Source of the DNA: Thiobacillus sp. SCUT-2
GTDB lineage: Bacteria; Pseudomonadota; Gammaproteobacteria; Burkholderiales; Thiobacillaceae
Assembly: GCF_035621355.1 (NCBI RefSeq)
Contig: NZ_CP141769.1
Coordinates: 1,426,001-1,490,000, forward strand
Direction of reading: 5' to 3'
Length of the DNA stretch: 64,000 nucleotides
Numbering within the stretch: position 1 is the first letter of the stretch; each line of letters starts with the position of its first letter. This document shows positions 1 to 64,000 of the stretch, piece by piece. The position numbers were made by a program, and so were the translations under genes. Below the pieces are notes generated by a model, which was not told where the DNA came from, did no database searches, and saw nothing but the letters and a program-made list of their open reading frames with translations.

Positions 1-343
1 TGGCTTCCAGCGCGGCATCGATGCGCACGCCGATGTCGGCCTGCTTGGCCTGGGCGCGGATGGCCTCCCAGCGGGCCTGCGCCGGCACCCAGAAGGTGTT
101 GACCATGGTGTAGTAGTCCCGCTCCTCCAGCGCCTCGGCGTGGTCGGCAGCATCGGGCAGGTAGAGCTCGCTGGCCTCGTCGGCGAAGGCGGCCTGCAGT
201 TCATCGCGGCGCTCGTCGAACGCATCGCTGATGTATTTGAGGAAGATGAGGCCGAGCACGATGTGCTTGTACTCGGCGGCGTCCATGCTGGAGCGCAGCT
301 TGTCGGCGGCGGCCCAGAGGGTTTTCTTGAGATCCTGGTTCAC
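1..343 (-). CDS. hsdM: Type I restriction-modification DNA methyltransferase subunit HsdM (N-terminal part, runs off the window)
   Basis: Reading the minus strand from a GTG at 343 gives VNQDLKKTLWAAADKL, then IVLGLIFLKYISDAF and an ERDYYTMVNTFWVP block. These are the classic N-terminal helical domain of HsdM. The SAM-binding part lies beyond the window edge. The protein would methylate adenine in the recognition sequence as part of an HsdM2S complex. No ATG is available near this start and the Shine-Dalgarno is weak, so GTG is chosen from the alignment of the conserved N-terminus. Upstream of it, where hsdR could sit, is a Tn7-like transposition operon. A co-oriented hsdR C-terminal remnant appears 26 kb away, so the locus may have been split. 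Confidence 0.85.
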   Translation of the reverse strand, partial: MNQDLKKTLWAAADKLRSSMDAAEYKHIVLGLIFLKYISDAFDERRDELQAAFADEASELYLPDAADHAEALEERDYYTMVNTFWVPAQARWEAIRAQAKQADIGVRIDAALEA

Positions 344-689
344 GTGCTGTTCTTGTCTTCTTATGTGTGCATCGGGGCAAGCTTACTGCACCGTGGCGCC
401 ATTGAGCACGGCGCCGATGAAAACCGATGCCAATTCTGTTGTGGATAGCGTCTGCAAGCGAGAGCCACACTGATCCGCGCGCTCATGCACATATGCGGCC
501 GAAACCCGCCACGCTTGTGCCAGGACCACGTGTCAAGGCATTAAACGTGCGACTATATTGACACGTTTATTACTTACGAATCAATGGCTTATTGCATTTT
601 CATCAGAGCTTACGTATAAACCAAACTTTAATGTTCGGATGTGCAGAGATGGTTAGCAAGAAGCGTCGAGTTGCAGAAATGGCCGCCTG
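344..689. other. Non-coding stretch between hsdM and tnsA
   Basis: No credible gene is seen. The stretch becomes AT-rich from about 535 onward, unlike its neighbours. It holds the nested inverted repeat at 528-568 and must contain the hsdM promoter and the tnsA promoter. A Tn7-like transposon end would be expected here, but I could not match it to a partner end on the far side of the island. Confidence 0.5.
528..568. repeat. Nested inverted repeat upstream of tnsA
   Basis: ACGTGTCAA (528-536) is mirrored exactly by TTGACACGT (558-566). Inside it AAACGTG (543-549) is mirrored by CACGTTT (562-568). The outer arm contains a TGTCAA start, as Tn7-like ends often do. It lies about 120 bp before tnsA, so it could be a TnsB-binding site in the left end or an operator of the tns operon. 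The role is inferred from position only. Confidence 0.4.
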
Positions 690-1340
690 ATGGCCAGAAA
701 ACTCTATAGCCCGACCCGGACGATTTCCAACCGCGGGGAACATCCCAGGTTCATCGGTCAATTCCCGTGCGCGAAGGCCGAAGCCTCGCATCTGGTCTTC
801 GACTCCCTGAGTGCGCTGTATTGCGGCATCTACCTCGAGTGGCTGCCAAACGTGGTCAGCATGGCCTTCGAGCCGCACGAGTTCACATTCGAAGCGGAAG
901 CCGGCTTGCCCGAGCTGAGGTGCCACCCGGACTATGAGGCCATCCTCGACACCGGGGAAATCGAGTTCTATGAGGCAAAGTATTCACGGGATGGCCTGAG
1001 AGACGTAGAACGGGAGAAGCTTGCGCTGACCGCGGCCCACTTCGAGCGGCGCGGGATTCCCTACAAAGTGATCTACCGCGAAGATCTCGAGGCTGACGGC
1101 CTCATCGACACGATCATTCTGCTCCGGCACTACGGGCTGATGCAGTATCCCGAGGGCGCCGTCGAAGCGGCTGCACAGCGTCTGGCCCAGGGGCAGGAGG
1201 CGCCGCTCGAGGGGTGGCGCACCCGTGCCGCCGCCGCGGGCGTGCCAACCGGGCTCCTTTATCACCTGTTGTATCACCAGCGTTTGCCGCTGGTATACCG
1301 GCGTCTGCTTCCCGTGGAGCTGCAGCCATGTCGCGTCTGA
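690..1340 (+). CDS. tnsA: TnsA-like transposon endonuclease
   Basis: 216 residues. In Tn7-like elements TnsA cuts the 5' strands at the transposon ends, working with TnsB so that the element moves by cut-and-paste. The restriction-endonuclease-like core is visible: E31 in the first helix, D81 in the CHPDYEA segment, and E95-x-K97 in FYEAKYS, matching the E/D/ExK arrangement of Tn7 TnsA. A C-terminal helical part, as used to contact TnsC, follows from about residue 110. There is no good Shine-Dalgarno; ATG 690 is kept because the conserved N-terminal part follows at once. The 3' end overlaps tnsB by 13 nt, so the two are probably translationally coupled. Confidence 0.85.
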   Translation: MARKLYSPTRTISNRGEHPRFIGQFPCAKAEASHLVFDSLSALYCGIYLEWLPNVVSMAFEPHEFTFEAEAGLPELRCHPDYEAILDTGEIEFYEAKYSRDGLRDVEREKLALTAAHFERRGIPYKVIYREDLEADGLIDTIILLRHYGLMQYPEGAVEAAAQRLAQGQEAPLEGWRTRAAAAGVPTGLLYHLLYHQRLPLVYRRLLPVELQPCRV

Positions 1341-2002
1341 TCTGCATGGACATCAGGCCCGGCCGGCTCATTGCTATCCAAGGCGTCAGGCACCATGTCC
1401 AGCACGTTCAGCCCGGCGGTCCTTTGCTCACCCTCAAGCCGGAAGCAGGCGGCGACGCCATAGAGATGCCCCGCTCCGAACTGGCGGCACTGCTGGTTAT
1501 CGAGGAGGCCGAGATGCTCGACGAGCTCGAGGATCCCGACGCGGACGACGTGCGGAAAGTGACCAACCTGTCTTTTCAGCCGGTGAACCGCATCATCGAT
1601 TGGCATGGCAAGGTTTTCCTGCTGCGCCAAATGATGCCGCATGCCAGCAGCTCGCCCAGAACTGCAGTGTTTCGGGCCGCTTTCGAGCGTGCCAAGGCCG
1701 AGCTGGAAAGCTGGCATCGTGCCATCGGGTTGGTTAACGCCAAGACTTGGGCATGCCGGACCATCTACAACGATCTGAGGCGCTGGAGGTCCTTTCGCTA
1801 CGCCCTATCCACCGTGCAGCGCAAAGGAGTTGAATACTGCCCCTGGAGTCAGCGGCCCGACCTATATGTAAAGGCAGAAGAGGTGTTGCTGGAGTTGGTC
1901 AAGGCGAACCCGACACTCAGCCTCGCTTCCCTGCGAGAGAAAGCGAACAAGCGTCTTGGTCATGAATTGCCTGAAGATCCGGGGCCTGCTCGTGACAACT
2001 AA
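1328..2002 (+). CDS. tnsB: TnsB-like transposase, N-terminal half (gene split by a frameshift)
   Basis: Frame starting MSRLICMD, 224 residues before TAA at 2000. It holds the N-terminal DNA-binding domains of a Mu/Tn7-type transposase and ends in a helix-turn-helix-like segment (LREKANKRLGHEL). The rest of the protein is in another frame from about 1985. Removing one G from the GGGG run at 1981-1984 joins the frames smoothly (DPGLLVTTKTPVQVSYEF). This is a one-base insertion relative to an intact gene. It may be a sequencing error or a real inactivating mutation; nothing suggests a programmed +1 shift, and TnsB proteins are normally one frame. Confidence 0.75.
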   Translation: MSRLICMDIRPGRLIAIQGVRHHVQHVQPGGPLLTLKPEAGGDAIEMPRSELAALLVIEEAEMLDELEDPDADDVRKVTNLSFQPVNRIIDWHGKVFLLRQMMPHASSSPRTAVFRAAFERAKAELESWHRAIGLVNAKTWACRTIYNDLRRWRSFRYALSTVQRKGVEYCPWSQRPDLYVKAEEVLLELVKANPTLSLASLREKANKRLGHELPEDPGPARDN

Positions 2003-3302
2003 GACGCCAGTCCAAGTTTCGTATGAGTTCGTTCGGCAGAACCTCCAGGGCGTCGACAAGTTCGAGCAGAAGTTGCGACTCTTGGGCGCGCTCCACGCCA
2101 TCCAGGACGAGCGTCAGATCGGCCGGCTGCATACCTATTACCCAGGCCAGAGGACGGAGCTCGACTACACGAAGTACGGAGTCTGGCTGTTTCCCAATGA
2201 GAACTGGAACGAGCCCCTCTTCTACTACACGGGGACGGGGATCGATCACGCGTCCAAGGCAATCAAGGGGTTCACGATTACCGTCGACCCCTCTGCGCGG
2301 GATGCCGTGAGGCTGTACCGCAACTGTGTGCTGCCGAAAGCCCTCTGGCTGCCGCCGTCATTGCACCACCACGCCCAGGGCTGGGATGTGTTCGGGATCG
2401 AGGTCTATGTGGCGGTCGACAACGCCACCGACCTGACGGCAAACGCCATCATTCTGATGTTCTTCATCAACGGTGTCATCGTGCTCCGGATGCCGCCACG
2501 GCGCGGCGACCTTAAAGGCACGGTCGAGCGAACCCAGCAAACCATCGAGACGAGAGTCGTATCCAGCATGCCAGGCTATGTGTCGAAGAAGTACACTGGC
2601 CTGGACCCGCGATACAAGAAGATCCGGGATCGGGCAAAAGCCAAGGCGAACATGACGGTCGCCGATTTCCAGGCTCGGCTCGTCGAGGGCATTCAGGAGC
2701 ACAATCATGCCCGCCACCCAGACTTCAAGAAGCCGCGCATTCAGGTCTGGCGCGATGGCCAGGAGCAGGCTCCGCTGGTGCTCCCCACCGGCCGGCTGCA
2801 GCTCAGAACGACCTTTGCACTAACCTACGAAGCGACCCTGACCCGCGAAGGGGTGCAGGCGGAAACGCTGATGTTCAACAGCCCCGAACTGCACGCCGTA
2901 TATCGGGTACATACCGGCGAAAAGGTGCACGTCAAGGTTGATCCCGACGACGTCCGCTCGGTGCTCGTGTTCGTGCCACAGCTCAACGAACCGGTCGAAG
3001 CCTTCCTCTCCACCTTCGATCTCGATTTTCCGATGTCGCTGGAGCTCATTCGCGTGGTGCTGAAGCGCCTGGAGGAACGCTACACAGGCAATGAGGTGTG
3101 GAGGGAGGAGATCGGCTTCCATCTCTTGGACGAGTTGCAGCGCGTCCAGTCCGGACCCATGACGCGGACCCCTGGCAAGACCAAGCGTTCCGACGCCCAA
3201 GCCGCCACGCACGCCGTGGCCTTGCCCACTGTCACGCCGCAGCAGGTGCATACCAGCACCAATGTCAGCCTGAGCGATCTGCTGAAGGGCAGCAAAATCT
3301 GA
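1956..3302 (+). CDS. tnsB: TnsB-like transposase, catalytic and C-terminal half
   Basis: This open frame carries the RNase H-like catalytic core. Numbered from ATG 1956, the acidic triad is D70 (RTELDYTK), D155 (VAVDNATD) and E191 (GTVERTQQ), with 35 residues between the second D and the E, as expected for a DDE retroviral-integrase-type transposase. A Mu-C-like beta-barrel follows at about 270-350. A Ser/Thr-rich tail ends in SDLLKGSKI and probably contacts TnsC. In an intact gene this would be continuous with the frame that starts at 1328; the ATG at 1956 is just the first one in this frame. tnsC begins 1 nt after the stop. The catalytic residues are all present, so only the frameshift argues against activity. 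Confidence 0.85.
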   Translation: MVMNCLKIRGLLVTTKTPVQVSYEFVRQNLQGVDKFEQKLRLLGALHAIQDERQIGRLHTYYPGQRTELDYTKYGVWLFPNENWNEPLFYYTGTGIDHASKAIKGFTITVDPSARDAVRLYRNCVLPKALWLPPSLHHHAQGWDVFGIEVYVAVDNATDLTANAIILMFFINGVIVLRMPPRRGDLKGTVERTQQTIETRVVSSMPGYVSKKYTGLDPRYKKIRDRAKAKANMTVADFQARLVEGIQEHNHARHPDFKKPRIQVWRDGQEQAPLVLPTGRLQLRTTFALTYEATLTREGVQAETLMFNSPELHAVYRVHTGEKVHVKVDPDDVRSVLVFVPQLNEPVEAFLSTFDLDFPMSLELIRVVLKRLEERYTGNEVWREEIGFHLLDELQRVQSGPMTRTPGKTKRSDAQAATHAVALPTVTPQQVHTSTNVSLSDLLKGSKI

Positions 3303-3303
3303 A

Positions 3304-4314
3304 ATGGGGCTATACGACTACAAGATGCCGTTTCAGCAGCGCCTGCTCGACGAGGTCGAGATGGCCCTGGAAGAAATCAGGGCAGGCGGCAACAGCCACG
3401 GCATTCTGCTCATGGGGGCATCTGGTACCGGCAAGTCCCATGCGCTCGACCTGGTGGTCGGGCGCTACGGCGCTCAGAGGCAGGAAGGGTACCAGCGCAT
3501 CACGACGTGCTGTCGCGTCTCATCCGCCGCCAAAGCCGATGCGCCTTCGACCGCGGCCGGAGTGCTTGCCCAACTCGGCAAGCCTGTGTCGACTTCAAGC
3601 GGCAGCACCAAGCTGAGTGAGCTCGAGTTGTCCATGCATGCAGCCATGAGGGCCCACAAGGTCCTGATCCTGATACTTGAGGAGTTCCATAACGCCCTCC
3701 TCTCGAACTCACCCCTGTTCCGTGGTCAAACGGCGAGGATGCTCAAGAACATCTGGAACCAGGCCCCGCTGGAAAGCGCTGACGGATGGGCCATTCCCGA
3801 CACCCTCCGTGGGGATTATCGGCTGCTCATCATCGTCTCGGGCACAGATGCGCTCAGGAATCCTTTTGACGCCGACAAGGAGTTGGGAAGCCGCTTCAGC
3901 TGCGTAATCGAGACAGAACAGCCGAGATTTTTTCCGCTCGAATCCTTCAAGGAATTTCGGCTCGTCTTCAAGAGCCTCGCAGAGCGGTACGGACTCGCGG
4001 ATAGCCTGGACGCCAACGACGATGATGTCGTCGCCAGGTTCCTGATCGCCTGTGGAGCCCATTACCGGAAACTCGAAAAGCTGCTGCAGAGGATCGCGAC
4101 GCTTTCCCGCCGGCATCCTGAACAAAATCTGTCGCTAGAAATTCTGGCTACGGCATACGACCAAGTGGGAGATAACAGCCACCTGACAGGGAATCCCTTC
4201 CGGTGGACCAGCGAGGAAGTCACTGCCTATGTGATGAGGGCAATGGCAATGCCAAAGATCACGGCCCTCACCAAGAACGAGAAGCCCAAGGGCGGCCGGA
4301 GCAAAAAAGGCTGA
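3304..4314 (+). CDS. tnsC: TnsC/TniB-type AAA+ ATPase, transposition regulator
   Basis: 336 residues. Walker A GASGTGKS (38-45) and a Walker B-like LILILEEFHN (121-130) identify an AAA+ ATPase of the TnsC/TniB family. TnsC forms ATP-bound rings on DNA, links the target selector TniQ to the TnsAB transposase and provides target immunity. Downstream there is a sensor-like VSGTD and a lid region (HYRKLEKLLQRI). The tail is lysine-rich (PKGGRSKKG). The gene sits 1 nt after tnsB and 1 nt before tniQ, a tight operon in the usual order A-B-C-Q. Confidence 0.9.
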   Translation: MGLYDYKMPFQQRLLDEVEMALEEIRAGGNSHGILLMGASGTGKSHALDLVVGRYGAQRQEGYQRITTCCRVSSAAKADAPSTAAGVLAQLGKPVSTSSGSTKLSELELSMHAAMRAHKVLILILEEFHNALLSNSPLFRGQTARMLKNIWNQAPLESADGWAIPDTLRGDYRLLIIVSGTDALRNPFDADKELGSRFSCVIETEQPRFFPLESFKEFRLVFKSLAERYGLADSLDANDDDVVARFLIACGAHYRKLEKLLQRIATLSRRHPEQNLSLEILATAYDQVGDNSHLTGNPFRWTSEEVTAYVMRAMAMPKITALTKNEKPKGGRSKKG

Positions 4315-4315
4315 T

Positions 4316-5833
4316 ATGGATCTTCCCCCCAACTGGATACCCGGCTGTTATCGCAACCTGCCAATCGGGGCCGGAAATTCCTTCCCCGGTTACCTGCTTC
4401 ACTTGGCGCAAGAGAACGGCTATGCCGGCATCCAGCCGCTGCTTCGTGCCACCGGCCTCTGGGCCAGCAAGAACGGCTATTCCTTCAAGCTGAGAGCCCG
4501 GCCGGAACTGCTCGCCGCCATCGGCCGCATGGCCGTCGGCGACCCGCACCACCTCGACAGCCATGGCGCAAAGGAACTGAAGGGACAGACTTACCTGTTC
4601 CATAACGTCCTCGTCGACGGCGACGCGCTCCTGCCGGAGCGGATGCAGGTTTGCCCGCAATGCCTCATCGAGGACGGTTTTGTTAAAGAGGAGCTTGAAT
4701 TTGGACCGGTAACGGCCTGCAGCAGGCACCATTCCAGGCTGATTGACGCCTGCCCGGCATGCGGACACCCCCTCAGGTGGACTCGGACGAGCCTGATGCA
4801 TTGCGGCAAATGCGGGACTGACCTGCGGTTGCTGCCAGGCGAGACGGTCGACCCGGAAGTCTGCGAGGTCGCGGAGGACTTTGCCGCGCTGGCACCATTT
4901 CGGGTAGCCGGGCACAACGGTGAGGTGCTCACCGTGGAGTGGGACATCATGTTCAGGATTTTCAAAGCCCTGGCGCTGCCCGGCTCGGCCGTCGCGGCCG
5001 GCAAGTGGCCGAAGAAGCTGGTTCAGTTGCTGCCCGTGCACGAGCGGCACGCCATCGCCGAGCAGTTGGCGCGGGTCAGACGGAACGGCACCTACTTCCT
5101 CGCCGGGGTGCGGTGGAACGCGCTTCCGGCGCTGGCTCCTTTGACGGCCGTGCCGCGTCCCCACGTCCCCGAGCGCTGCGCGATGCATGTGCTGACCGAG
5201 GCCTGGCTCCCGGACGAACTGGCCGAGGCGATCTGCTCACCGGAGCGCCCCCTGCCGCCCGAGCTATCCGGCGCAGAGCTGTTTCAGGGGCGCCCGCCTA
5301 CTCTGCGCACCCAGGAAGAGGTCCTGGCTTTCCTGGCCACCGACCTGGGCACGTTTGACGGGCTGCTGGCACGCGAGATCCTGACCCTGCCCACCGACGA
5401 GGACTACGGTTACGACATCGATGAGGTGCTGGCTGCCCAGACCTTTCTTTACAAGGGCTTGCTGACGCTTCCGGAGCTGTCTTCGATCGTCGGCGTGCCG
5501 CTGGACTGGGACGACCTGACGCACTCCACGCTGATCCGCCCCTGGAACCCCCGCAACCGGGCCGACATGCGGGTGGCAGTCGACGACCTGCTGGTCATCC
5601 AGAAGCGCCTGACGGAGAACTGGGCGCCCGGCTTTGATGCTGAACAACGCGTGCGGCTGGGCGATCTTGCCGGGAGGGCCGCGCGGCCTTTCCAGGTGGT
5701 GTCGGAGGTCGTCGTCCGGGCTTGCCGCGGAGAGGTGCGGGGTTTTGGGTGGGCGAGCCCGTTTGACTGGGCCAGCATCGTGATCATGGAGCATGATGCC
5801 AAGGGGTTGGGGCTGACCGGGGCTATGCCATGA
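4316..5833 (+). CDS. tniQ: TniQ/TnsD-family target-site selector
   Basis: 505 residues. The N-terminal TniQ domain (about 10-170) has the paired zinc-binding cysteines C113-x2-C116, C135 with H138/H139, C146-x2-C149 and C163-x2-C166. The long C-terminal half has no motif I recognise; in TnsD proteins this part reads the attachment-site DNA. At about 500 residues it is TnsD-like rather than the short TniQ used by CRISPR-associated transposons, and no cas genes are near. Its stop overlaps the next start (ATGA), so the following protein is probably made in step with it. The attachment site cannot be named from this sequence. Confidence 0.85.
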   Translation: MDLPPNWIPGCYRNLPIGAGNSFPGYLLHLAQENGYAGIQPLLRATGLWASKNGYSFKLRARPELLAAIGRMAVGDPHHLDSHGAKELKGQTYLFHNVLVDGDALLPERMQVCPQCLIEDGFVKEELEFGPVTACSRHHSRLIDACPACGHPLRWTRTSLMHCGKCGTDLRLLPGETVDPEVCEVAEDFAALAPFRVAGHNGEVLTVEWDIMFRIFKALALPGSAVAAGKWPKKLVQLLPVHERHAIAEQLARVRRNGTYFLAGVRWNALPALAPLTAVPRPHVPERCAMHVLTEAWLPDELAEAICSPERPLPPELSGAELFQGRPPTLRTQEEVLAFLATDLGTFDGLLAREILTLPTDEDYGYDIDEVLAAQTFLYKGLLTLPELSSIVGVPLDWDDLTHSTLIRPWNPRNRADMRVAVDDLLVIQKRLTENWAPGFDAEQRVRLGDLAGRAARPFQVVSEVVVRACRGEVRGFGWASPFDWASIVIMEHDAKGLGLTGAMP

Positions 5834-6723
5834 CAAGAACGAGCAAGCCAATCACCGTGCATGTCACAGCCAAGGAAAAAAGGCATATCGCCAGAATGGC
5901 AAAGGATGCCGGCACTTCGCTGGAGGACTTCATAAGACGAGCCGCGACGTCTTATACCCCTATCCCGCCAGATGAAGCGGCGATTCTGGAAAGGATGACA
6001 GACCTGCTGAACCAGTCCACCGCCCGGGCCGATGCGGCGATTGACGATGCGCTGGCCTGCGTTGATGCGTCGAACATCCGTATTTGCGCACTGGAAAATC
6101 GGGAGACGTCTGGGCCTCACGAGCACAAGTTAGTCCTGAAAGTGAACCTGCCGGCCGGCATGGATCCGGCCGTTGCCGAGTCGCTCAAGCCCAGGATCGA
6201 GCAAACCCTTGAGTTGCTGACGTTGGCAAAGCAGTCGGCGGCGATCGAGCATGCAGACCGGATTGCCCGACTGCTTCTCGGGAAGATCGAGCCCAATACT
6301 GGGCTCGTGGAGGCACGCCTTGCTCGGCTGAACACCGTCCGGGAAATCCTCGAGCAAGGTGAGTGGCTGACGGCCGAGCAGCTAAATGCCCTGCAGCCGA
6401 ATCCGCCGACGCAAAGAAACCAGCCCGCCAGTGACTGGAAGCACCGCGGCCTCATCTTCGCGGTGAACCATGGCGGGCAGGACTACTTCGCGCGTTATCA
6501 GTTCGACGAGGCCTACCAGCCCCTGCCGATCATCCGGGAAATCCTGCGTGAATTCGGAACCGTCGCGGACACCTGGGAGATAGCAGCCTGGTTCCAGTTT
6601 CCGAATGGCTGGATCAGCAGGCCTGGCACTGCCGGGGAGCCGATGGCTCCCAAGGACGCCCTTGACCAGCGCGATGCGCTGCTGCACGCCGTATCCGAAC
6701 GCCACAAAAACTATGTGGCATGA
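5830..6723 (+). CDS. Putative DNA-binding protein coupled to tniQ (RHH-like N-terminus, Xre/MbcA/ParS-like C-terminus)
   Basis: 297 residues starting at the ATGA overlap with tniQ. Residues 1-45 (ITVHVTAKEKRHIARMAKDAG...LEDFIRRAA) look like a ribbon-helix-helix fold of the MobC/CopG kind. Residues 55-190 are mostly helical. Residues about 205-290 (WKHRGLIFAVNHGGQDYFARYQF, then AAWFQFPNGWIS) resemble the C-terminal domain of Xre/MbcA/ParS-type antitoxin proteins. No RES-type toxin follows. It is the fifth gene of the tns operon, so roles in operon control, target choice or transposon maintenance are possible. The domain calls are by eye and the function is not known. Confidence 0.6.
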   Translation: MTRTSKPITVHVTAKEKRHIARMAKDAGTSLEDFIRRAATSYTPIPPDEAAILERMTDLLNQSTARADAAIDDALACVDASNIRICALENRETSGPHEHKLVLKVNLPAGMDPAVAESLKPRIEQTLELLTLAKQSAAIEHADRIARLLLGKIEPNTGLVEARLARLNTVREILEQGEWLTAEQLNALQPNPPTQRNQPASDWKHRGLIFAVNHGGQDYFARYQFDEAYQPLPIIREILREFGTVADTWEIAAWFQFPNGWISRPGTAGEPMAPKDALDQRDALLHAVSERHKNYVA

Positions 6724-6795
6724 CATGTGGCCAGCCGCCCCGGGCCTGCGCATTTTGAATCATCACCGTCCGACAACCCTAACTTAGGATTAAGA

Positions 6796-7245
6796 ATGCT
6801 GAAGGTCAGACTAGTACTTGTCCCAGGTGGACGGGGCCCGGAGCGCCAACTGGGTGAACTGCACATCAGCAACGTGCGCTGGGGGGATGCCACACCAGAT
6901 TACGACTGCGTCCTGTACGCCGATGACCTTCCGGGATCGATCCGCTCAACCGTTCGTCGCTACCCCCGTTGGAGCGCGACCGTCTGGGATCTCGTCGGCC
7001 GTGCGATTGCGTCCGCACTCAGCGGGCGGGAGCGGTTGCCGCGTCGGCCCGATCCGCTCAATGTCCCGATATGCCGTGATGGGAACGTTTCCTACGTGCG
7101 AATGAGCGACATACCGCAACCTGCACGTGCCAATTTTGACCAATGGATGACCGGAAGCTCGGTGCCGGTGATCGAAGGGGAAACCGAGTGCGCGTATGCA
7201 TGGGATTGGCTGCGATTCATCGGCGAAAACCGGAGGAAGCGATGA
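6796..7245 (+). CDS. Hypothetical protein
   Basis: 149 residues starting MLKVRLVLVPGG, with AGGA about 7 nt upstream of the ATG. There is no signal peptide, membrane segment or motif I recognise. The sequence is soluble-looking, with conserved-looking Trp-rich ends (WDLVGRAI, YAWDWLRFIG). It lies between the tns operon and the phosphatase gene and may be transcribed with either. It is too regular in codon use to be a chance frame. Confidence 0.55.
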   Translation: MLKVRLVLVPGGRGPERQLGELHISNVRWGDATPDYDCVLYADDLPGSIRSTVRRYPRWSATVWDLVGRAIASALSGRERLPRRPDPLNVPICRDGNVSYVRMSDIPQPARANFDQWMTGSSVPVIEGETECAYAWDWLRFIGENRRKR

Positions 7246-7374
7246 TCCCCCCTGGCGCCATGCGCGGCGCGGTCACCCGCCCGAATCCATCCCCATGGAG
7301 CCAGCTCGAAAGCGGCGATTACGAGTGTGCGCCTTACAGGGGTTCCTTCCCGCACAGACCACCGGCGAAGTCAT

Positions 7375-8142
7375 ATGGTCTTCTTTAAGAGCTATCCGCC
7401 CAATACGCATGGTGCCGATTTCGTGGTCGGGGATCTGCACGGGCACGGCGCGGAGCTTCTTGATGCGCTTGAGCGGCTCGGCTTTGACCGATCACGCGAC
7501 CGGCTTTTCTGCACCGGTGACCTGATCGATCGGGGACCCGATTCATTCGGCACACTCAAGCTGATCACGGAGCCGTGGTTCTACTTTGTCCGGGGTAATC
7601 ACGAAGATGACCTGCCGCTCTTCCTGGAGTACCAGTACGCCGCACCGTACGGGGAAGCCGCTGCCCGGGAAACGGGGCAGGACTGGATTTACAGGCTCAG
7701 CGAAGAGGATCTCGCCTATCTGCGGGCGGTACTGCTCCCGAAGATCCAGGACGCCCCTCTGGTGCTGCGCGTCGAGGGCGAGTCGGGTTTTTGGATGGCG
7801 CATGCAGATCGAGGGGTTTTCGGCAGCTATGGCGACCCGCTGCCCTTGGTGGACGATGCGAGGCTCCCGTTCGTAACGGATGACAACCAGATGGAAGCCT
7901 TGCTTTGGAGCAGGCGGCTACTGAGGCAGGTCCCGCGCCAGGAGCTGACCGACCGGGGCGCATACCTGGCTGTGCCGGGCATGGAGTGGGAAACCGGTGT
8001 TGGACTTACGTTTGCCGGCCACTCCTATGTCCAGAAGCCTGTCCTGCACCGGTCGCATTTCTTCCTGGACACAGGTGCCGGCACGACGCCGCGCGGGAGG
8101 TTGACGGTTCTACGGGCGCAAGATCAAGAACTCCGCCCGTAA
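7375..8142 (+). CDS. Metallophosphatase of the Ser/Thr protein phosphatase family (PrpA/PrpB-like)
   Basis: 255 residues from ATG 7375. The metal-binding motifs of the PPP family are all present: GDLHGH near the N-terminus, GDLIDRGPDS about 30 residues later, then RGNHED, and a late GHS (FAGHSYVQKP). These bind two metal ions and hydrolyse phosphoesters on proteins or small nucleotides. A GTG at 7327 is an alternative start, but the family normally begins a few residues before GDLHG, which fits ATG 7375. As transposon cargo it may act in signalling or defence; the substrate cannot be told from sequence. Confidence 0.75.
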   Translation: MVFFKSYPPNTHGADFVVGDLHGHGAELLDALERLGFDRSRDRLFCTGDLIDRGPDSFGTLKLITEPWFYFVRGNHEDDLPLFLEYQYAAPYGEAAARETGQDWIYRLSEEDLAYLRAVLLPKIQDAPLVLRVEGESGFWMAHADRGVFGSYGDPLPLVDDARLPFVTDDNQMEALLWSRRLLRQVPRQELTDRGAYLAVPGMEWETGVGLTFAGHSYVQKPVLHRSHFFLDTGAGTTPRGRLTVLRAQDQELRP

Positions 8143-8233
8143 TTACCTGCGATGCTAACCCTGATACCCGTATGTTCCCAACGAATCCAAAATGCGTGGA
8201 TAATCCGATCCCCAAGGGGGAAACCACAAGACG

Positions 8234-9064
8234 ATGGGAAGCAGCAACATCGAAGAGGTGTTTCGCGTTGCCAGCGACAAGGACTTGGCCGAGACTGGCG
8301 GAGGCCACAACCAGAAGGGTGTGGACTTCCAGCGGGCGTGGGCGCTCTCCCGAATGTTCGAGCTCGAAGAAAGTGGGGCTGATGATTTCTTGATCCTCTT
8401 CGAGGCCGTCCAGGATGTCGCCGAGCTAGACTCCGCAACGGATCCCTCTTCCATCCGCATCTACCAGGTCAAGAAGAAGGACCGCGGCGAGTGGGAGTGG
8501 AGCAACCTGACCCGCCTGGCTGCCCCGGCGAAGAAGATGCGGACAGCCAAGACTGCCGACGAGATCAAAGACAGCCCTATCGGCAAGCTTTACTCTGCAG
8601 TGCTCGCCCTCAAGAGCCTGAAAAGCTCCGGGGTGTTTCTCTCCAACGCCGGCTGCAACCTGCCGCTCGCAAACGGCGACAACGCTGCCACCTCGGTCTC
8701 ATGCGATCTATCCCAGCTTGAAGCCGGACACCTCTCCCTGCTCAAAGCTGGGCTCGAATCCCTGCATGAGGCTGGAGCATCCCTCGTCAACCTCGAGCTG
8801 ATCCGCGTCGAGAAGGTCCCTATCCATCCCGACTCACCCGTAACCCATCTCGTAGGCGTCGCTGTCGCATTCCTCAACAAGCACAGCCAGCGCCACGCAG
8901 GGCAAGCTAAGTCCCTTGTCGACGCCCTGCTCGCCGAGGTCGGCCCGCTTGGCGCCAAGACCGACTCGTGCTCGAACTTCGACGAACTCCGTAGGCAAAG
9001 AGGATATTCGCGTGGGCAGTTTGCCGAACAGGACTTCATGCGGTGGCCGGTTGTGCCCAGCTAG
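8234..9064 (+). CDS. DUF4297 (Cap4-like) nuclease-domain protein, 3' truncated
   Basis: 276 residues as read. The N-terminal half matches the DUF4297 nuclease domain found in CBASS Cap4 and some Lamassu proteins: GGGHNQKGVDFQRAWAL, then FEAVQDV with D61, then IYQVKKKD with Q78-x-K80, a PD-(D/E)xK-type DNA-cleaving site. Family members are usually longer and carry a second sensor or partner domain, which is missing. Native-looking sequence runs to about GYSRGQF (near 9024), after which the frame reads antisense through the AbiEii gene. The gene is therefore cut at a junction near 9.02 kb and probably inactive, or reduced to the nuclease domain. Confidence 0.65.
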   Translation: MGSSNIEEVFRVASDKDLAETGGGHNQKGVDFQRAWALSRMFELEESGADDFLILFEAVQDVAELDSATDPSSIRIYQVKKKDRGEWEWSNLTRLAAPAKKMRTAKTADEIKDSPIGKLYSAVLALKSLKSSGVFLSNAGCNLPLANGDNAATSVSCDLSQLEAGHLSLLKAGLESLHEAGASLVNLELIRVEKVPIHPDSPVTHLVGVAVAFLNKHSQRHAGQAKSLVDALLAEVGPLGAKTDSCSNFDELRRQRGYSRGQFAEQDFMRWPVVPS

Positions 9065-9625
9065 GTAGAGCACGAAGCACTCGACAATGCCGTCGCCAAG
9101 GCCGCCCGATTCATAGAGCTGCCAAACATCGAACAGGTCGCGAGGGTGTTGTCGATCCAGTGCCGCCACCAGCTTGCCCGCATACAGCTCGTCACGCGCA
9201 AGAATCGGCGCCTCGAACTCGACACCGAACAGGTCGCTGGTCTCGGCAGTCAGCGGCTTGCTTTCGACCGGCAACACCGTGCCGCGGAAGACCGCGTTCA
9301 CTTCGATCTTGACCTGACTGACCTCGTTCTCGACGATCAGCTTGGTGTCGCCGAGATCCTTTCTGCGAACGAGGCGTGCCTGCATGCCGAGCGGCGCGAC
9401 CCGCTGTGCGATGGCGGCCAGTTCGCCATTGATTGCATTCAGCGCCTCCTCGCGCTGTACTTGCCAAGGGTGATACACCACGTCGATGTCCACCGACAGG
9501 CGGGGCATGTTCTGCACGAACAGGTTGATCGCCGTGCCGCCTTTCATCGCGAAGATGTTATTGGCGAAGACCTCGGGCGCGACGGCCAGCAGCAGGCGTA
9601 CGGTATCGGCGTAGTTCTTATCCAT
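8834..9625 (-). CDS. abiEii: AbiEii-type nucleotidyltransferase toxin, 3' truncated
   Basis: The first about 200 residues are a type IV toxin of the AbiE system: MKGGTAINLF (GG-T motif at 29-31), LSVDIDVVY with D46/D48 as metal ligands, and a later DELYAGKLVAALDRQHPRDLFDVW block. AbiEii transfers nucleotides to RNA targets and stops growth on phage infection. The expected C-terminal helical part is gone. After HEVLFGKLP the frame continues antisense through the 3' part of the DUF4297 gene as meaningless sequence. Its start overlaps the end of abiEi by 8 nt, typical of this operon. The catalytic half is intact; whether the chimeric protein is toxic is unclear. Confidence 0.75.
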   Translation of the reverse strand: MDKNYADTVRLLLAVAPEVFANNIFAMKGGTAINLFVQNMPRLSVDIDVVYHPWQVQREEALNAINGELAAIAQRVAPLGMQARLVRRKDLGDTKLIVENEVSQVKIEVNAVFRGTVLPVESKPLTAETSDLFGVEFEAPILARDELYAGKLVAALDRQHPRDLFDVWQLYESGGLGDGIVECFVLYLAGHNRPPHEVLFGKLPTRISSLPTEFVEVRARVGLGAKRADLGEQGVDKGLSLPCVALAVLVEECDSDAYEMGYG

Positions 9626-10376
9626 GCTGGTTCAGGCTCAACAAGGAGCCGTCGGCGAGCCGGCTCATCCAGCGCTTTTTGCTGCCTGTGCGCAGGGGAT
9701 GCCGCGCCAGCAGCTCATCGACGTCCACCACCCCGGTCTCGCGCGCCCAGGTGAGGAACAGCCGCACGGTCTTCACACTCGTACAGCAGGACAGCAGATG
9801 GCCCAGCAGTTCCTTGCGGGGCGAGCGCAAACCGTCGAAGAGATTGCGCGCCTCTTCCAGGCTTTGCTTGGTTCCGGCTTCGTACAGCATTTCCAGCACT
9901 GCGCGTTCGGAAATCGCCACGTGCAATCCTTCGGGCAAACCTGGAGGCGTGACCAAAGTCTTGCTGGCTAGCGTGGCATCTGGCCAATCGAACAGGCTGG
10001 CGTGGACGTAGCGTGCCGGAAAGCGCGACAAGAACCAGGCCGGAAGTGCGAAGCGGGTACCCCCCCACAACACCTGAGTGTCGCGGCTACCCACGTTGTG
10101 CCGCACACCCTGCAGTGCGAGTGCGCTCTTGCCACCGACGTGCAGGCCGGGCACGCGCTGCTGCAGGAACTTCAGCGCACCGTAAACCCCGAAATTGTCG
10201 TTGGGGAAGGCATACACGCCCTGAGCCAAGCGTACGAGCCAGCCCCCCTCCGCATAACGTGCGGCGAGCTGTGGCGATACCCCAAGCGACGCTAGGGTGG
10301 CTAAGTCGAATGGTGCTCCACGGGGAAGGTCCGCCTGCAGCCGCTTGATTACCTGGTGACGAGATTTTACATCCAT
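9618..10376 (-). CDS. abiEi: AbiEi-family antitoxin / transcriptional regulator
   Basis: 252 residues. An N-terminal winged-helix part (about 1-70, LASLGVSPQLAARYAEGGWLVRLAQGVYAF) is followed by the AbiEi antitoxin domain (GGKSALALQGV, PEGLHVAISERAVLEMLYE). In the family it represses its own operon and counteracts AbiEii. It is first in the operon and overlaps abiEii by 8 nt. There is almost no leader between the AT-rich promoter-like sequence at 10377-10395 and the ATG, so the message may be nearly leaderless. Confidence 0.85.
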   Translation of the reverse strand: MDVKSRHQVIKRLQADLPRGAPFDLATLASLGVSPQLAARYAEGGWLVRLAQGVYAFPNDNFGVYGALKFLQQRVPGLHVGGKSALALQGVRHNVGSRDTQVLWGGTRFALPAWFLSRFPARYVHASLFDWPDATLASKTLVTPPGLPEGLHVAISERAVLEMLYEAGTKQSLEEARNLFDGLRSPRKELLGHLLSCCTSVKTVRLFLTWARETGVVDVDELLARHPLRTGSKKRWMSRLADGSLLSLNQHG

Positions 10377-10638
10377 CTTTTAATAATGTCACAAAATCCA
10401 ATCACGAGCTAGCCCGCCGACAGAACATTGGCGCTAAAAATAGCCTCATCGGCTACTTCCAAAACAAAATCTAAGCAGGACGTCGCCAGGATGCTCTTGA
10501 CCGAGAAAGACTCACCGCACGCATGCGAGTGCCGGCTTGCTGACCGCCACCTGGCTTGGACTTCCAGCACCACTCGACGACGTCGTCGGCCACCCCCCGA
10601 AGTTGACGTTGATGCAGGCCACCGCTGGGCGCAGGGCT

Positions 10639-11466
10639 GTGCCTACAAATCACGATGAGCATCGCCAAAACGTGAGGGAGGCATACGCCCAGGTCGCAAA
10701 GGCCAATAATGAGGGGAAAAGCAGCGGCTGTGCCACGAGTTGCTGCGGCACTAGCGACGATAGCGCTATCAACACGCTCATCTCCACGCGTCTCGGCTAC
10801 AGCCAAGCTGACCTTGCAATGGCGCCCGCAGGGGCGGATATGGGCCTCGGTTGCGGCAACCCCAAGGCCATTGCCGCGCTCAAGCCGGGTGAAACGGTCG
10901 TCGACCTGGGCTCGGGCGGCGGTTTCGACTGCTTCCTTGCTGTTCGCGAGGTAGGCAGCAGCGGCCATGTGATTGGCGTCGACATGACCCCGGACATGGT
11001 GTCCAAAGCACGCGCGAACGCCGTGAAGGGGCAGTATGGAAACGTGGAGTTCCGTTTTGGCGAGATCGAACACCTGCCCATCGCGGACGGTGTCGCCGAT
11101 GTTGTGATTTCCAACTGCGTCATCAACCTGTCGCCCAACAAGCCGCAGGTCTTCCGCGACGCCTTCCGCGTGCTCAAGCCGGGGGGGCGGCTGGCGATCT
11201 CCGACGTGGTCGCAACCGTTGAGCTCCCCGAAGAGATGCGCAATGACGCAGGGCTCATCGCCGGGTGCATGGGCAACGCCTCGCTCATCGAGGATCTGGA
11301 AGAGATGATGCGCGACGCGGGATTCGAGCAGATCCGCATCCAGCCGAAGGGCGAGTCGAAGGAATTCATCAAGGACTGGGCGCCGGGGCAGAACGTCACA
11401 GACTTTGTCGTCTCTGCCACGATTGAGGCGGTCAAGCAGGGTTCGTGTTGTGGCGGTTGCTGCTAG
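10639..11466 (+). CDS. arsM: Arsenite S-adenosylmethionine methyltransferase
   Basis: 275 residues from GTG 10639. The protein begins VPTNHDEHRQNVREAYAQVA, matching the family start; a longer frame from 10537 would add an unrelated extension. SAM-binding motif I is VVDLGSGGGFDCF. The arsenic-binding cysteines include the CATSCCG segment near residue 30 and ISNCVINL, with a GSCCGGCC tail. It methylates As(III) to less toxic, volatile species. The neighbour downstream is another Cys-rich arsenic-associated gene. No arsR repressor is adjacent. Confidence 0.88.
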   Translation: MPTNHDEHRQNVREAYAQVAKANNEGKSSGCATSCCGTSDDSAINTLISTRLGYSQADLAMAPAGADMGLGCGNPKAIAALKPGETVVDLGSGGGFDCFLAVREVGSSGHVIGVDMTPDMVSKARANAVKGQYGNVEFRFGEIEHLPIADGVADVVISNCVINLSPNKPQVFRDAFRVLKPGGRLAISDVVATVELPEEMRNDAGLIAGCMGNASLIEDLEEMMRDAGFEQIRIQPKGESKEFIKDWAPGQNVTDFVVSATIEAVKQGSCCGGCC

Positions 11467-11520
11467 GTCATTCCCGGGCACGCCTGGGATGGTCGCTGCA
11501 CTAATCGACAGGAGAGCGAG

Positions 11521-12012
11521 ATGAAGCCGATGCCTATCGTGTGGAAGCGTTTCGTCAAGGGCGGAGCCACCTGTGTCCGCTGTGAGGAAACGAGCCGCGA
11601 ACTCGAAGCGGCGGTGACCAAGCTCGCCGCTGCGCTGCGGCCATTGGGAATCGATCCCGTGCTCGAAACGAAGGAGCTCGACGAAGCTGCGTTCAAGGCC
11701 GATACCTCGGAGTCCAACCGGGTGTGGATCGCTGGCAAAACCATCGAGGAGTGGCTCGGCGCTGCCGTTGGCATGAGCCGTTGCTGCTCGGTGTGCGGCG
11801 ACTCGGAGTGCCGAACGCTAGAAGTCGGCGGGCGTACCTACGAGACGACTCCGGAAGAGCAGTTCATCAAAGCCGGGTTGATGGCGGCCAGCGAGATGAT
11901 CGTATCGGCATCGCCACCGCACAAAGCCGCGGCATCCTGCTGCGGCACTACCTCGGAAACGCCACCTTGCCCGCCAACTTCGGGGGCAGCCAAGGGTGGT
12001 TGTTGCGGCTGA
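11521..12012 (+). CDS. DUF2703 domain protein, Cys-rich, arsenic-associated
   Basis: 163 residues, with GGAGAG about 9 nt before the ATG. The N-terminal part is thioredoxin-like (WKRFVKGGATCVRCEETSRELEAA), with a CVRC redox pair and a WIAGKTIEEWLG segment. A second Cys cluster is RCCSVCGDSEC, and the tail carries CCG and CCG-type motifs. DUF2703 proteins commonly lie beside arsM or other metalloid genes. The many vicinal cysteines suggest binding or reduction of arsenicals. It lies 54 nt after arsM in the same operon. Confidence 0.7.
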   Translation: MKPMPIVWKRFVKGGATCVRCEETSRELEAAVTKLAAALRPLGIDPVLETKELDEAAFKADTSESNRVWIAGKTIEEWLGAAVGMSRCCSVCGDSECRTLEVGGRTYETTPEEQFIKAGLMAASEMIVSASPPHKAAASCCGTTSETPPCPPTSGAAKGGCCG

Positions 12013-12116
12013 CCAGCCTGCCCGCAGTAGCACGCAATGTCCAAACCCGTGCCGGATTCCGCGGGCGTCAGAACGCCCTGAAAGAAAGTGACTCGCCCCC
12101 GCGGCTTTCCGGAGCG

Positions 12117-12130
12117 AGACCTGACATATG
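12117..12130. repeat. 14-bp direct repeat, left copy
   Basis: AGACCTGACATATG occurs here and again at 22773-22786. The sequence just before it is also partly alike (GCTTT..GG). The two copies bracket the whole envelope/sensing module, so they may mark its insertion or be shared debris. Confidence 0.4.
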
Positions 12131-12198
12131 GCGCGGTCAGCCTGACCCGCCGCTTTGGCCGAGAACCGGACGTCGGTGCGACCACCATACTAGCCACG

Positions 12199-12240
12199 CG
12201 TTGTCGTTCATTGTCGTAAAAACGACAATGAACGACAACG
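12199..12240. repeat. Perfect 19-bp palindrome with AAAA centre
   Basis: CGTTGTCGTTCATTGTCGT (12199-12217), then AAAA, then its exact reverse complement (12222-12240). Each arm contains TTGTCGT twice, so the site shows four TTGTCGT boxes in a symmetric array. Arrays of this kind are seen where Tn402/Tn7-type transposases bind, and Tn402 ends begin TGTCGTTTT. There is no U-tract, so a terminator is unlikely. It lies about 490 bp downstream of the sensor kinase stop and about 190 bp downstream of the DUF2703 gene. Confidence 0.6.
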
Positions 12241-12701
12241 CAGCAAGTCCGGGATTGCCTATGAGCTAGCCTTGGGGAGCTGCCGTTCAGCTTGAGTGTC
12301 TATTCAACGACTGGTGTGCCGCGCATAGCCGACCTCCGGCAGCTCTGGCCGAGGAACCGACCTTGGCCTGTTCAATTCCGACCGGCTGATTATCGGCCGA
12401 AGCGGCCGGTGGCATTGGCATAGTTGAACGGCTGATGTTGTGCCCTGAACGGACGCTGGGGATCCCGCCGAAAGAGCACCACGCGTTTGGGCGACTGGCG
12501 GGCTTGTCAGGCGCAGTGGACTGATGGGGTGGCTAAACGACCCCTTGGACCGAGGGCGCGACGGCGAGGCAGCTCAACCTGATGGGCTGGTCATATGGTG
12601 AAGCCGGTGCTCAGTTGGATGCGCTCTAATCCGCCGCCAGGCGAACGAAAATTGCCGACGAATCCTCGGTCAACCCAGCCACCGCGGGACATGCAAACTG
12701 C

Positions 12702-14006
12702 CTAGCCGCTTGGTTCAAGAGGCTGCGCGTAGCAAAACACGAGCCCCGTCCGGTCCTTGCGGTTCCTCAACATCACCGTTCCCCCCAGCCGGACCGCGGC
12801 CTCCCGCGCAATCGCCAGGCCAAGGCCGCTGCCTTCCCCGTCGTTAGATAAACGATGGAATGCATCGAAGGCGTGCTGCAGCGCGGCCTCCGTAATGCCC
12901 GGGCCGGTGTCGACCACCTCGATCAAGGCCTGGTCGCCATCGCGTCGCAGGCGGAGCGTCACCTCGCCGCCACGCGACGTGTACTTGAGAGCGTTTTCCA
13001 GCGCATTGCGGACGATCAGGCCAAGCGCCCGCGGATCGGACCGCATCGACTTTAATCCGGCGTCCTCTATGCCCAGATCGATTCCCCGGGCCTCTGCCAC
13101 GGGATGGAACTCGGCGATCAGTTCGCGTGCGAATGCCTGCACATCTACGTCGGTCCATGCTGCTTCGCTGGCCTGGAGCCGCGCCAGGTCAAGCAGTTGC
13201 ACCGTCAGCCTGCGGGCACGCTCGATTCCCGCCTGGAGGGGGACCAGGCGCTCGCGCATGTCGGCCGGCGACGTTGCCTGGGCGAGGTTCTGCGCCTGGA
13301 GCGAGAGCGCCGTGAGCGGCGTGCGCAGCTCATGCGCGGCATCGGCAACGAACCGGCGCTGCTCGGCGATCATCGCGTCGACGCGCGCAAGGAGCCGGTT
13401 GATGGCGTCGACAAAAGGCGCGATTTCGCCCGGCAGATCATGCCGGGGCAGCAACGTCGGGCGTTCGGCCGCCTGCTGGTCGAGTTCCTCTGCAAGCCGC
13501 AGGATGGGCGCGAATTCGCCGCGCACGATGAACGCGATCAGCCCGATCAGCAGCGGCAGCAGCAGCAACAGCGGGATCAGCGTGCGCAGCGCGCTGTTGA
13601 GAGCGATCTCATTGCGGCTGTCGGTCGCTTGCGCGACGACAAGGCGGTTGCCCGTTCCCGTGTCACGGACGAACACCCGCATGGCTTCCTGCCCGTCACT
13701 TCCGGCGAGCGTGCGAAAGCCCGGTGCGATGTCCGGCGGCAACCACGCCGGGCGCGGCCCGCCGGGAAGACGGACCACGCGGATTCTCGATTCGGGGTCT
13801 TCGACGGCCTTGCTGGCAGCATCGAGCTGCCGGATTTCGGATGGGCCGCCGGCGCTCAGCGCGGCGATCTGCCGTAGTGCATCGTCCTGGAATTCCTGCG
13901 CTTCGGCGTAAGCGAAATAGAACGCCACCGCGGTCGCAATCACGCCGCAAGCCAGCACGGCCCCGGCCAGCATCTTCGACAGGTGGCGCTGCAGCGAGCG
14001 GTTCAC
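12702..14006 (-). CDS. Sensor histidine kinase, QseC/TctE-like
   Basis: 434 residues. A membrane segment at about 12-33 and a second at about 143-163 frame a periplasmic sensor region of some 110 residues. HAMP-like sequence follows, then the H-box AAHELRTPLTAL, an N-box (NALENALKYTSRG), DTGPGI and GSGLGLAI. It would autophosphorylate on His and pass phosphate to the response regulator encoded just upstream, which it overlaps by 4 nt. It is the last gene of a minus-strand operon with PepSY and two COG4705 membrane proteins, so it probably senses an envelope condition, perhaps a metal or redox change. Confidence 0.9.
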   Translation of the reverse strand: MNRSLQRHLSKMLAGAVLACGVIATAVAFYFAYAEAQEFQDDALRQIAALSAGGPSEIRQLDAASKAVEDPESRIRVVRLPGGPRPAWLPPDIAPGFRTLAGSDGQEAMRVFVRDTGTGNRLVVAQATDSRNEIALNSALRTLIPLLLLLPLLIGLIAFIVRGEFAPILRLAEELDQQAAERPTLLPRHDLPGEIAPFVDAINRLLARVDAMIAEQRRFVADAAHELRTPLTALSLQAQNLAQATSPADMRERLVPLQAGIERARRLTVQLLDLARLQASEAAWTDVDVQAFARELIAEFHPVAEARGIDLGIEDAGLKSMRSDPRALGLIVRNALENALKYTSRGGEVTLRLRRDGDQALIEVVDTGPGITEAALQHAFDAFHRLSNDGEGSGLGLAIAREAAVRLGGTVMLRNRKDRTGLVFCYAQPLEPSG

Positions 14007-14665
14007 GATGCCTTGTCCACCCGCCAGCCGGCGCCGCGCACGTTCTTGATCACGTCCTGGCCGAGCTTGCGGCGCACGCCGTGGATCAGGAAATCCACGG
14101 CATTGCTCTCGACCTCCTCGTTCCAGCCGTAGATCCGTTCTTCCAGCTCGGCCCGGGTCAGAATCGCGCCGGGCCGCAGCAGCAGGGCCTGCAGGAGCGC
14201 AAACTCGCGGGCGCTGAGCGTCACCGTCCGGTCACCGCAGGTCGCCTCGCGGGTGGCCGGATCGAGGCTGATACGGCCGTTGCCGAGAATCGGCGCCGCC
14301 TGGCCGCCCTGGCGGCGGATCACGGCGCGCATGCGCGCGAGCAGTTCGTTGACGTCGAACGGCTTGACCAGATAATCGTCGGCGCCCAGATCGAGTCCCT
14401 GGATGCGGTCGTCGACGCTGTCGCGCGCAGTGACGATGATGACGGGCAGGGTGCGGTCCGCCTCGCGCAGGCGGCGCAGCACCTCCAGGCCATCGCGCTC
14501 CGGTAGTCCGAGATCGAGCAGGACGGCCTGATGCTCGGCCGCCTCGAGGACACGCGATGCCGACTTGCCGTCACGCACCCAGTCGACGGCGTAGGCGGCG
14601 TCCTTCAATGCCGTGGAAACCGCCTCGCCGATCATGGGATCGTCTTCAACCAGCAAAATACGCAT
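14003..14665 (-). CDS. OmpR-family response regulator
   Basis: 220 residues. The receiver domain (1-115) has the acidic pair E7/D8-D9 (LVEDDP), phospho-acceptor D51 (LLDLGLP) and the late K of VKPF. A winged-helix trans_reg_C domain (about 125-218) ends in GAGWRVD. Overlaps the kinase gene by 4 nt and follows the COG4705 gene by 28 nt. It is the natural candidate for binding the shared 17-bp motif in the divergent promoter region 16622-17049, although that is inference. Confidence 0.92.
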   Translation of the reverse strand: MRILLVEDDPMIGEAVSTALKDAAYAVDWVRDGKSASRVLEAAEHQAVLLDLGLPERDGLEVLRRLREADRTLPVIIVTARDSVDDRIQGLDLGADDYLVKPFDVNELLARMRAVIRRQGGQAAPILGNGRISLDPATREATCGDRTVTLSAREFALLQALLLRPGAILTRAELEERIYGWNEEVESNAVDFLIHGVRRKLGQDVIKNVRGAGWRVDKAS

Positions 14666-14693
14666 GCCCGCCTTTCCCGTTGGTCCGCATCCC

Positions 14694-15452
14694 TCAGTGG
14701 CTCAGCCGTGCCGGACGTTGCCGGAACAGGGCGACGGAGAGGGCGATGGCTGCAAGCAGTACCGCAGAGGCGGCGAAACGGCTCAGGTCCAGTCCGCCGG
14801 CCTGGATCGGCTTGTCCAGGAAATCGCCGACCACGGCGCCCAACGGACGGGTCAGGATGAACGCCGCCCAGAACAGGACGGTGTGAGATATCTTCGTCCT
14901 GTAGTAAGCCGCAGCGACCAGCGCCAGCAAAACGCCAAACACGATCGCGCCGCCTTCGTAGCCGAGCCCGGCAGTGTCCGCCGTCCAGTCGCCGAGCGCG
15001 GTGCCCAGCGTCTGCGAGAACATGATCGTCACCCAGTAAAACAGCTCGGACTTCGGCGAACCCACAGTATTGATCGAAACGGAACCGAGGGTACGGTACC
15101 ACACCGCCAGCGAGCCTATGAGCAGGCTGAACAGCAGCGCAACGCCGCCGGTGTAGCCGATGCCTAGCGAACGGTCGGCGAAATCGGCCAGCGTGGTGCC
15201 TACCGTTGTCGTTGCGATGATGGTGGTCCAGTAGACCACGGGATGGAACTGCTTCGCCCGGATCTGGACGATCACCGCCGCGAGGAAGATGCCGGCAAAC
15301 ACGACGGTGCTGAGCAGGTAGCCCAGGTGCATCGACATGGACAGCGTATCGCCGCCCGTTTCGCCGAGCGTGGTGGCGAGGATCTTGATGATCCAGAAGC
15401 CGAGGGTGACTTCCGGTACCTTGGTCAGGACTTCTTCGGTCTTGATGCTCAT
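14694..15452 (-). CDS. COG4705-family membrane protein (second copy)
   Basis: 252 residues with about seven hydrophobic segments. The family's repeated motif is plain: KILATTLGETGGD at the N-terminus, then GTTLADF, GTALGDW and TRPLGAVVGDFL, showing an internally repeated fold with conserved G-[ET]-x-x-G/A-D groups inside the membrane. Function is not established; the family is often linked to metal or stress operons with PepSY and two-component genes, as here. It overlaps its paralogue upstream by 4 nt (ATGA), so the pair may form a heteromer. ATG 15452 is set by that overlap. Confidence 0.8.
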   Translation of the reverse strand: MSIKTEEVLTKVPEVTLGFWIIKILATTLGETGGDTLSMSMHLGYLLSTVVFAGIFLAAVIVQIRAKQFHPVVYWTTIIATTTVGTTLADFADRSLGIGYTGGVALLFSLLIGSLAVWYRTLGSVSINTVGSPKSELFYWVTIMFSQTLGTALGDWTADTAGLGYEGGAIVFGVLLALVAAAYYRTKISHTVLFWAAFILTRPLGAVVGDFLDKPIQAGGLDLSRFAASAVLLAAIALSVALFRQRPARLSH

Positions 15453-16234
15453 TGTGCAATCCTTTTTTCGGTCGAATCCTTGCGGGTCAGGGTCAGATAA
15501 ACCACCAGGGTGGTGATGGCAGCAAGAAAGAGCATGCTGGTCTGCGCCGTGCCCAGCCCTAGTCCGCCGTTGTTCGCCGGCTGTGACAGGTAGTCGCCGC
15601 ACGAGGCGCCAAGCGGCCGAGTCAGAATGTAGGCGATCCAGAACGCCAGCACGGCATTGGCCTTGAAGGCGTAGTAGGCGAAGGTCACTGCCGCGATCAT
15701 GCCGCCGAACATCAGCGCCGAATTGGCATAGCCGAAATTCATACGCTCCGCGACCAGGTCGCCCGCCGCCGTCCCGAGTGCGAACGTGAAGAGGATCGCT
15801 GCCCAATAATAGAGTTCCCGGCCGCGCGTGTAGATGGTGTGGATCGACAGCGTCTGCTCCTTGGCGTACCAGACAGCGAAGGTCGCCATCAGGGCCAGGC
15901 TGAAGGCCGCGGTGGTGACCTCGAGCGGAATGCCGAAGTTGTCGGTGAGGTTGTCGGTGATGAGCGTCCCGACGACGCTGATCAGGACGACCGTCAGCCA
16001 GTACAGCCAGGGCACGTAGCGCCTGGCGCGCAGCTGGGCGGCCAGTGAAATCGCCAACAGACCGGCCATCACCACGGATGTCCAGCTCAGGCCGAAATTG
16101 AGGTTGAAGTTCAGAAAATCGGCGGCGGTCTCGCCGACCGTGGTGGCCAGGATCTTGATGATCCAGAAAAACAGAATGGCCTCGGGAACCTTGTTGAGCA
16201 GGTCCTGCCTTGCGGCCGTCCTCGTGTTGTTCAT
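15449..16234 (-). CDS. COG4705-family membrane protein (first copy)
   Basis: 261 residues, paralogous to the next gene. It has KILATTVGETAADFLNFN, GTLITDNL, GTAAGDL and TRPLGASCGDYL in the same order, with short positively charged loops. About 51 nt downstream of the PepSY gene. The conserved acidic and polar residues within helices suggest ion or proton-linked transport, but this is inference from the pattern only. Confidence 0.8.
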   Translation of the reverse strand: MNNTRTAARQDLLNKVPEAILFFWIIKILATTVGETAADFLNFNLNFGLSWTSVVMAGLLAISLAAQLRARRYVPWLYWLTVVLISVVGTLITDNLTDNFGIPLEVTTAAFSLALMATFAVWYAKEQTLSIHTIYTRGRELYYWAAILFTFALGTAAGDLVAERMNFGYANSALMFGGMIAAVTFAYYAFKANAVLAFWIAYILTRPLGASCGDYLSQPANNGGLGLGTAQTSMLFLAAITTLVVYLTLTRKDSTEKRIAQ

Positions 16235-16285
16235 ATGCGCGCTCCCCGGAAATGGAAAAAGGCCGGAGCCAGGCTCCGACCGGGT

Positions 16286-16621
16286 TCAGTCTTCGTGGTC
16301 GCCGTCGCCGTCATGATCGACAGTATCGGCCGTCGCCTCGATAACCTTGCCGTTTCCGGCATCCACCTTCACGTCCGTCACCGAGGTGCCATTCACGACT
16401 TCGACCTCGAATACTCCCTGTCCTTTGTGGCGCTCGTACTCGGCACGCGAGGCCTTGCCCCCTACATGCTGTTCGGCTGCGCTGACAGCCTGCTGCAGGC
16501 TGATTCCTGCGTTCAAAATCGCCAGTGCGTCGTTTCCCGAGGATTTGGCCGCGACGGCAGTGCCAACGACGGCTGCGGTGGAGAAGGCGGCAAGCGCCGC
16601 CAGATAGGCTTTGCGTTTCAC
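16286..16621 (-). CDS. PepSY-domain periplasmic protein
   Basis: 111 residues from GTG 16621, which has AAGGAG about 10 nt upstream. A signal peptide of about 24 residues (LAALAAFSTAAVVGTAVAA) is followed by one PepSY domain (ISLQQAVSAAEQHVGGKASRAEYERHKGQGVFEVEVVNG...VKVDAGNGKVIEA) and an acidic His-Asp tail (DHDGDGDHED) that could bind metal. First gene of the minus-strand operon PepSY, COG4705, COG4705, regulator, kinase. The 17-nt motif shared with the divergent gene lies 18-34 nt before its start. Confidence 0.85.
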   Translation of the reverse strand: MKRKAYLAALAAFSTAAVVGTAVAAKSSGNDALAILNAGISLQQAVSAAEQHVGGKASRAEYERHKGQGVFEVEVVNGTSVTDVKVDAGNGKVIEATADTVDHDGDGDHED

Positions 16622-17049
16622 GATGATCGCTCCTTGAACACGCGGACATTCGCGCGAGGGTCAAGATAGCGATCGAGAATTAGGCGACAGTTAGCCGGTG
16701 CAATTTCCCAGTGTGATGCGCCAACGCGGCTTGGCTCGATGCACGATGACGTTGCGGCCGACGTTCTGCTTGTCCTCGCAGTGTTCCAGATGCCCGGAAC
16801 TTGTCGGGATGAACCGCGCCACCCGGGCCGCCTTGGTATTGACCGGCCGTTCGGACCGACGACGCGACGTCCGCCAATTTTGCCCCAGTGGCGCTCGTCT
16901 GGGCCTCATCCGTGCAGCGATCGCTCGGAATACTGGCGCCTACCCCTTACCCGAATCGGGATTCTGGCTGGCCTAATTCTGGCCTAACTTTTAATCGATA
17001 CGCTTCCAACTGCGCGAATGTCCGCGTGCCTTTTGCGAAAGGATTCGAG
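16622..17049. promoter_or_regulatory. Divergent promoter region with a shared 17-bp motif
   Basis: 428 bp between the PepSY operon (minus) and the ABC exporter operon (plus). GCGCGAATGTCCGCGTG is present twice in inverted orientation: on the minus strand at 16639-16655 and on the plus strand at 17012-17028. In both cases it sits about 20 nt before the start codon. The arrangement fits an operator or leader element that ties the two operons together. No other structure stands out. Confidence 0.5.
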
Positions 17050-17289
17050 ATGAACACCAGATTTCTGCTTCCCCTCCTAGCCGGATGCCTCGCGGTTTCG
17101 GGCTTGCCCGCGTTTGCCGCGAACGCCGCGGCGCCGTCCGGCGAGCCTGCGGTGGCGGCCAAACACCAGCCGGTGCGCCACACAAAGGAAACCAAGAAGG
17201 CCGAAAAGAAAGAAGAACGCTCGGAAAACAAGAAGGAAGAGCGCAAGGAAACGCGAGCCCAGGAGAAAAAGGAGGAAATGAAGAAGTAG
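17050..17289 (+). CDS. Small exported Lys/Glu-rich protein
   Basis: 79 residues. A clear signal peptide (FLLPLLAGCLAVSGLPAFA, cleavage after about residue 24) is followed by a short linker and a highly charged tail of alternating Lys and Glu (KKAEKKEERSENKKEER), probably an extended helix. AAAGGA lies about 8 nt upstream of the ATG. It is the first gene of the plus-strand operon. Function unknown; such tails can bind anionic surfaces. Confidence 0.6.
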   Translation: MNTRFLLPLLAGCLAVSGLPAFAANAAAPSGEPAVAAKHQPVRHTKETKKAEKKEERSENKKEERKETRAQEKKEEMKK

Positions 17290-17299
17290 CAGGGCGGCA

Positions 17300-17323
17300 G
17301 GACCCGGGCACGTGCCTGGGTCC
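17300..17323. terminator. Hairpin after the Lys-rich gene
   Basis: GGACCCGGGCA pairs with TGCCTGGGTCC with one mismatch and a 2-nt gap. No T-tract follows, so it may lower read-through or protect the upstream message rather than end transcription. Confidence 0.3.
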
Positions 17324-17371
17324 GCGCGCCTGCTTCGTGAGTCTCTCCGACCAGACCGAAGGGGAACAGCG

Positions 17372-18286
17372 ATGTTGATCGAGATCGATAGACTGGAGTT
17401 GTCACTGCACCACCGCCGCATCCTCGCCGGCGTGAACCTGCACATGCAACCCGGGGACATCTATGGGCTCCTGGGCCCGAACGGGGCGGGCAAGAGCACG
17501 ACCATGTCCGTGTTGAACGGCCTGCGGCGGGCGTCCTCTGGCAGCGTCTCCGTACTGGGCATGGACCCATGGACGCAGCGCCGGGATGTGCATCGTCAGA
17601 TCGGCGTGCTTCCCGAGCAGGCGGGCTTCTATGACTGGATGAGCGCGCAGGACTATCTGCTGTGGTTTGCCGAGCTCTATGGCCGTGCGCTTGCCGCAGG
17701 CGAGATCGCGTCGCATCTGGCGCAGGTCGGTCTGGATGCGAAGAATGCGGACCCCATCGGCACTTATTCGCGCGGCATGAAACAACGTCTCGGGCTGGCA
17801 CGCGCGCTGCTCAATCGCCCCAAGCTTCTGGTGCTCGACGAACCGACGAACGGCCTCGATCCCCGCGGGCGACGCGAAATTCACGATATGCTCCTTGGAC
17901 TGGCGCGGGAAAACGGCGTGGGCGTTCTCCTGTGCACTCATCTTCTCGACGATGTCGATCGCCTCTGCACGCGCATCGGCGTTCTTAATCAGGGCAAGAC
18001 CGTGGTCGAAGGCAGCCTGTCCGAACTGCTGGCGAGCCGGCAGGCGGCTTTGCGCTACCGTTTGCGTCTCCTCGCGCCGCCGCCCCGAACCGAGTTTGCG
18101 TCTGGAATCCGAGTCGTTGCCCAAGAGGGCCAGTGGTGGCATCTGGATATCGGATCCGGAGTGTCGCCGCAGGACGCGTGGCGAGAACTCCTCGGTGCCG
18201 GCTGGGCCGTCAGCGAAATCCACAGGGAAGGCGGCGGTCTGGAGGATCTTTATCTCAACCTGACGACGACGGAGGCTGCAGCATGA
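17372..18286 (+). CDS. ABC transporter ATP-binding protein
   Basis: 304 residues. Walker A GPNGAGKST (35-43), signature-like YSRGMKQRLGLARAL and Walker B KLLVLDEPTNGLDP are intact, followed by the H-loop CTHLLDD. The C-terminal 80 residues are the regulatory extension seen in exporters of the NosF/CcmA/DrrA type. ATG 17372 follows a GGGGAA. The stop overlaps the permease start by 4 nt. It would power export of an unknown substrate through the next gene's protein. Confidence 0.9.
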   Translation: MLIEIDRLELSLHHRRILAGVNLHMQPGDIYGLLGPNGAGKSTTMSVLNGLRRASSGSVSVLGMDPWTQRRDVHRQIGVLPEQAGFYDWMSAQDYLLWFAELYGRALAAGEIASHLAQVGLDAKNADPIGTYSRGMKQRLGLARALLNRPKLLVLDEPTNGLDPRGRREIHDMLLGLARENGVGVLLCTHLLDDVDRLCTRIGVLNQGKTVVEGSLSELLASRQAALRYRLRLLAPPPRTEFASGIRVVAQEGQWWHLDIGSGVSPQDAWRELLGAGWAVSEIHREGGGLEDLYLNLTTTEAAA

Positions 18287-19035
18287 CAAGCATTGGTCTG
18301 ATCGCACGCAAGGAAAGCGGAGAGTTGCTCAAGAGCGGACGCGGGCTGGCCTGGCTGCTGGCCTTGAGCGTAATCCTCTCCGTCTTCAGCCTACTCTTCG
18401 TCAGTAACACCGAACTGAGCCTGCTGGACAACGCGCAGGTGGTGTACATGGTCATGGGGACCATCACGGCCTTGGGCGCTTTGCTGGCGGTGGTGCTGGG
18501 CAGCGATGCCATTGCCGGTGAAAAAGAGCGCGGCAGCCTCGTGCCCCTGTTGCTGACGCCGGTTTCCACCGGAGACATCGTGTTCGGCAAGATGGGTGGG
18601 CAGGTGGTGGCCTGGGTCGTGACCTATGCTCTCAGCCTGCCCTATTTGTGGGCGGTCGGCAGCAGCGGCCAGAACCTTGTGGAGGCCGTCGTGTACCTCG
18701 CACTCTTGGGTACGCCTGTCGTGCTTGGCTTCGGATTCTTCTCGCTCGGCCTGTCGGCGCGCTTCGGCAACGTGCGGGCCGCCCTGATCACCGCCTTGAT
18801 CGCCCTCATGCTCCTCGCCAGTCCTCTGCTTCTCGGGCCGGGCCTGCGACAAAGTGCGATCGGCAAGGCGTTCGACGCGGTCAATCCGTTCTCGGCGGCG
18901 GTCAACAGCTTCGACAGCGTGGTCATCGATTCCCAGCCATTCTCCATGCAGCTGGGCCGGTTCGCCGTCACGCTGATCTGGCTGGGACTGACCCTGTGGT
19001 TCGCGGGGCGCAGCGTGCGCACAGTCGAAATCTAG
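18283..19035 (+). CDS. ABC-2 type transporter permease
   Basis: 250 residues with six hydrophobic helices. An ABC-2 pattern is recognisable: the N-terminal IARKESGELLKSGRGL, then SDAIAGEKERGSLVPLLLTPVSTGDIVFGK, the typical cytoplasmic coupling segment. It resembles NosY-like permeases. The start is set by the ATGA overlap with the ATPase gene. Together with the following exported protein it forms a three-part export or assembly machine. Confidence 0.88.
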   Translation: MTSIGLIARKESGELLKSGRGLAWLLALSVILSVFSLLFVSNTELSLLDNAQVVYMVMGTITALGALLAVVLGSDAIAGEKERGSLVPLLLTPVSTGDIVFGKMGGQVVAWVVTYALSLPYLWAVGSSGQNLVEAVVYLALLGTPVVLGFGFFSLGLSARFGNVRAALITALIALMLLASPLLLGPGLRQSAIGKAFDAVNPFSAAVNSFDSVVIDSQPFSMQLGRFAVTLIWLGLTLWFAGRSVRTVEI

Positions 19036-19044
19036 GAGGCCGTG

Positions 19045-19605
19045 ATGAAACGAATCTCGCTTTGGCTTTTTGCGTGCCTGCTGACGCTCGGCACCGCAAG
19101 CGCGTGGGCGGTGGAACAACCTATGGACATCAGTCTGTCGGCAGATCCCTCCAACCCGGCGACGCCGCAGATGGGGGACCACATGAACTTCGTGAGCGTC
19201 ATCCGCAACAACAGCAGCGCACCGGCGCAGGGAATCGTGGCCTGGATCAGCTTGGTCCAGGTCGACCCGGGCCACGAGCAGCCCGTCGATCTGGAAGACT
19301 GGAGCGCTCACAAGGCGGTGACGCGGGCCTCGCTCGCGCCAGGTGAGCAGATCACCGTGCCATGGCCGATGCGCCTGATCCAGGCGGGCGACTATCGGGT
19401 CGTGATCAGCGCCGTCGAACGCAATACGCCGCACATCATCACCAGCCCCTTCCTCGACTTTCATGTGAAGCGCAAGCCGGTGGTCGAGTCCAAGCGCGTC
19501 CTGCCCGTCGCGTTCGGGGTGCCCGGCCTGCTCGGCCTGGCGATGCTATGGCGCCTGCGGCGGCGTTGGAGTGTGAGTCAGATGTTGAACCGAAGGGGCA
19601 AGTGA
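19045..19605 (+). CDS. Exported single-pass membrane protein next to the ABC exporter
   Basis: 186 residues. Signal peptide (LWLFACLLTLGTASAWA), then a beta-rich extracellular domain of about 120 residues (GDHMNFVSVIRNNSSAPAQGIVAWISLVQVDPG), like a CARDB/Ig-type fold, then one membrane helix (VLPVAFGVPGLLGLAMLW) and a basic tail. A GTG lies directly before the ATG with AGGAGG upstream; ATG 19045 is preferred. Lies 9 nt after the permease and is likely an accessory subunit. Confidence 0.65.
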   Translation: MKRISLWLFACLLTLGTASAWAVEQPMDISLSADPSNPATPQMGDHMNFVSVIRNNSSAPAQGIVAWISLVQVDPGHEQPVDLEDWSAHKAVTRASLAPGEQITVPWPMRLIQAGDYRVVISAVERNTPHIITSPFLDFHVKRKPVVESKRVLPVAFGVPGLLGLAMLWRLRRRWSVSQMLNRRGK

Positions 19606-19690
19606 CCGTCGCCCATGCGGAACGAAATGGCGTCGATGAGTCGACTGCGGGAACGGGTTTGGCGAGGGGAGTCAGGCTACAAGAATTGGA

Positions 19691-20299
19691 ATGGGAATGC
19701 CGATGGAGCATCTGAGTCAAGCGATCTTTTTGCTACTGAACGCGGGCCCGCACGCCTCGCCCAGGACAGTAGACGTTGCGCGCCTGCTCGCGGAGGATGT
19801 GATCTGGCTGGTGCCGCTGGGTCTCGTGCTCGGCTGGCTGCGCGGCTCCACGGCAGCGAGGGAAGCGCTGCTCAGTGCGACTGCCGCCGGCTTGACGGGG
19901 CTGCTCCTTAACCAAATCATTGGCTTGGCGTGGTACCACCCGCGGCCGTTTGAAGCCGGCATTGGACGGACCTTGATTCAGCATGTCCAGGACAGCTCGT
20001 TCCCGAGCGATCACCTGACCCTGATCTGGGCCGTCGCAACCAACCTCGCGCTGCACCAACAGACAAGGTTGGCGGGCTGGAGCCTTGCCCTGCTCGGCCT
20101 TCCGGTGGCCTGGGCGCGTATCTACCTTGGCGTGCATTTTCCGGCGGACATGCTGGGCGCCTCGGTTGTTGGCCTGTTCAGCGCGGGCTTGATGCGCCGC
20201 CTCGACGCGCGATTCGCCGAGCCCTTGGCCAGACGCCTGCAACCGCTTTACCGGATGGTGTGTGCGAGCCTGATCCGCCGCGGCTGGGCGCGGGAATGA
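19691..20299 (+). CDS. PAP2-family phosphatase (undecaprenyl-diphosphatase-like)
   Basis: 202 residues, five to six membrane helices. Motifs of the PAP2 superfamily: WYHPRPF, SSFPSDH, and ARIYLGVHFPADMLG with the catalytic His in the last. BcrC-type enzymes of this size remove phosphate from undecaprenyl diphosphate and help bacitracin resistance and cell-wall lipid recycling. Several in-frame ATGs are close together (19691, 19697, 19703); the first is used. The substrate is inferred from family only. Confidence 0.8.
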   Translation: MGMPMEHLSQAIFLLLNAGPHASPRTVDVARLLAEDVIWLVPLGLVLGWLRGSTAAREALLSATAAGLTGLLLNQIIGLAWYHPRPFEAGIGRTLIQHVQDSSFPSDHLTLIWAVATNLALHQQTRLAGWSLALLGLPVAWARIYLGVHFPADMLGASVVGLFSAGLMRRLDARFAEPLARRLQPLYRMVCASLIRRGWARE

Positions 20300-20509
20300 A
20301 CACGCGGATCAGAGGCGGCCCCGGGAATGCGATGGCTGCTTGCCGAAGAGGATTCGTCGATCGAGGAGGCGGTTTCCGTCACGCCACATGATGCGGCGTA
20401 CCCTGTCGCCTCGATCAAGGACCGCCGGCCGGCAACCCCGTGCACCCGCCCAAGTAGAATGCCGACTCCTTGATCTCCTTCTTCCTTCCATGATCGCGAC
20501 GGAGAGTCT

Positions 20510-22546
20510 GTGACGAACATCGTCCTGGACCTGGTTCATTGGACGGGGAGCCACCCCACGCTTGCCGGACTGCTGGTGGCCCTGGTTGCCTGTGCAGAGT
20601 CTTTGGCATTCATCGGACTGCTCGTCCCCGGCGCCATCGTGATGCTGGGTGCAGGTGCGCTCGTGGGCGTCGGCGCGCTGCCGTTTTGGAGCACGCTGTG
20701 TTGGGCCGTCGGGGGCGCGATCGTCGGCGACGGCGTGAGCTACTGGATTGGGCACCGCTATTCGCGCCGATTCACGCGCCTTCGCTTCGTTCGCGGCCAT
20801 CCGGAGTTGCTGGAACGTGGCGAGGCGTTCTTCAGGCGCCACGGGGGCAAGAGCATCATGCTGGCGCGCTTCGTCGGGCCCGTTAGACCTGTCGTGCCCG
20901 TCGTAGCCGGGATGCTGGGTATGTCGCCAGGGCGCTTTTATGCCTATAACGCGCTCTCGGCACTCGCCTGGGCGCCGGCCCATTTGATCCCGGGAATGGC
21001 TTTCGGCGCCTCGCTCGCGCTGGCCGGCCAGGTTGCGGGCCGGCTGACTCTTGGGCTAAGTGCGCTTCTCGCGTTCGTCTGGATCGTCATGTGGGGCGCG
21101 CGTTCGCTTTACCGGTGGGTTGCGCCCCACGCCAACGGCTGGGCGGCCAAGGCGATGAACTGGAGCCAAGGCCATCCTCGCCTGGCCTGGCTGGTCGGCG
21201 ATCTGCTGGATCCGGAACGCCCGGTTTCTCGCCCGTTGCTGGCATGGCTCGCGCTTTTGATCGGCTCGGGCTGGTTGTTCTTTGGCGTCCTCGAAGACGT
21301 CGTGGGCCTGGACCCCTTGGTCTACGCGGGCCAATCCTTGTTTCACCTCTTGCAGGGGCTGCGCACGCCCGCTGGCGACTTGATCATGACGGCCCTGACC
21401 GAGATGGGAGACGCTGCCGTGGTCATCCCGGTCCTTCTCGCAGTGCTCGCCTGGCTAGCGTGGAAACGTGTGTGGCGCGATGCACGGTACTGGCTGGCCG
21501 CCGCTGGATTCGGTGCGCTCGCGGTCGTTTCGCTGAAGATGACGCTGCACTTTCCCCGGCCTGTCGCTCTCTATACCGGAACGGACGCTTACAGTTTTCC
21601 GAGCGGTCATACCACGCTGAGTACGGTGATCTATGGCTTCCTGGCGGTGCTGAGTGCCCGCAGCCTGTCGGCGCGCACGCGCTGGATTCCTTACGCGTTG
21701 GCGGTCATGCTGGTCAGCGGAATCGCGTTCTCGCGCCTTTACCTTGGTGCGCATTGGCTGGCCGACGTCATTGCGGGAATCGGACTGGGGACAGCGTGGG
21801 TTGCTGTGCTGGCGATTGCCCGCGGACGCCATGCCGGAAGCGATGCCCCCATTCCGTGGCTGCCGGTCGTCGGCCTCGTGGCGTTTCTCACTGCAGCAAC
21901 TTGGCACATTCACGATCGGCTTGCGGCGGACCTCGACCGCTACGTTGTGAAGGTCGCGGCTGAGCACATCAGCGAACAGGCTTGGTGGGACTCGGGGTCG
22001 CAAGTGCCCGCGTATCGCCTGGACCTGCAAGGCGAAATGGCGCAACCATTGAACATCCAGTGGGCGGGACGCCTGGATGTCTTGAAGCAGGCGCTTTCCT
22101 CGCAGGGGTGGCACGTGCCGCTGCTGCTTTCTCCGCGCGCCGCCCTGCAATGGCTCTTGCCCCATGCTCCCATTGATCGGCTTCCCGTGCTGCCACAACT
22201 TCATGATGGCCGTTCCGAGGCGCTGGTCATGGTCCATGCCGGCGACCCCAGGCTGCGTCCGGGTGAGCAGCTCATTCTGCGCGTGTGGCCGACCGCGGCA
22301 TCGCTTGAACCCTCTGGCGCACCCTTATGGGTCGGCACCGTCGCGTGGCAGCGCATCGCGCGGCTCCCCCTGATAGGTTTTCCCGGCACGACCGACCGCT
22401 ACAGCGAAGCGCTCGCGATGCTGCGACCTACCGTCACCGAGTTTCGTGAGCGGATCGTGACGCGAAACGTCGGGATGGCGGAAGAAGTCGAGGAGAATGG
22501 TCGCAACTGGAATGGAGACACGTTGCTCATCGCTGCCGGGCCATGA
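20510..22546 (+). CDS. DedA-PAP2-LssY three-domain membrane protein
   Basis: 678 residues from GTG 20510, with GGAGAG upstream. Residues about 15-200 are a DedA/SNARE-associated domain (ESLAFIGLLVPGAIVMLGAGAL; FVGPVRPVVPVVAGMLGM). Residues about 240-440 are a PAP2 phosphatase (KMTLHFPRPV, YSFPSGHTTLST, SRLYLGAHWLADV). Residues about 480-678 are an LssY C-terminal-like soluble domain (YVVKVAAEHI...). DedA proteins help flip undecaprenyl phosphate or phospholipids, and PAP2 enzymes dephosphorylate lipid pyrophosphates, so a coupled dephosphorylate-and-recycle role is plausible. It is the last gene of the plus-strand operon. Confidence 0.85.
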   Translation: MTNIVLDLVHWTGSHPTLAGLLVALVACAESLAFIGLLVPGAIVMLGAGALVGVGALPFWSTLCWAVGGAIVGDGVSYWIGHRYSRRFTRLRFVRGHPELLERGEAFFRRHGGKSIMLARFVGPVRPVVPVVAGMLGMSPGRFYAYNALSALAWAPAHLIPGMAFGASLALAGQVAGRLTLGLSALLAFVWIVMWGARSLYRWVAPHANGWAAKAMNWSQGHPRLAWLVGDLLDPERPVSRPLLAWLALLIGSGWLFFGVLEDVVGLDPLVYAGQSLFHLLQGLRTPAGDLIMTALTEMGDAAVVIPVLLAVLAWLAWKRVWRDARYWLAAAGFGALAVVSLKMTLHFPRPVALYTGTDAYSFPSGHTTLSTVIYGFLAVLSARSLSARTRWIPYALAVMLVSGIAFSRLYLGAHWLADVIAGIGLGTAWVAVLAIARGRHAGSDAPIPWLPVVGLVAFLTAATWHIHDRLAADLDRYVVKVAAEHISEQAWWDSGSQVPAYRLDLQGEMAQPLNIQWAGRLDVLKQALSSQGWHVPLLLSPRAALQWLLPHAPIDRLPVLPQLHDGRSEALVMVHAGDPRLRPGEQLILRVWPTAASLEPSGAPLWVGTVAWQRIARLPLIGFPGTTDRYSEALAMLRPTVTEFRERIVTRNVGMAEEVEENGRNWNGDTLLIAAGP

Positions 22547-22772
22547 GTTCTTGACCAGGATCTAGAAGCTTCCTATTTGCCTCCGGCGTCGCTGCGCAGC
22601 GAGTCCAGCAGGACACAAGCGTTCAACGCCGGACGAACCGGTGAGCGCGGCCTTTGTCGTGAATCCAGTCGCGCTCGGAGCAGCCATTCGCGAGATTCTT
22701 GGAGACGACCGTCCGGTTACCTACCTATAGCGGGCGGCCCCGGCTCTGGGCGCAGCTGGCAGCTTTGGCCGA

Positions 22773-22786
22773 AGACCTGACATATG
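22773..22786. repeat. 14-bp direct repeat, right copy
   Basis: AGACCTGACATATG, identical to 12117-12130. The 270 bp stretch 22547-22816 around it has no credible gene and looks like debris between the envelope module and the CBASS genes. Confidence 0.4.
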
Positions 22787-22816
22787 CGTCATGAGAACAA
22801 ATTGCGATCACGCTCT

Positions 22817-23803
22817 TCAAGCCGCCTCTGATCTCTCCGGAGACGGCGGCCTCTGCGCCCAAGCCCCGATTGCTGGCAGGGGTGTGAACGGCGCTGCAAC
22901 TTCCCTGAAAAACCGCTCTAGCTTGGGCCGGGCCTCTCTCGCCTCTGACTCGCCAAGCCCCCTGAGCCTGGATATGCCGCGTGCGTTGTCCAGCTCGAAG
23001 GTCCCGGCTGCGACCTGCGGTGCGATGCGGTTGATCTGATCGTGCCCTCCGAGAAGGACCGCCGCGGTGCCCTGTGCGCCAGAGGACTGCCCCGCGCTCA
23101 CAACATCTAGCAGCTTTGCTGCCCAGGAGAGCTTGCCCGCCGCCAACCACCCGTCACCGTTCAGCTTCATGGGCGAGGCCGTGCAGCTGAGGCTAAGCAT
23201 GTGCACGTCTCGTGGATTCCACCCCAGGATGCCGACCGCCTCAACGGCAGCGACACCCGCGGGATCGTTCGCCCAGATGCCCCCATCGATGAGCGCCGTG
23301 CCACCGGGAAGCTTGTGGGTCGGAAGAAACGTTGGAGCCGCGGACGTGGCCAGCGCGACGTCGACCATGTCACGCTTCCTGTCTTCCTGGAACCGTTCAT
23401 GATGGGCGGTTTTGAAGATGTACACCTTTCCCGTCTCAAGGTTCTGGGACGGGATAACCAGGCGCGTCACGCTGTCGCCAAGCTTGCGGTCGCCGAACTG
23501 GGCCAGCAGGGCCGCTTTGAGCCCGTCCGCAGAGTGCTTTCGAGTTAAAAAGTGCTTGGCCCTGGCAGCCAAGCCGTTATTGGCGAAGAGGCCTGGCCCA
23601 TACTTTTCGTAGAACTCCAGGATCTCCCGGGCCCGGTAACCGGCCCCGAGTGCCAACGCGATGATCCCGCCCGTGGACGTGCCCGCTATGAGGTCGAAGT
23701 AGCTTCCGATGGGCTCCGGCAGGTCTTCCTCGAGCTTTGCCAGGAATGCTGCCGGGAACACGCCCTTGATTCCGCCACCATCGATCGAGAGGATTTTTCT
23801 CAA
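22817..23803 (-). CDS. capV: Patatin-like phospholipase, CBASS effector (CapV-like)
   Basis: 328 residues. The oxyanion hole DGGGIKG (8-14), nucleophile GTSTGG (S43) and catalytic D173 in LIDGGIWAND form the complete patatin Ser-Asp dyad. In CBASS such enzymes are switched on by a cyclic nucleotide and degrade the inner membrane so that an infected cell dies. The start is 12 nt after the CD-NTase stop on the same strand, so the two are co-transcribed. No E1/E2 or JAB genes (Cap2/Cap3) are present, which makes it a type I-like short CBASS. Confidence 0.88.
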   Translation of the reverse strand: MRKILSIDGGGIKGVFPAAFLAKLEEDLPEPIGSYFDLIAGTSTGGIIALALGAGYRAREILEFYEKYGPGLFANNGLAARAKHFLTRKHSADGLKAALLAQFGDRKLGDSVTRLVIPSQNLETGKVYIFKTAHHERFQEDRKRDMVDVALATSAAPTFLPTHKLPGGTALIDGGIWANDPAGVAAVEAVGILGWNPRDVHMLSLSCTASPMKLNGDGWLAAGKLSWAAKLLDVVSAGQSSGAQGTAAVLLGGHDQINRIAPQVAAGTFELDNARGISRLRGLGESEAREARPKLERFFREVAAPFTPLPAIGAWAQRPPSPERSEAA

Positions 23804-23815
23804 AGCGCCACCTGC

Positions 23816-25360
23816 TCAGCCGATGTTCACGATATATGCGCCACTGCGGGCGACGAGGTAGCCGTCCTTCACGATGAAGCACTCGATAGTGTGCGAGCCG
23901 GCATACAACGTGGCTTCCTGATGCGTAATGGCGCCTCTCTCCACTGTTCCAGCATCAAACCCGCCGCGCAGGCCACCCGAGACCGCAGCGGCCTCAGGGC
24001 CCTCATTCACGACCTGCCAGAACACCTGGTACGGTGCCGGCACGTCGGTCTTGGCCTTGAAGGTCAGCTTGGCATGCTTGGGCAGGTCCGGACCGTTAGA
24101 CCTGAAGCGCTCACGCCGATACCCGTTCCGGACAATCCACGCTTCTTGGAGGGAGACAGTGCCTTGCCTGACCTGCGGCCAAGGCGCTTGCTGCTTGTGC
24201 CGGGCCCAAAACGCGCTGATGTCCCGGCCGAACGGCAGCCTGGGGACGGCGCCGCCATTCGATTTTGCAGCCGTCGCAACGCTGCTGCCTAGCAGCCTGG
24301 CCGCCACTGTGGCCAACCCGTCGCGACCAGTATGGGCTGCCAGTTCCGCGAAGTCGGCCTGGGCTTGGGCGAGCCACCGGTAGAACATCGTTTTGCGCCG
24401 GGGGTACTTTTGCCAGCGGTCGGCAAAGTTTTCAGACGGGTCCGAAGGGTTGGCGATCCACGTGACACCCGCTCGGTCCTCGATGTGGCTGGCCATCCTG
24501 TCGAGAATTGCCAATACGGCGTGCCCCACGTGCGCTTCGTTGTTATAAGAAAGACCAGCCAGCGTTGTGATGATGATCGAGATCGGCTTGTCATCCGGGT
24601 CGTCGGCGAACATGATGTCGCGGTGCCGCTTCAGGATTTGGACAGCCTGCTGCAGCGGGGTTTTGACCTTGTAATCGGGGATATCCTCGACATTCGCCCT
24701 GATGTTCAGGGCCATACCTTCCCGGCGGGACTTGAAGCTCTCCGTCATGCGACTGCGGAACCAGTTCGTGTACCCCTTTGGATTGCTGCGCGGCCAATCC
24801 CTGCTGACGTCAAGGTATCGCGGGTGCTCGTTGTCCGTGATGGCGATCGCGGTCTGTACCCACCGGGGATCTGCCTCGGTGTCCCCCAGGAGCCCAAGCA
24901 TCCGCGCACCATCCGGAAGAGCGGGCAAGGCGTCCAGGTGGAACTGGGCGTCGTCAGCATATTCGAGCGTCCAACACCGCCTCCCCTCGGACATGCCCTT
25001 CTTCATCCCGTGCGCTTCGGCATACAACTGGATCTCGTACCCGAATCGCTCCTTGAGGTCCTGCTGGCTCAACGTGTCCATACTAAGGCCGAGTTCACAG
25101 ACGAGATCAATGTCGTAGTGTTCCTCGCCATTCACCGGGCGGATGGGCGTGCCCAGCCGAAACGAGCCCTGGACGTACACGTCCGGCGAGAAGTCCTTCA
25201 GCGTCGACGCATCCCGCCCCAGCCAGTTGGCTACTGATAGGTAGCGATCCTCGGCCTGTTCGTACCGGCCGGGGGGAACGTCAAGTTCCGCCGCAAGGCG
25301 TTCAAGATAATCTGCGGCTTGCGCCGACAGCTGCACTCGTGTTGTCTCTCTAATTGTCAT
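23816..25360 (-). CDS. CD-NTase (cyclic oligonucleotide synthase) with AGS_C sensor domain
   Basis: 514 residues, with GGAAAGG upstream of the ATG. The nucleotidyltransferase core has VQGSFRLGT (65-71), YDIDL with D83 and D85, and the third acid D143 in FHLDALP, all needed for cyclic dinucleotide or trinucleotide synthesis. An all-helical second part follows (KTPLQQAVQILKRHRDIMF). Residues about 370-514 are a beta-rich C-terminal domain ending TIECFIVKDGYLVARSGAYIVNIG, matching the adenylyl/guanylyl-and-SMODS C-terminal sensor domain. The product nucleotide cannot be told from sequence. It precedes the patatin effector. Confidence 0.9.
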   Translation of the reverse strand: MTIRETTRVQLSAQAADYLERLAAELDVPPGRYEQAEDRYLSVANWLGRDASTLKDFSPDVYVQGSFRLGTPIRPVNGEEHYDIDLVCELGLSMDTLSQQDLKERFGYEIQLYAEAHGMKKGMSEGRRCWTLEYADDAQFHLDALPALPDGARMLGLLGDTEADPRWVQTAIAITDNEHPRYLDVSRDWPRSNPKGYTNWFRSRMTESFKSRREGMALNIRANVEDIPDYKVKTPLQQAVQILKRHRDIMFADDPDDKPISIIITTLAGLSYNNEAHVGHAVLAILDRMASHIEDRAGVTWIANPSDPSENFADRWQKYPRRKTMFYRWLAQAQADFAELAAHTGRDGLATVAARLLGSSVATAAKSNGGAVPRLPFGRDISAFWARHKQQAPWPQVRQGTVSLQEAWIVRNGYRRERFRSNGPDLPKHAKLTFKAKTDVPAPYQVFWQVVNEGPEAAAVSGGLRGGFDAGTVERGAITHQEATLYAGSHTIECFIVKDGYLVARSGAYIVNIG

Positions 25361-25458
25361 CGCAACCTTTCCGGGGTAGCCCCCTTGAGCCCAGTCGGAA
25401 ACGAATGGGCAGACAGTCCTGCCGCCGGCGGCAGGGCATCCGTTGTTCGAAAAGATGG

Positions 25459-25482
25459 GATGGCAGGCCGAAGCCTGCCATC
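25459..25482 (-). terminator. Rho-independent terminator between the 48-residue gene and the CD-NTase gene
   Basis: Read on the minus strand: GATGGCAGGC, loop TTCG, GCCTGCCATC, then CCATCTTTTC. A perfect 10-bp stem with a stable UUCG loop and a short T-tract, starting 8 nt after the stop of the small gene. It should limit read-through into the CBASS genes. Confidence 0.7.
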
Positions 25483-25489
25483 GCCCTGT

Positions 25490-25636
25490 TTAGGGCTTCT
25501 TAGGCTTAGGGTTCATGGGAACCCGCACCTTCTCGGTTTCGGTGGTCTTGGGGTGGGTCTTAGCGTAACGTTCGGTTACGAATTGACCGGTCCCGGAATC
25601 CCGATTCACCGTTTTCGTGCTCGTTTTACGAACCAT
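25490..25636 (-). CDS. 48-residue conserved small protein upstream of CBASS
   Basis: Begins MVRKTSTKTVNRDSGTGQFV, continues TERYAKTHPKTTETEKV and ends NPKPKKP. Strongly basic, no membrane segment, AAAGGA 7 nt before the ATG. Short proteins with the pattern RDS-TG-FVT-YAK-HPKTT-TE are widespread in bacteria and often seen near defence genes, so this is a real gene rather than a chance frame. Function unknown. It lies 130 bp ahead of the CD-NTase on the same strand, separated by a terminator, so it may be a high-level leader gene of the defence operon. Confidence 0.7.
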   Translation of the reverse strand: MVRKTSTKTVNRDSGTGQFVTERYAKTHPKTTETEKVRVPMNPKPKKP

Positions 25637-26361
25637 GATGGCTCCTTTACACGGGTGGACGAAATGGGGAACGGGACATTCGGCACGATATTTGCGCTAT
25701 TGACGCCGCTGAACTAGCCGACGTACATTGCGCTCGCGTTTTGGGCCTCAGGTCCACCAGGCTCCCGGGCGGCGGTAACCGCTCGGGAGCCTACCCCGCC
25801 TCCTTGAAATACAACATCTAGTGCCGAATTTCGAAGTTGCCACCAATTCTAGTGGCTTGCCCAGCCGCGTCAACCCGATAATTTATAAAAAGTAAAGCGG
25901 TTAATAAAATTTACTGATAACAATGGGTTGCGCGGCCACTGTGCTCAATATTTGAGCATGCATCCTTGCCGCACTAACCACTTATCCGTCGGAAACCCGC
26001 TGCACGTCTCACAAGCTGAAGCCTGCCGGAGAGCCGTCCCTCGTCGTGACGCGTGGAAATCTTGCCCCACGCTGCCGATCGCTTCCGCTCCACAGGTGCC
26101 GCAGACACCGGTAGCCGTTACCAGAATTTTTCGGCGCAAGGTTCATGCGTCGATAAACACATGTGGCTATCTATTTGATTGCATGAAGTTTCTGGCAGAA
26201 AAACGACCGATCGAGGCTGGGGCGAGCGAAACTGCGATAAGTCATTGATTCTAAAGACACCGTGTTACTCGAATTTCGTGGTAGCGACAGCTGCTGCCGC
26301 TTCCCCGAAATTCGAGTAACGCCCCGTCACCCGTTTCAGGGCTACCAGGATCAGGCTGCCG
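25637..26361. other. Non-coding boundary region of the island
   Basis: 725 bp without a credible gene. Holds the promoter of the small CBASS-linked gene, a GC-rich dyad at about 25758-25794 (AGGCTCCCG / CGGGAGCCT), an AT-rich patch at 25875-25925, the first copy of a 15-nt repeat (26116-26130) and the 15-bp inverted repeat at 26264-26320. The right end of the Tn7-like element may lie here but no match to the left side was found. Confidence 0.45.
26264..26320. repeat. Inverted repeat; part of a 44-bp element repeated at 26674
   Basis: GTTACTCGAATTTCG (26264-26278) is exactly mirrored at 26306-26320. Positions 26267-26310 recur at 26674-26717 with 3 mismatches in 44. In the second copy the outer arm is degraded, so it no longer folds into the long hairpin. 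Confidence 0.6.
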
Positions 26362-26631
26362 CTAAACCGCCACCCATTCAGCCGACAGTGACTCGGCCTG
26401 CTTCAGAACCGTCTCCGTCGCTTTTTCCTGCTTGTCCGGCGGATACTTGTAGCGCTTGAGCAGCGTCTTCACCATGACACGCAGTTTGGCCCGCATGGTT
26501 TGCTCTTGGCGCTCCGCAGGAGCGTTACCAGAATTTTGCGGGACGACCTTTCTTCCCTGTTTAAAAATGGACGTTATCTGATTGAAAAACATGGCTTTAG
26601 TTGACGAGACGGGCCGCGTCTTGGCGAGCAC
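26362..26631 (-). pseudogene. hsdR: hsdR C-terminal remnant (type I restriction endonuclease subunit R)
   Basis: The open frame ends [20 protein letters not shown] and then [24 protein letters not shown], which is the conserved extreme C-terminus of HsdR motor subunits. Only about the last 45 residues (26362-26496) look native; the preceding 45 residues match nothing I know. The helicase and nuclease domains are gone. It has the same orientation as the hsdM fragment at the left edge, as expected if hsdR-hsdM once formed one operon later separated by the island. It lies between the two copies of the 44-bp repeat. Confidence 0.7.
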
Positions 26632-26673
26632 GCGCCTATGAATCTAACTCCCTGATTTCATTGGGATGCTGTC

Positions 26674-26717
26674 ACTCGAATTTCGTGGGAGAGACAGCGG
26701 CTGCCGCTTCCCCGAAA
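26674..26717. repeat. Second copy of the 44-bp element flanking the hsdR remnant
   Basis: 41 of 44 positions match 26267-26310, in the same orientation. The two copies enclose the hsdR remnant, so they may record a deletion, or both be members of a dispersed family in this genome. Confidence 0.55.
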
Positions 26718-26838
26718 GGCCAGTGCTCCCACGCATCACAAAGCGGCCAGCACCTACACGTTTGTCAGTTCAGGCTTACATAAGCCATCCGGCCTGTAGA
26801 GCATCATGCAAGCTCCCATTTCGTTAAAGGAGACCATC

Positions 26839-27177
26839 ATGAAAGCCATCAACACCCGTATCGCCGCCGGCATCCTGACTTCGTGTTTCGTTCTCGCGCC
26901 CATGGTGAGCCACGCTGCCGACGGCGACACCGACCGCTCGCATCCCGTGACCTACGTCAAGGATTCCGTGATCACCTCGAAGATCAAGGCGAAGCTGGCC
27001 CTGGAGCACATGGGCAGCCTGGTGCAGATCAATGTCGACTCCGACGCGCATGGGGTTGTCACGCTGAGCGGCTACACCCGCACCGAAGCGCAGCGTGAAC
27101 GCGCGATTCAGATTGCCAAGAGCACCGAAGGCGTAACCAAGGTGAACAGCACCTTGACGGTGAAGAAGGACGATTGA
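26839..27177 (+). CDS. BON-domain periplasmic protein (OsmY-like)
   Basis: 112 residues from ATG 26839 with AAAGGAG upstream. Signal peptide ending SHAA at about residue 27, then a single BON domain (DSVITSKIKAKLAL...VQINVDSDAHGVVTLSGYTRTEAQRERAIQIAKSTEGVTKVNSTLTVK). BON proteins bind envelope lipids and accumulate under osmotic or acid stress. One BON domain is present where OsmY has two. Followed 62 nt later by another exported protein. Confidence 0.85.
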   Translation: MKAINTRIAAGILTSCFVLAPMVSHAADGDTDRSHPVTYVKDSVITSKIKAKLALEHMGSLVQINVDSDAHGVVTLSGYTRTEAQRERAIQIAKSTEGVTKVNSTLTVKKDD

Positions 27178-27239
27178 TTACCCTTCACATTGCCAATCGG
27201 GCCCGGGCCTTCCAGCCCGGCCTTATCTGGAGGAACGCC

Positions 27240-27644
27240 ATGAGACGAGTCTTTCTGGCAGCGGCGCTGGCCGCGTCCGCGATGTCGGGGGCGTCCGTGT
27301 CGTCCGCGGACGTGGGTCTGTCGGTCGATGTGGGCGAGCCGGGTTTCTACGGGCGCATCAGCATCGGGGATTACCCTCGCCCCGAGGTCATCTACAGCCG
27401 TCCCATCTACTTCGAGCGCGAAGCGATCGAGCGCCCGCCGGTCTATTTGCACGTTCCACCCGGCTACGAGAGGCATTGGCGCTCGCATTGCCATGAATTT
27501 CGCGCCTGCGGCGAACGCGTCTATTTCGTCCGGGATGACTGGTATGAGCATGAATATGCGCCCCGATATCGCGAACGGCATCATCGTCACCACGACCATG
27601 AGCACTTCGATCATCGTCGTCACGAGGGGCATGGCCATGGGTAA
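27240..27644 (+). CDS. Exported His-rich hypothetical protein
   Basis: 134 residues, GGAGG 6 nt upstream of the start. Signal peptide (VFLAAALAASAMSGASVSSA), then a Tyr/Pro-rich central part (YPRPEVIYSRPIYFERE, VYLHVPPGYERHW) and a C-terminal tail with more than a dozen His residues mixed with Arg, Glu and Asp. The central part resembles small stress proteins common in betaproteobacteria; the tail could bind divalent metals. Function unknown. Confidence 0.65.
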   Translation: MRRVFLAAALAASAMSGASVSSADVGLSVDVGEPGFYGRISIGDYPRPEVIYSRPIYFEREAIERPPVYLHVPPGYERHWRSHCHEFRACGERVYFVRDDWYEHEYAPRYRERHHRHHDHEHFDHRRHEGHGHG

Positions 27645-27726
27645 AGACCGGCCTGCGTTTGCTGGTTGAGCGTCATCCCGTTTGCGGACGCGCGCCGATC
27701 ACTCGGCCCTTCGCAACGATCTCGAC

Positions 27727-27757
27727 GATCCCGCATCGGGCTGCCTGGTGCGGGATC
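27727..27757. terminator. Hairpin between convergent genes
   Basis: GATCCCGCA (27727-27735) pairs with TGCGGGATC (27749-27757) across a 13-nt loop, in the gap between the convergent His-rich and DUF5329 genes. T-rich sequence after it is weak. Confidence 0.35.
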
Positions 27758-27800
27758 ATCATTTCGGCAAGCCTTCCCCGCCCGATCGTGCGGCTGGCAC

Positions 27801-28235
27801 TCAGTGCTCAGGTGGATACGGTGTATCTAGCTGAATCGAGGGCCGCGCTCGAGGCTTTTCCCCGCTCCGCATCGTCCGTTCGCGATGCAATTCCCCGAGA
27901 AGCCAGGCAGCGCTTGTCTGCTCGGGCGCGCCAGGGCATTTCACCCGGTATGGCCGCCCGCTCAGGCTGCTTTTCGTTGCGGCGAGCGCGATGAAATCCT
28001 CGGTTGAATGGATCTCCTGGCGCGCGGAGAAGTAGAGGAACTTGCCACGCACGTGATCTTCGGCTGTCCTGGCGTCGTGCCAGCTCCCATTGCGATAGAA
28101 CCGGCAATCCGAACGCCCGATGTAAGCGAGCAAGGAGTCGATTTCGGCGGAGGTCTCCGGCCCCGGTGAGGCAGCGAAGACGGCATGGGAGAGCGCAAGC
28201 AGCGTCATGGGGAACAGCCAGGCAAGCTTGATCAT
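27801..28235 (-). CDS. DUF5329 family exported protein
   Basis: 144 residues. Signal peptide (AWLFPMTLLALSHAVFA), then the family pattern: IDSLLAYIGRSDCRFYRNGSWHDA, AEDHVRGKFLYF, IHSTEDFIALAATKSSLSGRPYRVKC, WLLGEL. The two cysteines (in SDCRF and VKCPG) probably form a disulphide. Function unknown. Start overlaps the phospholipase stop by 4 nt, so it is co-translated with that gene in the unduplicated copy; the second copy of the phospholipase has lost this partner. Confidence 0.82.
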   Translation of the reverse strand: MIKLAWLFPMTLLALSHAVFAASPGPETSAEIDSLLAYIGRSDCRFYRNGSWHDARTAEDHVRGKFLYFSARQEIHSTEDFIALAATKSSLSGRPYRVKCPGAPEQTSAAWLLGELHRERTMRSGEKPRARPSIQLDTPYPPEH

Positions 28236-29971
28236 AATTCACCATCCAGTGGAAGCTGCGACAGGGCTTTTACCTCGAATCGCTGGCACGGGCTTCGCGC
28301 AGGTTCCTCCGCGTAGTCGACCATCTTTCCGCCGACGCGCGTTCGCCAGACAAGGTGCCCGGAATCGCCCGACAAGATCAGACGATAGGCGTTTTCGGGT
28401 TGCGTCATCGCGTTGAAGCGCGCTGCGACTTGATGCGCCAGTTCCGGGCTGTCGATGATGAGGCCGATTTCGGTATTCAGGTGCATGGAGCGCTGGTCGA
28501 AATTCATCGACCCGATGAAGACCGATTTCTGATCGAACACGAGCAATTTGGCGTGGAGGGAGAAATTGCCGGCATCGGCGATCACGCGCTTCTCGCCGCT
28601 GCCGCGCGTACTTCCGAGCAGGGCGCGCGTCTCATACAGTTCGATGCCCTCCTCCAGCAAGGGAATGCGGTAATGCATGTAGCCGGCTTGCGCAGGGAGC
28701 ACGGTGCTGGATTCGAGCGAGGTCGTCAGGATGCGAACGCGAACACGGCGCGCACGCAGGATCCTGAATAATTTCATGCCATCTTCGCCAGGAACCAGGT
28801 AGGGCGTGATCATCAACAGCTCGTGCTGCGTTTTGGAGGCCTCGTCGAAAACCGACGGGAACATCAACTTGCCGACCATGTTGCCGCGCTCCAGGTCCTT
28901 CTTGTCGGGGCTGTCATAGAGCAGCTTCGCCCGGGCCCACACGAGAGGCAGACGGCCGGACAGGATGCCGTTCAAGGGCTCCCCGCTCGCGATGCGCGTG
29001 ACGTAATCCACGCCTTCATCCTTCAGCGCTTCGCGATGTGCGGCGAGCTTTCTCCGATGCGTCGCCAATTCCTTTCGCTCGTCGACGCGTTCCTGGGACT
29101 TCTCACCCGCCGCTTCGATCCGATCGTCCGCCAGGTCGTCAGGTTCTCCCGCGGCCTGGGCCTCGGGATCGACCTTGAGTGCCTGCTGCGGGATGGAGAG
29201 CGGGTTGTTCCAGAACCGGTCGAAACTGCTGGATAGCTGCTGCACGATGGGGCCGGCGGCAAAGACGTCGTCATCGGCATACTGGCCGTCAGGGTCGATC
29301 TGGAAATACATGTCACCGATGTTTCGCCCGCCGACCAGGGCGATCGCGTTGTCCGCAACGAACAGCTTGTTGTGCATGCGATAGTCCAGGCGGTCGGCAT
29401 TGAACATGAACTCGAGGCCGCGGAAAAACCGCGCGGTCCCTCGGTAGCGGAAGGGGTTGTAATAGCGAATCTGGATGTTCGGGTGCGCCTCGAGCGCCGC
29501 GATCTGTTCGTCTCCATCCAGCGTTTCCCCATCATCGATCAGGAGACGGACGCGGACGCCGCGATCCGCGGCATGAAGGATGGCGTCGGTAAGCAGCTTG
29601 CCGGTCTGATCGGCATGGAAAGCGAAATACTGGAGATCCAGCGTGCGTTGCGCCGCCTGGATGATCTGCATGCGAATCAGGAACCCGTCCTCGCCTGCCG
29701 AGAGAATGTAAAAGCCCGATTGGCCCGGATGGGCATGCGCTGCGGCTGCGAAATGCCGGCCAAAGCGGGTTGCGTCAGGATGGCCGAATGCGGTCGAGGC
29801 CTGGCGCGGATAATCCGCACCCGGCGGCAAGCTGCTGCATGCCCCCAGCAAGGACAAGAGCGCCAGCATCGCCAGCCGCCGGCTGGCAGTCTGGGAAGGC
29901 AGGCGCAATGCGCGTGCCCGATACTCCGTCTCGATGCGGGTGCCCAATACGGCGCGCCTCGTGGTTTGCAT
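28232..29971 (-). CDS. Phospholipase D-family lipoprotein (cardiolipin synthase ClsC-like)
   Basis: 579 residues from ATG 29971. A lipobox LLGAC places Cys45 as the lipidation site. Two HKD motifs mark the PLD active site: HNKLFVADNAIALVGGRN and HAKLLVFDQKSVFIGSMN. It would exchange or hydrolyse phospholipid head groups, as in cardiolipin synthesis by ClsC. A longer reading from 30076 lacks a leader and is not used. CsbD lies 68 nt upstream, DUF5329 overlaps downstream. The left edge of the tandem duplication (29274) falls inside this gene, so a partial copy exists at 40206-40903. Confidence 0.85.
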   Translation of the reverse strand: MQTTRRAVLGTRIETEYRARALRLPSQTASRRLAMLALLSLLGACSSLPPGADYPRQASTAFGHPDATRFGRHFAAAAHAHPGQSGFYILSAGEDGFLIRMQIIQAAQRTLDLQYFAFHADQTGKLLTDAILHAADRGVRVRLLIDDGETLDGDEQIAALEAHPNIQIRYYNPFRYRGTARFFRGLEFMFNADRLDYRMHNKLFVADNAIALVGGRNIGDMYFQIDPDGQYADDDVFAAGPIVQQLSSSFDRFWNNPLSIPQQALKVDPEAQAAGEPDDLADDRIEAAGEKSQERVDERKELATHRRKLAAHREALKDEGVDYVTRIASGEPLNGILSGRLPLVWARAKLLYDSPDKKDLERGNMVGKLMFPSVFDEASKTQHELLMITPYLVPGEDGMKLFRILRARRVRVRILTTSLESSTVLPAQAGYMHYRIPLLEEGIELYETRALLGSTRGSGEKRVIADAGNFSLHAKLLVFDQKSVFIGSMNFDQRSMHLNTEIGLIIDSPELAHQVAARFNAMTQPENAYRLILSGDSGHLVWRTRVGGKMVDYAEEPARSPCQRFEVKALSQLPLDGEL

Positions 29972-30039
29972 CGTTGTCCTGGGCGGGCAAGCAGGAAAGT
30001 GCCCGGCGCATCGCCGGGCACTGCCGTCGCGTGGTGACC

Positions 30040-30255
30040 TTACTTGAACCAATCGTCGCTCGCCTTGCGTTCCCACGATGCGAGCTGGCGCTCGGCTTCA
30101 TCCTTGGCGATGCCGTAGCGCTCCTCGAGCTTGCCGAGCAGCTGATCGCGGCGGCCATTGACGACATCGATGTCATTGTCGGTAAGCTCGCCCCACTGCG
30201 CCTTGACACGCCCCTTGAGCTGCTTCCAGCTGCCTTCGATACGTTCCCAGTTCAT
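30040..30255 (-). CDS. CsbD-family stress protein
   Basis: 71 residues beginning MNWERIEGSWKQLKGRVKAQ, then LTDNDIDVVNGRRDQLLGKLEERYGIAKDEAERQL, the standard CsbD pattern. Small soluble helical protein produced in general stress. GGAGAC lies about 7 nt upstream. Co-directional with the phospholipase gene 68 nt downstream. Its molecular role is unknown in all family members. Confidence 0.9.
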   Translation of the reverse strand: MNWERIEGSWKQLKGRVKAQWGELTDNDIDVVNGRRDQLLGKLEERYGIAKDEAERQLASWERKASDDWFK

Positions 30256-30778
30256 TTCCGTCTCCTAGAAAGATCATGGTTGACCGAGATGACAAGGCAT
30301 CGCGGCCTTGTCCCCTTCTCGCCCGGCGCCATCGAGGCGCGAGGCCCGTCCGCCGATGCGATTACGGCGCAGGCGAAACGGCTCACGCCGCGAAGGCGCT
30401 CGCCTCGCCAGGCGGATGCCCGATGGCGATGGTTTGACTCTAGGTGAACGAGCGGGCAGTCCGTATCAGCCGATTCCCTCGGCCGGTGTAGGAATGCGCT
30501 GAGCCGCCGGCCGGCGGTCGCGGCGAGCCTGCACCATGCGCCTGCCGGCGGAAGCATGTAGGAATCGTCTGACACGCTATTGGGACTGGGCTTATATCGC
30601 GCGTCCGCTGGCCGACATACGCTTCATTGCAGGCTGTCGCTTGATGCGGCCGATCGTTGACGGATCGGCGGACACTGGCGGCCCACGGCTACGGGAAACG
30701 GACTCGCAGTCGCAACCGGTGGCCCGAGGCCTGGCAGGACAAGGCCTGGGTCAGCATAAACGGATAGGAGTGCTTATC
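30256..30778. other. Intergenic region between CsbD and DUF1328
   Basis: 523 bp. No credible gene. Contains divergent promoters and a short dyad CCGATC-N7-GATCGG near 30650-30668. The start site of the DUF1328 gene has ATAGGAG about 8 nt upstream. Confidence 0.5.
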
Positions 30779-30937
30779 ATGCTGCACTACACACTGGTAT
30801 TTTTCATTATCGCCATCATCGCCGCCGCACTGGGGTTTGGCGGCATCGCCGCGGGTGCCGCGGGGATTGCCAAGATCCTGTTCTTTGTCTTCCTGATCAT
30901 GGCCTTGGTAAGCTTCGTCATGAGCCTGGGGCGATGA
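30779..30937 (+). CDS. DUF1328 small membrane protein (YtjA-like)
   Basis: 52 residues: [39 protein letters not shown], ending VSFVMSLGR. Two membrane helices separated by a Gly/Ala-rich turn, the typical DUF1328 form. Longer readings that start upstream lack a Shine-Dalgarno and are not used. Usually stress-induced; exact role unknown. Confidence 0.9.
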
Positions 30938-31031
30938 GCGACGACATGGGGAAGCGGATCGTTCGGGCAAGCGACGCTGTGCGGCCCGCGATCAGCCAGG
31001 ATATCAACACCGATTTTTGCGAGAGGCAAAA

Positions 31032-31670
31032 TTGCTGCACGTAGGGATAGTCGACGACCACCAGATCGTGCGTGCCGGCTTCCGGGAGCTGCTTGGCGAC
31101 ACGGCCGACATGCAGATCTGCCTTGAGGCAGCCGATGGCGACGAGGCACTGGAAAAGCTGCGCGCCACGGCTTGCGATGTATTGCTGCTGGATATTTCCC
31201 TGCCCGGCAAGAGCGGCGTGGATGTATTGCGCGCGGTGAGGCAGCGCTACCCCGACATGAGGGTCTTGATCCTCAGCGGGTTTCCCGAGGAAAGCTACGC
31301 GCTGGCCATGATACGCAATGGGGCAAACGGCTACCTGCACAAGGACTGCGACCAGGCCGAACTGCTGAAGGCGATACGCTCCGTGGCCAACGGACGCAAG
31401 TACGTCTCCGCCAATACGGCCGAATTGCTCGCGGACGAACTCAGCGGGAACCGGCCGGAAGCGCCGCATGCCGCATTGTCCGAGCGGGAACTCCAGGTGT
31501 TCCTGCGCCTGGCCAAGGGGCGGTCGGTTTCGGACATCGCCGAGCAATTGCACCTGAGCGTGAAAACCATCAGTACCTACCGATCGCGATTGATAGAAAA
31601 GCTGGAGGTGTCCAGCAATGCGGAACTTGCCGCTTATGCCATTCGGCACGGCCTGATCACGGATGAATGA
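31032..31670 (+). CDS. NarL/FixJ-family response regulator
   Basis: About 212 residues. The receiver begins LHVGIVDDHQIVRAGF and carries the phospho-Asp in DVLLLDISLPGKSG. The C-terminal LuxR helix-turn-helix is LSERELQVFLRLAKGRSVSDIAEQLHLSVKTISTYRSRLIEKL. There is no ATG: TTG 31032 is chosen because GAGAGG lies 5 nt before it, and family members start at this residue; TTG 31017 is the alternative. The partner is probably the CHASE3 kinase encoded convergently at 32163-33548. Confidence 0.9.
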   Translation: MLHVGIVDDHQIVRAGFRELLGDTADMQICLEAADGDEALEKLRATACDVLLLDISLPGKSGVDVLRAVRQRYPDMRVLILSGFPEESYALAMIRNGANGYLHKDCDQAELLKAIRSVANGRKYVSANTAELLADELSGNRPEAPHAALSERELQVFLRLAKGRSVSDIAEQLHLSVKTISTYRSRLIEKLEVSSNAELAAYAIRHGLITDE

Positions 31671-31738
31671 GACATGGCTGGTGCGCTTGGGTCACGCGCA
31701 AACGAGTTGATACGATCCAACCGACAGGGGCCTGGACG

Positions 31739-32161
31739 ATGACATGCAGTGAGCATCCGGACAATCTGAAAGTCCTCCTGATCGAAGACTCACCGCTGCT
31801 GCGGCAGGTGTTGAGCGGCATGATCGAGGATATCGACGGCGTCGAAATCTGCGGTTATGCCGAGGACGAGCAGCATGCCCTGGACATTCTCGAAACGCAG
31901 CCCATCGATCTTGCCATTGTCGACATCGAGCTCAAGCAGGGAAGCGGCATCGGCGTGCTCAAGACCCTGGGCGCCAATCCGGAACGCTACGGCACGCCGC
32001 ATACCGTCATCCTGTCGAACCATTCGCACCCCGCCATGCGCAAGCGTTGCGAGAGCCTGGGCATCGACGCCTTCTTCGACAAGTCGCTTCAGATGAATCA
32101 GTTGATCGGCTACGTCCAGGACGCCGTTGCGAGGCGCAGCAACCCCTCCCCTGCCCCCTGA
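31739..32161 (+). CDS. Single-domain response regulator (receiver only)
   Basis: 140 residues. Receiver fold with LLIEDSPLLRQVL, phospho-Asp in LAIVDIELKQGSG, the Ser/Thr in VILSNHS and the Lys of FFDKSLQ. No output domain. It probably relays or buffers phosphate from the neighbouring kinase. It is convergent with the kinase gene and ends 1 nt before that gene's stop. ATG 31739 is preferred over the upstream ATG at 31667, which overlaps the NarL-type gene. Confidence 0.85.
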   Translation: MTCSEHPDNLKVLLIEDSPLLRQVLSGMIEDIDGVEICGYAEDEQHALDILETQPIDLAIVDIELKQGSGIGVLKTLGANPERYGTPHTVILSNHSHPAMRKRCESLGIDAFFDKSLQMNQLIGYVQDAVARRSNPSPAP

Positions 32162-32162
32162 T

Positions 32163-33548
32163 TCAGCCCGGCATCGGCGCCTCGACTTCGATGCAGGTCC
32201 CGACGCCGGGGCTCGACGTGATTGTCAGCTTGCCTGCCAGCATGTGCGCACGATGCTGCATGCCCGCCAGACCATGCCGGGCGAGTTGAGGCGAGGACGG
32301 GTCGAATCCCACGCCATCGTCCTTCACGCGCAGCCGGATCGTCCTGCCGGCCACGCCCAGCGAGAGGTCGACGCGCTTGGCGCGGGCGTATTTCCGGATA
32401 TTCGTGAGGGATTCCTGCACGATGCGGAACAAGGCCAGCGATACGTGCTCCGGCAAATCGAGGTCGCCCTCGTGCAGGTCGGTATGAACCTCGATTTCGT
32501 CGCACCGGGCCACCTCGTCCGCCATGACCTGCAAGGCGGCGACCAGGCCCAGCTCATACAGCAGCGCAGGGCGCAAGTCGTTGGTGATGCGGCGCTTCAG
32601 GGCGATGCCGCTCCCCAGCGTGTCCTGGAGTCGAGTCAATCGTTCCGCCAGCCGTTGCTTCAGGTCTTCGGGCAGCTTGCGCTCGAGCCAGTTCGCTTCA
32701 AGCTTGGCGGCCGTCAACAGAGCGCCCAACTCATCGTGCAACTCCCGGGCAAGACGAAATCGTTCCGCTTCCTGCGCATTGGTCAGATAGGTCGCGAGCT
32801 CCTTCAATTGCCGCGTGCGGGTATCGACCTGCGCTTCCAGGCTCTCTCTTTCTTCGTGCAGCATCCGGGTGATCTGGTCGCGCAGCCTTTGCTCCCGCAA
32901 TGATGCAAAGAACAAGGTTACGAGCAGGGCCAGCGACATGGCGGACAGGCCGACCGTCACGGTGCCGCTCTGCCGGTACAGCGCCATGGAGCGGTCGATC
33001 GATTTCTGGCCGCTCTGGCTTGACCGAATTCTCAGTATCTCAACCTGCTTGCGGAAGGCATCCATGGTCTCCTTGCCCTCCTGGATCAGCTGCGGATTGG
33101 CCGCGCCCTTCAGATCGACAAAGGCCCCGACTTCCTGCAGCAAGGTAATTTCCCGCCGAGCCAGCTTGACGAGCTGGTCGGCGGCCTGGTTATCGCCCCG
33201 CTGGCTTTCGCTGCCCTGCTTCACTTGTTCCATCAGCAACGGCAGCTTCGCCATGGCGGACCGATACGGGACGAGATAACTCTTGTCGCCGGTGAGCTGA
33301 TAACCGCGTATGCCCGTCTCGGCATCCACTATCAGCCTCAGCAATTCGTCGATGCGCTGAATCCGCTGATCGTATTGCGCCAGGTGATTGAGCGCATGCA
33401 GTCCCAGCGAGAACTGCAGGTAGCTGATGACCAGCATGCCGATGATGGCCGCGCTGCCAATCGCCAGAAAGACGTGCGGCCAATGCCGCGGGCGCAAGAG
33501 GCTGAACCGGGAAAACGTGCGCGTTAAGTAATCTTTCCCTGAAGCCAT
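32163..33548 (-). CDS. CHASE3-type sensor histidine kinase (NarX/DegS-like HisKA_3)
   Basis: 461 residues. Membrane helices at about 25-45 and 196-214 flank a CHASE3 sensor (AETGIRGYQLTGDKSYLVPYR). A coiled coil follows (EERESLEAQVDTRTRQLKEL), then the HisKA_3 box RLARELHDELGALLTA with H271 as phospho-acceptor, and an ATPase domain (VQESLTNIRKYARAK; DDGVGFDP). Such kinases pair with NarL-type regulators, one of which lies convergently downstream. The signal is unknown; genes around it suggest oxidative or chlorine stress. Confidence 0.9.
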   Translation of the reverse strand: MASGKDYLTRTFSRFSLLRPRHWPHVFLAIGSAAIIGMLVISYLQFSLGLHALNHLAQYDQRIQRIDELLRLIVDAETGIRGYQLTGDKSYLVPYRSAMAKLPLLMEQVKQGSESQRGDNQAADQLVKLARREITLLQEVGAFVDLKGAANPQLIQEGKETMDAFRKQVEILRIRSSQSGQKSIDRSMALYRQSGTVTVGLSAMSLALLVTLFFASLREQRLRDQITRMLHEERESLEAQVDTRTRQLKELATYLTNAQEAERFRLARELHDELGALLTAAKLEANWLERKLPEDLKQRLAERLTRLQDTLGSGIALKRRITNDLRPALLYELGLVAALQVMADEVARCDEIEVHTDLHEGDLDLPEHVSLALFRIVQESLTNIRKYARAKRVDLSLGVAGRTIRLRVKDDGVGFDPSSPQLARHGLAGMQHRAHMLAGKLTITSSPGVGTCIEVEAPMPG

Positions 33549-33885
33549 CGGAAACTCCGCAAAAGACCCCCTGAAAGCACACGAAGGAATCGTCCGACAA
33601 ATCTATCCGCCTGGCCTGACAGACCGGATCGGGGCGGGGCTCTACCATGAGTACGACTCGACGCAACGCAAGCTTCGGCGTCCGGCAAGTCATGCACCAA
33701 ACGGCTGGCTGCGGGAATACGGCGCGACGCGTGTCGATTATAGCCAAGCCGTTTTGGCGCGGGCGCGCATGTCCGGGCATTGCGCGGCGCCGTCGCAAGC
33801 CGATTCCGGCGACCGCCGACAGGCGTCTCGCTCATTGGCGGATCGCCGGACGGAATGTATGCGCTCGATCACACAGGAGATACAT
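33549..33885. other. Intergenic region between the kinase and the ferritin-like gene
   Basis: 337 bp holding two divergent promoters. I see no gene and no strong hairpin in it. Confidence 0.45.
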
Positions 33886-34461
33886 ATGACTGCTACCGCC
33901 ACAGGACGAAAATCCAGCCGCCGCAAGGACGCCGTCGACCCATCCGACTTCCTGACCGACGTGAAGACACTGCGCGAACGTGCACGCAGGCACATCGCAG
34001 AGGGGGCCGTGACGACCGACTACCGGCTGGATCCGGTCGTCGCGGTCAGGCTCCTGAACGACGCACTTGCGACCGAGCTGATTTGCACGCTACGCTACCG
34101 TCAGCACGCGTTCGTCGCCAAGGGCATCAATTCGGAGCCCATCGCCCAGGAATTCCTGGCGCACTCCAACGAGGAGCTGGCGCATGCGGATCAGATTGCC
34201 AGGCGCATCGTCCAGCTCGGCGGCTCGCCCGACATGCAGCCCGGGGACCTGACCGACAAGAGCCACGCCGAATATGTGACCTGCGACACGCTGAAGGAGA
34301 TGATCCGCGAGAACCTGGTGGCCGAGCGGATCGCCATCGAAAGCTATCGCGAACTGGTGAGCTTCTTCGGTGACCGCGACCCAACGACCCGCGTCATGCT
34401 GGAGGGCATCCTGGCGATGGAAGAGCAGCACGCGGACGAATTGTCGGATCTTCTGGATTGA
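33886..34461 (+). CDS. Ferritin-like/bacterioferritin-type di-iron protein
   Basis: 191 residues from ATG 33886 with AGGAGA 5 nt upstream. The four-helix di-iron ligands are E64 (LATELICTL), E97-x2-H100 (NEELAHADQI), E147 (VAERIAIESY) and E179-x2-H182 (MEEQHADEL). This matches the DPS/bacterioferritin-like family that stores or oxidises Fe(II), which limits Fenton damage. The N-terminal 20 residues are basic and could touch DNA. Confidence 0.85.
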   Translation: MTATATGRKSSRRKDAVDPSDFLTDVKTLRERARRHIAEGAVTTDYRLDPVVAVRLLNDALATELICTLRYRQHAFVAKGINSEPIAQEFLAHSNEELAHADQIARRIVQLGGSPDMQPGDLTDKSHAEYVTCDTLKEMIRENLVAERIAIESYRELVSFFGDRDPTTRVMLEGILAMEEQHADELSDLLD

Positions 34462-34657
34462 TGCGTGCGCGGATCCTTCCGCTGATCTCTTGCGCATGAA
34501 GGAGTCGATGCCCTTGCCGGGTCCGCACGACGTGCTCCTCGTTTCGGGTGACGCCGACGACCCTCTCCGTGCTCGACCATTCCAAGGGTTGCGGCCACGC
34601 CGATCTCGTCACCTGCCAGATGCCGCGCCGGCGCAGCCGGGGCCCTCCCCTTCCACG

Positions 34658-35302
34658 CTACCAGCGCAACGCGCGGCGCCCGACCAGGGCACCGGCGGCA
34701 GCGGGGATCAGCATGCCGAGCAGGTACCACGTGCCGATGAACGGCGCCGCCATCTCCGGACAATGCAGGCAGTAGACCAGCCCACCGACCGCGCCCGACA
34801 GAAGCCCTGCGGCGGCGCCTGCGAGCGGGAGGCGCGTCGGCGCGAGCTCGCGCATGGCCCACAGCGTCGCCGCGAACACCGGTGCCGACAGCATGGCGAT
34901 GAGGAACGGACAGACGGCCCACGTCTCCCCGAGCACCAGATCCATCCGGGCTGCGGGTTCCGCGCGGGCCAGCACGACGGCCGCCAGCGCCCACATCGCA
35001 AGCACCGGCACGGCAAGCGCGACCCCCAGCCGGGCACCGATCCGCGCGCCCGGCTGCGACAGCCTCGCGACGGCGCGCAGGCTCGCCGCGGCAAGCGAAG
35101 CGACATAGGCGATCTTGGCCCAGAACATCGGCAGCCGGACCGCCTCGCCGAGGTCCGGGCGCACGCCGAGCAGGCCGAGCATCAGCGCGCCCGCCGCGAC
35201 CGCACCCACGACAATGGCGGCGGCGTATCGGCGCGCCGCGACATGGCGCGGCACGGGCCCCTCCCCCCGCGCCAGCAGCAGAACGAGGTCGTCGGTCTTC
35301 AT
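34658..35302 (-). CDS. nrsF: Anti-sigma factor NrsF (DUF1109)
   Basis: 214 residues, six membrane helices. It begins [20 protein letters not shown], has the cytoplasmic N-terminus typical of NrsF, and carries a late YCLHCPE motif whose two cysteines could sense oxidants. NrsF holds SigF at the membrane until reactive chlorine or other oxidants release it. Overlaps the sigF stop by 4 nt. Confidence 0.9.
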
Positions 35303-35844
35303 GCTTTTCTCCGAACCAAGGCGGCCAGCGCCTTCATGCCGCGGTGCACCCCGACCTTGACGGCCGACTCGGACATCCCCGTGAGCCGGGCCGCTTCGGC
35401 GACGGACAAGCCTTCCAGCTTCGTATGCACGATCGGCAGCCGCTGCCGGTCCGGCAACTGGTCGAGCAGCTTGCCGAGGTCCCGGCGCGCCTCGGCAGAC
35501 TCGTTTTCGGGCGCGGCAAAGAAATCCGCCTCGTCATCGATCGGGTCCGTCAGCGCCTCGTGGCCCGCGCGCCGGCGCAGCAGATCGGCCAGCTTGTACT
35601 TCGCGATGGCATGCACCCAGGCGGTCAGCGGCCGGCTGGCGTCGTAGGTGTGGCGCACGTTGTGAATGGCGAGCAAGGTTTCCTGCACGAGATCTTCCAC
35701 TTCTTCCGGCAAGCGGGTGAGGCGCCTTCGGAAATAGGCGCGCAGATGTCCGCTCAATTCCGCGAGGAAGGCGCGGTAGGCGTCGGCATCGCCTCCGAGG
35801 CCGCGCACCAGCAGGCCCTTGAGCCGGCCCTCGGTAGCGTTCAT
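35299..35844 (-). CDS. sigF: ECF sigma factor SigF
   Basis: 181 residues. Sigma region 2 ([35 protein letters not shown]) and region 4 ([44 protein letters not shown]) are complete. An ATG at 35862 is in frame, but it lies inside the -10 element (CGAA, 35862-35865 on the minus strand), so the message cannot contain it. ATG 35844, preceded by AAAGGG, is the usable start. In Azospira this factor drives the yedZ1-yedY1-mrpX genes in answer to hypochlorite. Confidence 0.9.
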
Positions 35845-35861
35845 CTGCCCTTTGTCTGTCA

Positions 35862-35887
35862 TTCGTCGTGTGGGGAAGCTTGGTTAC
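35862..35887 (-). promoter_or_regulatory. SigF-type promoter of sigF-nrsF
   Basis: On the minus strand GTAACC (35887-35882) and CGAA (35865-35862) are separated by exactly 16 nt, the known SigF consensus. This predicts autoregulation. Confidence 0.75.
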
Positions 35888-35942
35888 AGGCGCGCCGGAT
35901 CCGGCTGCCAGCCCGGGAACGCGAGGAATTGTGCCACGGCTT

Positions 35943-35968
35943 GTAACCGTCGGCCGGCTCGGCACGAA
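35943..35968 (+). promoter_or_regulatory. SigF-type promoter of yedZ1-yedY1-mrpX
   Basis: GTAACC (35943-35948), 16-nt spacer, CGAA (35965-35968), pointing toward the cytochrome b gene. It has the same spacing as the divergent sigF promoter 55 bp away. Confidence 0.75.
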
Positions 35969-36043
35969 CTAGCCCTCATGACGCCGCAACCGAACTGCCA
36001 CCCGCCGATGCGGAGCCGCCTGCCGAACCGAGGAGCGATGGAA

Positions 36044-36712
36044 ATGACATCCTGCAGATCCGCCCCGACCGCCACCCTGGCGGCGGACCCGCTGCCGAAT
36101 CGACCGGGGACACCGCCGGCGGGCGACGGCCGCGCCATCCACCCGCGCTGGCTGCGCATCGCCCACTGGCTCAACACGCTTGCGGTGATCGTCATGGTGA
36201 CGAGCGGCTGGCGCATCTACAACGCGTCGCCACTGTTCGGATTCAGCTTCGCCGAGGGGCTCACGCTCGGCGGCTGGCTTGCCGGCGCGCTGCAGTGGCA
36301 CTTCGCCGCGATGTGGCTGCTGGGCGCGAACGGCCTCGCCTACCTGCTGCTCACCGCCGGCAGCGGTCGCTTGTGGCAACGCTTCCTTCCGGTGTCGCCG
36401 CGCGCCGTCCTGGACGACCTGCGCGACGCTTTGCACGGGCGCCTGTCGCATGCGGACCCCCGCCGCTACAACAGCCTGCAGCGCCTCGCTTACCTGTTCG
36501 TGATGCTCGACAGCGCGGTGCTGGTCGCGTCGGGCCTGGTGCTGTGGAAGTCCGTCCAGTTCCCGTTGCTGCGCGAACTGCTCGGCGGATACGAGACCGC
36601 GCGCTACGTGCATTTCTTCGCCATGACCGCACTGGCCGGCTTCGTCGTGGTTCACCTGGTCATGGTGGCGCTGGTGCCGCGCACCCTCCGCGCCATGACG
36701 CTTGGCCGCTGA
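36044..36712 (+). CDS. yedZ1: Cytochrome b membrane subunit YedZ1-like
   Basis: 222 residues from ATG 36044, with AGGAG 8 nt upstream; an ATG two codons earlier is too close to it. About four to five membrane helices with His residues placed for b-type heme: RIAHWLN, QWHFAAMW, YVHFFAM, VVHLVMV. It belongs to the formate dehydrogenase-gamma/cytochrome b561 type and should pass quinol electrons to the periplasmic YedY1 enzyme encoded 10 nt downstream. Confidence 0.85.
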   Translation: MTSCRSAPTATLAADPLPNRPGTPPAGDGRAIHPRWLRIAHWLNTLAVIVMVTSGWRIYNASPLFGFSFAEGLTLGGWLAGALQWHFAAMWLLGANGLAYLLLTAGSGRLWQRFLPVSPRAVLDDLRDALHGRLSHADPRRYNSLQRLAYLFVMLDSAVLVASGLVLWKSVQFPLLRELLGGYETARYVHFFAMTALAGFVVVHLVMVALVPRTLRAMTLGR

Positions 36713-36722
36713 GGAGACGCGC

Positions 36723-37490
36723 ATGAGCAAGCGAATCATTCCGGTCGATGGCGATGCGCTGACGAAGGAGGCGCTCAGCCGGCTCGATCAGCCGGCCCGC
36801 CGTCTGTTTCTGCGGCGTGCCCTGACGCTCGGCGGACTCTCCCTGCTGAGTGGCTGCGCGATCACCGACGAGCCGAGCGCCGAGAAGGCGCTGGCGAAGA
36901 TCTCGCGCTTCAACGACAGGGTCCAGGCGTGGCTGTTCGACCCCAACCGCCTCGCCCCCACCTATCCGGAATCCATGATCGCCCGGCCGTTTCCGTTCAA
37001 CGCCTACTACGACGAGGCGCAGGTGCCGGACGTGGACGCCGGGCGCTTCCGGCTGGAAGTCAGCGGCCTGGTGGCCGACAGGCATGCCTGGAGCCTTCCG
37101 GAACTCCATGCGCTACCGCAGGCCGACCAGATCACGCGGCACATCTGCGTCGAAGGCTGGAGCGCGATCGGCCGATGGGGAGGCGTGCCCTTCTCGCTCT
37201 TCCTGCGCCGGGTGGGCGCGGACCTGACCGCGAAGTACGTCGGCTTCAAGTGCGCCGACGACTACTACACGAGCATCGACATGCCGACCGCGCTCCACCC
37301 GCAGACGCTGCTCGCACTGACCTTCGACGGGCAGACGCTGCCGCGTCGCTACGGCTTTCCGATGAAGCTGCGCATGCCGACCAAGCTGGGCTACAAGAAT
37401 CCCAAGCACATCCAGGCGATCTTCGTCACCAATACCTACCCCGGGGGCTACTGGGAAGACCAGGGGTACAACTGGTTCGGCGGCAGCTGA
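36723..37490 (+). CDS. yedY1: Periplasmic molybdopterin methionine-sulfoxide reductase YedY1-like (MsrP-related)
   Basis: 255 residues. The N-terminus has RRLFLRRALTLGGLSLLSGC, a twin-arginine-like export signal that also contains a lipobox Cys45. The sulfite-oxidase fold follows, with the Mo-binding cysteine C142 in RHICVEGWSAIGRWGG. It reduces oxidised methionine in the periplasm with electrons from YedZ1. Strong AGGAG before ATG 36723. Next gene: the methionine-rich peptide mrpX. Confidence 0.9.
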   Translation: MSKRIIPVDGDALTKEALSRLDQPARRLFLRRALTLGGLSLLSGCAITDEPSAEKALAKISRFNDRVQAWLFDPNRLAPTYPESMIARPFPFNAYYDEAQVPDVDAGRFRLEVSGLVADRHAWSLPELHALPQADQITRHICVEGWSAIGRWGGVPFSLFLRRVGADLTAKYVGFKCADDYYTSIDMPTALHPQTLLALTFDGQTLPRRYGFPMKLRMPTKLGYKNPKHIQAIFVTNTYPGGYWEDQGYNWFGGS

Positions 37491-37566
37491 GTTCGCCTCG
37501 GTTGCCCTGAAACATGGCATCTCTGCCAGATCTTCGTAAATCCACCTCAACCAAAAGGAGTTCACC

Positions 37567-37818
37567 ATGAGCAAGATGATCGCCACCCTGATGTGCCTGG
37601 GCCTGTTCGCCGCCGGCGGCAGTGCCATCGCCGCCGACAGCATGGGCAGGGACGGCATGTCCCAGGGCACCATGGCCAAGGACGGCATGCAGAAGGACGG
37701 GATGGGCAAACCCGGCATGCAGAAGAAGGACATGAAGAAGAACGGCATGGCCAAGGAAACGATGGGCCACGACGCGATGTCCAAGGATTCGATGGGCAAG
37801 GACGGCATGAAGCCCTAG
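37567..37818 (+). CDS. mrpX: Methionine-rich periplasmic peptide MrpX (pentapeptide MXKDX repeat)
   Basis: 83 residues. Signal peptide (TLMCLGLFAAGGSAIAA) and a mature part of about 60 residues with 12 Met set in KDGM/KDSM-type pentapeptides and otherwise Lys, Asp and Gly. Known in Azospira as a sacrificial scavenger of hypochlorite: its Met residues are oxidised and then repaired by methionine sulfoxide reductases. Lies 76 nt after yedY1 with AAAGGAG upstream. Very highly expressed in known cases. Confidence 0.92.
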   Translation: MSKMIATLMCLGLFAAGGSAIAADSMGRDGMSQGTMAKDGMQKDGMGKPGMQKKDMKKNGMAKETMGHDAMSKDSMGKDGMKP

Positions 37819-37867
37819 ATCGCCGCTGGCCGGCCGCGTGCCTCCGCACGCAGCCGGCCGTCGTGAT

Positions 37868-37891
37868 CCGGACCGCACGCATGCGGTCCGG
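37868..37891 (+). promoter_or_regulatory. Perfect hairpin between mrpX and msrA
   Basis: CCGGACCGCA, CGCA loop, TGCGGTCCGG: a perfect 10-bp stem 7 nt before the AAGGAG of msrA, preceded by another GC-rich dyad. Likely stabilises the mrpX message or attenuates msrA. Confidence 0.5.
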
Positions 37892-37911
37892 CCGAATCAA
37901 GGAGACCGCTG

Positions 37912-38589
37912 ATGAATCGATTGCTCACCGCGGTGGCCGTGCCGGCCCTCGTGCTCGCACTGGGCTGTTCGCGCGCCTCGACCGCCACCCCCCTGCCCGA
38001 CCCCGCCGTCGACATTCCGCTGGCCGCGGCCTCCGGCAGCCGGACCGCCGTCCTTGCCGGCGGATGCTTCTGGGGCATGGAAGGCGTGTTCGAGCATGTC
38101 CGCGGCGTCACCCGCGTCGAATCCGGCTACGCCGGCGGCAGCGCGAACACCGCTACGTACGGCCAGGTCAGCAGCGGCCGCACCGGCCACGCCGAGTCGG
38201 TGCGCATCGCCTACGACCCGGCGCGCATCACGTATGGCCAGCTGCTGAAGGTGTTCTTCTCGGTCGCGCACGACCCGACCGAGCGGAACCGCCAGGGACC
38301 CGACACCGGCACGCAGTACCGCTCCGCCATTTTCTACACCGACGCCGCCCAGAAGCGGGTCGCCGACGATTACATCGCCCAGCTGCAGAAGGGCGATGCC
38401 TTCCCGCGCCCGATCGCGACGCAGGTCGCGCGCCTGCCCGCCTTCTATCCAGCCGAGGCCCACCACCAGCATTACCTGGTCGAGCACCCGGAGCAGCCCT
38501 ACATCGTCATCAACGACCTGCCGAAAATCGCCGCGCTGAAGCGGCTGCTTCCCTCGCTGTACGTCGATCGCCCCGCCGGCATCCCCTGA
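37912..38589 (+). CDS. msrA: Peptide methionine sulfoxide reductase MsrA, exported form
   Basis: 225 residues. Catalytic GGCFWGME with C52; SGYAGG, GHAESV and the late HHQHYL segment are family hallmarks. Unlike the cytosolic enzyme it has an N-terminal signal with a lipobox (LVLALGC19), so it should work in the periplasm on MrpX and other oxidised envelope proteins. AAGGAG lies about 9 nt upstream. Confidence 0.92.
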   Translation: MNRLLTAVAVPALVLALGCSRASTATPLPDPAVDIPLAAASGSRTAVLAGGCFWGMEGVFEHVRGVTRVESGYAGGSANTATYGQVSSGRTGHAESVRIAYDPARITYGQLLKVFFSVAHDPTERNRQGPDTGTQYRSAIFYTDAAQKRVADDYIAQLQKGDAFPRPIATQVARLPAFYPAEAHHQHYLVEHPEQPYIVINDLPKIAALKRLLPSLYVDRPAGIP

Positions 38590-38854
38590 TCACCTTGGAC
38601 GAGGCTGCCCCTCGCGGGCGGACAAGGGGAACGACGAAGCGCCGCGTGCGGCGCAACGCTGGGCTCGCGCAGCGGCACGCCTCGAAATATTCTGAGGAAT
38701 GCATCACAAGCTGCTGAATCAACGCAGTTCCTGCAACCGCCGGCATTGGCCCTAGAATGGAAGGCTTCCCGGGAACCGACCCTTCATTTTCACTTGCCAT
38801 CGATGCGCGGCTGCTTCGCCCCCTCCCGTTCACGTCCGCCCGACGTGGCCCGCC

Positions 38855-40033
38855 ATGCTTGACGGATTGCGCGCCCTCCCGCGCACCGTGTGGCTGCTCG
38901 GACTGGTGAGCCTTTTCAACGACACCACCAGCGAGCTGGTCTACCCGCTGGTGCCCCTGTTTCTCGCCTCCGTGCTGATGGCCGGCCCAAGGGCACTCGG
39001 CATCATCGAGGGCATCGCCGAGGCGACGGCGAGCCTGCTCAAGCTCTTTTCGGGAATCCTCGTCGACCGGCACGGCCGCGCCAAGGGCTGGGTGCTCGCC
39101 GGCTACGGGCTTGCGGCACTGTCGCGTCCGCTGTTCTACGTCGCCGGCAGCTGGCCCGTCGTGCTCGCGCTGCGCTTCGCCGACCGCGTCGGCAAGGGCC
39201 TGCGCACCTCCCCGCGCGACGCCCTGCTCGCCGGCGCCGCCGGCGAATCGCGGCGCGGCCTCGCGTTCGGCGTGCACCGCGCGATGGACAACGCCGGCGC
39301 GGTGATCGGCCCGCTCATCGCCGCCTGGCTGCTGGCCGAAGGCATGGCGCTGCGCGAGGTGTTCCTGTGGGCGATCGTGCCGGGCATCGCGACGCTCGCG
39401 CTCGCCCTCGCGATCCGCGAGCCGGCCGCGCCGACGCCGCGACCGTGCGCGGCCTTCTCGTGGACGCTGGCCGGCTTCCCGCCGGCGTTCCGCCGCTATC
39501 TCGTCGTTCTCGCGCTGTTCACGCTCGGCAACTCGTCGAACATGTTCCTGCTGCTGCGCGCGAAGGAGCTCGGCCTTCCCGAATACCAGGTGCCCCTGCT
39601 GTGGGCGCTGACCTCGGCCGTCGCGATGATCTTCTCGACGCCGCTCTCGGCGCTGTCCGACCGCCTCGGGCGCACGCGCCTGATCCTGGGCGGCTGGATC
39701 GTCTACGGGCTGTTCTACCTCGGACTCGGCCTCGACCGCTTCCACCCGCTGCTGCTGTGGCCGCTGTTCGCCTGCTACGGCCTCTTCCTCGCCGCCACCG
39801 AAGGCGCCGAAAAGGCGCTCGTCGCCGACCTTGCGCCGTCGGACCGGCTCGGCACCGCCTACGGCTGGTTCAACCTCACCGCAGGCGTGATGCTGCTGCC
39901 CGCCTCGCTGCTCTTCGGCCTGATCTACCAGCAGGCCGGTGCGCCCGCTGCGTTCGCCTTTTCCGCGGGCTGCGCGCTGGCCGCGGCGGCCCTGCTGCCT
40001 GGCTGGGCGCTGCGGCGGTGGGGTGAGGCTTGA
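38855..40033 (+). CDS. MFS transporter
   Basis: 392 residues with about 12 membrane helices. It begins MLDGLRALPRTVWLLGLVSLFND, followed by the TTSELVYPLVPLFL segment found in a widespread MFS group without known substrate, a DRHGRAKG loop between helices 2 and 3, and DRLGRTRL in the second half. The second half mirrors the first. Weak Shine-Dalgarno. It is the last gene in the duplicated unit and ends about 170 bp before the joint. Confidence 0.85.
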   Translation: MLDGLRALPRTVWLLGLVSLFNDTTSELVYPLVPLFLASVLMAGPRALGIIEGIAEATASLLKLFSGILVDRHGRAKGWVLAGYGLAALSRPLFYVAGSWPVVLALRFADRVGKGLRTSPRDALLAGAAGESRRGLAFGVHRAMDNAGAVIGPLIAAWLLAEGMALREVFLWAIVPGIATLALALAIREPAAPTPRPCAAFSWTLAGFPPAFRRYLVVLALFTLGNSSNMFLLLRAKELGLPEYQVPLLWALTSAVAMIFSTPLSALSDRLGRTRLILGGWIVYGLFYLGLGLDRFHPLLLWPLFACYGLFLAATEGAEKALVADLAPSDRLGTAYGWFNLTAGVMLLPASLLFGLIYQQAGAPAAFAFSAGCALAAAALLPGWALRRWGEA

Positions 40034-40205
40034 GACCAAGCGTGCTGAGTGCAGCCTTACGTTGCTTCCCGACGTCGGGGAAACGGCCACAAGCCAACCT
40101 CCCCACCGCCCAGATAGCAGTCGCTTGAATGTCTGGAACCCCTTCTCGGGCAGCCTCTCTTGTTTTTGTTTCTGGCCCGGCACCGCAGCCAGTCGAAACC
40201 GGTTC

Positions 40206-40903
40206 TCGGCATACTGGCCGTCAGGGTCGATCTGGAAATACATGTCACCGATGTTTCGCCCGCCGACCAGGGCGATCGCGTTGTCCGCAACGAACAGCTT
40301 GTTGTGCATGCGATAGTCCAGGCGGTCGGCATTGAACATGAACTCGAGGCCGCGGAAAAACCGCGCGGTCCCTCGGTAGCGGAAGGGGTTGTAATAGCGA
40401 ATCTGGATGTTCGGGTGCGCCTCGAGCGCCGCGATCTGTTCGTCTCCATCCAGCGTTTCCCCATCATCGATCAGGAGACGGACGCGGACGCCGCGATCCG
40501 CGGCATGAAGGATGGCGTCGGTAAGCAGCTTGCCGGTCTGATCGGCATGGAAAGCGAAATACTGGAGATCCAGCGTGCGTTGCGCCGCCTGGATGATCTG
40601 CATGCGAATCAGGAACCCGTCCTCGCCTGCCGAGAGAATGTAAAAGCCCGATTGGCCCGGATGGGCATGCGCTGCGGCTGCGAAATGCCGGCCAAAGCGG
40701 GTTGCGTCAGGATGGCCGAATGCGGTCGAGGCCTGGCGCGGATAATCCGCACCCGGCGGCAAGCTGCTGCATGCCCCCAGCAAGGACAAGAGCGCCAGCA
40801 TCGCCAGCCGCCGGCTGGCAGTCTGGGAAGGCAGGCGCAATGCGCGTGCCCGATACTCCGTCTCGATGCGGGTGCCCAATACGGCGCGCCTCGTGGTTTG
40901 CAT
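40206..40903 (-). pseudogene. Phospholipase D-family lipoprotein, truncated copy
   Basis: Identical to the first 232 codons of the gene at 28232-29971, including the lipobox and the first HKD motif. It is cut after PDGQYA at the tandem joint. The frame then stays open through sequence antisense to the MFS gene as far as 38510, giving a nonsense chimera (PGQKQKQERLPEKG...). With only one HKD motif it cannot form a normal active site. Confidence 0.85.
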
Positions 40904-40971
40904 CGTTGTCCTGGGCGGGCAAGCAGGAAAGTGCCCGGCGCATCGCCGGGCACTGCCGTCGCGTGGTGACC

Positions 40972-41187
40972 TTACTTGAACCAATCGTCGCTCGCCTTGC
41001 GTTCCCACGATGCGAGCTGGCGCTCGGCTTCATCCTTGGCGATGCCGTAGCGCTCCTCGAGCTTGCCGAGCAGCTGATCGCGGCGGCCATTGACGACATC
41101 GATGTCATTGTCGGTAAGCTCGCCCCACTGCGCCTTGACACGCCCCTTGAGCTGCTTCCAGCTGCCTTCGATACGTTCCCAGTTCAT
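40972..41187 (-). CDS. CsbD-family stress protein, copy 2
   Basis: Identical to the protein at 30040-30255. Here the gene downstream is the truncated phospholipase, so a shared transcript would run into the tandem joint. Confidence 0.9.
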   Translation of the reverse strand: MNWERIEGSWKQLKGRVKAQWGELTDNDIDVVNGRRDQLLGKLEERYGIAKDEAERQLASWERKASDDWFK

Positions 41188-41710
41188 TTCCGTCTCCTAG
41201 AAAGATCATGGTTGACCGAGATGACAAGGCATCGCGGCCTTGTCCCCTTCTCGCCCGGCGCCATCGAGGCGCGAGGCCCGTCCGCCGATGCGATTACGGC
41301 GCAGGCGAAACGGCTCACGCCGCGAAGGCGCTCGCCTCGCCAGGCGGATGCCCGATGGCGATGGTTTGACTCTAGGTGAACGAGCGGGCAGTCCGTATCA
41401 GCCGATTCCCTCGGCCGGTGTAGGAATGCGCTGAGCCGCCGGCCGGCGGTCGCGGCGAGCCTGCACCATGCGCCTGCCGGCGGAAGCATGTAGGAATCGT
41501 CTGACACGCTATTGGGACTGGGCTTATATCGCGCGTCCGCTGGCCGACATACGCTTCATTGCAGGCTGTCGCTTGATGCGGCCGATCGTTGACGGATCGG
41601 CGGACACTGGCGGCCCACGGCTACGGGAAACGGACTCGCAGTCGCAACCGGTGGCCCGAGGCCTGGCAGGACAAGGCCTGGGTCAGCATAAACGGATAGG
41701 AGTGCTTATC
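41188..41710. other. Intergenic region, copy 2 of 30256-30778
   Basis: Same sequence as the first copy; no gene seen. Confidence 0.5.
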
Positions 41711-41869
41711 ATGCTGCACTACACACTGGTATTTTTCATTATCGCCATCATCGCCGCCGCACTGGGGTTTGGCGGCATCGCCGCGGGTGCCGCGGGGATT
41801 GCCAAGATCCTGTTCTTTGTCTTCCTGATCATGGCCTTGGTAAGCTTCGTCATGAGCCTGGGGCGATGA
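41711..41869 (+). CDS. DUF1328 small membrane protein, copy 2
   Basis: 52 residues, identical to 30779-30937, including the ATAGGAG leader. Two short membrane helices. Confidence 0.9.
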
Positions 41870-41963
41870 GCGACGACATGGGGAAGCGGATCGTTCGGGC
41901 AAGCGACGCTGTGCGGCCCGCGATCAGCCAGGATATCAACACCGATTTTTGCGAGAGGCAAAA

Positions 41964-42602
41964 TTGCTGCACGTAGGGATAGTCGACGACCACCAGATCG
42001 TGCGTGCCGGCTTCCGGGAGCTGCTTGGCGACACGGCCGACATGCAGATCTGCCTTGAGGCAGCCGATGGCGACGAGGCACTGGAAAAGCTGCGCGCCAC
42101 GGCTTGCGATGTATTGCTGCTGGATATTTCCCTGCCCGGCAAGAGCGGCGTGGATGTATTGCGCGCGGTGAGGCAGCGCTACCCCGACATGAGGGTCTTG
42201 ATCCTCAGCGGGTTTCCCGAGGAAAGCTACGCGCTGGCCATGATACGCAATGGGGCAAACGGCTACCTGCACAAGGACTGCGACCAGGCCGAACTGCTGA
42301 AGGCGATACGCTCCGTGGCCAACGGACGCAAGTACGTCTCCGCCAATACGGCCGAATTGCTCGCGGACGAACTCAGCGGGAACCGGCCGGAAGCGCCGCA
42401 TGCCGCATTGTCCGAGCGGGAACTCCAGGTGTTCCTGCGCCTGGCCAAGGGGCGGTCGGTTTCGGACATCGCCGAGCAATTGCACCTGAGCGTGAAAACC
42501 ATCAGTACCTACCGATCGCGATTGATAGAAAAGCTGGAGGTGTCCAGCAATGCGGAACTTGCCGCTTATGCCATTCGGCACGGCCTGATCACGGATGAAT
42601 GA
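41964..42602 (+). CDS. NarL/FixJ-family response regulator, copy 2
   Basis: Identical to 31032-31670, with the same TTG start and GAGAGG leader. Two identical regulators and two identical kinases mean full cross-talk between the copies. Confidence 0.9.
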   Translation: MLHVGIVDDHQIVRAGFRELLGDTADMQICLEAADGDEALEKLRATACDVLLLDISLPGKSGVDVLRAVRQRYPDMRVLILSGFPEESYALAMIRNGANGYLHKDCDQAELLKAIRSVANGRKYVSANTAELLADELSGNRPEAPHAALSERELQVFLRLAKGRSVSDIAEQLHLSVKTISTYRSRLIEKLEVSSNAELAAYAIRHGLITDE

Positions 42603-42670
42603 GACATGGCTGGTGCGCTTGGGTCACGCGCAAACGAGTTGATACGATCCAACCGACAGGGGCCTGGACG

Positions 42671-43093
42671 ATGACATGCAGTGAGCATCCGGACAATCTG
42701 AAAGTCCTCCTGATCGAAGACTCACCGCTGCTGCGGCAGGTGTTGAGCGGCATGATCGAGGATATCGACGGCGTCGAAATCTGCGGTTATGCCGAGGACG
42801 AGCAGCATGCCCTGGACATTCTCGAAACGCAGCCCATCGATCTTGCCATTGTCGACATCGAGCTCAAGCAGGGAAGCGGCATCGGCGTGCTCAAGACCCT
42901 GGGCGCCAATCCGGAACGCTACGGCACGCCGCATACCGTCATCCTGTCGAACCATTCGCACCCCGCCATGCGCAAGCGTTGCGAGAGCCTGGGCATCGAC
43001 GCCTTCTTCGACAAGTCGCTTCAGATGAATCAGTTGATCGGCTACGTCCAGGACGCCGTTGCGAGGCGCAGCAACCCCTCCCCTGCCCCCTGA
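42671..43093 (+). CDS. Single-domain response regulator, copy 2
   Basis: 140 residues, identical to 31739-32161. Receiver only, with the phospho-Asp in LAIVDIELKQG. Confidence 0.85.
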   Translation: MTCSEHPDNLKVLLIEDSPLLRQVLSGMIEDIDGVEICGYAEDEQHALDILETQPIDLAIVDIELKQGSGIGVLKTLGANPERYGTPHTVILSNHSHPAMRKRCESLGIDAFFDKSLQMNQLIGYVQDAVARRSNPSPAP

Positions 43094-43094
43094 T

Positions 43095-44480
43095 TCAGCC
43101 CGGCATCGGCGCCTCGACTTCGATGCAGGTCCCGACGCCGGGGCTCGACGTGATTGTCAGCTTGCCTGCCAGCATGTGCGCACGATGCTGCATGCCCGCC
43201 AGACCATGCCGGGCGAGTTGAGGCGAGGACGGGTCGAATCCCACGCCATCGTCCTTCACGCGCAGCCGGATCGTCCTGCCGGCCACGCCCAGCGAGAGGT
43301 CGACGCGCTTGGCGCGGGCGTATTTCCGGATATTCGTGAGGGATTCCTGCACGATGCGGAACAAGGCCAGCGATACGTGCTCCGGCAAATCGAGGTCGCC
43401 CTCGTGCAGGTCGGTATGAACCTCGATTTCGTCGCACCGGGCCACCTCGTCCGCCATGACCTGCAAGGCGGCGACCAGGCCCAGCTCATACAGCAGCGCA
43501 GGGCGCAAGTCGTTGGTGATGCGGCGCTTCAGGGCGATGCCGCTCCCCAGCGTGTCCTGGAGTCGAGTCAATCGTTCCGCCAGCCGTTGCTTCAGGTCTT
43601 CGGGCAGCTTGCGCTCGAGCCAGTTCGCTTCAAGCTTGGCGGCCGTCAACAGAGCGCCCAACTCATCGTGCAACTCCCGGGCAAGACGAAATCGTTCCGC
43701 TTCCTGCGCATTGGTCAGATAGGTCGCGAGCTCCTTCAATTGCCGCGTGCGGGTATCGACCTGCGCTTCCAGGCTCTCTCTTTCTTCGTGCAGCATCCGG
43801 GTGATCTGGTCGCGCAGCCTTTGCTCCCGCAATGATGCAAAGAACAAGGTTACGAGCAGGGCCAGCGACATGGCGGACAGGCCGACCGTCACGGTGCCGC
43901 TCTGCCGGTACAGCGCCATGGAGCGGTCGATCGATTTCTGGCCGCTCTGGCTTGACCGAATTCTCAGTATCTCAACCTGCTTGCGGAAGGCATCCATGGT
44001 CTCCTTGCCCTCCTGGATCAGCTGCGGATTGGCCGCGCCCTTCAGATCGACAAAGGCCCCGACTTCCTGCAGCAAGGTAATTTCCCGCCGAGCCAGCTTG
44101 ACGAGCTGGTCGGCGGCCTGGTTATCGCCCCGCTGGCTTTCGCTGCCCTGCTTCACTTGTTCCATCAGCAACGGCAGCTTCGCCATGGCGGACCGATACG
44201 GGACGAGATAACTCTTGTCGCCGGTGAGCTGATAACCGCGTATGCCCGTCTCGGCATCCACTATCAGCCTCAGCAATTCGTCGATGCGCTGAATCCGCTG
44301 ATCGTATTGCGCCAGGTGATTGAGCGCATGCAGTCCCAGCGAGAACTGCAGGTAGCTGATGACCAGCATGCCGATGATGGCCGCGCTGCCAATCGCCAGA
44401 AAGACGTGCGGCCAATGCCGCGGGCGCAAGAGGCTGAACCGGGAAAACGTGCGCGTTAAGTAATCTTTCCCTGAAGCCAT
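43095..44480 (-). CDS. CHASE3-type sensor histidine kinase, copy 2
   Basis: 461 residues, identical to 32163-33548, with H271 in the HisKA_3 box and intact ATP-binding motifs. Confidence 0.9.
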   Translation of the reverse strand: MASGKDYLTRTFSRFSLLRPRHWPHVFLAIGSAAIIGMLVISYLQFSLGLHALNHLAQYDQRIQRIDELLRLIVDAETGIRGYQLTGDKSYLVPYRSAMAKLPLLMEQVKQGSESQRGDNQAADQLVKLARREITLLQEVGAFVDLKGAANPQLIQEGKETMDAFRKQVEILRIRSSQSGQKSIDRSMALYRQSGTVTVGLSAMSLALLVTLFFASLREQRLRDQITRMLHEERESLEAQVDTRTRQLKELATYLTNAQEAERFRLARELHDELGALLTAAKLEANWLERKLPEDLKQRLAERLTRLQDTLGSGIALKRRITNDLRPALLYELGLVAALQVMADEVARCDEIEVHTDLHEGDLDLPEHVSLALFRIVQESLTNIRKYARAKRVDLSLGVAGRTIRLRVKDDGVGFDPSSPQLARHGLAGMQHRAHMLAGKLTITSSPGVGTCIEVEAPMPG

Positions 44481-44817
44481 CGGAAACTCCGCAAAAGACC
44501 CCCTGAAAGCACACGAAGGAATCGTCCGACAAATCTATCCGCCTGGCCTGACAGACCGGATCGGGGCGGGGCTCTACCATGAGTACGACTCGACGCAACG
44601 CAAGCTTCGGCGTCCGGCAAGTCATGCACCAAACGGCTGGCTGCGGGAATACGGCGCGACGCGTGTCGATTATAGCCAAGCCGTTTTGGCGCGGGCGCGC
44701 ATGTCCGGGCATTGCGCGGCGCCGTCGCAAGCCGATTCCGGCGACCGCCGACAGGCGTCTCGCTCATTGGCGGATCGCCGGACGGAATGTATGCGCTCGA
44801 TCACACAGGAGATACAT
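44481..44817. other. Intergenic region, copy 2 of 33549-33885
   Basis: Divergent promoter region only; nothing else seen. Confidence 0.45.
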
Positions 44818-45393
44818 ATGACTGCTACCGCCACAGGACGAAAATCCAGCCGCCGCAAGGACGCCGTCGACCCATCCGACTTCCTGACCGACGTGAAGAC
44901 ACTGCGCGAACGTGCACGCAGGCACATCGCAGAGGGGGCCGTGACGACCGACTACCGGCTGGATCCGGTCGTCGCGGTCAGGCTCCTGAACGACGCACTT
45001 GCGACCGAGCTGATTTGCACGCTACGCTACCGTCAGCACGCGTTCGTCGCCAAGGGCATCAATTCGGAGCCCATCGCCCAGGAATTCCTGGCGCACTCCA
45101 ACGAGGAGCTGGCGCATGCGGATCAGATTGCCAGGCGCATCGTCCAGCTCGGCGGCTCGCCCGACATGCAGCCCGGGGACCTGACCGACAAGAGCCACGC
45201 CGAATATGTGACCTGCGACACGCTGAAGGAGATGATCCGCGAGAACCTGGTGGCCGAGCGGATCGCCATCGAAAGCTATCGCGAACTGGTGAGCTTCTTC
45301 GGTGACCGCGACCCAACGACCCGCGTCATGCTGGAGGGCATCCTGGCGATGGAAGAGCAGCACGCGGACGAATTGTCGGATCTTCTGGATTGA
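44818..45393 (+). CDS. Ferritin-like di-iron protein, copy 2
   Basis: 191 residues, identical to 33886-34461, with all di-iron ligands kept. Confidence 0.85.
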   Translation: MTATATGRKSSRRKDAVDPSDFLTDVKTLRERARRHIAEGAVTTDYRLDPVVAVRLLNDALATELICTLRYRQHAFVAKGINSEPIAQEFLAHSNEELAHADQIARRIVQLGGSPDMQPGDLTDKSHAEYVTCDTLKEMIRENLVAERIAIESYRELVSFFGDRDPTTRVMLEGILAMEEQHADELSDLLD

Positions 45394-45589
45394 TGCGTGC
45401 GCGGATCCTTCCGCTGATCTCTTGCGCATGAAGGAGTCGATGCCCTTGCCGGGTCCGCACGACGTGCTCCTCGTTTCGGGTGACGCCGACGACCCTCTCC
45501 GTGCTCGACCATTCCAAGGGTTGCGGCCACGCCGATCTCGTCACCTGCCAGATGCCGCGCCGGCGCAGCCGGGGCCCTCCCCTTCCACG

Positions 45590-46234
45590 CTACCAGCGCA
45601 ACGCGCGGCGCCCGACCAGGGCACCGGCGGCAGCGGGGATCAGCATGCCGAGCAGGTACCACGTGCCGATGAACGGCGCCGCCATCTCCGGACAATGCAG
45701 GCAGTAGACCAGCCCACCGACCGCGCCCGACAGAAGCCCTGCGGCGGCGCCTGCGAGCGGGAGGCGCGTCGGCGCGAGCTCGCGCATGGCCCACAGCGTC
45801 GCCGCGAACACCGGTGCCGACAGCATGGCGATGAGGAACGGACAGACGGCCCACGTCTCCCCGAGCACCAGATCCATCCGGGCTGCGGGTTCCGCGCGGG
45901 CCAGCACGACGGCCGCCAGCGCCCACATCGCAAGCACCGGCACGGCAAGCGCGACCCCCAGCCGGGCACCGATCCGCGCGCCCGGCTGCGACAGCCTCGC
46001 GACGGCGCGCAGGCTCGCCGCGGCAAGCGAAGCGACATAGGCGATCTTGGCCCAGAACATCGGCAGCCGGACCGCCTCGCCGAGGTCCGGGCGCACGCCG
46101 AGCAGGCCGAGCATCAGCGCGCCCGCCGCGACCGCACCCACGACAATGGCGGCGGCGTATCGGCGCGCCGCGACATGGCGCGGCACGGGCCCCTCCCCCC
46201 GCGCCAGCAGCAGAACGAGGTCGTCGGTCTTCAT
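45590..46234 (-). CDS. nrsF: Anti-sigma factor NrsF (DUF1109), copy 2
   Basis: 214 residues, identical to 34658-35302. Because sigF is doubled too, the sigma/anti-sigma ratio should be unchanged by the duplication. Confidence 0.9.
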
Positions 46235-46776
46235 GCTTTTCTCCGAACCAAGGCGGCCAGCGCCTTCATGCCGCGGTGCACCCCGACCTTGACGGCCGAC
46301 TCGGACATCCCCGTGAGCCGGGCCGCTTCGGCGACGGACAAGCCTTCCAGCTTCGTATGCACGATCGGCAGCCGCTGCCGGTCCGGCAACTGGTCGAGCA
46401 GCTTGCCGAGGTCCCGGCGCGCCTCGGCAGACTCGTTTTCGGGCGCGGCAAAGAAATCCGCCTCGTCATCGATCGGGTCCGTCAGCGCCTCGTGGCCCGC
46501 GCGCCGGCGCAGCAGATCGGCCAGCTTGTACTTCGCGATGGCATGCACCCAGGCGGTCAGCGGCCGGCTGGCGTCGTAGGTGTGGCGCACGTTGTGAATG
46601 GCGAGCAAGGTTTCCTGCACGAGATCTTCCACTTCTTCCGGCAAGCGGGTGAGGCGCCTTCGGAAATAGGCGCGCAGATGTCCGCTCAATTCCGCGAGGA
46701 AGGCGCGGTAGGCGTCGGCATCGCCTCCGAGGCCGCGCACCAGCAGGCCCTTGAGCCGGCCCTCGGTAGCGTTCAT
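46231..46776 (-). CDS. sigF: ECF sigma factor SigF, copy 2
   Basis: 181 residues, identical to 35299-35844. The start is set by the same promoter argument: the in-frame ATG at 46794 is inside the -10 element. Confidence 0.9.
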
Positions 46777-46793
46777 CTGCCCTTTGTCTGTCA

Positions 46794-46819
46794 TTCGTCG
46801 TGTGGGGAAGCTTGGTTAC
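46794..46819 (-). promoter_or_regulatory. SigF-type promoter of sigF-nrsF, copy 2
   Basis: GTAACC-N16-CGAA on the minus strand (46819-46814 and 46797-46794). Confidence 0.75.
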
Positions 46820-46874
46820 AGGCGCGCCGGATCCGGCTGCCAGCCCGGGAACGCGAGGAATTGTGCCACGGCTT

Positions 46875-46900
46875 GTAACCGTCGGCCGGCTCGGCACGAA
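46875..46900 (+). promoter_or_regulatory. SigF-type promoter of yedZ1 operon, copy 2
   Basis: GTAACC (46875-46880), 16-nt spacer, CGAA (46897-46900). Confidence 0.75.
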
Positions 46901-46975
46901 CTAGCCCTCATGACGCCGCAACCGAACTGCCACCCGCCGATGCGGAGCCGCCTGCCGAACCGAGGAGCGATGGAA

Positions 46976-47644
46976 ATGACATCCTGCAGATCCGCCCCGA
47001 CCGCCACCCTGGCGGCGGACCCGCTGCCGAATCGACCGGGGACACCGCCGGCGGGCGACGGCCGCGCCATCCACCCGCGCTGGCTGCGCATCGCCCACTG
47101 GCTCAACACGCTTGCGGTGATCGTCATGGTGACGAGCGGCTGGCGCATCTACAACGCGTCGCCACTGTTCGGATTCAGCTTCGCCGAGGGGCTCACGCTC
47201 GGCGGCTGGCTTGCCGGCGCGCTGCAGTGGCACTTCGCCGCGATGTGGCTGCTGGGCGCGAACGGCCTCGCCTACCTGCTGCTCACCGCCGGCAGCGGTC
47301 GCTTGTGGCAACGCTTCCTTCCGGTGTCGCCGCGCGCCGTCCTGGACGACCTGCGCGACGCTTTGCACGGGCGCCTGTCGCATGCGGACCCCCGCCGCTA
47401 CAACAGCCTGCAGCGCCTCGCTTACCTGTTCGTGATGCTCGACAGCGCGGTGCTGGTCGCGTCGGGCCTGGTGCTGTGGAAGTCCGTCCAGTTCCCGTTG
47501 CTGCGCGAACTGCTCGGCGGATACGAGACCGCGCGCTACGTGCATTTCTTCGCCATGACCGCACTGGCCGGCTTCGTCGTGGTTCACCTGGTCATGGTGG
47601 CGCTGGTGCCGCGCACCCTCCGCGCCATGACGCTTGGCCGCTGA
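46976..47644 (+). CDS. yedZ1: Cytochrome b membrane subunit YedZ1-like, copy 2
   Basis: 222 residues, identical to 36044-36712. Heme-type His residues in RIAHWLN, QWHFAAMW, YVHFFAM and VVHLVMV are all kept. Confidence 0.85.
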   Translation: MTSCRSAPTATLAADPLPNRPGTPPAGDGRAIHPRWLRIAHWLNTLAVIVMVTSGWRIYNASPLFGFSFAEGLTLGGWLAGALQWHFAAMWLLGANGLAYLLLTAGSGRLWQRFLPVSPRAVLDDLRDALHGRLSHADPRRYNSLQRLAYLFVMLDSAVLVASGLVLWKSVQFPLLRELLGGYETARYVHFFAMTALAGFVVVHLVMVALVPRTLRAMTLGR

Positions 47645-47654
47645 GGAGACGCGC

Positions 47655-48422
47655 ATGAGCAAGCGAATCATTCCGGTCGATGGCGATGCGCTGACGAAGG
47701 AGGCGCTCAGCCGGCTCGATCAGCCGGCCCGCCGTCTGTTTCTGCGGCGTGCCCTGACGCTCGGCGGACTCTCCCTGCTGAGTGGCTGCGCGATCACCGA
47801 CGAGCCGAGCGCCGAGAAGGCGCTGGCGAAGATCTCGCGCTTCAACGACAGGGTCCAGGCGTGGCTGTTCGACCCCAACCGCCTCGCCCCCACCTATCCG
47901 GAATCCATGATCGCCCGGCCGTTTCCGTTCAACGCCTACTACGACGAGGCGCAGGTGCCGGACGTGGACGCCGGGCGCTTCCGGCTGGAAGTCAGCGGCC
48001 TGGTGGCCGACAGGCATGCCTGGAGCCTTCCGGAACTCCATGCGCTACCGCAGGCCGACCAGATCACGCGGCACATCTGCGTCGAAGGCTGGAGCGCGAT
48101 CGGCCGATGGGGAGGCGTGCCCTTCTCGCTCTTCCTGCGCCGGGTGGGCGCGGACCTGACCGCGAAGTACGTCGGCTTCAAGTGCGCCGACGACTACTAC
48201 ACGAGCATCGACATGCCGACCGCGCTCCACCCGCAGACGCTGCTCGCACTGACCTTCGACGGGCAGACGCTGCCGCGTCGCTACGGCTTTCCGATGAAGC
48301 TGCGCATGCCGACCAAGCTGGGCTACAAGAATCCCAAGCACATCCAGGCGATCTTCGTCACCAATACCTACCCCGGGGGCTACTGGGAAGACCAGGGGTA
48401 CAACTGGTTCGGCGGCAGCTGA
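47655..48422 (+). CDS. yedY1: Periplasmic methionine-sulfoxide reductase YedY1-like, copy 2
   Basis: 255 residues, identical to 36723-37490, with Mo ligand C142 and the twin-arginine-like leader intact. Confidence 0.9.
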   Translation: MSKRIIPVDGDALTKEALSRLDQPARRLFLRRALTLGGLSLLSGCAITDEPSAEKALAKISRFNDRVQAWLFDPNRLAPTYPESMIARPFPFNAYYDEAQVPDVDAGRFRLEVSGLVADRHAWSLPELHALPQADQITRHICVEGWSAIGRWGGVPFSLFLRRVGADLTAKYVGFKCADDYYTSIDMPTALHPQTLLALTFDGQTLPRRYGFPMKLRMPTKLGYKNPKHIQAIFVTNTYPGGYWEDQGYNWFGGS

Positions 48423-48498
48423 GTTCGCCTCGGTTGCCCTGAAACATGGCATCTCTGCCAGATCTTCGTAAATCCACCTCAACCAAAAGGAGTTCACC

Positions 48499-48750
48499 AT
48501 GAGCAAGATGATCGCCACCCTGATGTGCCTGGGCCTGTTCGCCGCCGGCGGCAGTGCCATCGCCGCCGACAGCATGGGCAGGGACGGCATGTCCCAGGGC
48601 ACCATGGCCAAGGACGGCATGCAGAAGGACGGGATGGGCAAACCCGGCATGCAGAAGAAGGACATGAAGAAGAACGGCATGGCCAAGGAAACGATGGGCC
48701 ACGACGCGATGTCCAAGGATTCGATGGGCAAGGACGGCATGAAGCCCTAG
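48499..48750 (+). CDS. mrpX: Methionine-rich peptide MrpX, copy 2
   Basis: 83 residues, identical to 37567-37818. For a scavenger consumed in proportion to oxidant, a second gene copy would directly raise capacity. Confidence 0.92.
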   Translation: MSKMIATLMCLGLFAAGGSAIAADSMGRDGMSQGTMAKDGMQKDGMGKPGMQKKDMKKNGMAKETMGHDAMSKDSMGKDGMKP

Positions 48751-48799
48751 ATCGCCGCTGGCCGGCCGCGTGCCTCCGCACGCAGCCGGCCGTCGTGAT

Positions 48800-48823
48800 C
48801 CGGACCGCACGCATGCGGTCCGG
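48800..48823 (+). promoter_or_regulatory. Hairpin between mrpX and msrA, copy 2
   Basis: Same 10-bp perfect stem as 37868-37891. Confidence 0.5.
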
Positions 48824-48843
48824 CCGAATCAAGGAGACCGCTG

Positions 48844-49521
48844 ATGAATCGATTGCTCACCGCGGTGGCCGTGCCGGCCCTCGTGCTCGCACTGGGCTGT
48901 TCGCGCGCCTCGACCGCCACCCCCCTGCCCGACCCCGCCGTCGACATTCCGCTGGCCGCGGCCTCCGGCAGCCGGACCGCCGTCCTTGCCGGCGGATGCT
49001 TCTGGGGCATGGAAGGCGTGTTCGAGCATGTCCGCGGCGTCACCCGCGTCGAATCCGGCTACGCCGGCGGCAGCGCGAACACCGCTACGTACGGCCAGGT
49101 CAGCAGCGGCCGCACCGGCCACGCCGAGTCGGTGCGCATCGCCTACGACCCGGCGCGCATCACGTATGGCCAGCTGCTGAAGGTGTTCTTCTCGGTCGCG
49201 CACGACCCGACCGAGCGGAACCGCCAGGGACCCGACACCGGCACGCAGTACCGCTCCGCCATTTTCTACACCGACGCCGCCCAGAAGCGGGTCGCCGACG
49301 ATTACATCGCCCAGCTGCAGAAGGGCGATGCCTTCCCGCGCCCGATCGCGACGCAGGTCGCGCGCCTGCCCGCCTTCTATCCAGCCGAGGCCCACCACCA
49401 GCATTACCTGGTCGAGCACCCGGAGCAGCCCTACATCGTCATCAACGACCTGCCGAAAATCGCCGCGCTGAAGCGGCTGCTTCCCTCGCTGTACGTCGAT
49501 CGCCCCGCCGGCATCCCCTGA
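48844..49521 (+). CDS. msrA: Exported methionine sulfoxide reductase MsrA, copy 2
   Basis: 225 residues, identical to 37912-38589, with catalytic C52 and lipobox C19. Confidence 0.92.
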   Translation: MNRLLTAVAVPALVLALGCSRASTATPLPDPAVDIPLAAASGSRTAVLAGGCFWGMEGVFEHVRGVTRVESGYAGGSANTATYGQVSSGRTGHAESVRIAYDPARITYGQLLKVFFSVAHDPTERNRQGPDTGTQYRSAIFYTDAAQKRVADDYIAQLQKGDAFPRPIATQVARLPAFYPAEAHHQHYLVEHPEQPYIVINDLPKIAALKRLLPSLYVDRPAGIP

Positions 49522-49786
49522 TCACCTTGGACGAGGCTGCCCCTCGCGGGCGGACAAGGGGAACGACGAAGCGCCGCGTGCGGCGCAACGCTGGGCTCGC
49601 GCAGCGGCACGCCTCGAAATATTCTGAGGAATGCATCACAAGCTGCTGAATCAACGCAGTTCCTGCAACCGCCGGCATTGGCCCTAGAATGGAAGGCTTC
49701 CCGGGAACCGACCCTTCATTTTCACTTGCCATCGATGCGCGGCTGCTTCGCCCCCTCCCGTTCACGTCCGCCCGACGTGGCCCGCC

Positions 49787-50965
49787 ATGCTTGACGGATT
49801 GCGCGCCCTCCCGCGCACCGTGTGGCTGCTCGGACTGGTGAGCCTTTTCAACGACACCACCAGCGAGCTGGTCTACCCGCTGGTGCCCCTGTTTCTCGCC
49901 TCCGTGCTGATGGCCGGCCCAAGGGCACTCGGCATCATCGAGGGCATCGCCGAGGCGACGGCGAGCCTGCTCAAGCTCTTTTCGGGAATCCTCGTCGACC
50001 GGCACGGCCGCGCCAAGGGCTGGGTGCTCGCCGGCTACGGGCTTGCGGCACTGTCGCGTCCGCTGTTCTACGTCGCCGGCAGCTGGCCCGTCGTGCTCGC
50101 GCTGCGCTTCGCCGACCGCGTCGGCAAGGGCCTGCGCACCTCCCCGCGCGACGCCCTGCTCGCCGGCGCCGCCGGCGAATCGCGGCGCGGCCTCGCGTTC
50201 GGCGTGCACCGCGCGATGGACAACGCCGGCGCGGTGATCGGCCCGCTCATCGCCGCCTGGCTGCTGGCCGAAGGCATGGCGCTGCGCGAGGTGTTCCTGT
50301 GGGCGATCGTGCCGGGCATCGCGACGCTCGCGCTCGCCCTCGCGATCCGCGAGCCGGCCGCGCCGACGCCGCGACCGTGCGCGGCCTTCTCGTGGACGCT
50401 GGCCGGCTTCCCGCCGGCGTTCCGCCGCTATCTCGTCGTTCTCGCGCTGTTCACGCTCGGCAACTCGTCGAACATGTTCCTGCTGCTGCGCGCGAAGGAG
50501 CTCGGCCTTCCCGAATACCAGGTGCCCCTGCTGTGGGCGCTGACCTCGGCCGTCGCGATGATCTTCTCGACGCCGCTCTCGGCGCTGTCCGACCGCCTCG
50601 GGCGCACGCGCCTGATCCTGGGCGGCTGGATCGTCTACGGGCTGTTCTACCTCGGACTCGGCCTCGACCGCTTCCACCCGCTGCTGCTGTGGCCGCTGTT
50701 CGCCTGCTACGGCCTCTTCCTCGCCGCCACCGAAGGCGCCGAAAAGGCGCTCGTCGCCGACCTTGCGCCGTCGGACCGGCTCGGCACCGCCTACGGCTGG
50801 TTCAACCTCACCGCAGGCGTGATGCTGCTGCCCGCCTCGCTGCTCTTCGGCCTGATCTACCAGCAGGCCGGTGCGCCCGCTGCGTTCGCCTTTTCCGCGG
50901 GCTGCGCGCTGGCCGCGGCGGCCCTGCTGCCTGGCTGGGCGCTGCGGCGGTGGGGTGAGGCTTGA
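49787..50965 (+). CDS. MFS transporter, copy 2
   Basis: 392 residues, identical to 38855-40033. Here it is followed by the native right-hand flank and the PEP-CTERM gene region. Confidence 0.85.
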   Translation: MLDGLRALPRTVWLLGLVSLFNDTTSELVYPLVPLFLASVLMAGPRALGIIEGIAEATASLLKLFSGILVDRHGRAKGWVLAGYGLAALSRPLFYVAGSWPVVLALRFADRVGKGLRTSPRDALLAGAAGESRRGLAFGVHRAMDNAGAVIGPLIAAWLLAEGMALREVFLWAIVPGIATLALALAIREPAAPTPRPCAAFSWTLAGFPPAFRRYLVVLALFTLGNSSNMFLLLRAKELGLPEYQVPLLWALTSAVAMIFSTPLSALSDRLGRTRLILGGWIVYGLFYLGLGLDRFHPLLLWPLFACYGLFLAATEGAEKALVADLAPSDRLGTAYGWFNLTAGVMLLPASLLFGLIYQQAGAPAAFAFSAGCALAAAALLPGWALRRWGEA

Positions 50966-51137
50966 GACCAAGCGTGCTGAGTGCAGCCTTACGTTGCTTC
51001 CCGACGTCGGGGAAACGGCCACAAGCCAACCTCCCCACCGCCCAGATAGCAGTCGCTTGAATGTCTGGAACCCCTTCTCGGGCAGCCTCTCTTGTTTTTG
51101 TTTCTGGCCCGGCACCGCAGCCAGTCGAACCGGTTCT

Positions 51138-51154
51138 TGTCGGAAAACTTTACA
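51138..51154 (+). promoter_or_regulatory. Candidate PEP-CTERM upstream motif
   Basis: TGTCGGAAAACTTTACA directly after the right edge of the tandem duplication and about 470 bp before the PEP-CTERM gene. Its regulatory role is inferred from my recollection of similar motifs, not shown here. Confidence 0.4.
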
Positions 51155-51392
51155 AGCGGTCAGGCCCGCCTGAAAGCAAGCTTTTGATTATTTATAGGAA
51201 GGTTCCCGCGGCATGAAAACTGCTTTGCCAAACGAAGCGAATGAAGTCTGCATATTTAGCAAACAAAGCCGACCCATTCGTTCCGAGCATGCAGAGATTT
51301 GATAACCAAAATAACTGACAACAAAACTATCAAGACCGTACAACGGCGCATGAAATCAGAGCATATCTGATCACAGCAGTAGGAGGTTGTAC

Positions 51393-51536
51393 ATGGAAAT
51401 TCGGCACACCCCATTGGACGGCAACGCCTACCCCTTGCAGGACTTAGTGTCCACATTGTTCCCTCTTTCTTGTCTTTCCCTTGTCATTCGACGGACAACA
51501 AATCGCGTCCACTCGGCCCGGTTCATTCGGCCGTAG
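51393..51536 (+). CDS. Possible 47-residue small protein or leader peptide
   Basis: ATG 51393 is preceded by a near-perfect AGGAGG with 6-nt spacing. The frame begins MEIRHTPLDGNAYPL and ends SARFIRP before TAG. No family recognised. The strong ribosome site is the main reason to report it; it may be a decayed gene start. Confidence 0.3.
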   Translation: MEIRHTPLDGNAYPLQDLVSTLFPLSCLSLVIRRTTNRVHSARFIRP

Positions 51537-51619
51537 CTATCAGATTCAAGCATGATGTTTTCGGATGAGCCGTAAGCGTTCTGCACAACACGTAACAATA
51601 CCAATTGGAGGAACCAAAC

Positions 51620-52741
51620 ATGACTCGCCACACGCTGTACGCCAGCCTGCTGCTGGCATTCGGCTTGATTGCTTCTACCACGGCCCATGCGCTGTCCTAT
51701 ACAGCGCAGGACCTCGGCGCGTTGAATGTAACGTTTCCCTATAGTTATGCTTTAGGCATTAACGCCAGCGGACAGGTGGTGGGTACTTCCACTGCGCCTT
51801 CCCTTAACAACCATGCCTTCATCACGGGCGCCAACGGCGTGGGCATGACCGACCTCGGCACGCTGGGGGGATCGAGTAGTGTTGCCATTGGCATCAACTC
51901 CAGCGGACAGGTGGTGGGGACTTCGGATTTCTCTGGCGGTGGACAACATGCCTTCATCACGGGCGCCAACGGCGTGGGCATGACCGACCTCGGCACGCTG
52001 GGGGGAACGAAAAGCCGGGCCAATGGCATCAACACCAGCGGCCAGGTTGCGGGATATTCTCTAATCAGTGGCGGCTATACACATGCCTTCATCACCGGAG
52101 CCAACGGCGTGGGCATGACCGACCTCGGCACGCTGGGGGGGACGTATAGCGAAGCCGCTGGTATCAACGACAACGGCCAGGTGGTGGGGACTGCCACGAC
52201 CACGGGCGATGCGGCTCAGCATGCCTTCATCACGGGTGCCAACGGCGTGGGCAAGACCGATCTAGGGACGCTGGGGGGAACGAGTAGCGTTGCCACTGGC
52301 ATCAACGCCAGCGGCCAAGTGGCGGGGTTTGCGCAAACATCGGGCAATACTGCTTGGCGTGCCTTCGTCACCGGCGCCAACGGGGTGGGCATGGGCGACC
52401 TCGGCTCGCTGGGGGGAACGGAAAGCTATGCCTTCGGCATCAACGCCAGCGGCCAGGTGGTAGGTTATTCCACACTCTTGGGTAATTCCGTTCAACATGC
52501 CTTCTTGTATGACAGTGGCGCCCTGTTCGATCTCAACAGCCTGGTGACACTCGCAGACGGGGTCTATTTAATGGAAGCAAAGGGCATCAACGATTCCGGA
52601 CAAATCATTGCCTACAGCAATGAAGGTCGTGCCTATCTATTGACCGTGGCCGTTCCCGAACCCGGCAGCTATGCCTTGATGTTGTCGGGGCTGGGGCTAG
52701 TCGGGTATGTGGTGCGCAGAAAGAAACTGAACGCTGCGTGA
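51620..52741 (+). CDS. HAF-repeat PEP-CTERM exported protein
   Basis: 373 residues from ATG 51620 with GGAGG upstream. Signal peptide (LYASLLLAFGLIASTTAHA), then five near-identical repeats of about 43-48 residues built on HAFITGANGVGMTDLGTLGG and GINASGQVVG, a sixth degenerate one, and a C-terminal sorting signal: VPEPGSYALMLSGLGLVGYV followed by VRRKK. The PEP-CTERM tail directs cleavage by exosortase and surface release, usually linked to extracellular polysaccharide or floc formation. The repeats should form a beta-propeller-like fold. Confidence 0.9.
   Translation: MTRHTLYASLLLAFGLIASTTAHALSYTAQDLGALNVTFPYSYALGINASGQVVGTSTAPSLNNHAFITGANGVGMTDLGTLGGSSSVAIGINSSGQVVGTSDFSGGGQHAFITGANGVGMTDLGTLGGTKSRANGINTSGQVAGYSLISGGYTHAFITGANGVGMTDLGTLGGTYSEAAGINDNGQVVGTATTTGDAAQHAFITGANGVGKTDLGTLGGTSSVATGINASGQVAGFAQTSGNTAWRAFVTGANGVGMGDLGSLGGTESYAFGINASGQVVGYSTLLGNSVQHAFLYDSGALFDLNSLVTLADGVYLMEAKGINDSGQIIAYSNEGRAYLLTVAVPEPGSYALMLSGLGLVGYVVRRKKLNAA
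51810..52430 (+). repeat. Tandem HAF-repeat coding units
   Basis: Five units of about 130-145 bp, each starting near CATGCCTTCATCACGGG and carrying GGCGTGGGCATGACCGACC with few changes. DNA identity between units exceeds what protein constraint needs, which suggests recent slippage or gene conversion. Confidence 0.7.
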
Positions 52742-52759
52742 TTGCAGCACACACCCTGC

Positions 52760-52783
52760 AACCCCGCTTCGGCGGGGTTTGTT
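52760..52783. terminator. Rho-independent terminator
   Basis: AACCCCGC, TTCG loop, GCGGGGTT, then TGTTATTT. An 8-bp stem with T-rich tail 18 nt after the PEP-CTERM stop; the next gene is convergent, so it may serve both. Confidence 0.8.
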
Positions 52784-52916
52784 ATTTCTGGCGTCTGCTT
52801 TGAAGTTTATTGCCGACGCCTCTAAAGCGCGTGCGGGAAGGACTGCTGTGGGTCGATAGCCGCCCTCCACCGCCAACACGGCGCCGGGACCGACGACGGT
52901 CCCATTTTTTCCGCTC

Positions 52917-54200
52917 CTACCCGGCCAGCTTCCGATACAAGGTTCGCTCGCTGATGCCCAGTTGCCGGGCCAGCGATTTGCGGTCGCCGCCGTGCTGCGC
53001 CAGCGCCCACTGCAGGTAGCGGCGCTCGGCGACGTCGAGCGGCACGATGCCGTCGACGCCTGGCATGCCGTTCGTGGCGTCGCCCGCGAGCTCGCGCGGA
53101 AAATGCTCCGGCAGCAGCGTGTCGCCATCGGCCATCAGCAGCGCGCGCTCGAGGAGATTGCGAAGTTCGCGGATATTGCCGGGATAGTCCCAGGCGAGCA
53201 GGTTCGACTTCGCGGCCTCGCTCAGGGCGCGCGGCCGCCCCGGCGACAGCCGCGCGAGCAGGGTTTCGGCCAGCAGCACGATGTCGTCGCGCCGCTCGCG
53301 CAGCGCGGGCAGGGGGATCGGGAACACGCTCAGCCGGTAATAGAGGTCGCGGCGGAACGCGCCCGCCTCGACCATGGCCTTGAGGTCGCGATGGGTCGCC
53401 GCGATGAGGCGGAAATCGCTGCGCATCGTGTCGACGCCGCCGACCCGGCGGAAGGTGCCGGTCTCGAGCAGGCGCAAGAGCTTGACCTGCATCGCAAGCG
53501 GAATGTCGCCGACCTCGTCGAGGAACAGCGTGCCGCCCGACGCCGCTTCGACCAGGCCAGGCTTGCGCTGGGTGGCGCCGGTGAACGCGCCCTTCTCGTA
53601 GCCGAACAGCTCGCTCTCGAACAGCGTTTCGGTGAGGCCCGAGCATTCGACGACGACGAAGGGGCCCTGCCCGCGCCCGCTCTGCTGGTGGATCGCCTGC
53701 GCGACCAGTTCCTTGCCGGTGCCCGATTCGCCGAGCAGCAGCGCGGTGGTGGGCGCGGGTGCCACGCGCCGCACCAGTTCGAGCATGCGGTTGAACGCCG
53801 GCGACTTGCCGACCAGTCCGCTTTCGGCGGGAAAGCTGCTCGCCTCGCGCACCGTCAGCATGCGCTCGACGAAGTATTCGATCCGGCCGGATGCGCCCGT
53901 GATCGGGGTCAGTTCGACGTCGACATGTTCCTCGCCGCGCGGCGTGTGGTGCAGGTGCAGCACGCGGCGCGGTTCGCCGCTCGCCCGGCTGGCCGACAGC
54001 GGGCACGACTCGCCGCACTCGTCGCATGGCTGCCGGTAGCCGTGCGACACGGCATAGCAGAACTGCCCGACGACGTCGCGGCCGCCGGCGTAATGGCGGC
54101 GGTAGGCGGCGTTGGCGGCGACGATCCGGTAATCCGCCCCCATCACGATCTGCGCATCGGGATGCTCCTCGAGAAAACTGATCAGTTCGTTCAGCGGCAT
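52917..54200 (-). CDS. Sigma-54-dependent transcriptional activator with Cys-rich PAS sensor
   Basis: 427 residues. N-terminal PAS domain (about 10-120) with four cysteines: C48, C59, C62 and C66, in the pattern [21 protein letters not shown], suited to binding a redox cofactor. AAA+ domain with Walker A GESGTGKE (157-164), the sigma-54 contact loop GAFTGA, and Walker [13 protein letters not shown]-terminal Fis-type helix-turn-helix ([20 protein letters not shown]). Divergent from the cytochrome bd operon, whose promoter is of the -24/-12 type, so it is the probable activator of that operon. Confidence 0.9.
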
Positions 54201-54210
54201 TGGGGCGGGC

Positions 54211-54323
54211 CTGTCATATTTGACAGCTCACCTTAGCGCGTTTTGCCAGTTTTGGCATATCTGTGGGCCTGCAGCCCTGGCCTCCATGGACTATCCTGTT
54301 GAAATCACTGGACAACTTTGTCC
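54211..54323. promoter_or_regulatory. Three 5-4-5 dyads upstream of the cyd promoter
   Basis: TGTCA-tatt-TGACA (54212-54225, inside CTGTCA/TGACAG), TGCCA-gttt-TGGCA (54244-54257) and GGACA-actt-TGTCC (54310-54323). The first two centres are 32 bp apart, three helical turns. All lie 20-130 bp before the -24 element, where an enhancer-binding activator would sit. Confidence 0.6.
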
Positions 54324-54342
54324 GCCACGCGGGGCCCGGAGC

Positions 54343-54357
54343 TGGCACGGGCCTTGC
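54343..54357 (+). promoter_or_regulatory. Sigma-54 promoter of the cyd operon
   Basis: TGGCACGGGCCTTGC: exact -24 GG and -12 GC elements with correct spacing, 17 nt before the cydP start. Confidence 0.85.
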
Positions 54358-54374
54358 GGACGTCCGGAGTGCAC

Positions 54375-54590
54375 ATGAAGAAGCCCCTGCCTGCCTTCCT
54401 GCGACATCCGCTCGCCCGCGAAATCGGGCTGGCGCTCCTTGTCAAACTGATCCTGATCGCCGCGATCTTCTACGCCTTCTTCGGCGGCCCCGCCGTGCCG
54501 ACCGACGCCGACAGCGTCGCCGCGCGCCTGGTTGGGCCGGAAGTCGCCGCCCCCTCATCGTCCACCTCCGGGAGTGACCATGCCCACTGA
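54375..54590 (+). CDS. cydP: Cytochrome bd oxidase small subunit CydP
   Basis: 71 residues, MKKPLPAFLRHPLAREIGLA, then one membrane helix (LLVKLILIAAIFYAFF), and a polar Ser/Pro-rich tail. Matches the short CydP proteins found ahead of cydAB in betaproteobacteria. The end overlaps the cydA start by 11 nt. Probably stabilises or assembles the oxidase. Confidence 0.8.
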   Translation: MKKPLPAFLRHPLAREIGLALLVKLILIAAIFYAFFGGPAVPTDADSVAARLVGPEVAAPSSSTSGSDHAH

Positions 54591-56172
54591 AGAACTCGTC
54601 GACCTCTCGCGGCTGCAATTCGCGGTCACCGCGCTGTATCACTTCCTGTTCGTGCCGCTGACGCTGGGGCTGGCCTTCATCCTGGTGATCATGGAACTGA
54701 CCTACGTCATCACCGACCGCCCCGTCTACAAGGATATGGTGCGCTTCTGGGGCAAGCTGTTCGGCATCAACTTCGCGCTCGGGGTGACCACCGGCATCAC
54801 CATGGAATTCCAGTTCGGCACCAACTGGGCCTACTACTCGCACTACGTCGGCGACATCTTCGGCGCGCCGCTGGCGATCGAGGGGCTGATGGCCTTCTTC
54901 CTCGAGTCGACCTTCATCGGCCTGTTCTTCTTCGGCTGGGACCGCCTCAACAAGTGGCAGCACCTGATGGTGACGATCCTGATGGCGGTCGGCTCCAACC
55001 TCTCGGCGCTGTGGATCCTGATCGCCAACGGCTGGATGCAGAACCCGGTCGGCGCGACCTTCTCGTGGGTCACGATGCGCATGGAGATGAGCGACTTCTG
55101 GTCGATCATCTTCAACCCGGTGGCGCAGGCCAAGTTCGTGCACACGGTCTCGGCCGGCTACGTCACCGCCTCGCTGTTCGTGCTCGGCATTTCCAGCTGG
55201 TACCTGCTGAAGGGCCGCGACATCGAGTTCGCGCGCCGCTCGTTCCGCATCGCCGCGGGCTTCGGCTTCGCTTCCGCGCTGTCGGTCATCGTGCTGGGCG
55301 ACGAATCGGGCTACACCGTCGGCGAGGCGCAGCAGACCAAGATGGCGGCAATCGAGGCGGTGTGGGAGACCGAGCCGGCGCCGGCCGCCTTCACCGTGTT
55401 CGCGCTGCCCAACCAGCAGGCCGAGCGCAACGACTACCAGCTGCAGATTCCCTACGTGCTGGGCCTGATCGGCACCCGCTCGATCAGCCAGACGCTGCCC
55501 GGCATCAAGGAGATCAAGGAACGCAACCGCGAGCGCATCGAGGACGGCATCAAGGCCGTGGTCGCGCTGGAACGGCTGCGCCGGAACCATGACGACGCGG
55601 ACGCCCGCGCCACGTTCGAGGCGCATCAGGGCGACCTCGGCTTCGGGCTGCTGCTGAAGAAATACACCGCCGACGTCGCGCAGGCCACGCCCGAGATGAT
55701 CCAGCAGGCCGTCGACGACACCATCCCGCGCGTCGCGCCCCTGTTCTGGAGCTTCCGCTTCATGGTGGCGCTCGGCTTCCTCTTCCTCGCACTGTTCACG
55801 CTCGCGCTGTTCTACTCGGTCAAGGGAAGCTTCCTCGAGAAGAAATGGCTGCTGCGCTGGGCGATGTGGTTCATCCCCATGCCGTGGATCGCCGCCGAGC
55901 TCGGCTGGGTGGTCGCCGAGTACGGCCGCCAGCCCTGGACGATCTACGGCGTGCTGCCCACGCAGATATCGGTGTCGAACCTCACGCCCGCCAGCATCTA
56001 CGGCTCGCTCGCCGGCTTCGTCGGCTTCTACACCCTGCTGCTGATCGTCGAAATGGTTCTGATGATCAAGTACGCGCGCCAGGGCCCGTCCAGCCTCGGC
56101 ACCGGCAAGTACCACGGCGAGAAGGCGGGCGGCGGCGCCGTGCCCGCAGGCGCACCGGCACAGCAGATCTAA
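54580..56172 (+). CDS. cydA: Cytochrome bd ubiquinol oxidase subunit I
   Basis: 530 residues, nine membrane helices. Begins LSRLQFAVTALYHFLFVPLTLG with the heme-ligand His; ITMEFQFGTNW, a long Q-loop region (about 240-390) and GWVVAEYGRQPW are typical. It oxidises ubiquinol and reduces oxygen to water at heme d with high affinity. ATG 54580 follows GGGAG. Confidence 0.95.
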   Translation: MPTEELVDLSRLQFAVTALYHFLFVPLTLGLAFILVIMELTYVITDRPVYKDMVRFWGKLFGINFALGVTTGITMEFQFGTNWAYYSHYVGDIFGAPLAIEGLMAFFLESTFIGLFFFGWDRLNKWQHLMVTILMAVGSNLSALWILIANGWMQNPVGATFSWVTMRMEMSDFWSIIFNPVAQAKFVHTVSAGYVTASLFVLGISSWYLLKGRDIEFARRSFRIAAGFGFASALSVIVLGDESGYTVGEAQQTKMAAIEAVWETEPAPAAFTVFALPNQQAERNDYQLQIPYVLGLIGTRSISQTLPGIKEIKERNRERIEDGIKAVVALERLRRNHDDADARATFEAHQGDLGFGLLLKKYTADVAQATPEMIQQAVDDTIPRVAPLFWSFRFMVALGFLFLALFTLALFYSVKGSFLEKKWLLRWAMWFIPMPWIAAELGWVVAEYGRQPWTIYGVLPTQISVSNLTPASIYGSLAGFVGFYTLLLIVEMVLMIKYARQGPSSLGTGKYHGEKAGGGAVPAGAPAQQI

Positions 56173-56181
56173 GGAGCTGAC

Positions 56182-57318
56182 ATGGACTACGAAACCCTCA
56201 AACTGATCTGGTGGCTGCTCATCGGCGTGCTGCTCGTCGGCTTCGCCGTCATGGACGGCCACGACATGGGCATGGGTGTGCTGCTGCCCTTCGTCGGCAG
56301 GAACGACCTCGAACGGCGCGCCCTGATCAACACCGTCGCGCCGCACTGGGACGGCAACCAGGTCTGGTTCATCACCGCCGGCGGCGCGATCTTCGCGGCC
56401 TGGCCGCTGGTCTACGCGACCGCGTTCTCCGGCTTCTACTGGGCGATGATGGCCGCGCTGTGGGCGCTGTTCTTCCGCCCGGTCGGCTTCGACTACCGCT
56501 CGAAGATCCAGAACGCGGCCTGGCGCAGCACCTGGGACTGGGGGCTGTTCATCGGCGGCGCGGTGCCGCCGATCATCTTCGGCGTCGCCTTCGGCAACCT
56601 GCTGCAGGGCGTGCCCTTCCATTTCAACGACTACCTGATGTCGACCTACACCGGCAGCTTCTGGGCGCTGCTCAACCCGTTCGCCCTGCTGGCGGGCGTG
56701 GTGAGCCTGGCGATGATCACCACCCAGGGCGCGAACTACCTGATGATGCGCACCGAGGGCAACCTCTACCGCCGCGTGCGTGGCGCCAGCCAGGTCTTCG
56801 CCGCGCTGACCATCGTCACCTTCGCGCTCGCCGGGGTGTGGGTCGCGAAGGGCATCGACGGCTACGTCATCACCAGCGCGGTCGACCCCAACGCGCTGCC
56901 GGACCCGCTGGCCAAGACGGTGGAAATCGCGACCGGCGCCTGGATGCGCAACTATGCGCAACACGGCTGGGCGATGTGGGTTCCCGTCGTCGCCTTTGCC
57001 GCGCTCGCGGCCAGCCTGGCGTTCGCGCGCCTCAACAAGGCCGGCGCCGCATTCTGGTCGTCGTCGTTGGCATGCGCCGGCATCATCGGCACCGCCGGCG
57101 TGTCGATGTTCCCCTTCGTCATGCCGTCGTCGAGCGACCCGCGCTCGAGCCTGACGGTGTACGACGCGGTGTCCTCGCATCTCACCCTCGGCCTGATGCT
57201 CGGCGCCACCGTGATCTTCATGCCGCTGATCATCTTCTACACCGCGTGGGCCTACAAGGTGATGTGGGGCAAGGTCACCACCGAATACATCGCCGCCAAC
57301 GACAAGTCGGTCTACTGA
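56182..57318 (+). CDS. cydB: Cytochrome bd ubiquinol oxidase subunit II
   Basis: 378 residues, eight to nine helices. MDYETLKLIWWLLIGVLLVGF, then MDGHDMGMGVLLPFVG and WDGNQVWFITAGGAIFAAWP are CydB signatures. 9 nt after cydA with AAGGAG upstream. Forms the oxidase core with CydA. Confidence 0.95.
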   Translation: MDYETLKLIWWLLIGVLLVGFAVMDGHDMGMGVLLPFVGRNDLERRALINTVAPHWDGNQVWFITAGGAIFAAWPLVYATAFSGFYWAMMAALWALFFRPVGFDYRSKIQNAAWRSTWDWGLFIGGAVPPIIFGVAFGNLLQGVPFHFNDYLMSTYTGSFWALLNPFALLAGVVSLAMITTQGANYLMMRTEGNLYRRVRGASQVFAALTIVTFALAGVWVAKGIDGYVITSAVDPNALPDPLAKTVEIATGAWMRNYAQHGWAMWVPVVAFAALAASLAFARLNKAGAAFWSSSLACAGIIGTAGVSMFPFVMPSSSDPRSSLTVYDAVSSHLTLGLMLGATVIFMPLIIFYTAWAYKVMWGKVTTEYIAANDKSVY

Positions 57319-57329
57319 AAGGAACCGCC

Positions 57330-57467
57330 ATGTGGTATTTCGCCTGGATCCTCGGTGTCACCATGGCCGTGCTGCTGGCCTCGATCAACGCGATGATGTG
57401 CGATGCCCGCGAATGCCCGCCCGACGCCGCACGCGACGCCCCCAGGGACGATGCGCGCCGGGGTTGA
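57330..57467 (+). CDS. cydX: Cytochrome bd oxidase small subunit CydX
   Basis: 45 residues: MWYFAWILGVTMAVLLASIN, then AMMCDARECP and a charged tail. The MWYFAWILG start and single helix are diagnostic. AAAGGA 7 nt upstream. Needed for heme d stability in known enzymes. Confidence 0.92.
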   Translation: MWYFAWILGVTMAVLLASINAMMCDARECPPDAARDAPRDDARRG

Positions 57468-57780
57468 GCCGCTCGCGGCCCCGTCCGTGCCGAAGCAGCC
57501 TGTGCTCGAACGCGGCTGGGCGCGCGCAATTTCGCTTGGCTGCGCGCTCGCGCTGATGCTCCTCGTCACGCTGTTCCCGCGCGGGCTGACCGCCGCGGAC
57601 GGCGCCCCTGCCGGCCACGGCCTGCTCATGCTGATCATGTGGGGCCTGTCGGCGGGATTCGTCCACGGCGTCGGCTTCGTCCCCCGCAACCCCGCGCTGC
57701 GCCTCGTGCTCGGCCCGCTCGCCGCGTGGCTCGGGATGGGCGCCGGCTTCGCCGTCTATGTGCGGCATCTGCTGGGATAA
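57451..57780 (+). CDS. ybgE: Cyd operon protein YbgE-like
   Basis: 109 residues with three membrane helices (LGCALALMLLVTLFP; LLMLIMWGLSAGFVHGVGF; LVLGPLAAWLGMGAGFAVY). The HGVGFVPRNPALR segment fits YbgE/CydE proteins, which often end cyd operons. ATG 57451 overlaps cydX by 17 nt. Confidence 0.75.
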   Translation: MRAGVEPLAAPSVPKQPVLERGWARAISLGCALALMLLVTLFPRGLTAADGAPAGHGLLMLIMWGLSAGFVHGVGFVPRNPALRLVLGPLAAWLGMGAGFAVYVRHLLG

Positions 57781-57851
57781 GCGCGCGTCACGTGCAGTGA
57801 TCCATCCTCTCGCGCGCCATCCGCGCGTGCGTCAATCATCCCCCCGCGCGC

Positions 57852-59963
57852 TCAGTTCCACATCGCCTTCATCTTCGACAGCACCTCGACGACCTCGGGC
57901 GGCGGCGGGCTCGCCGCAGGCGCGGCGGGCGCCTCCGGCCACGCGCGGCTGTCGAACAGCGCCGCCATGCCGGGCGGAATGAAGCGCGTGCGCCCCGCAT
58001 AGACGTGGCGGTCGCCGTAGCCCGTCTGCTGCGTGACGTAGAAGCGCTGCGGCACCACGATCTGCAGGTGGTCCTTGGCGCGCGTCATCGCGACGTACAG
58101 CAGGCGCCGCTCCTCCTCGATCTCCTGCGGCGTGCCGGTCGCCAGGTCGGACGGGATGCAGCCGTCGACCGCGTTCAGCAGCGTCACCGCCTTCCACTCC
58201 TGCCCCTTGGCCGAATGGATCGTCGACAGGATCAGGTAGTCCTCGTCGCGCAGCGGTACCCCGGCCTCGTCGCTGGTAGCGTCGGGCGGGTCGAGCGTGA
58301 GCTCGGTGAGGAAACGCTGGCGCGACGGATAGGTGCGTGCGATCTGCGCGAGCTGGGCGAGGTCGCCCTCGCGCACGGCGGCGTCCTCGTACAGGCGTTC
58401 GAGGTGCGCGCCATACCAGCCCGCGATCGTCTCGAATTCGGCCGGCCACGGCACCTCGCGCCCGTGCAGCGCCTCGACCAGCGCGAGGAAATCCTGCCAT
58501 GCCGGCGCCGCCGCCGCGGGCACGCGCGCCTCGCGCAGTGCCATCGCCACGTCCTGCACCGAGGCGACCTGGTCGAGCACCTGCGCCGCGGTCTTCGGCC
58601 CGACGCCGGACATCAGCTGCAGCATGCGGAAGCCGGCGACGCGGTCGCGCGGATTCTCGATCCAGCGCAGCACCGCGAGCACGTCCTTGACGTGCGCGGC
58701 CTCGAGGAACTTGAGCCCGCCGAATTTCACGAAGGGAATGTTGCGCCGGACGAGCTCGATCTCCATCGCCGCGCTGTGGTGCGCGGCGCGGAACAGCACC
58801 GCCTGCTGCTTCAGCGCGATGCCGGTTTCGCGCCGCGCCAGCACCTGCTCGACCACGAAGGCCGCCTGGTCCGCCTCGTCGCGCACGCTGACGAGCTGCG
58901 GCCGCTCGGCGGATTCGCGCTCGCTCCACAGCGCCTTGACGTAGCCCTCGGTGGCGCGCGCGATCACGCCGTTGGCGGCGGCGAGGATCGGCTGCGTCGA
59001 ACGGTAGTTGCGCTCGAGCGTGACGATGCGCGCGGGCGGCGCGAACTGCCCGGGGAAGTCGAGGATGTTGCGCACCGTCGCGCCGCGGAACGCGTAGATC
59101 GACTGCGCGTCGTCGCCGACCACGGTCACGCCGGCGCCGTCGGGCTTCAGCGCGCGCACGATGCTCGCCTGCAGCGCGTTGGTGTCCTGGTACTCGTCGA
59201 CCAGGACGTGGCGGAAGCGCGCGCCGATTTCGGCCGCCAGCGCCGGCGCCTCGACCATGTGCGACCAGTAGAGCAGCAGGTCGTCGTAGTCGAGCACGTG
59301 CTGCGCCTGCTTCGCCTCGACGTAGGCGCGGAACAGGCGCTTGAGCTCGTCCTCGAAGTCGGCGCACCACGGATAGCGCTGCGCGAGCACGTCGGCGAGC
59401 GGCGCCAGCGTGTTGACCGCCGCCGAGTAGATCGCGAGGCAGGTCTGCTTGCGCGGAAAGCGCTTGCCGGTGTCGGCGAGCCCGAGTTCGTGCCGCACCA
59501 GGTTCATCAGGTCGGCCGAGTCCTCGCGGTCGTGGATCGTGAACGCGGGGTCGAGCCCGATGCGCGGCGCGTATTCGCGCAGCAGGCGCGCGCCGATGCT
59601 GTGGAAGGTGCCGGCCCACGCGAGCTCCGCGCCGGCCAGCTGCGGCCGGCCGGCGGCGACCTGGCGCACGATGCGCTCGACGCGCCGCGCCATCTCGTCG
59701 GCCGCGCGGCGCGAGAAGGTGAGCAGCAGGATGTGGCCGGGATCGGCGCCTCTGGCGACGAGGTGCGCGACGCGGTGCGCCAGCACGTTGGTCTTGCCCG
59801 AGCCCGCGCCGGCGATCACGAGCAAGGGGCCGGGAACGGCGCCCGCGCCCACGCCCACGCCGTGCTCGACGGCGGCGCGCTGCTCGGGGTTGAGACGGGT
59901 CAAATAGGCGTGCGGGTCGGCGTCGGATCCGACGCCGGGAACGGGGTCTGCTACGGTCTGCAT
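57852..59963 (-). CDS. UvrD/Rep/PcrA-type ATP-dependent DNA helicase
   Basis: 703 residues. Superfamily 1A motifs in order: LNPEQRAAV (Q motif), IAGAGSGKT (I, 50-58), LLTFSRRAADEM (Ia), VLVDEYQDTN (II), VGDDAQSIYAFRGA (III), LERNYRST (IV), LSTIHSAKGQEWKAV (V), RLLYVAMTRAKDHL (VI). A 3'-5' helicase for repair or replication restart. It ends without the basic C-terminal extension of UvrD. An overlapping longer frame on this strand is a shadow. Confidence 0.9.
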   Translation of the reverse strand: MQTVADPVPGVGSDADPHAYLTRLNPEQRAAVEHGVGVGAGAVPGPLLVIAGAGSGKTNVLAHRVAHLVARGADPGHILLLTFSRRAADEMARRVERIVRQVAAGRPQLAGAELAWAGTFHSIGARLLREYAPRIGLDPAFTIHDREDSADLMNLVRHELGLADTGKRFPRKQTCLAIYSAAVNTLAPLADVLAQRYPWCADFEDELKRLFRAYVEAKQAQHVLDYDDLLLYWSHMVEAPALAAEIGARFRHVLVDEYQDTNALQASIVRALKPDGAGVTVVGDDAQSIYAFRGATVRNILDFPGQFAPPARIVTLERNYRSTQPILAAANGVIARATEGYVKALWSERESAERPQLVSVRDEADQAAFVVEQVLARRETGIALKQQAVLFRAAHHSAAMEIELVRRNIPFVKFGGLKFLEAAHVKDVLAVLRWIENPRDRVAGFRMLQLMSGVGPKTAAQVLDQVASVQDVAMALREARVPAAAAPAWQDFLALVEALHGREVPWPAEFETIAGWYGAHLERLYEDAAVREGDLAQLAQIARTYPSRQRFLTELTLDPPDATSDEAGVPLRDEDYLILSTIHSAKGQEWKAVTLLNAVDGCIPSDLATGTPQEIEEERRLLYVAMTRAKDHLQIVVPQRFYVTQQTGYGDRHVYAGRTRFIPPGMAALFDSRAWPEAPAAPAASPPPPEVVEVLSKMKAMWN

Positions 59964-60006
59964 GCTGTATTTTTATACAGCATCGAGGCGAGGGCAAGCT
60001 GCCGCG

Positions 60007-60660
60007 TCAGCCCAGCTCGATCGGCTCCAGGCAGGCCGGCACGTCGTTGCGCGCATTGCTGACCAGCGGGCTCACCGGGTAGGCGCGCAGCGCCTCCGGC
60101 GGCACGGCGGCGGGCAGTTCCGTCGACCCGGCCGACAGCCACGCATCGTAGTCGGCCGGCGCCACGATCAGCGGCATGCGGTCGTGCAGGTCGGCGACCG
60201 GCCCAGTGGCTTCGACCGTGACGATCGTGCAGCTTTCGACCACGTCCCCGTCGGGCGCGGTCCAGTGCTCCCACAGGCCGGCCATGCCGAACGGGCCGTC
60301 GTCGCGAAGGCGGACGCAGAAGGGCTGCTTGCGTCCGGCGATCGGCTTCCATTCATAGAACGCGTCCGCCGGGACGAGGCAGTGGCGGCGCCGATAGGCG
60401 CTGCGGAACGCGGGCTTGTCGCCGAGCGACTCGCCGCGCGCATTGATGAGCTTCATCCCGATGCTCGCGTCCTTCGCCCACGACGGGATCAGCCCCCAGC
60501 GGACGAAGGCCAGCGCCCTGCCCGCCTCCGTCTCGCGCACGATCGGAACCGTCTGGCTCGGGGCGATGTTGTAGTGCGGCGGGAAATCCGGCGTCCACAG
60601 CAGGCGGAAGCGCTCGGCGATCACCGCGGGAGAGGAAGTCAGGGCGTAGCGGCCGCACAT
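60007..60660 (-). CDS. yedK: SOS response-associated peptidase (YedK/HMCES)
   Basis: 217 residues. Cys2 directly after the start (MCGRYAL) is the residue that forms a thiazolidine crosslink with abasic sites in single-stranded DNA. N31 (YNIAPSQ), E103 (DAFYEWK) and H159 (LHDRMPLIV) complete the active site. Protects abasic sites and is 44 nt from the helicase gene on the same strand. Confidence 0.93.
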   Translation of the reverse strand: MCGRYALTSSPAVIAERFRLLWTPDFPPHYNIAPSQTVPIVRETEAGRALAFVRWGLIPSWAKDASIGMKLINARGESLGDKPAFRSAYRRRHCLVPADAFYEWKPIAGRKQPFCVRLRDDGPFGMAGLWEHWTAPDGDVVESCTIVTVEATGPVADLHDRMPLIVAPADYDAWLSAGSTELPAAVPPEALRAYPVSPLVSNARNDVPACLEPIELG

Positions 60661-60724
60661 CGTTTCAGTCTAGTGGGAAACGCCGCGGCTCCAGCTCGCG
60701 GAACGGCGTCGCGCCGCCAGCACG

Positions 60725-61276
60725 CTAGCCGGAATCTCCGACGATGCCGGTCGGGATGCCGTCGATGCTGACCCGGTTCTTCTGTTCCCAGTACTGGCGA
60801 ATGCCCGCCTCGCCCTTGGCACGTGCCCAGTCGTTCAACGCTTCGCGGTCGCCCGCGTAGTCGAAGTACGGCACGCCCATCCCGCAGGACGTCTGCACCA
60901 GGTCGACGGCGACGTCGAAGATCTGGCGGGATCCGGGCAGCGGCTTGAACAAGGCCTGCAGTTCGGGCCAGTCCGGGTCCGCCGGGTGGACGGCCCGGGC
61001 GGCTCCGTACAGCCGCAGGATCAGCGGCTTGCCCTCGAAGGCGCAGAACATCACCGTCATGCGCGGGTTCAGCTGCACGTGCGCCGAGGTCTCGTTGCCG
61101 CTGCCGGTGACGTTGAGCCAGACCACGCGCCGGGGGCCGAGCACGGCGAGCGAATCCATCCCCTTGGGCGAGACGTTGACCCGGCTCGTCTCGGTCGCGG
61201 TGCCGACGAAGAAGAGCTTCTGCCGACGGATGAAGTCGATGTGGTTTTGCGAAAGCTCGGAATACTGCTGACCCAT
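60725..61276 (-). CDS. Pyridoxamine 5'-phosphate oxidase-family protein
   Basis: 183 residues from ATG 61276 with GGAG 8 nt upstream. The split-barrel FMN-binding fold is visible: FFVGTATETSRVNVSPKG, VVWLNVTGSGNETSAHVQLNPRMTVMFCAF, LRLYGAARAV. Not a true PdxH by size and ending; likely an F420/FMN or heme-utilisation type enzyme of unknown substrate. Confidence 0.8.
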   Translation of the reverse strand: MGQQYSELSQNHIDFIRRQKLFFVGTATETSRVNVSPKGMDSLAVLGPRRVVWLNVTGSGNETSAHVQLNPRMTVMFCAFEGKPLILRLYGAARAVHPADPDWPELQALFKPLPGSRQIFDVAVDLVQTSCGMGVPYFDYAGDREALNDWARAKGEAGIRQYWEQKNRVSIDGIPTGIVGDSG

Positions 61277-61321
61277 GCGAGGCTCCGTGGAAAAATCACG
61301 CAATGCGCGCGAATCGGGAAA

Positions 61322-61906
61322 TCAGGACGCGCCGTCGTGGATCGCCCGCTCGATGCGCCGGTCCGGCACCAGCCAGATCAGCGCCACGAGGACGTAGATC
61401 GCCTGCGCCAGCCAGTGCGCGACGAACGAGAGTCCGATCGCCGTCACGTAGAAGACGGGCGACAGCTTGCCCTTCCAGTCGGTTCCGATCGCGCGCCGCA
61501 CCGCCGACTCCGGGCCATCGGTCGCGATGATGCAGCGCTGAAGCACGTAGTAGGCGATCGCCGCCATCAGCAGCACGAAGCCGTAGGCGGCCGACGGCAG
61601 CGGCGCGAAATGGTTCTCGCCCATCCAGCCGGTGGCGAAGGGAAACAGCGACAGCCAGAACAGCAGGTTCAGGTTCGCCCACAGCACGCTGCCGGACACG
61701 CGCCGCGCGGCGTGCAGCAGATGGTGGTGGTTGTTCCAGTAGATGCCGACGTAGAGGAAGCTGAGGACGTAGCTCATGAGGCTCGGCATCAGCGGCACGA
61801 GCGCGTCGAAGTCGGTGCCGTGCGGCACCTTCAGCTCCAGCACCATGATGGTGATGATGATGGCGAGCACGCCGTCGCTGAACGCCTCGAGCCGCGCCTT
61901 TCCCAT
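61322..61906 (-). CDS. TMEM175-family (DUF1211) membrane protein, probable potassium channel
   Basis: 194 residues from ATG 61906 with GGAAAGGA upstream. The signature RLEAFSDGVLAIIITIMVLEL (FSDG in helix 1) defines bacterial TMEM175. Six helices, with WNNHHHLL in helix 3. A potassium-selective leak channel in characterised members. Confidence 0.85.
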   Translation of the reverse strand: MGKARLEAFSDGVLAIIITIMVLELKVPHGTDFDALVPLMPSLMSYVLSFLYVGIYWNNHHHLLHAARRVSGSVLWANLNLLFWLSLFPFATGWMGENHFAPLPSAAYGFVLLMAAIAYYVLQRCIIATDGPESAVRRAIGTDWKGKLSPVFYVTAIGLSFVAHWLAQAIYVLVALIWLVPDRRIERAIHDGAS

Positions 61907-61987
61907 TGCCGTCCTTTCCGGGGTCGACGACCGTGCGCCCGCTGCCCGCTGCAACCGCGCGGCGCGCGGTGCGCAGGGCGGCGGGCC

Positions 61988-62491
61988 TCACAGCGTGATC
62001 GATTCCTTCTGGAAGCGGGCCTCGACCCGGCGCGCGATTTCGGGACCCATCGACTGGCCCCATTTCTGGCCGGCCGCCATGCTTTCCTGGAGCACCGAGG
62101 GCAGCGTGCTGATGACCTTGCGCCCGAGGTCCGTCGCGTAGAACTGGTTCAGGCCCTTCAGGTCCTCGGTCGTGAAATGCGCCGCGTAGATCCGGATCAT
62201 GGTTTCCTTCAGCTCGGGCATGTGCTCGCCCACCACTGCGTTGACCTCCTCGGGCAGGACGTCGAGCGCCTTCTGGGGAACCTGGGCATGGGTGGCGCGC
62301 AGCGCGTGGGTGAGCTGCGCAACCATCACCCTGGAAAACTGCTGCCCCAGACGGAGGGCGCCGGTCGTCTGCAGCAGCTTCTCGATCTCGGCCCGCTTGT
62401 CGGCGGCGACGTCCTGCGCCCGCGCCAGGCTGGCCGACACGCCCAGCAGCGCTGCCACGACGAGCGCCACGATCCGGATGTGCGTTTTCAT
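61988..62491 (-). CDS. DUF2059 exported protein
   Basis: 167 residues. Signal peptide (VALVVAALLGVSASLARA), then helical repeats: IEKLLQTTGALRLGQQFSRVMVAQLTHAL, and the family's IRIYAAHFTTEDLKGLNQFYATDLGRKVISTLPSVLQES. Periplasmic; function unknown. GGAGAGA precedes the start. Confidence 0.85.
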   Translation of the reverse strand: MKTHIRIVALVVAALLGVSASLARAQDVAADKRAEIEKLLQTTGALRLGQQFSRVMVAQLTHALRATHAQVPQKALDVLPEEVNAVVGEHMPELKETMIRIYAAHFTTEDLKGLNQFYATDLGRKVISTLPSVLQESMAAGQKWGQSMGPEIARRVEARFQKESITL

Positions 62492-62665
62492 TGTTCTCTC
62501 CCTCCTTCGACGATGAATTTCGCAGGCCCTGGCGAGGATTCGCGAGCCCCCCTGTCCCGATGTTCGTTTGATATTGGAGACGGCCCATTCTTGCCTGTCC
62601 GCCCCGGATCGACAAGCCCGCCGCGCGGCGCGACGAACGGCGCCTCCGCACGGCCGTGTCCCGCA

Positions 62666-63838
62666 TCAATGCGCTTCGGCCTGCTTCATGCGCGCGTCGA
62701 TCGCGCGTTGCCCGTTCATCCCTCCGTCCCAGGTCGCATTCCGCGGCAGGGTGTTGGCGACCCGCGGCGCGTCCGCCAGATAGCGCTCCAGCGTGAGGCT
62801 GCCGATCGAGACGGGCACGGCGACGGCGCGCGGCTTCTGCATGATCTCCGCGACCAGCGCCTCGTTGACCGCGACGTTCGGGCGGGCGCCGGGCCGGGCC
62901 CGCATCAGCTTGCGCACGAACGCGGCGCGCTGTGCCTCGCCCTGCGGCGCTTTGCGCGTGTCGTCCTCGAGCACCGGGAAGGCCTGCATCACCAGCGCAT
63001 CGCCGCGCCAGCCGAGCAGAACCGGCTGATTGACGACGGTGACCGGCGTGCCGACCGGCACGGCCTCGTACATGCCGACGATGTCCTCCGGGTACATGCG
63101 CAGGCAGCCATGCGTGCCGCGCAGGCCGATGCTCGGCGGCTTGTCGGTGCCGTGGATCGCGTATTCGGGCCAGCCCAGCCGCAGCACATGCGTGCCCATC
63201 GGATTGTCCGGTCCCGGCGGCACCACCTTGGGCAGCGGGTCGCCGTCGGCCGCGTGCTCCTTGCGGATCGCGGGCGTCGGAATCCACGCCGGGGCCTCGG
63301 TCTTCGACACCACCCGGGTGCTGCCTTCCGGCGTTCGCCAGCCCACGCGGCCGATGCCGATCGGATGCGTGATCACCTGCTGCCGCTCGCCGGGCTTCGC
63401 TTTCGGGAAATAGAACAGGCGCATCGCCGCCAGATTGATCACAATGCCCTCCCGCTTCGCGTCCGGCAGCACGAACGCGGTCGGAACGACGACCTCGGTG
63501 CCCGCGCCGGGCACCCATGGATCGACGCCGGGGTTGGCGTCGACGATTTCCTCGTAGCCGACGTTGAAGCGGCGGGCGATATCCGAGAGCGTGTCGTCGG
63601 CGTTCGCCTTGACCACCTGCACGGTGCCGACGACGTCGTCGCCGGGCGCGATCGTGAAGGCGTCCGTCGCGACCGGCACCGGCAGCGCCGCCGCGCCGTG
63701 CGGATTCGCGCTCGCCGCCGGCCCGCCGAGCGACTGGCACCCCGCGAGCGCGGCCAGCCCCGCCAGCAGCCCGCAGCGGAGCAGCGACGACGGCCGGCGC
63801 AGCGCCGCCTGCAGCGCATCGATCCAGCGTGTCTTCAT
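62666..63838 (-). CDS. L,D-transpeptidase lipoprotein with LysM domain (ErfK/YbiS family)
   Basis: 390 residues from ATG 63838. Lipobox LAGC34, LysM domain (about 72-118, DTLSDIARRFNVGYEEIVDANPGVDPW), YkuD catalytic domain (131-265) with H229 (AIHGTDKP) and nucleophile C245 (GTHGCLRM). It crosslinks peptidoglycan 3-3 or attaches proteins to it. The C-terminal 120 residues are family-typical. A longer reading from 63937 is not supported by a leader. Confidence 0.9.
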   Translation of the reverse strand: MKTRWIDALQAALRRPSSLLRCGLLAGLAALAGCQSLGGPAASANPHGAAALPVPVATDAFTIAPGDDVVGTVQVVKANADDTLSDIARRFNVGYEEIVDANPGVDPWVPGAGTEVVVPTAFVLPDAKREGIVINLAAMRLFYFPKAKPGERQQVITHPIGIGRVGWRTPEGSTRVVSKTEAPAWIPTPAIRKEHAADGDPLPKVVPPGPDNPMGTHVLRLGWPEYAIHGTDKPPSIGLRGTHGCLRMYPEDIVGMYEAVPVGTPVTVVNQPVLLGWRGDALVMQAFPVLEDDTRKAPQGEAQRAAFVRKLMRARPGARPNVAVNEALVAEIMQKPRAVAVPVSIGSLTLERYLADAPRVANTLPRNATWDGGMNGQRAIDARMKQAEAH

Positions 63839-64000
63839 GACGAGACTCCTTTCCGCTTCGGGTTGAGGAGGCGAACCGCCGGCCGCCCCCATCGGCGGGT
63901 TCCATTGTCCGCTCCCGCGCGATGCATGGAAAGCCATCGCGCGCCGCGCTTTTCACGATTCGAAAACGCGTCGAATCCGATCCGGCGCAGCCGGCCATGC
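63839..64000. other. Upstream region of the transpeptidase gene at the window edge
   Basis: 162 bp. AAAGGAG lies before the transpeptidase start; no further gene seen. Confidence 0.4.

Follow-up and report, generated by a model that had tools for sequence, protein, structure and literature searches.

A near-perfect 10.9 kb tandem repeat of a predicted hypochlorite-response locus, probably an untrimmed overlap of a circular contig

Does the tandem repeat of a predicted reactive-chlorine defence locus in the assembled chromosome of Thiobacillus sp. SCUT-2 reflect gene amplification in the organism, or a fault of its assembly? The stretch of DNA analysed here (the window, 64,000 nt) contains two direct copies of ~10.93 kb at an offset of 10,932, copy 1 at 29274..40205 (10,932 nt) and copy 2 at 40206..51137 (its last base being 51136 or 51137), and an exact repeat of 10.9 kb is far beyond chance. 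The original prediction of a perfect 10,932 bp duplication holds for the repeat, its direct order and the joint at 40205/40206, but not for its perfection. The copies share an exact run of 10,924 bp with no substitutions and differ solely by a one-base indel in the joint region (40196..40206), where the end of copy 1 has one A more, 8-10 bp short of the joint (AAA at 40196-40198, where the native right edge has AA). Copy 1 thus terminates in CAGTCGAAACCGGTTC followed by TCGGC, and copy 2 in CAGTCGAACCGGTTCT followed by TGTCGG. The joint occurs once and the unit edges twice in the 3,010,981 bp genome, indicative of a single joint and two copies. The inference from perfect identity to a fresh copy does not follow, as zero substitutions over 10,924 bp only bound the age to below ~1e5-1e6 generations if each bp mutates at 1e-9 to 1e-10 per generation. 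A 456 kb sample of the same genome (23 stretches, ~15% of the genome) yielded no second long tandem repeat. The repeats in that sample were of short period, in two of the stretches (L125 and L129).

The gene content of the unit is as first read from it, namely sigF-nrsF, yedZ1-yedY1, mrpX, msrA and kinase, receiver, ferritin-like and MFS genes, identified by profile matches except for mrpX, which was recognised by its translation and methionine count; gene functions are predicted throughout. In copy 1 (copy 2 positions second), a DUF1328 small membrane protein (30779..30937, also 41711-41869, +; PF07043 in frame 30536-30937, start picked by eye) is followed by a response-regulator receiver protein (31667..32161, also 42599-43093, +; PF00072), a CHASE3/HisKA_3 histidine kinase (32163..33548, also 43095-44480, -; PF05227, PF07730, PF02518) and a ferritin-like or bacterioferritin-like ORF (33754..34461, also 44686-45393, +; PF00210, 96 bits) whose true start probably lies further in. 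An ECF sigma factor, sigF (35299..35862, also 46231-46794, -; NF009188, 305.6 bits, cut-off 250), adjoins its predicted anti-sigma factor nrsF (34658..35302, also 45590-46234, -), which matches PF06532 at 239 bits, far above cut-off, and the NCBIfam equivalog NF042994 at 165.9 bits, under its 300-bit cut-off. A YedY-type molybdoenzyme is likewise accompanied by a cytochrome b partner and a Met-rich peptide: a yedZ1-like b-type cytochrome (36038..36712, also 46970-47644, +; PF01292, 84.1 bits, start picked by eye), the molybdopterin oxidoreductase yedY1 (36723..37490, also 47655-48422, +; PF00174, 101.7 bits) and an mrpX-like methionine-rich peptide (37567..37818, also 48499-48750, +) of 83 aa with 15 Met and a signal-like N-terminus. 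In 66 of 80 named loci such a Met-rich ORF lies 3' of yedY, at most 3 kb away and on the same strand. The peptide methionine sulfoxide reductase msrA (37912..38589, also 48844-49521, +; PF01625, 199.4 bits; TIGR00401, 172.5 bits), with an N-terminus that looks lipoprotein-like by eye, and an MFS transporter (38855..40033, also 49787-50965, +; PF07690) complete the unit.

Sigma-F-type motifs matching GTAACC-N16-CGAA, the Caulobacter sigma-F motif (PMC3511200), are present for sigF (35862..35887, also 46794-46819, -) and, divergently, for yedZ1-yedY1 (35943..35968, also 46875-46900, +). Genome-wide there are four perfect matches, all inside the unit and two per copy, so that the whole perfect-match predicted sigma-F regulon is doubled in the assembly, a point that goes beyond the original prediction. 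By consensus match only, 25 of the 80 named loci also have the divergent motif pair, and every one of these has a SigF match, while two of 39 SigF-positive loci lack any motif (L055, L087) and one locus has a motif and no SigF match (L079). From what is generally held about periplasmic methionine cycling against hypochlorite, SigF, once released from NrsF, would activate both divergent promoters (GTAACC-N16-CGAA), the Met-rich peptide would after its export be oxidised and spare other targets, and the oxidised peptide would be reduced again by YedY1 together with YedZ1 and by MsrA. The SigF-NrsF / YedZ1-YedY1-MrpX-MsrA locus would function in the manner put forward for perchlorate reducers, by periplasmic methionine cycling against hypochlorite (PMC4623255).

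The left edge of the unit falls inside a PLD-family (cardiolipin-synthase-like) gene (28232..30076, -; PF13091, 133 bits; PF00614, 43 bits) that is open where the edge crosses it. Copy 2 has only the first 267 codons of this ORF, which then runs into an antisense frame across the joint, giving a chimeric frame of 832 codons (38510..41008, -) that is presumably non-functional. The MFS transporter ends 173 bp left of the joint, and likewise of the right edge, and the joint lies between two convergent genes, MFS and the truncated PLD; this arrangement, together with the PLD/antisense chimera, rules out promoter capture, as well as any useful gene fusion, at this point. At the breakpoint the edges have 1 bp (T) in common, and the longest word common to both (150 bp either side) measures 9 bp, in direct as in inverted orientation, and in neither case crosses the joint; no transposase was found among the scanned ORFs adjoining the edges (part of the window's ORFs). 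The reported lack of IS elements, in the ORFs scanned, and of long homology at the edges is borne out, and edges without long common words rule out an IS- or repeat-mediated duplication. An event mediated by dif/Xer, or a dif site within the unit, is ruled out by a best window match of 17/28, and the palindrome GAACCGGTTC at the right edge (51127-51136) is unconvincing as a hotspot given 110 such 10-bp palindromes in 64 kb.

We consider it probable that the second copy is the untrimmed start/end overlap of a circular long-read contig that was closed end to end and rotated to dnaA, and copy 2 is most likely absent from the organism. Assembly of long reads would have turned the circular chromosome into a single linear contig starting at present position 40206, which would have circled once, overrun its own start by ~10.93 kb and ended at present position 40205. 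With the overlap left in, both ends would have been closed end to end and the sequence then rotated to the dnaA start, copy 1 being the terminal overlap of the original contig and copy 2 its beginning. Because closure would precede rotation, the overlap would appear in mid-contig as a near-perfect tandem duplication, its joint consisting of contig end and contig start. The true chromosome would measure ~3,000,050 bp and carry one ordinary SigF-NrsF / YedZ1-YedY1-MrpX-MsrA locus.

A dnaA match at 437-916 (+) lies beside the contig start, and the first and last 20 kb of the contig have no 25-mers in common, suggesting that the contig was set to dnaA after closure. The copies are near-identical, and their one disagreement is confined to what would be the terminal bases of the contig, which counts for the overlap; a random single difference would fall within 10 bp of a unit end in ~0.2% of cases (20 of 10,933). 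The presence of one joint and two copies counts on the same side, as do a 1-bp joint with no linking repeat or long word, as expected of arbitrary contig ends, and a left edge that cuts the PLD gene and a conserved core joined to genes that do not adjoin it elsewhere. PLD, DUF1328, receiver, kinase, ferritin and MFS genes were found beside YedY1 in none of the 80 named loci (tblastn, E 1e-5, fetched stretches). Overlaps of thousands of bases that scale with read length are documented in PMC6966772 and PMC4699355, the latter also describing near-identical contig-end overlaps, low-quality contig ends and resetting to dnaA, and among the spurious additions to assemblies made with a single tool PMC12460055 names duplicated ends of circular contigs. 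Other points count against an overlap: long reads are themselves suggested only by the single contig, a check for overlap is part of many finishing pipelines, and real short-junction duplications yield equal 0-1 bp joints. Poor contig ends also often differ by more than one base, and only one differs here. No sequence feature tested is exclusive to an artefact. An assembly artefact had been named as the main alternative to a fresh selected amplification; it now fits better than the amplification, in a form left unstated at the time, that of a circular-contig overlap rotated to dnaA, given the dnaA start, the terminal indel and the 1-bp joint.

A real tandem duplication is a possible but rather unlikely explanation; sister chromosomes would have recombined illegitimately at a short junction near the terminus, and the product would have been selected or caught by chance. 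Such a duplication would double the perfect-match predicted sigma-F regulon along with the kinase, receiver, ferritin-like and MFS genes, and since the joint lies between convergent MFS and truncated PLD genes, no gene comes under a new promoter and any benefit would be one of dosage. Direct head-to-tail order, the 1-bp joint and the lack of a mediating repeat are consistent with it, as is the confinement of every perfect sigma-F-type motif of the genome to the unit; the named unit genes have no broken frame, so that base quality looks good. The unit spans 36.7-58.5 kb from a dif-like site (G000:C1:1418591; 25/28 against E. coli dif) that lies 36.7 kb to its left, a zone known to be recombination-prone, which also favours a real event. 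Against it, identical 10.9 kb direct repeats are unstable under RecA, and simple strand joining does not account for the extra A next to the joint; Ku (PF02735) has no match in the genome, so Ku-type end joining with added bases is ruled out as the source of that base. In favour of a real event, the joint resembles the junctions of the Acinetobacter baylyi system, where duplications form predominantly between sites with 0-5 bp in common (PMC9997567).

Copies of the module in other genomes bear on the same question. The assembly of Bordetella genomosp. 2 AU8256 (L068, 5420-15093) contains a 4,837-bp near-perfect tandem copy of yedZ1-yedY1-mrpX-msrA with ~0 bp joint homology, which, if real, would favour biology over artefact; it may itself be an assembly fault, the record being titled for a 1,664-base node, yet 1.38 Mb long. 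It is the only other near-perfect tandem case in the 80 named loci, which counts against a real duplication, although these stretches (flanks <=10 kb) could hardly show a 10.9 kb period. Elsewhere among these loci, a second YedZ-YedY pair, diverged from the first, occurs in L080, and L094 contains a short repeat. No tandem copies were found in the other 38 of 39 YedY1-positive genomes of the order (399 examined, E 1e-100), a weak point against a real duplication as these are mostly drafts in which a perfect repeat would collapse, nor in the other four of five YedY1-positive genomes of the class (369 examined, E 1e-100; drafts again would collapse repeats); three of the 38 (G031, G174, G309) have a second, diverged and distant copy. 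With one other tandem case in the 80 loci and none in these order and class genomes, recurrent amplification of the module was rejected, on a control that is weak. A check of relatives for a single copy found, among 24 congeners, YedY1 at >70% identity only in G018, on a 4.3 kb contig, which leaves the comparison with no control from the same species. Three congeners (G052, G041, G020) have relatives of the MFS gene at 86-87%, in single copy and with different surroundings. The unit as a whole is in none of 11 relative stretches, although L181 and L184 have the sigF-to-msrA or sigF-to-mrpX core in common with it, and L185 and L186 yedZ-yedY; L182 matches the left flank in DUF5329-PLD and nearby frames.

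The fuller proposal, that a real duplication came under copy-number selection as a self-contained "regulon in a box" and that the same module was duplicated independently in Bordetella genomosp. 2, is improbable. Its appeal is that the 10.9 kb unit holds a sigma factor, its anti-sigma factor, every perfect motif, a consumable Met-rich scavenger and repair enzymes, and that tandem duplication would, if real, raise scavenger capacity without changing sigma/anti-sigma stoichiometry. In such a case a complete predicted oxidant-defence regulon would have risen in dosage naturally, and dose effects of its parts could easily be tested. Another assembly fault would leave identical joint features, whether two overlapping contigs were placed end to end unmerged or the assembler passed twice through a chimeric read or a minority structural variant, and long-read assemblies from a single tool commonly contain structural errors and spurious extra sequence (PMC12460055). 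Such a fault is very improbable, as closure of a circular contig, in view of the dnaA start, requires fewer assumptions, and a second long tandem repeat is unseen in the 456 kb sampled (~15% of the genome).

If the untrimmed circular-contig overlap is the true explanation, ~10.9 kb of the closed genome is spurious and eleven genes are doubled in error. Such faults elsewhere could then be screened for simply, by looking in dnaA-rotated contigs for a single near-perfect tandem repeat whose one error adjoins the joint. The repeat resembles the overlaps addressed by Circlator and the contiguity above 100% of Canu/NextDenovo assemblies in being a near-identical kb-scale repeat with arbitrary breakpoints, a contig-end defect and dnaA setting, and differs in that the overlap would lie in mid-contig, rotation probably having followed untrimmed closure. 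It resembles the Acinetobacter baylyi cat system in its direct tandem copies, a junction in the 0-5 bp range and no IS seen, whereas the unit, at ~11 kb, is just below the 12-290 kb reported there and has an extra base 8-10 bp from the joint. The attribution of the locus to the known Azospira hypochlorite response stands for the gene families, as sigF-nrsF / yedYZ / mrpX / msrA and a Met-rich peptide are also found in Azospira suillum PS (PMC4623255), but the (per)chlorate-respiration context does not carry over since the chlorite dismutase family (PF06778) has no match in the genome; the locus is here joined to kinase, ferritin-like and MFS genes. Sigma-F-type promoter motifs are present here between sigF and yedZ1. 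With the Caulobacter sigma-F / NrsF regulon (PMC3511200) the unit has in common the GTAACC-N16-CGAA motif and the NrsF anti-sigma family, whereas the Caulobacter regulon is a heavy-metal response.

The window carries a 10.9 kb direct repeat, with copy 1 at 29274-40205 and copy 2 at 40206-51136/7, and self-comparison of the window sequence gives an offset of 10,932 and an identical run of 10,924 bp. The perfect tandem duplication of the original prediction is therefore present as a direct repeat, but not a perfect one; the copies differ at one point, where copy 1 has an additional A 8-10 bp short of the joint at 40205/40206 (copy 1 ends in GTCGAAACCGGTTC vs. GTCGAACCGGTTC for copy 2). One difference placed at random would have a ~0.2% chance of falling within 10 bp of a unit end. 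As predicted, long homology is lacking at the edges, which have one base (T) in common; in the 150 bp around each, the longest common word is at most 9 bp, with none spanning the joint. A PLD-family gene straddles the left edge, its frame open outside the repeat and reduced in copy 2 to the first 267 codons; the right edge falls in intergenic sequence, 173 bp from the end of an MFS gene, and the joint is flanked by convergent genes. Joint and unit edges occur once and twice, respectively, in the 3,010,981-bp single-contig genome. The right edge of the unit (51127-51136) is a perfect 10-bp palindrome (GAACCGGTTC; 8 bp in copy 1 owing to the extra A), of a kind not rare within the window, and a PEP-CTERM protein is encoded immediately right of the repeat (51605-52741).

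We infer that the second copy is probably a circular-contig overlap that was left untrimmed. Long-read contigs of circular chromosomes often have ends overlapping by thousands of bases, to an extent that scales with the N50 of the reads in Canu and NextDenovo assemblies (PMC6966772), and such overlaps are described as near-identical, with low-quality contig ends (PMC4699355). If overlapping ends were closed end to end without trimming and the contig then rotated to dnaA, the overlap would become one internal tandem repeat with arbitrary edges, a joint without homology and any disagreement confined to the final bases of a single copy, which would account for the pattern observed. The contig starts at dnaA, and no 25-mer of its first 20 kb recurs in its last 20 kb. 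The arbitrary edges and the extra A by the joint thus favor the assembly artefact, originally named as the main alternative, over the fresh amplification that had been preferred.

A real short-junction duplication is rather unlikely. In a system for studying amplification in Acinetobacter baylyi, junctions are reported to be predominantly of 0-5 bp (PMC9997567), and the Bordetella genomosp. 2 AU8256 assembly (locus L068) has a tandem copy of yedZ1-yedY1-mrpX-msrA (NZ_NEVT01000006.1, 5420-15093; 4,837 bp, one mismatch, ~0 bp joint homology), itself either a real duplication or a joined-contig fault. However, the extra base would require a separate explanation, and Ku has no match in the genome. 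Because the joint lies between convergent genes, selection on a real duplication could act on dosage only, not promoter capture. A search for YedY1 at E 1e-100 gives hits in 39/399 genomes of the order and 5/369 of the class (the window's own genome in both counts); none of the others has tandem copies, although drafts would hide perfect tandem repeats, and three (G031, G174 and G309) carry a second, distant copy. YedY1 also matches 134 plasmid records at E 1e-60, and some of the best 40 of these match in two or three places, in tandem or otherwise. Other assembly faults could also have produced a second copy, but this is very improbable.

GC skew is positive in 10/10 sampled stretches from the contig start to 1.37 Mb and negative in 9/10 from 1.49 Mb onward. 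A 28-mer 7.4 kb left of the window (G000:C1:1418591-1418618, on the window's own contig) agrees at 25/28 bases with E. coli dif, and this dif-like site probably marks the chromosome terminus; it falls outside the repeat, which lies 36.7-58.5 kb away. In the left half of the window are Tni-type transposon genes (1956-6723; Mu-transpos_C/TniA-like, TniB and TniQ, then a NikA-like protein) and defence genes, among them a CBASS-like pair with strong PADLOC matches (22817-25360), in which a patatin phospholipase effector adjoins an AGS_C/DncV-like cyclase. At 8234-10376, with AbiEi beyond, the frame of an LmuA-like Cap4 nuclease (profile positions 4-270 of 384) converges on and overlaps that of AbiEii (1-204 of 290) at ~8.8-9.1 kb; both matches stop short of the C-terminal region of their profiles, as though two defence genes had been joined by deletion.

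Pfam and NCBIfam matches back the predicted payload gene names, with functions assigned from family membership: NrsF (PF06532, 239 bits; 165.9 against the NCBIfam equivalog model, under its cut-off of 300), the ECF sigma factor SigF (NF009188, above cut-off), cytochrome b561-type YedZ1 (PF01292), the YedY-type molybdoenzyme YedY1 (PF00174), MsrA (PF01625), and a CHASE3/HisKA_3 kinase, receiver protein, ferritin-like protein, DUF1328 protein and MFS transporter. The unit also encodes an MrpX-like peptide of 83 residues, 15 of them methionine, with an N-terminus signal-like by eye. A periplasmic Met-cycling role has been proposed for these genes (PMC4623255). (Per)chlorate respiration is not a likely context, since the chlorite dismutase family has no match in the genome.

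Among the best 80 of at least 586 loci with YedY1 relatives, YedZ accompanies YedY1 in 79, SigF in 39, NrsF in 37 and MsrA in 26, and a same-strand Met-rich ORF lies within 3 kb downstream in 66. As these partners recur while PLD, DUF1328, receiver, kinase, ferritin and MFS genes were seen in 0/80 of the fetched stretches, some just a few kb long, the unit would comprise a conserved core plus genes adjoining by chance. GTAACC-N16-CGAA, given as the Caulobacter sigma-F motif (PMC3511200), forms a perfect divergent pair between sigF and yedZ1 in both copies. Allowing up to one mismatch, the window has four matches (shuffled mean 1.61; 9/100 shuffles reached four), all nonetheless perfect. Genome-wide, the four motifs found at zero mismatches (reversed-pattern control, one) all lie within the unit copies, which are therefore predicted to hold the whole perfect-match sigma-F regulon. 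Two of the 39 SigF loci lack any motif (L055 and L087) and one locus has the motif without SigF (L079); the divergent pair itself recurs in 25 of the 80 loci, every one of them with SigF.
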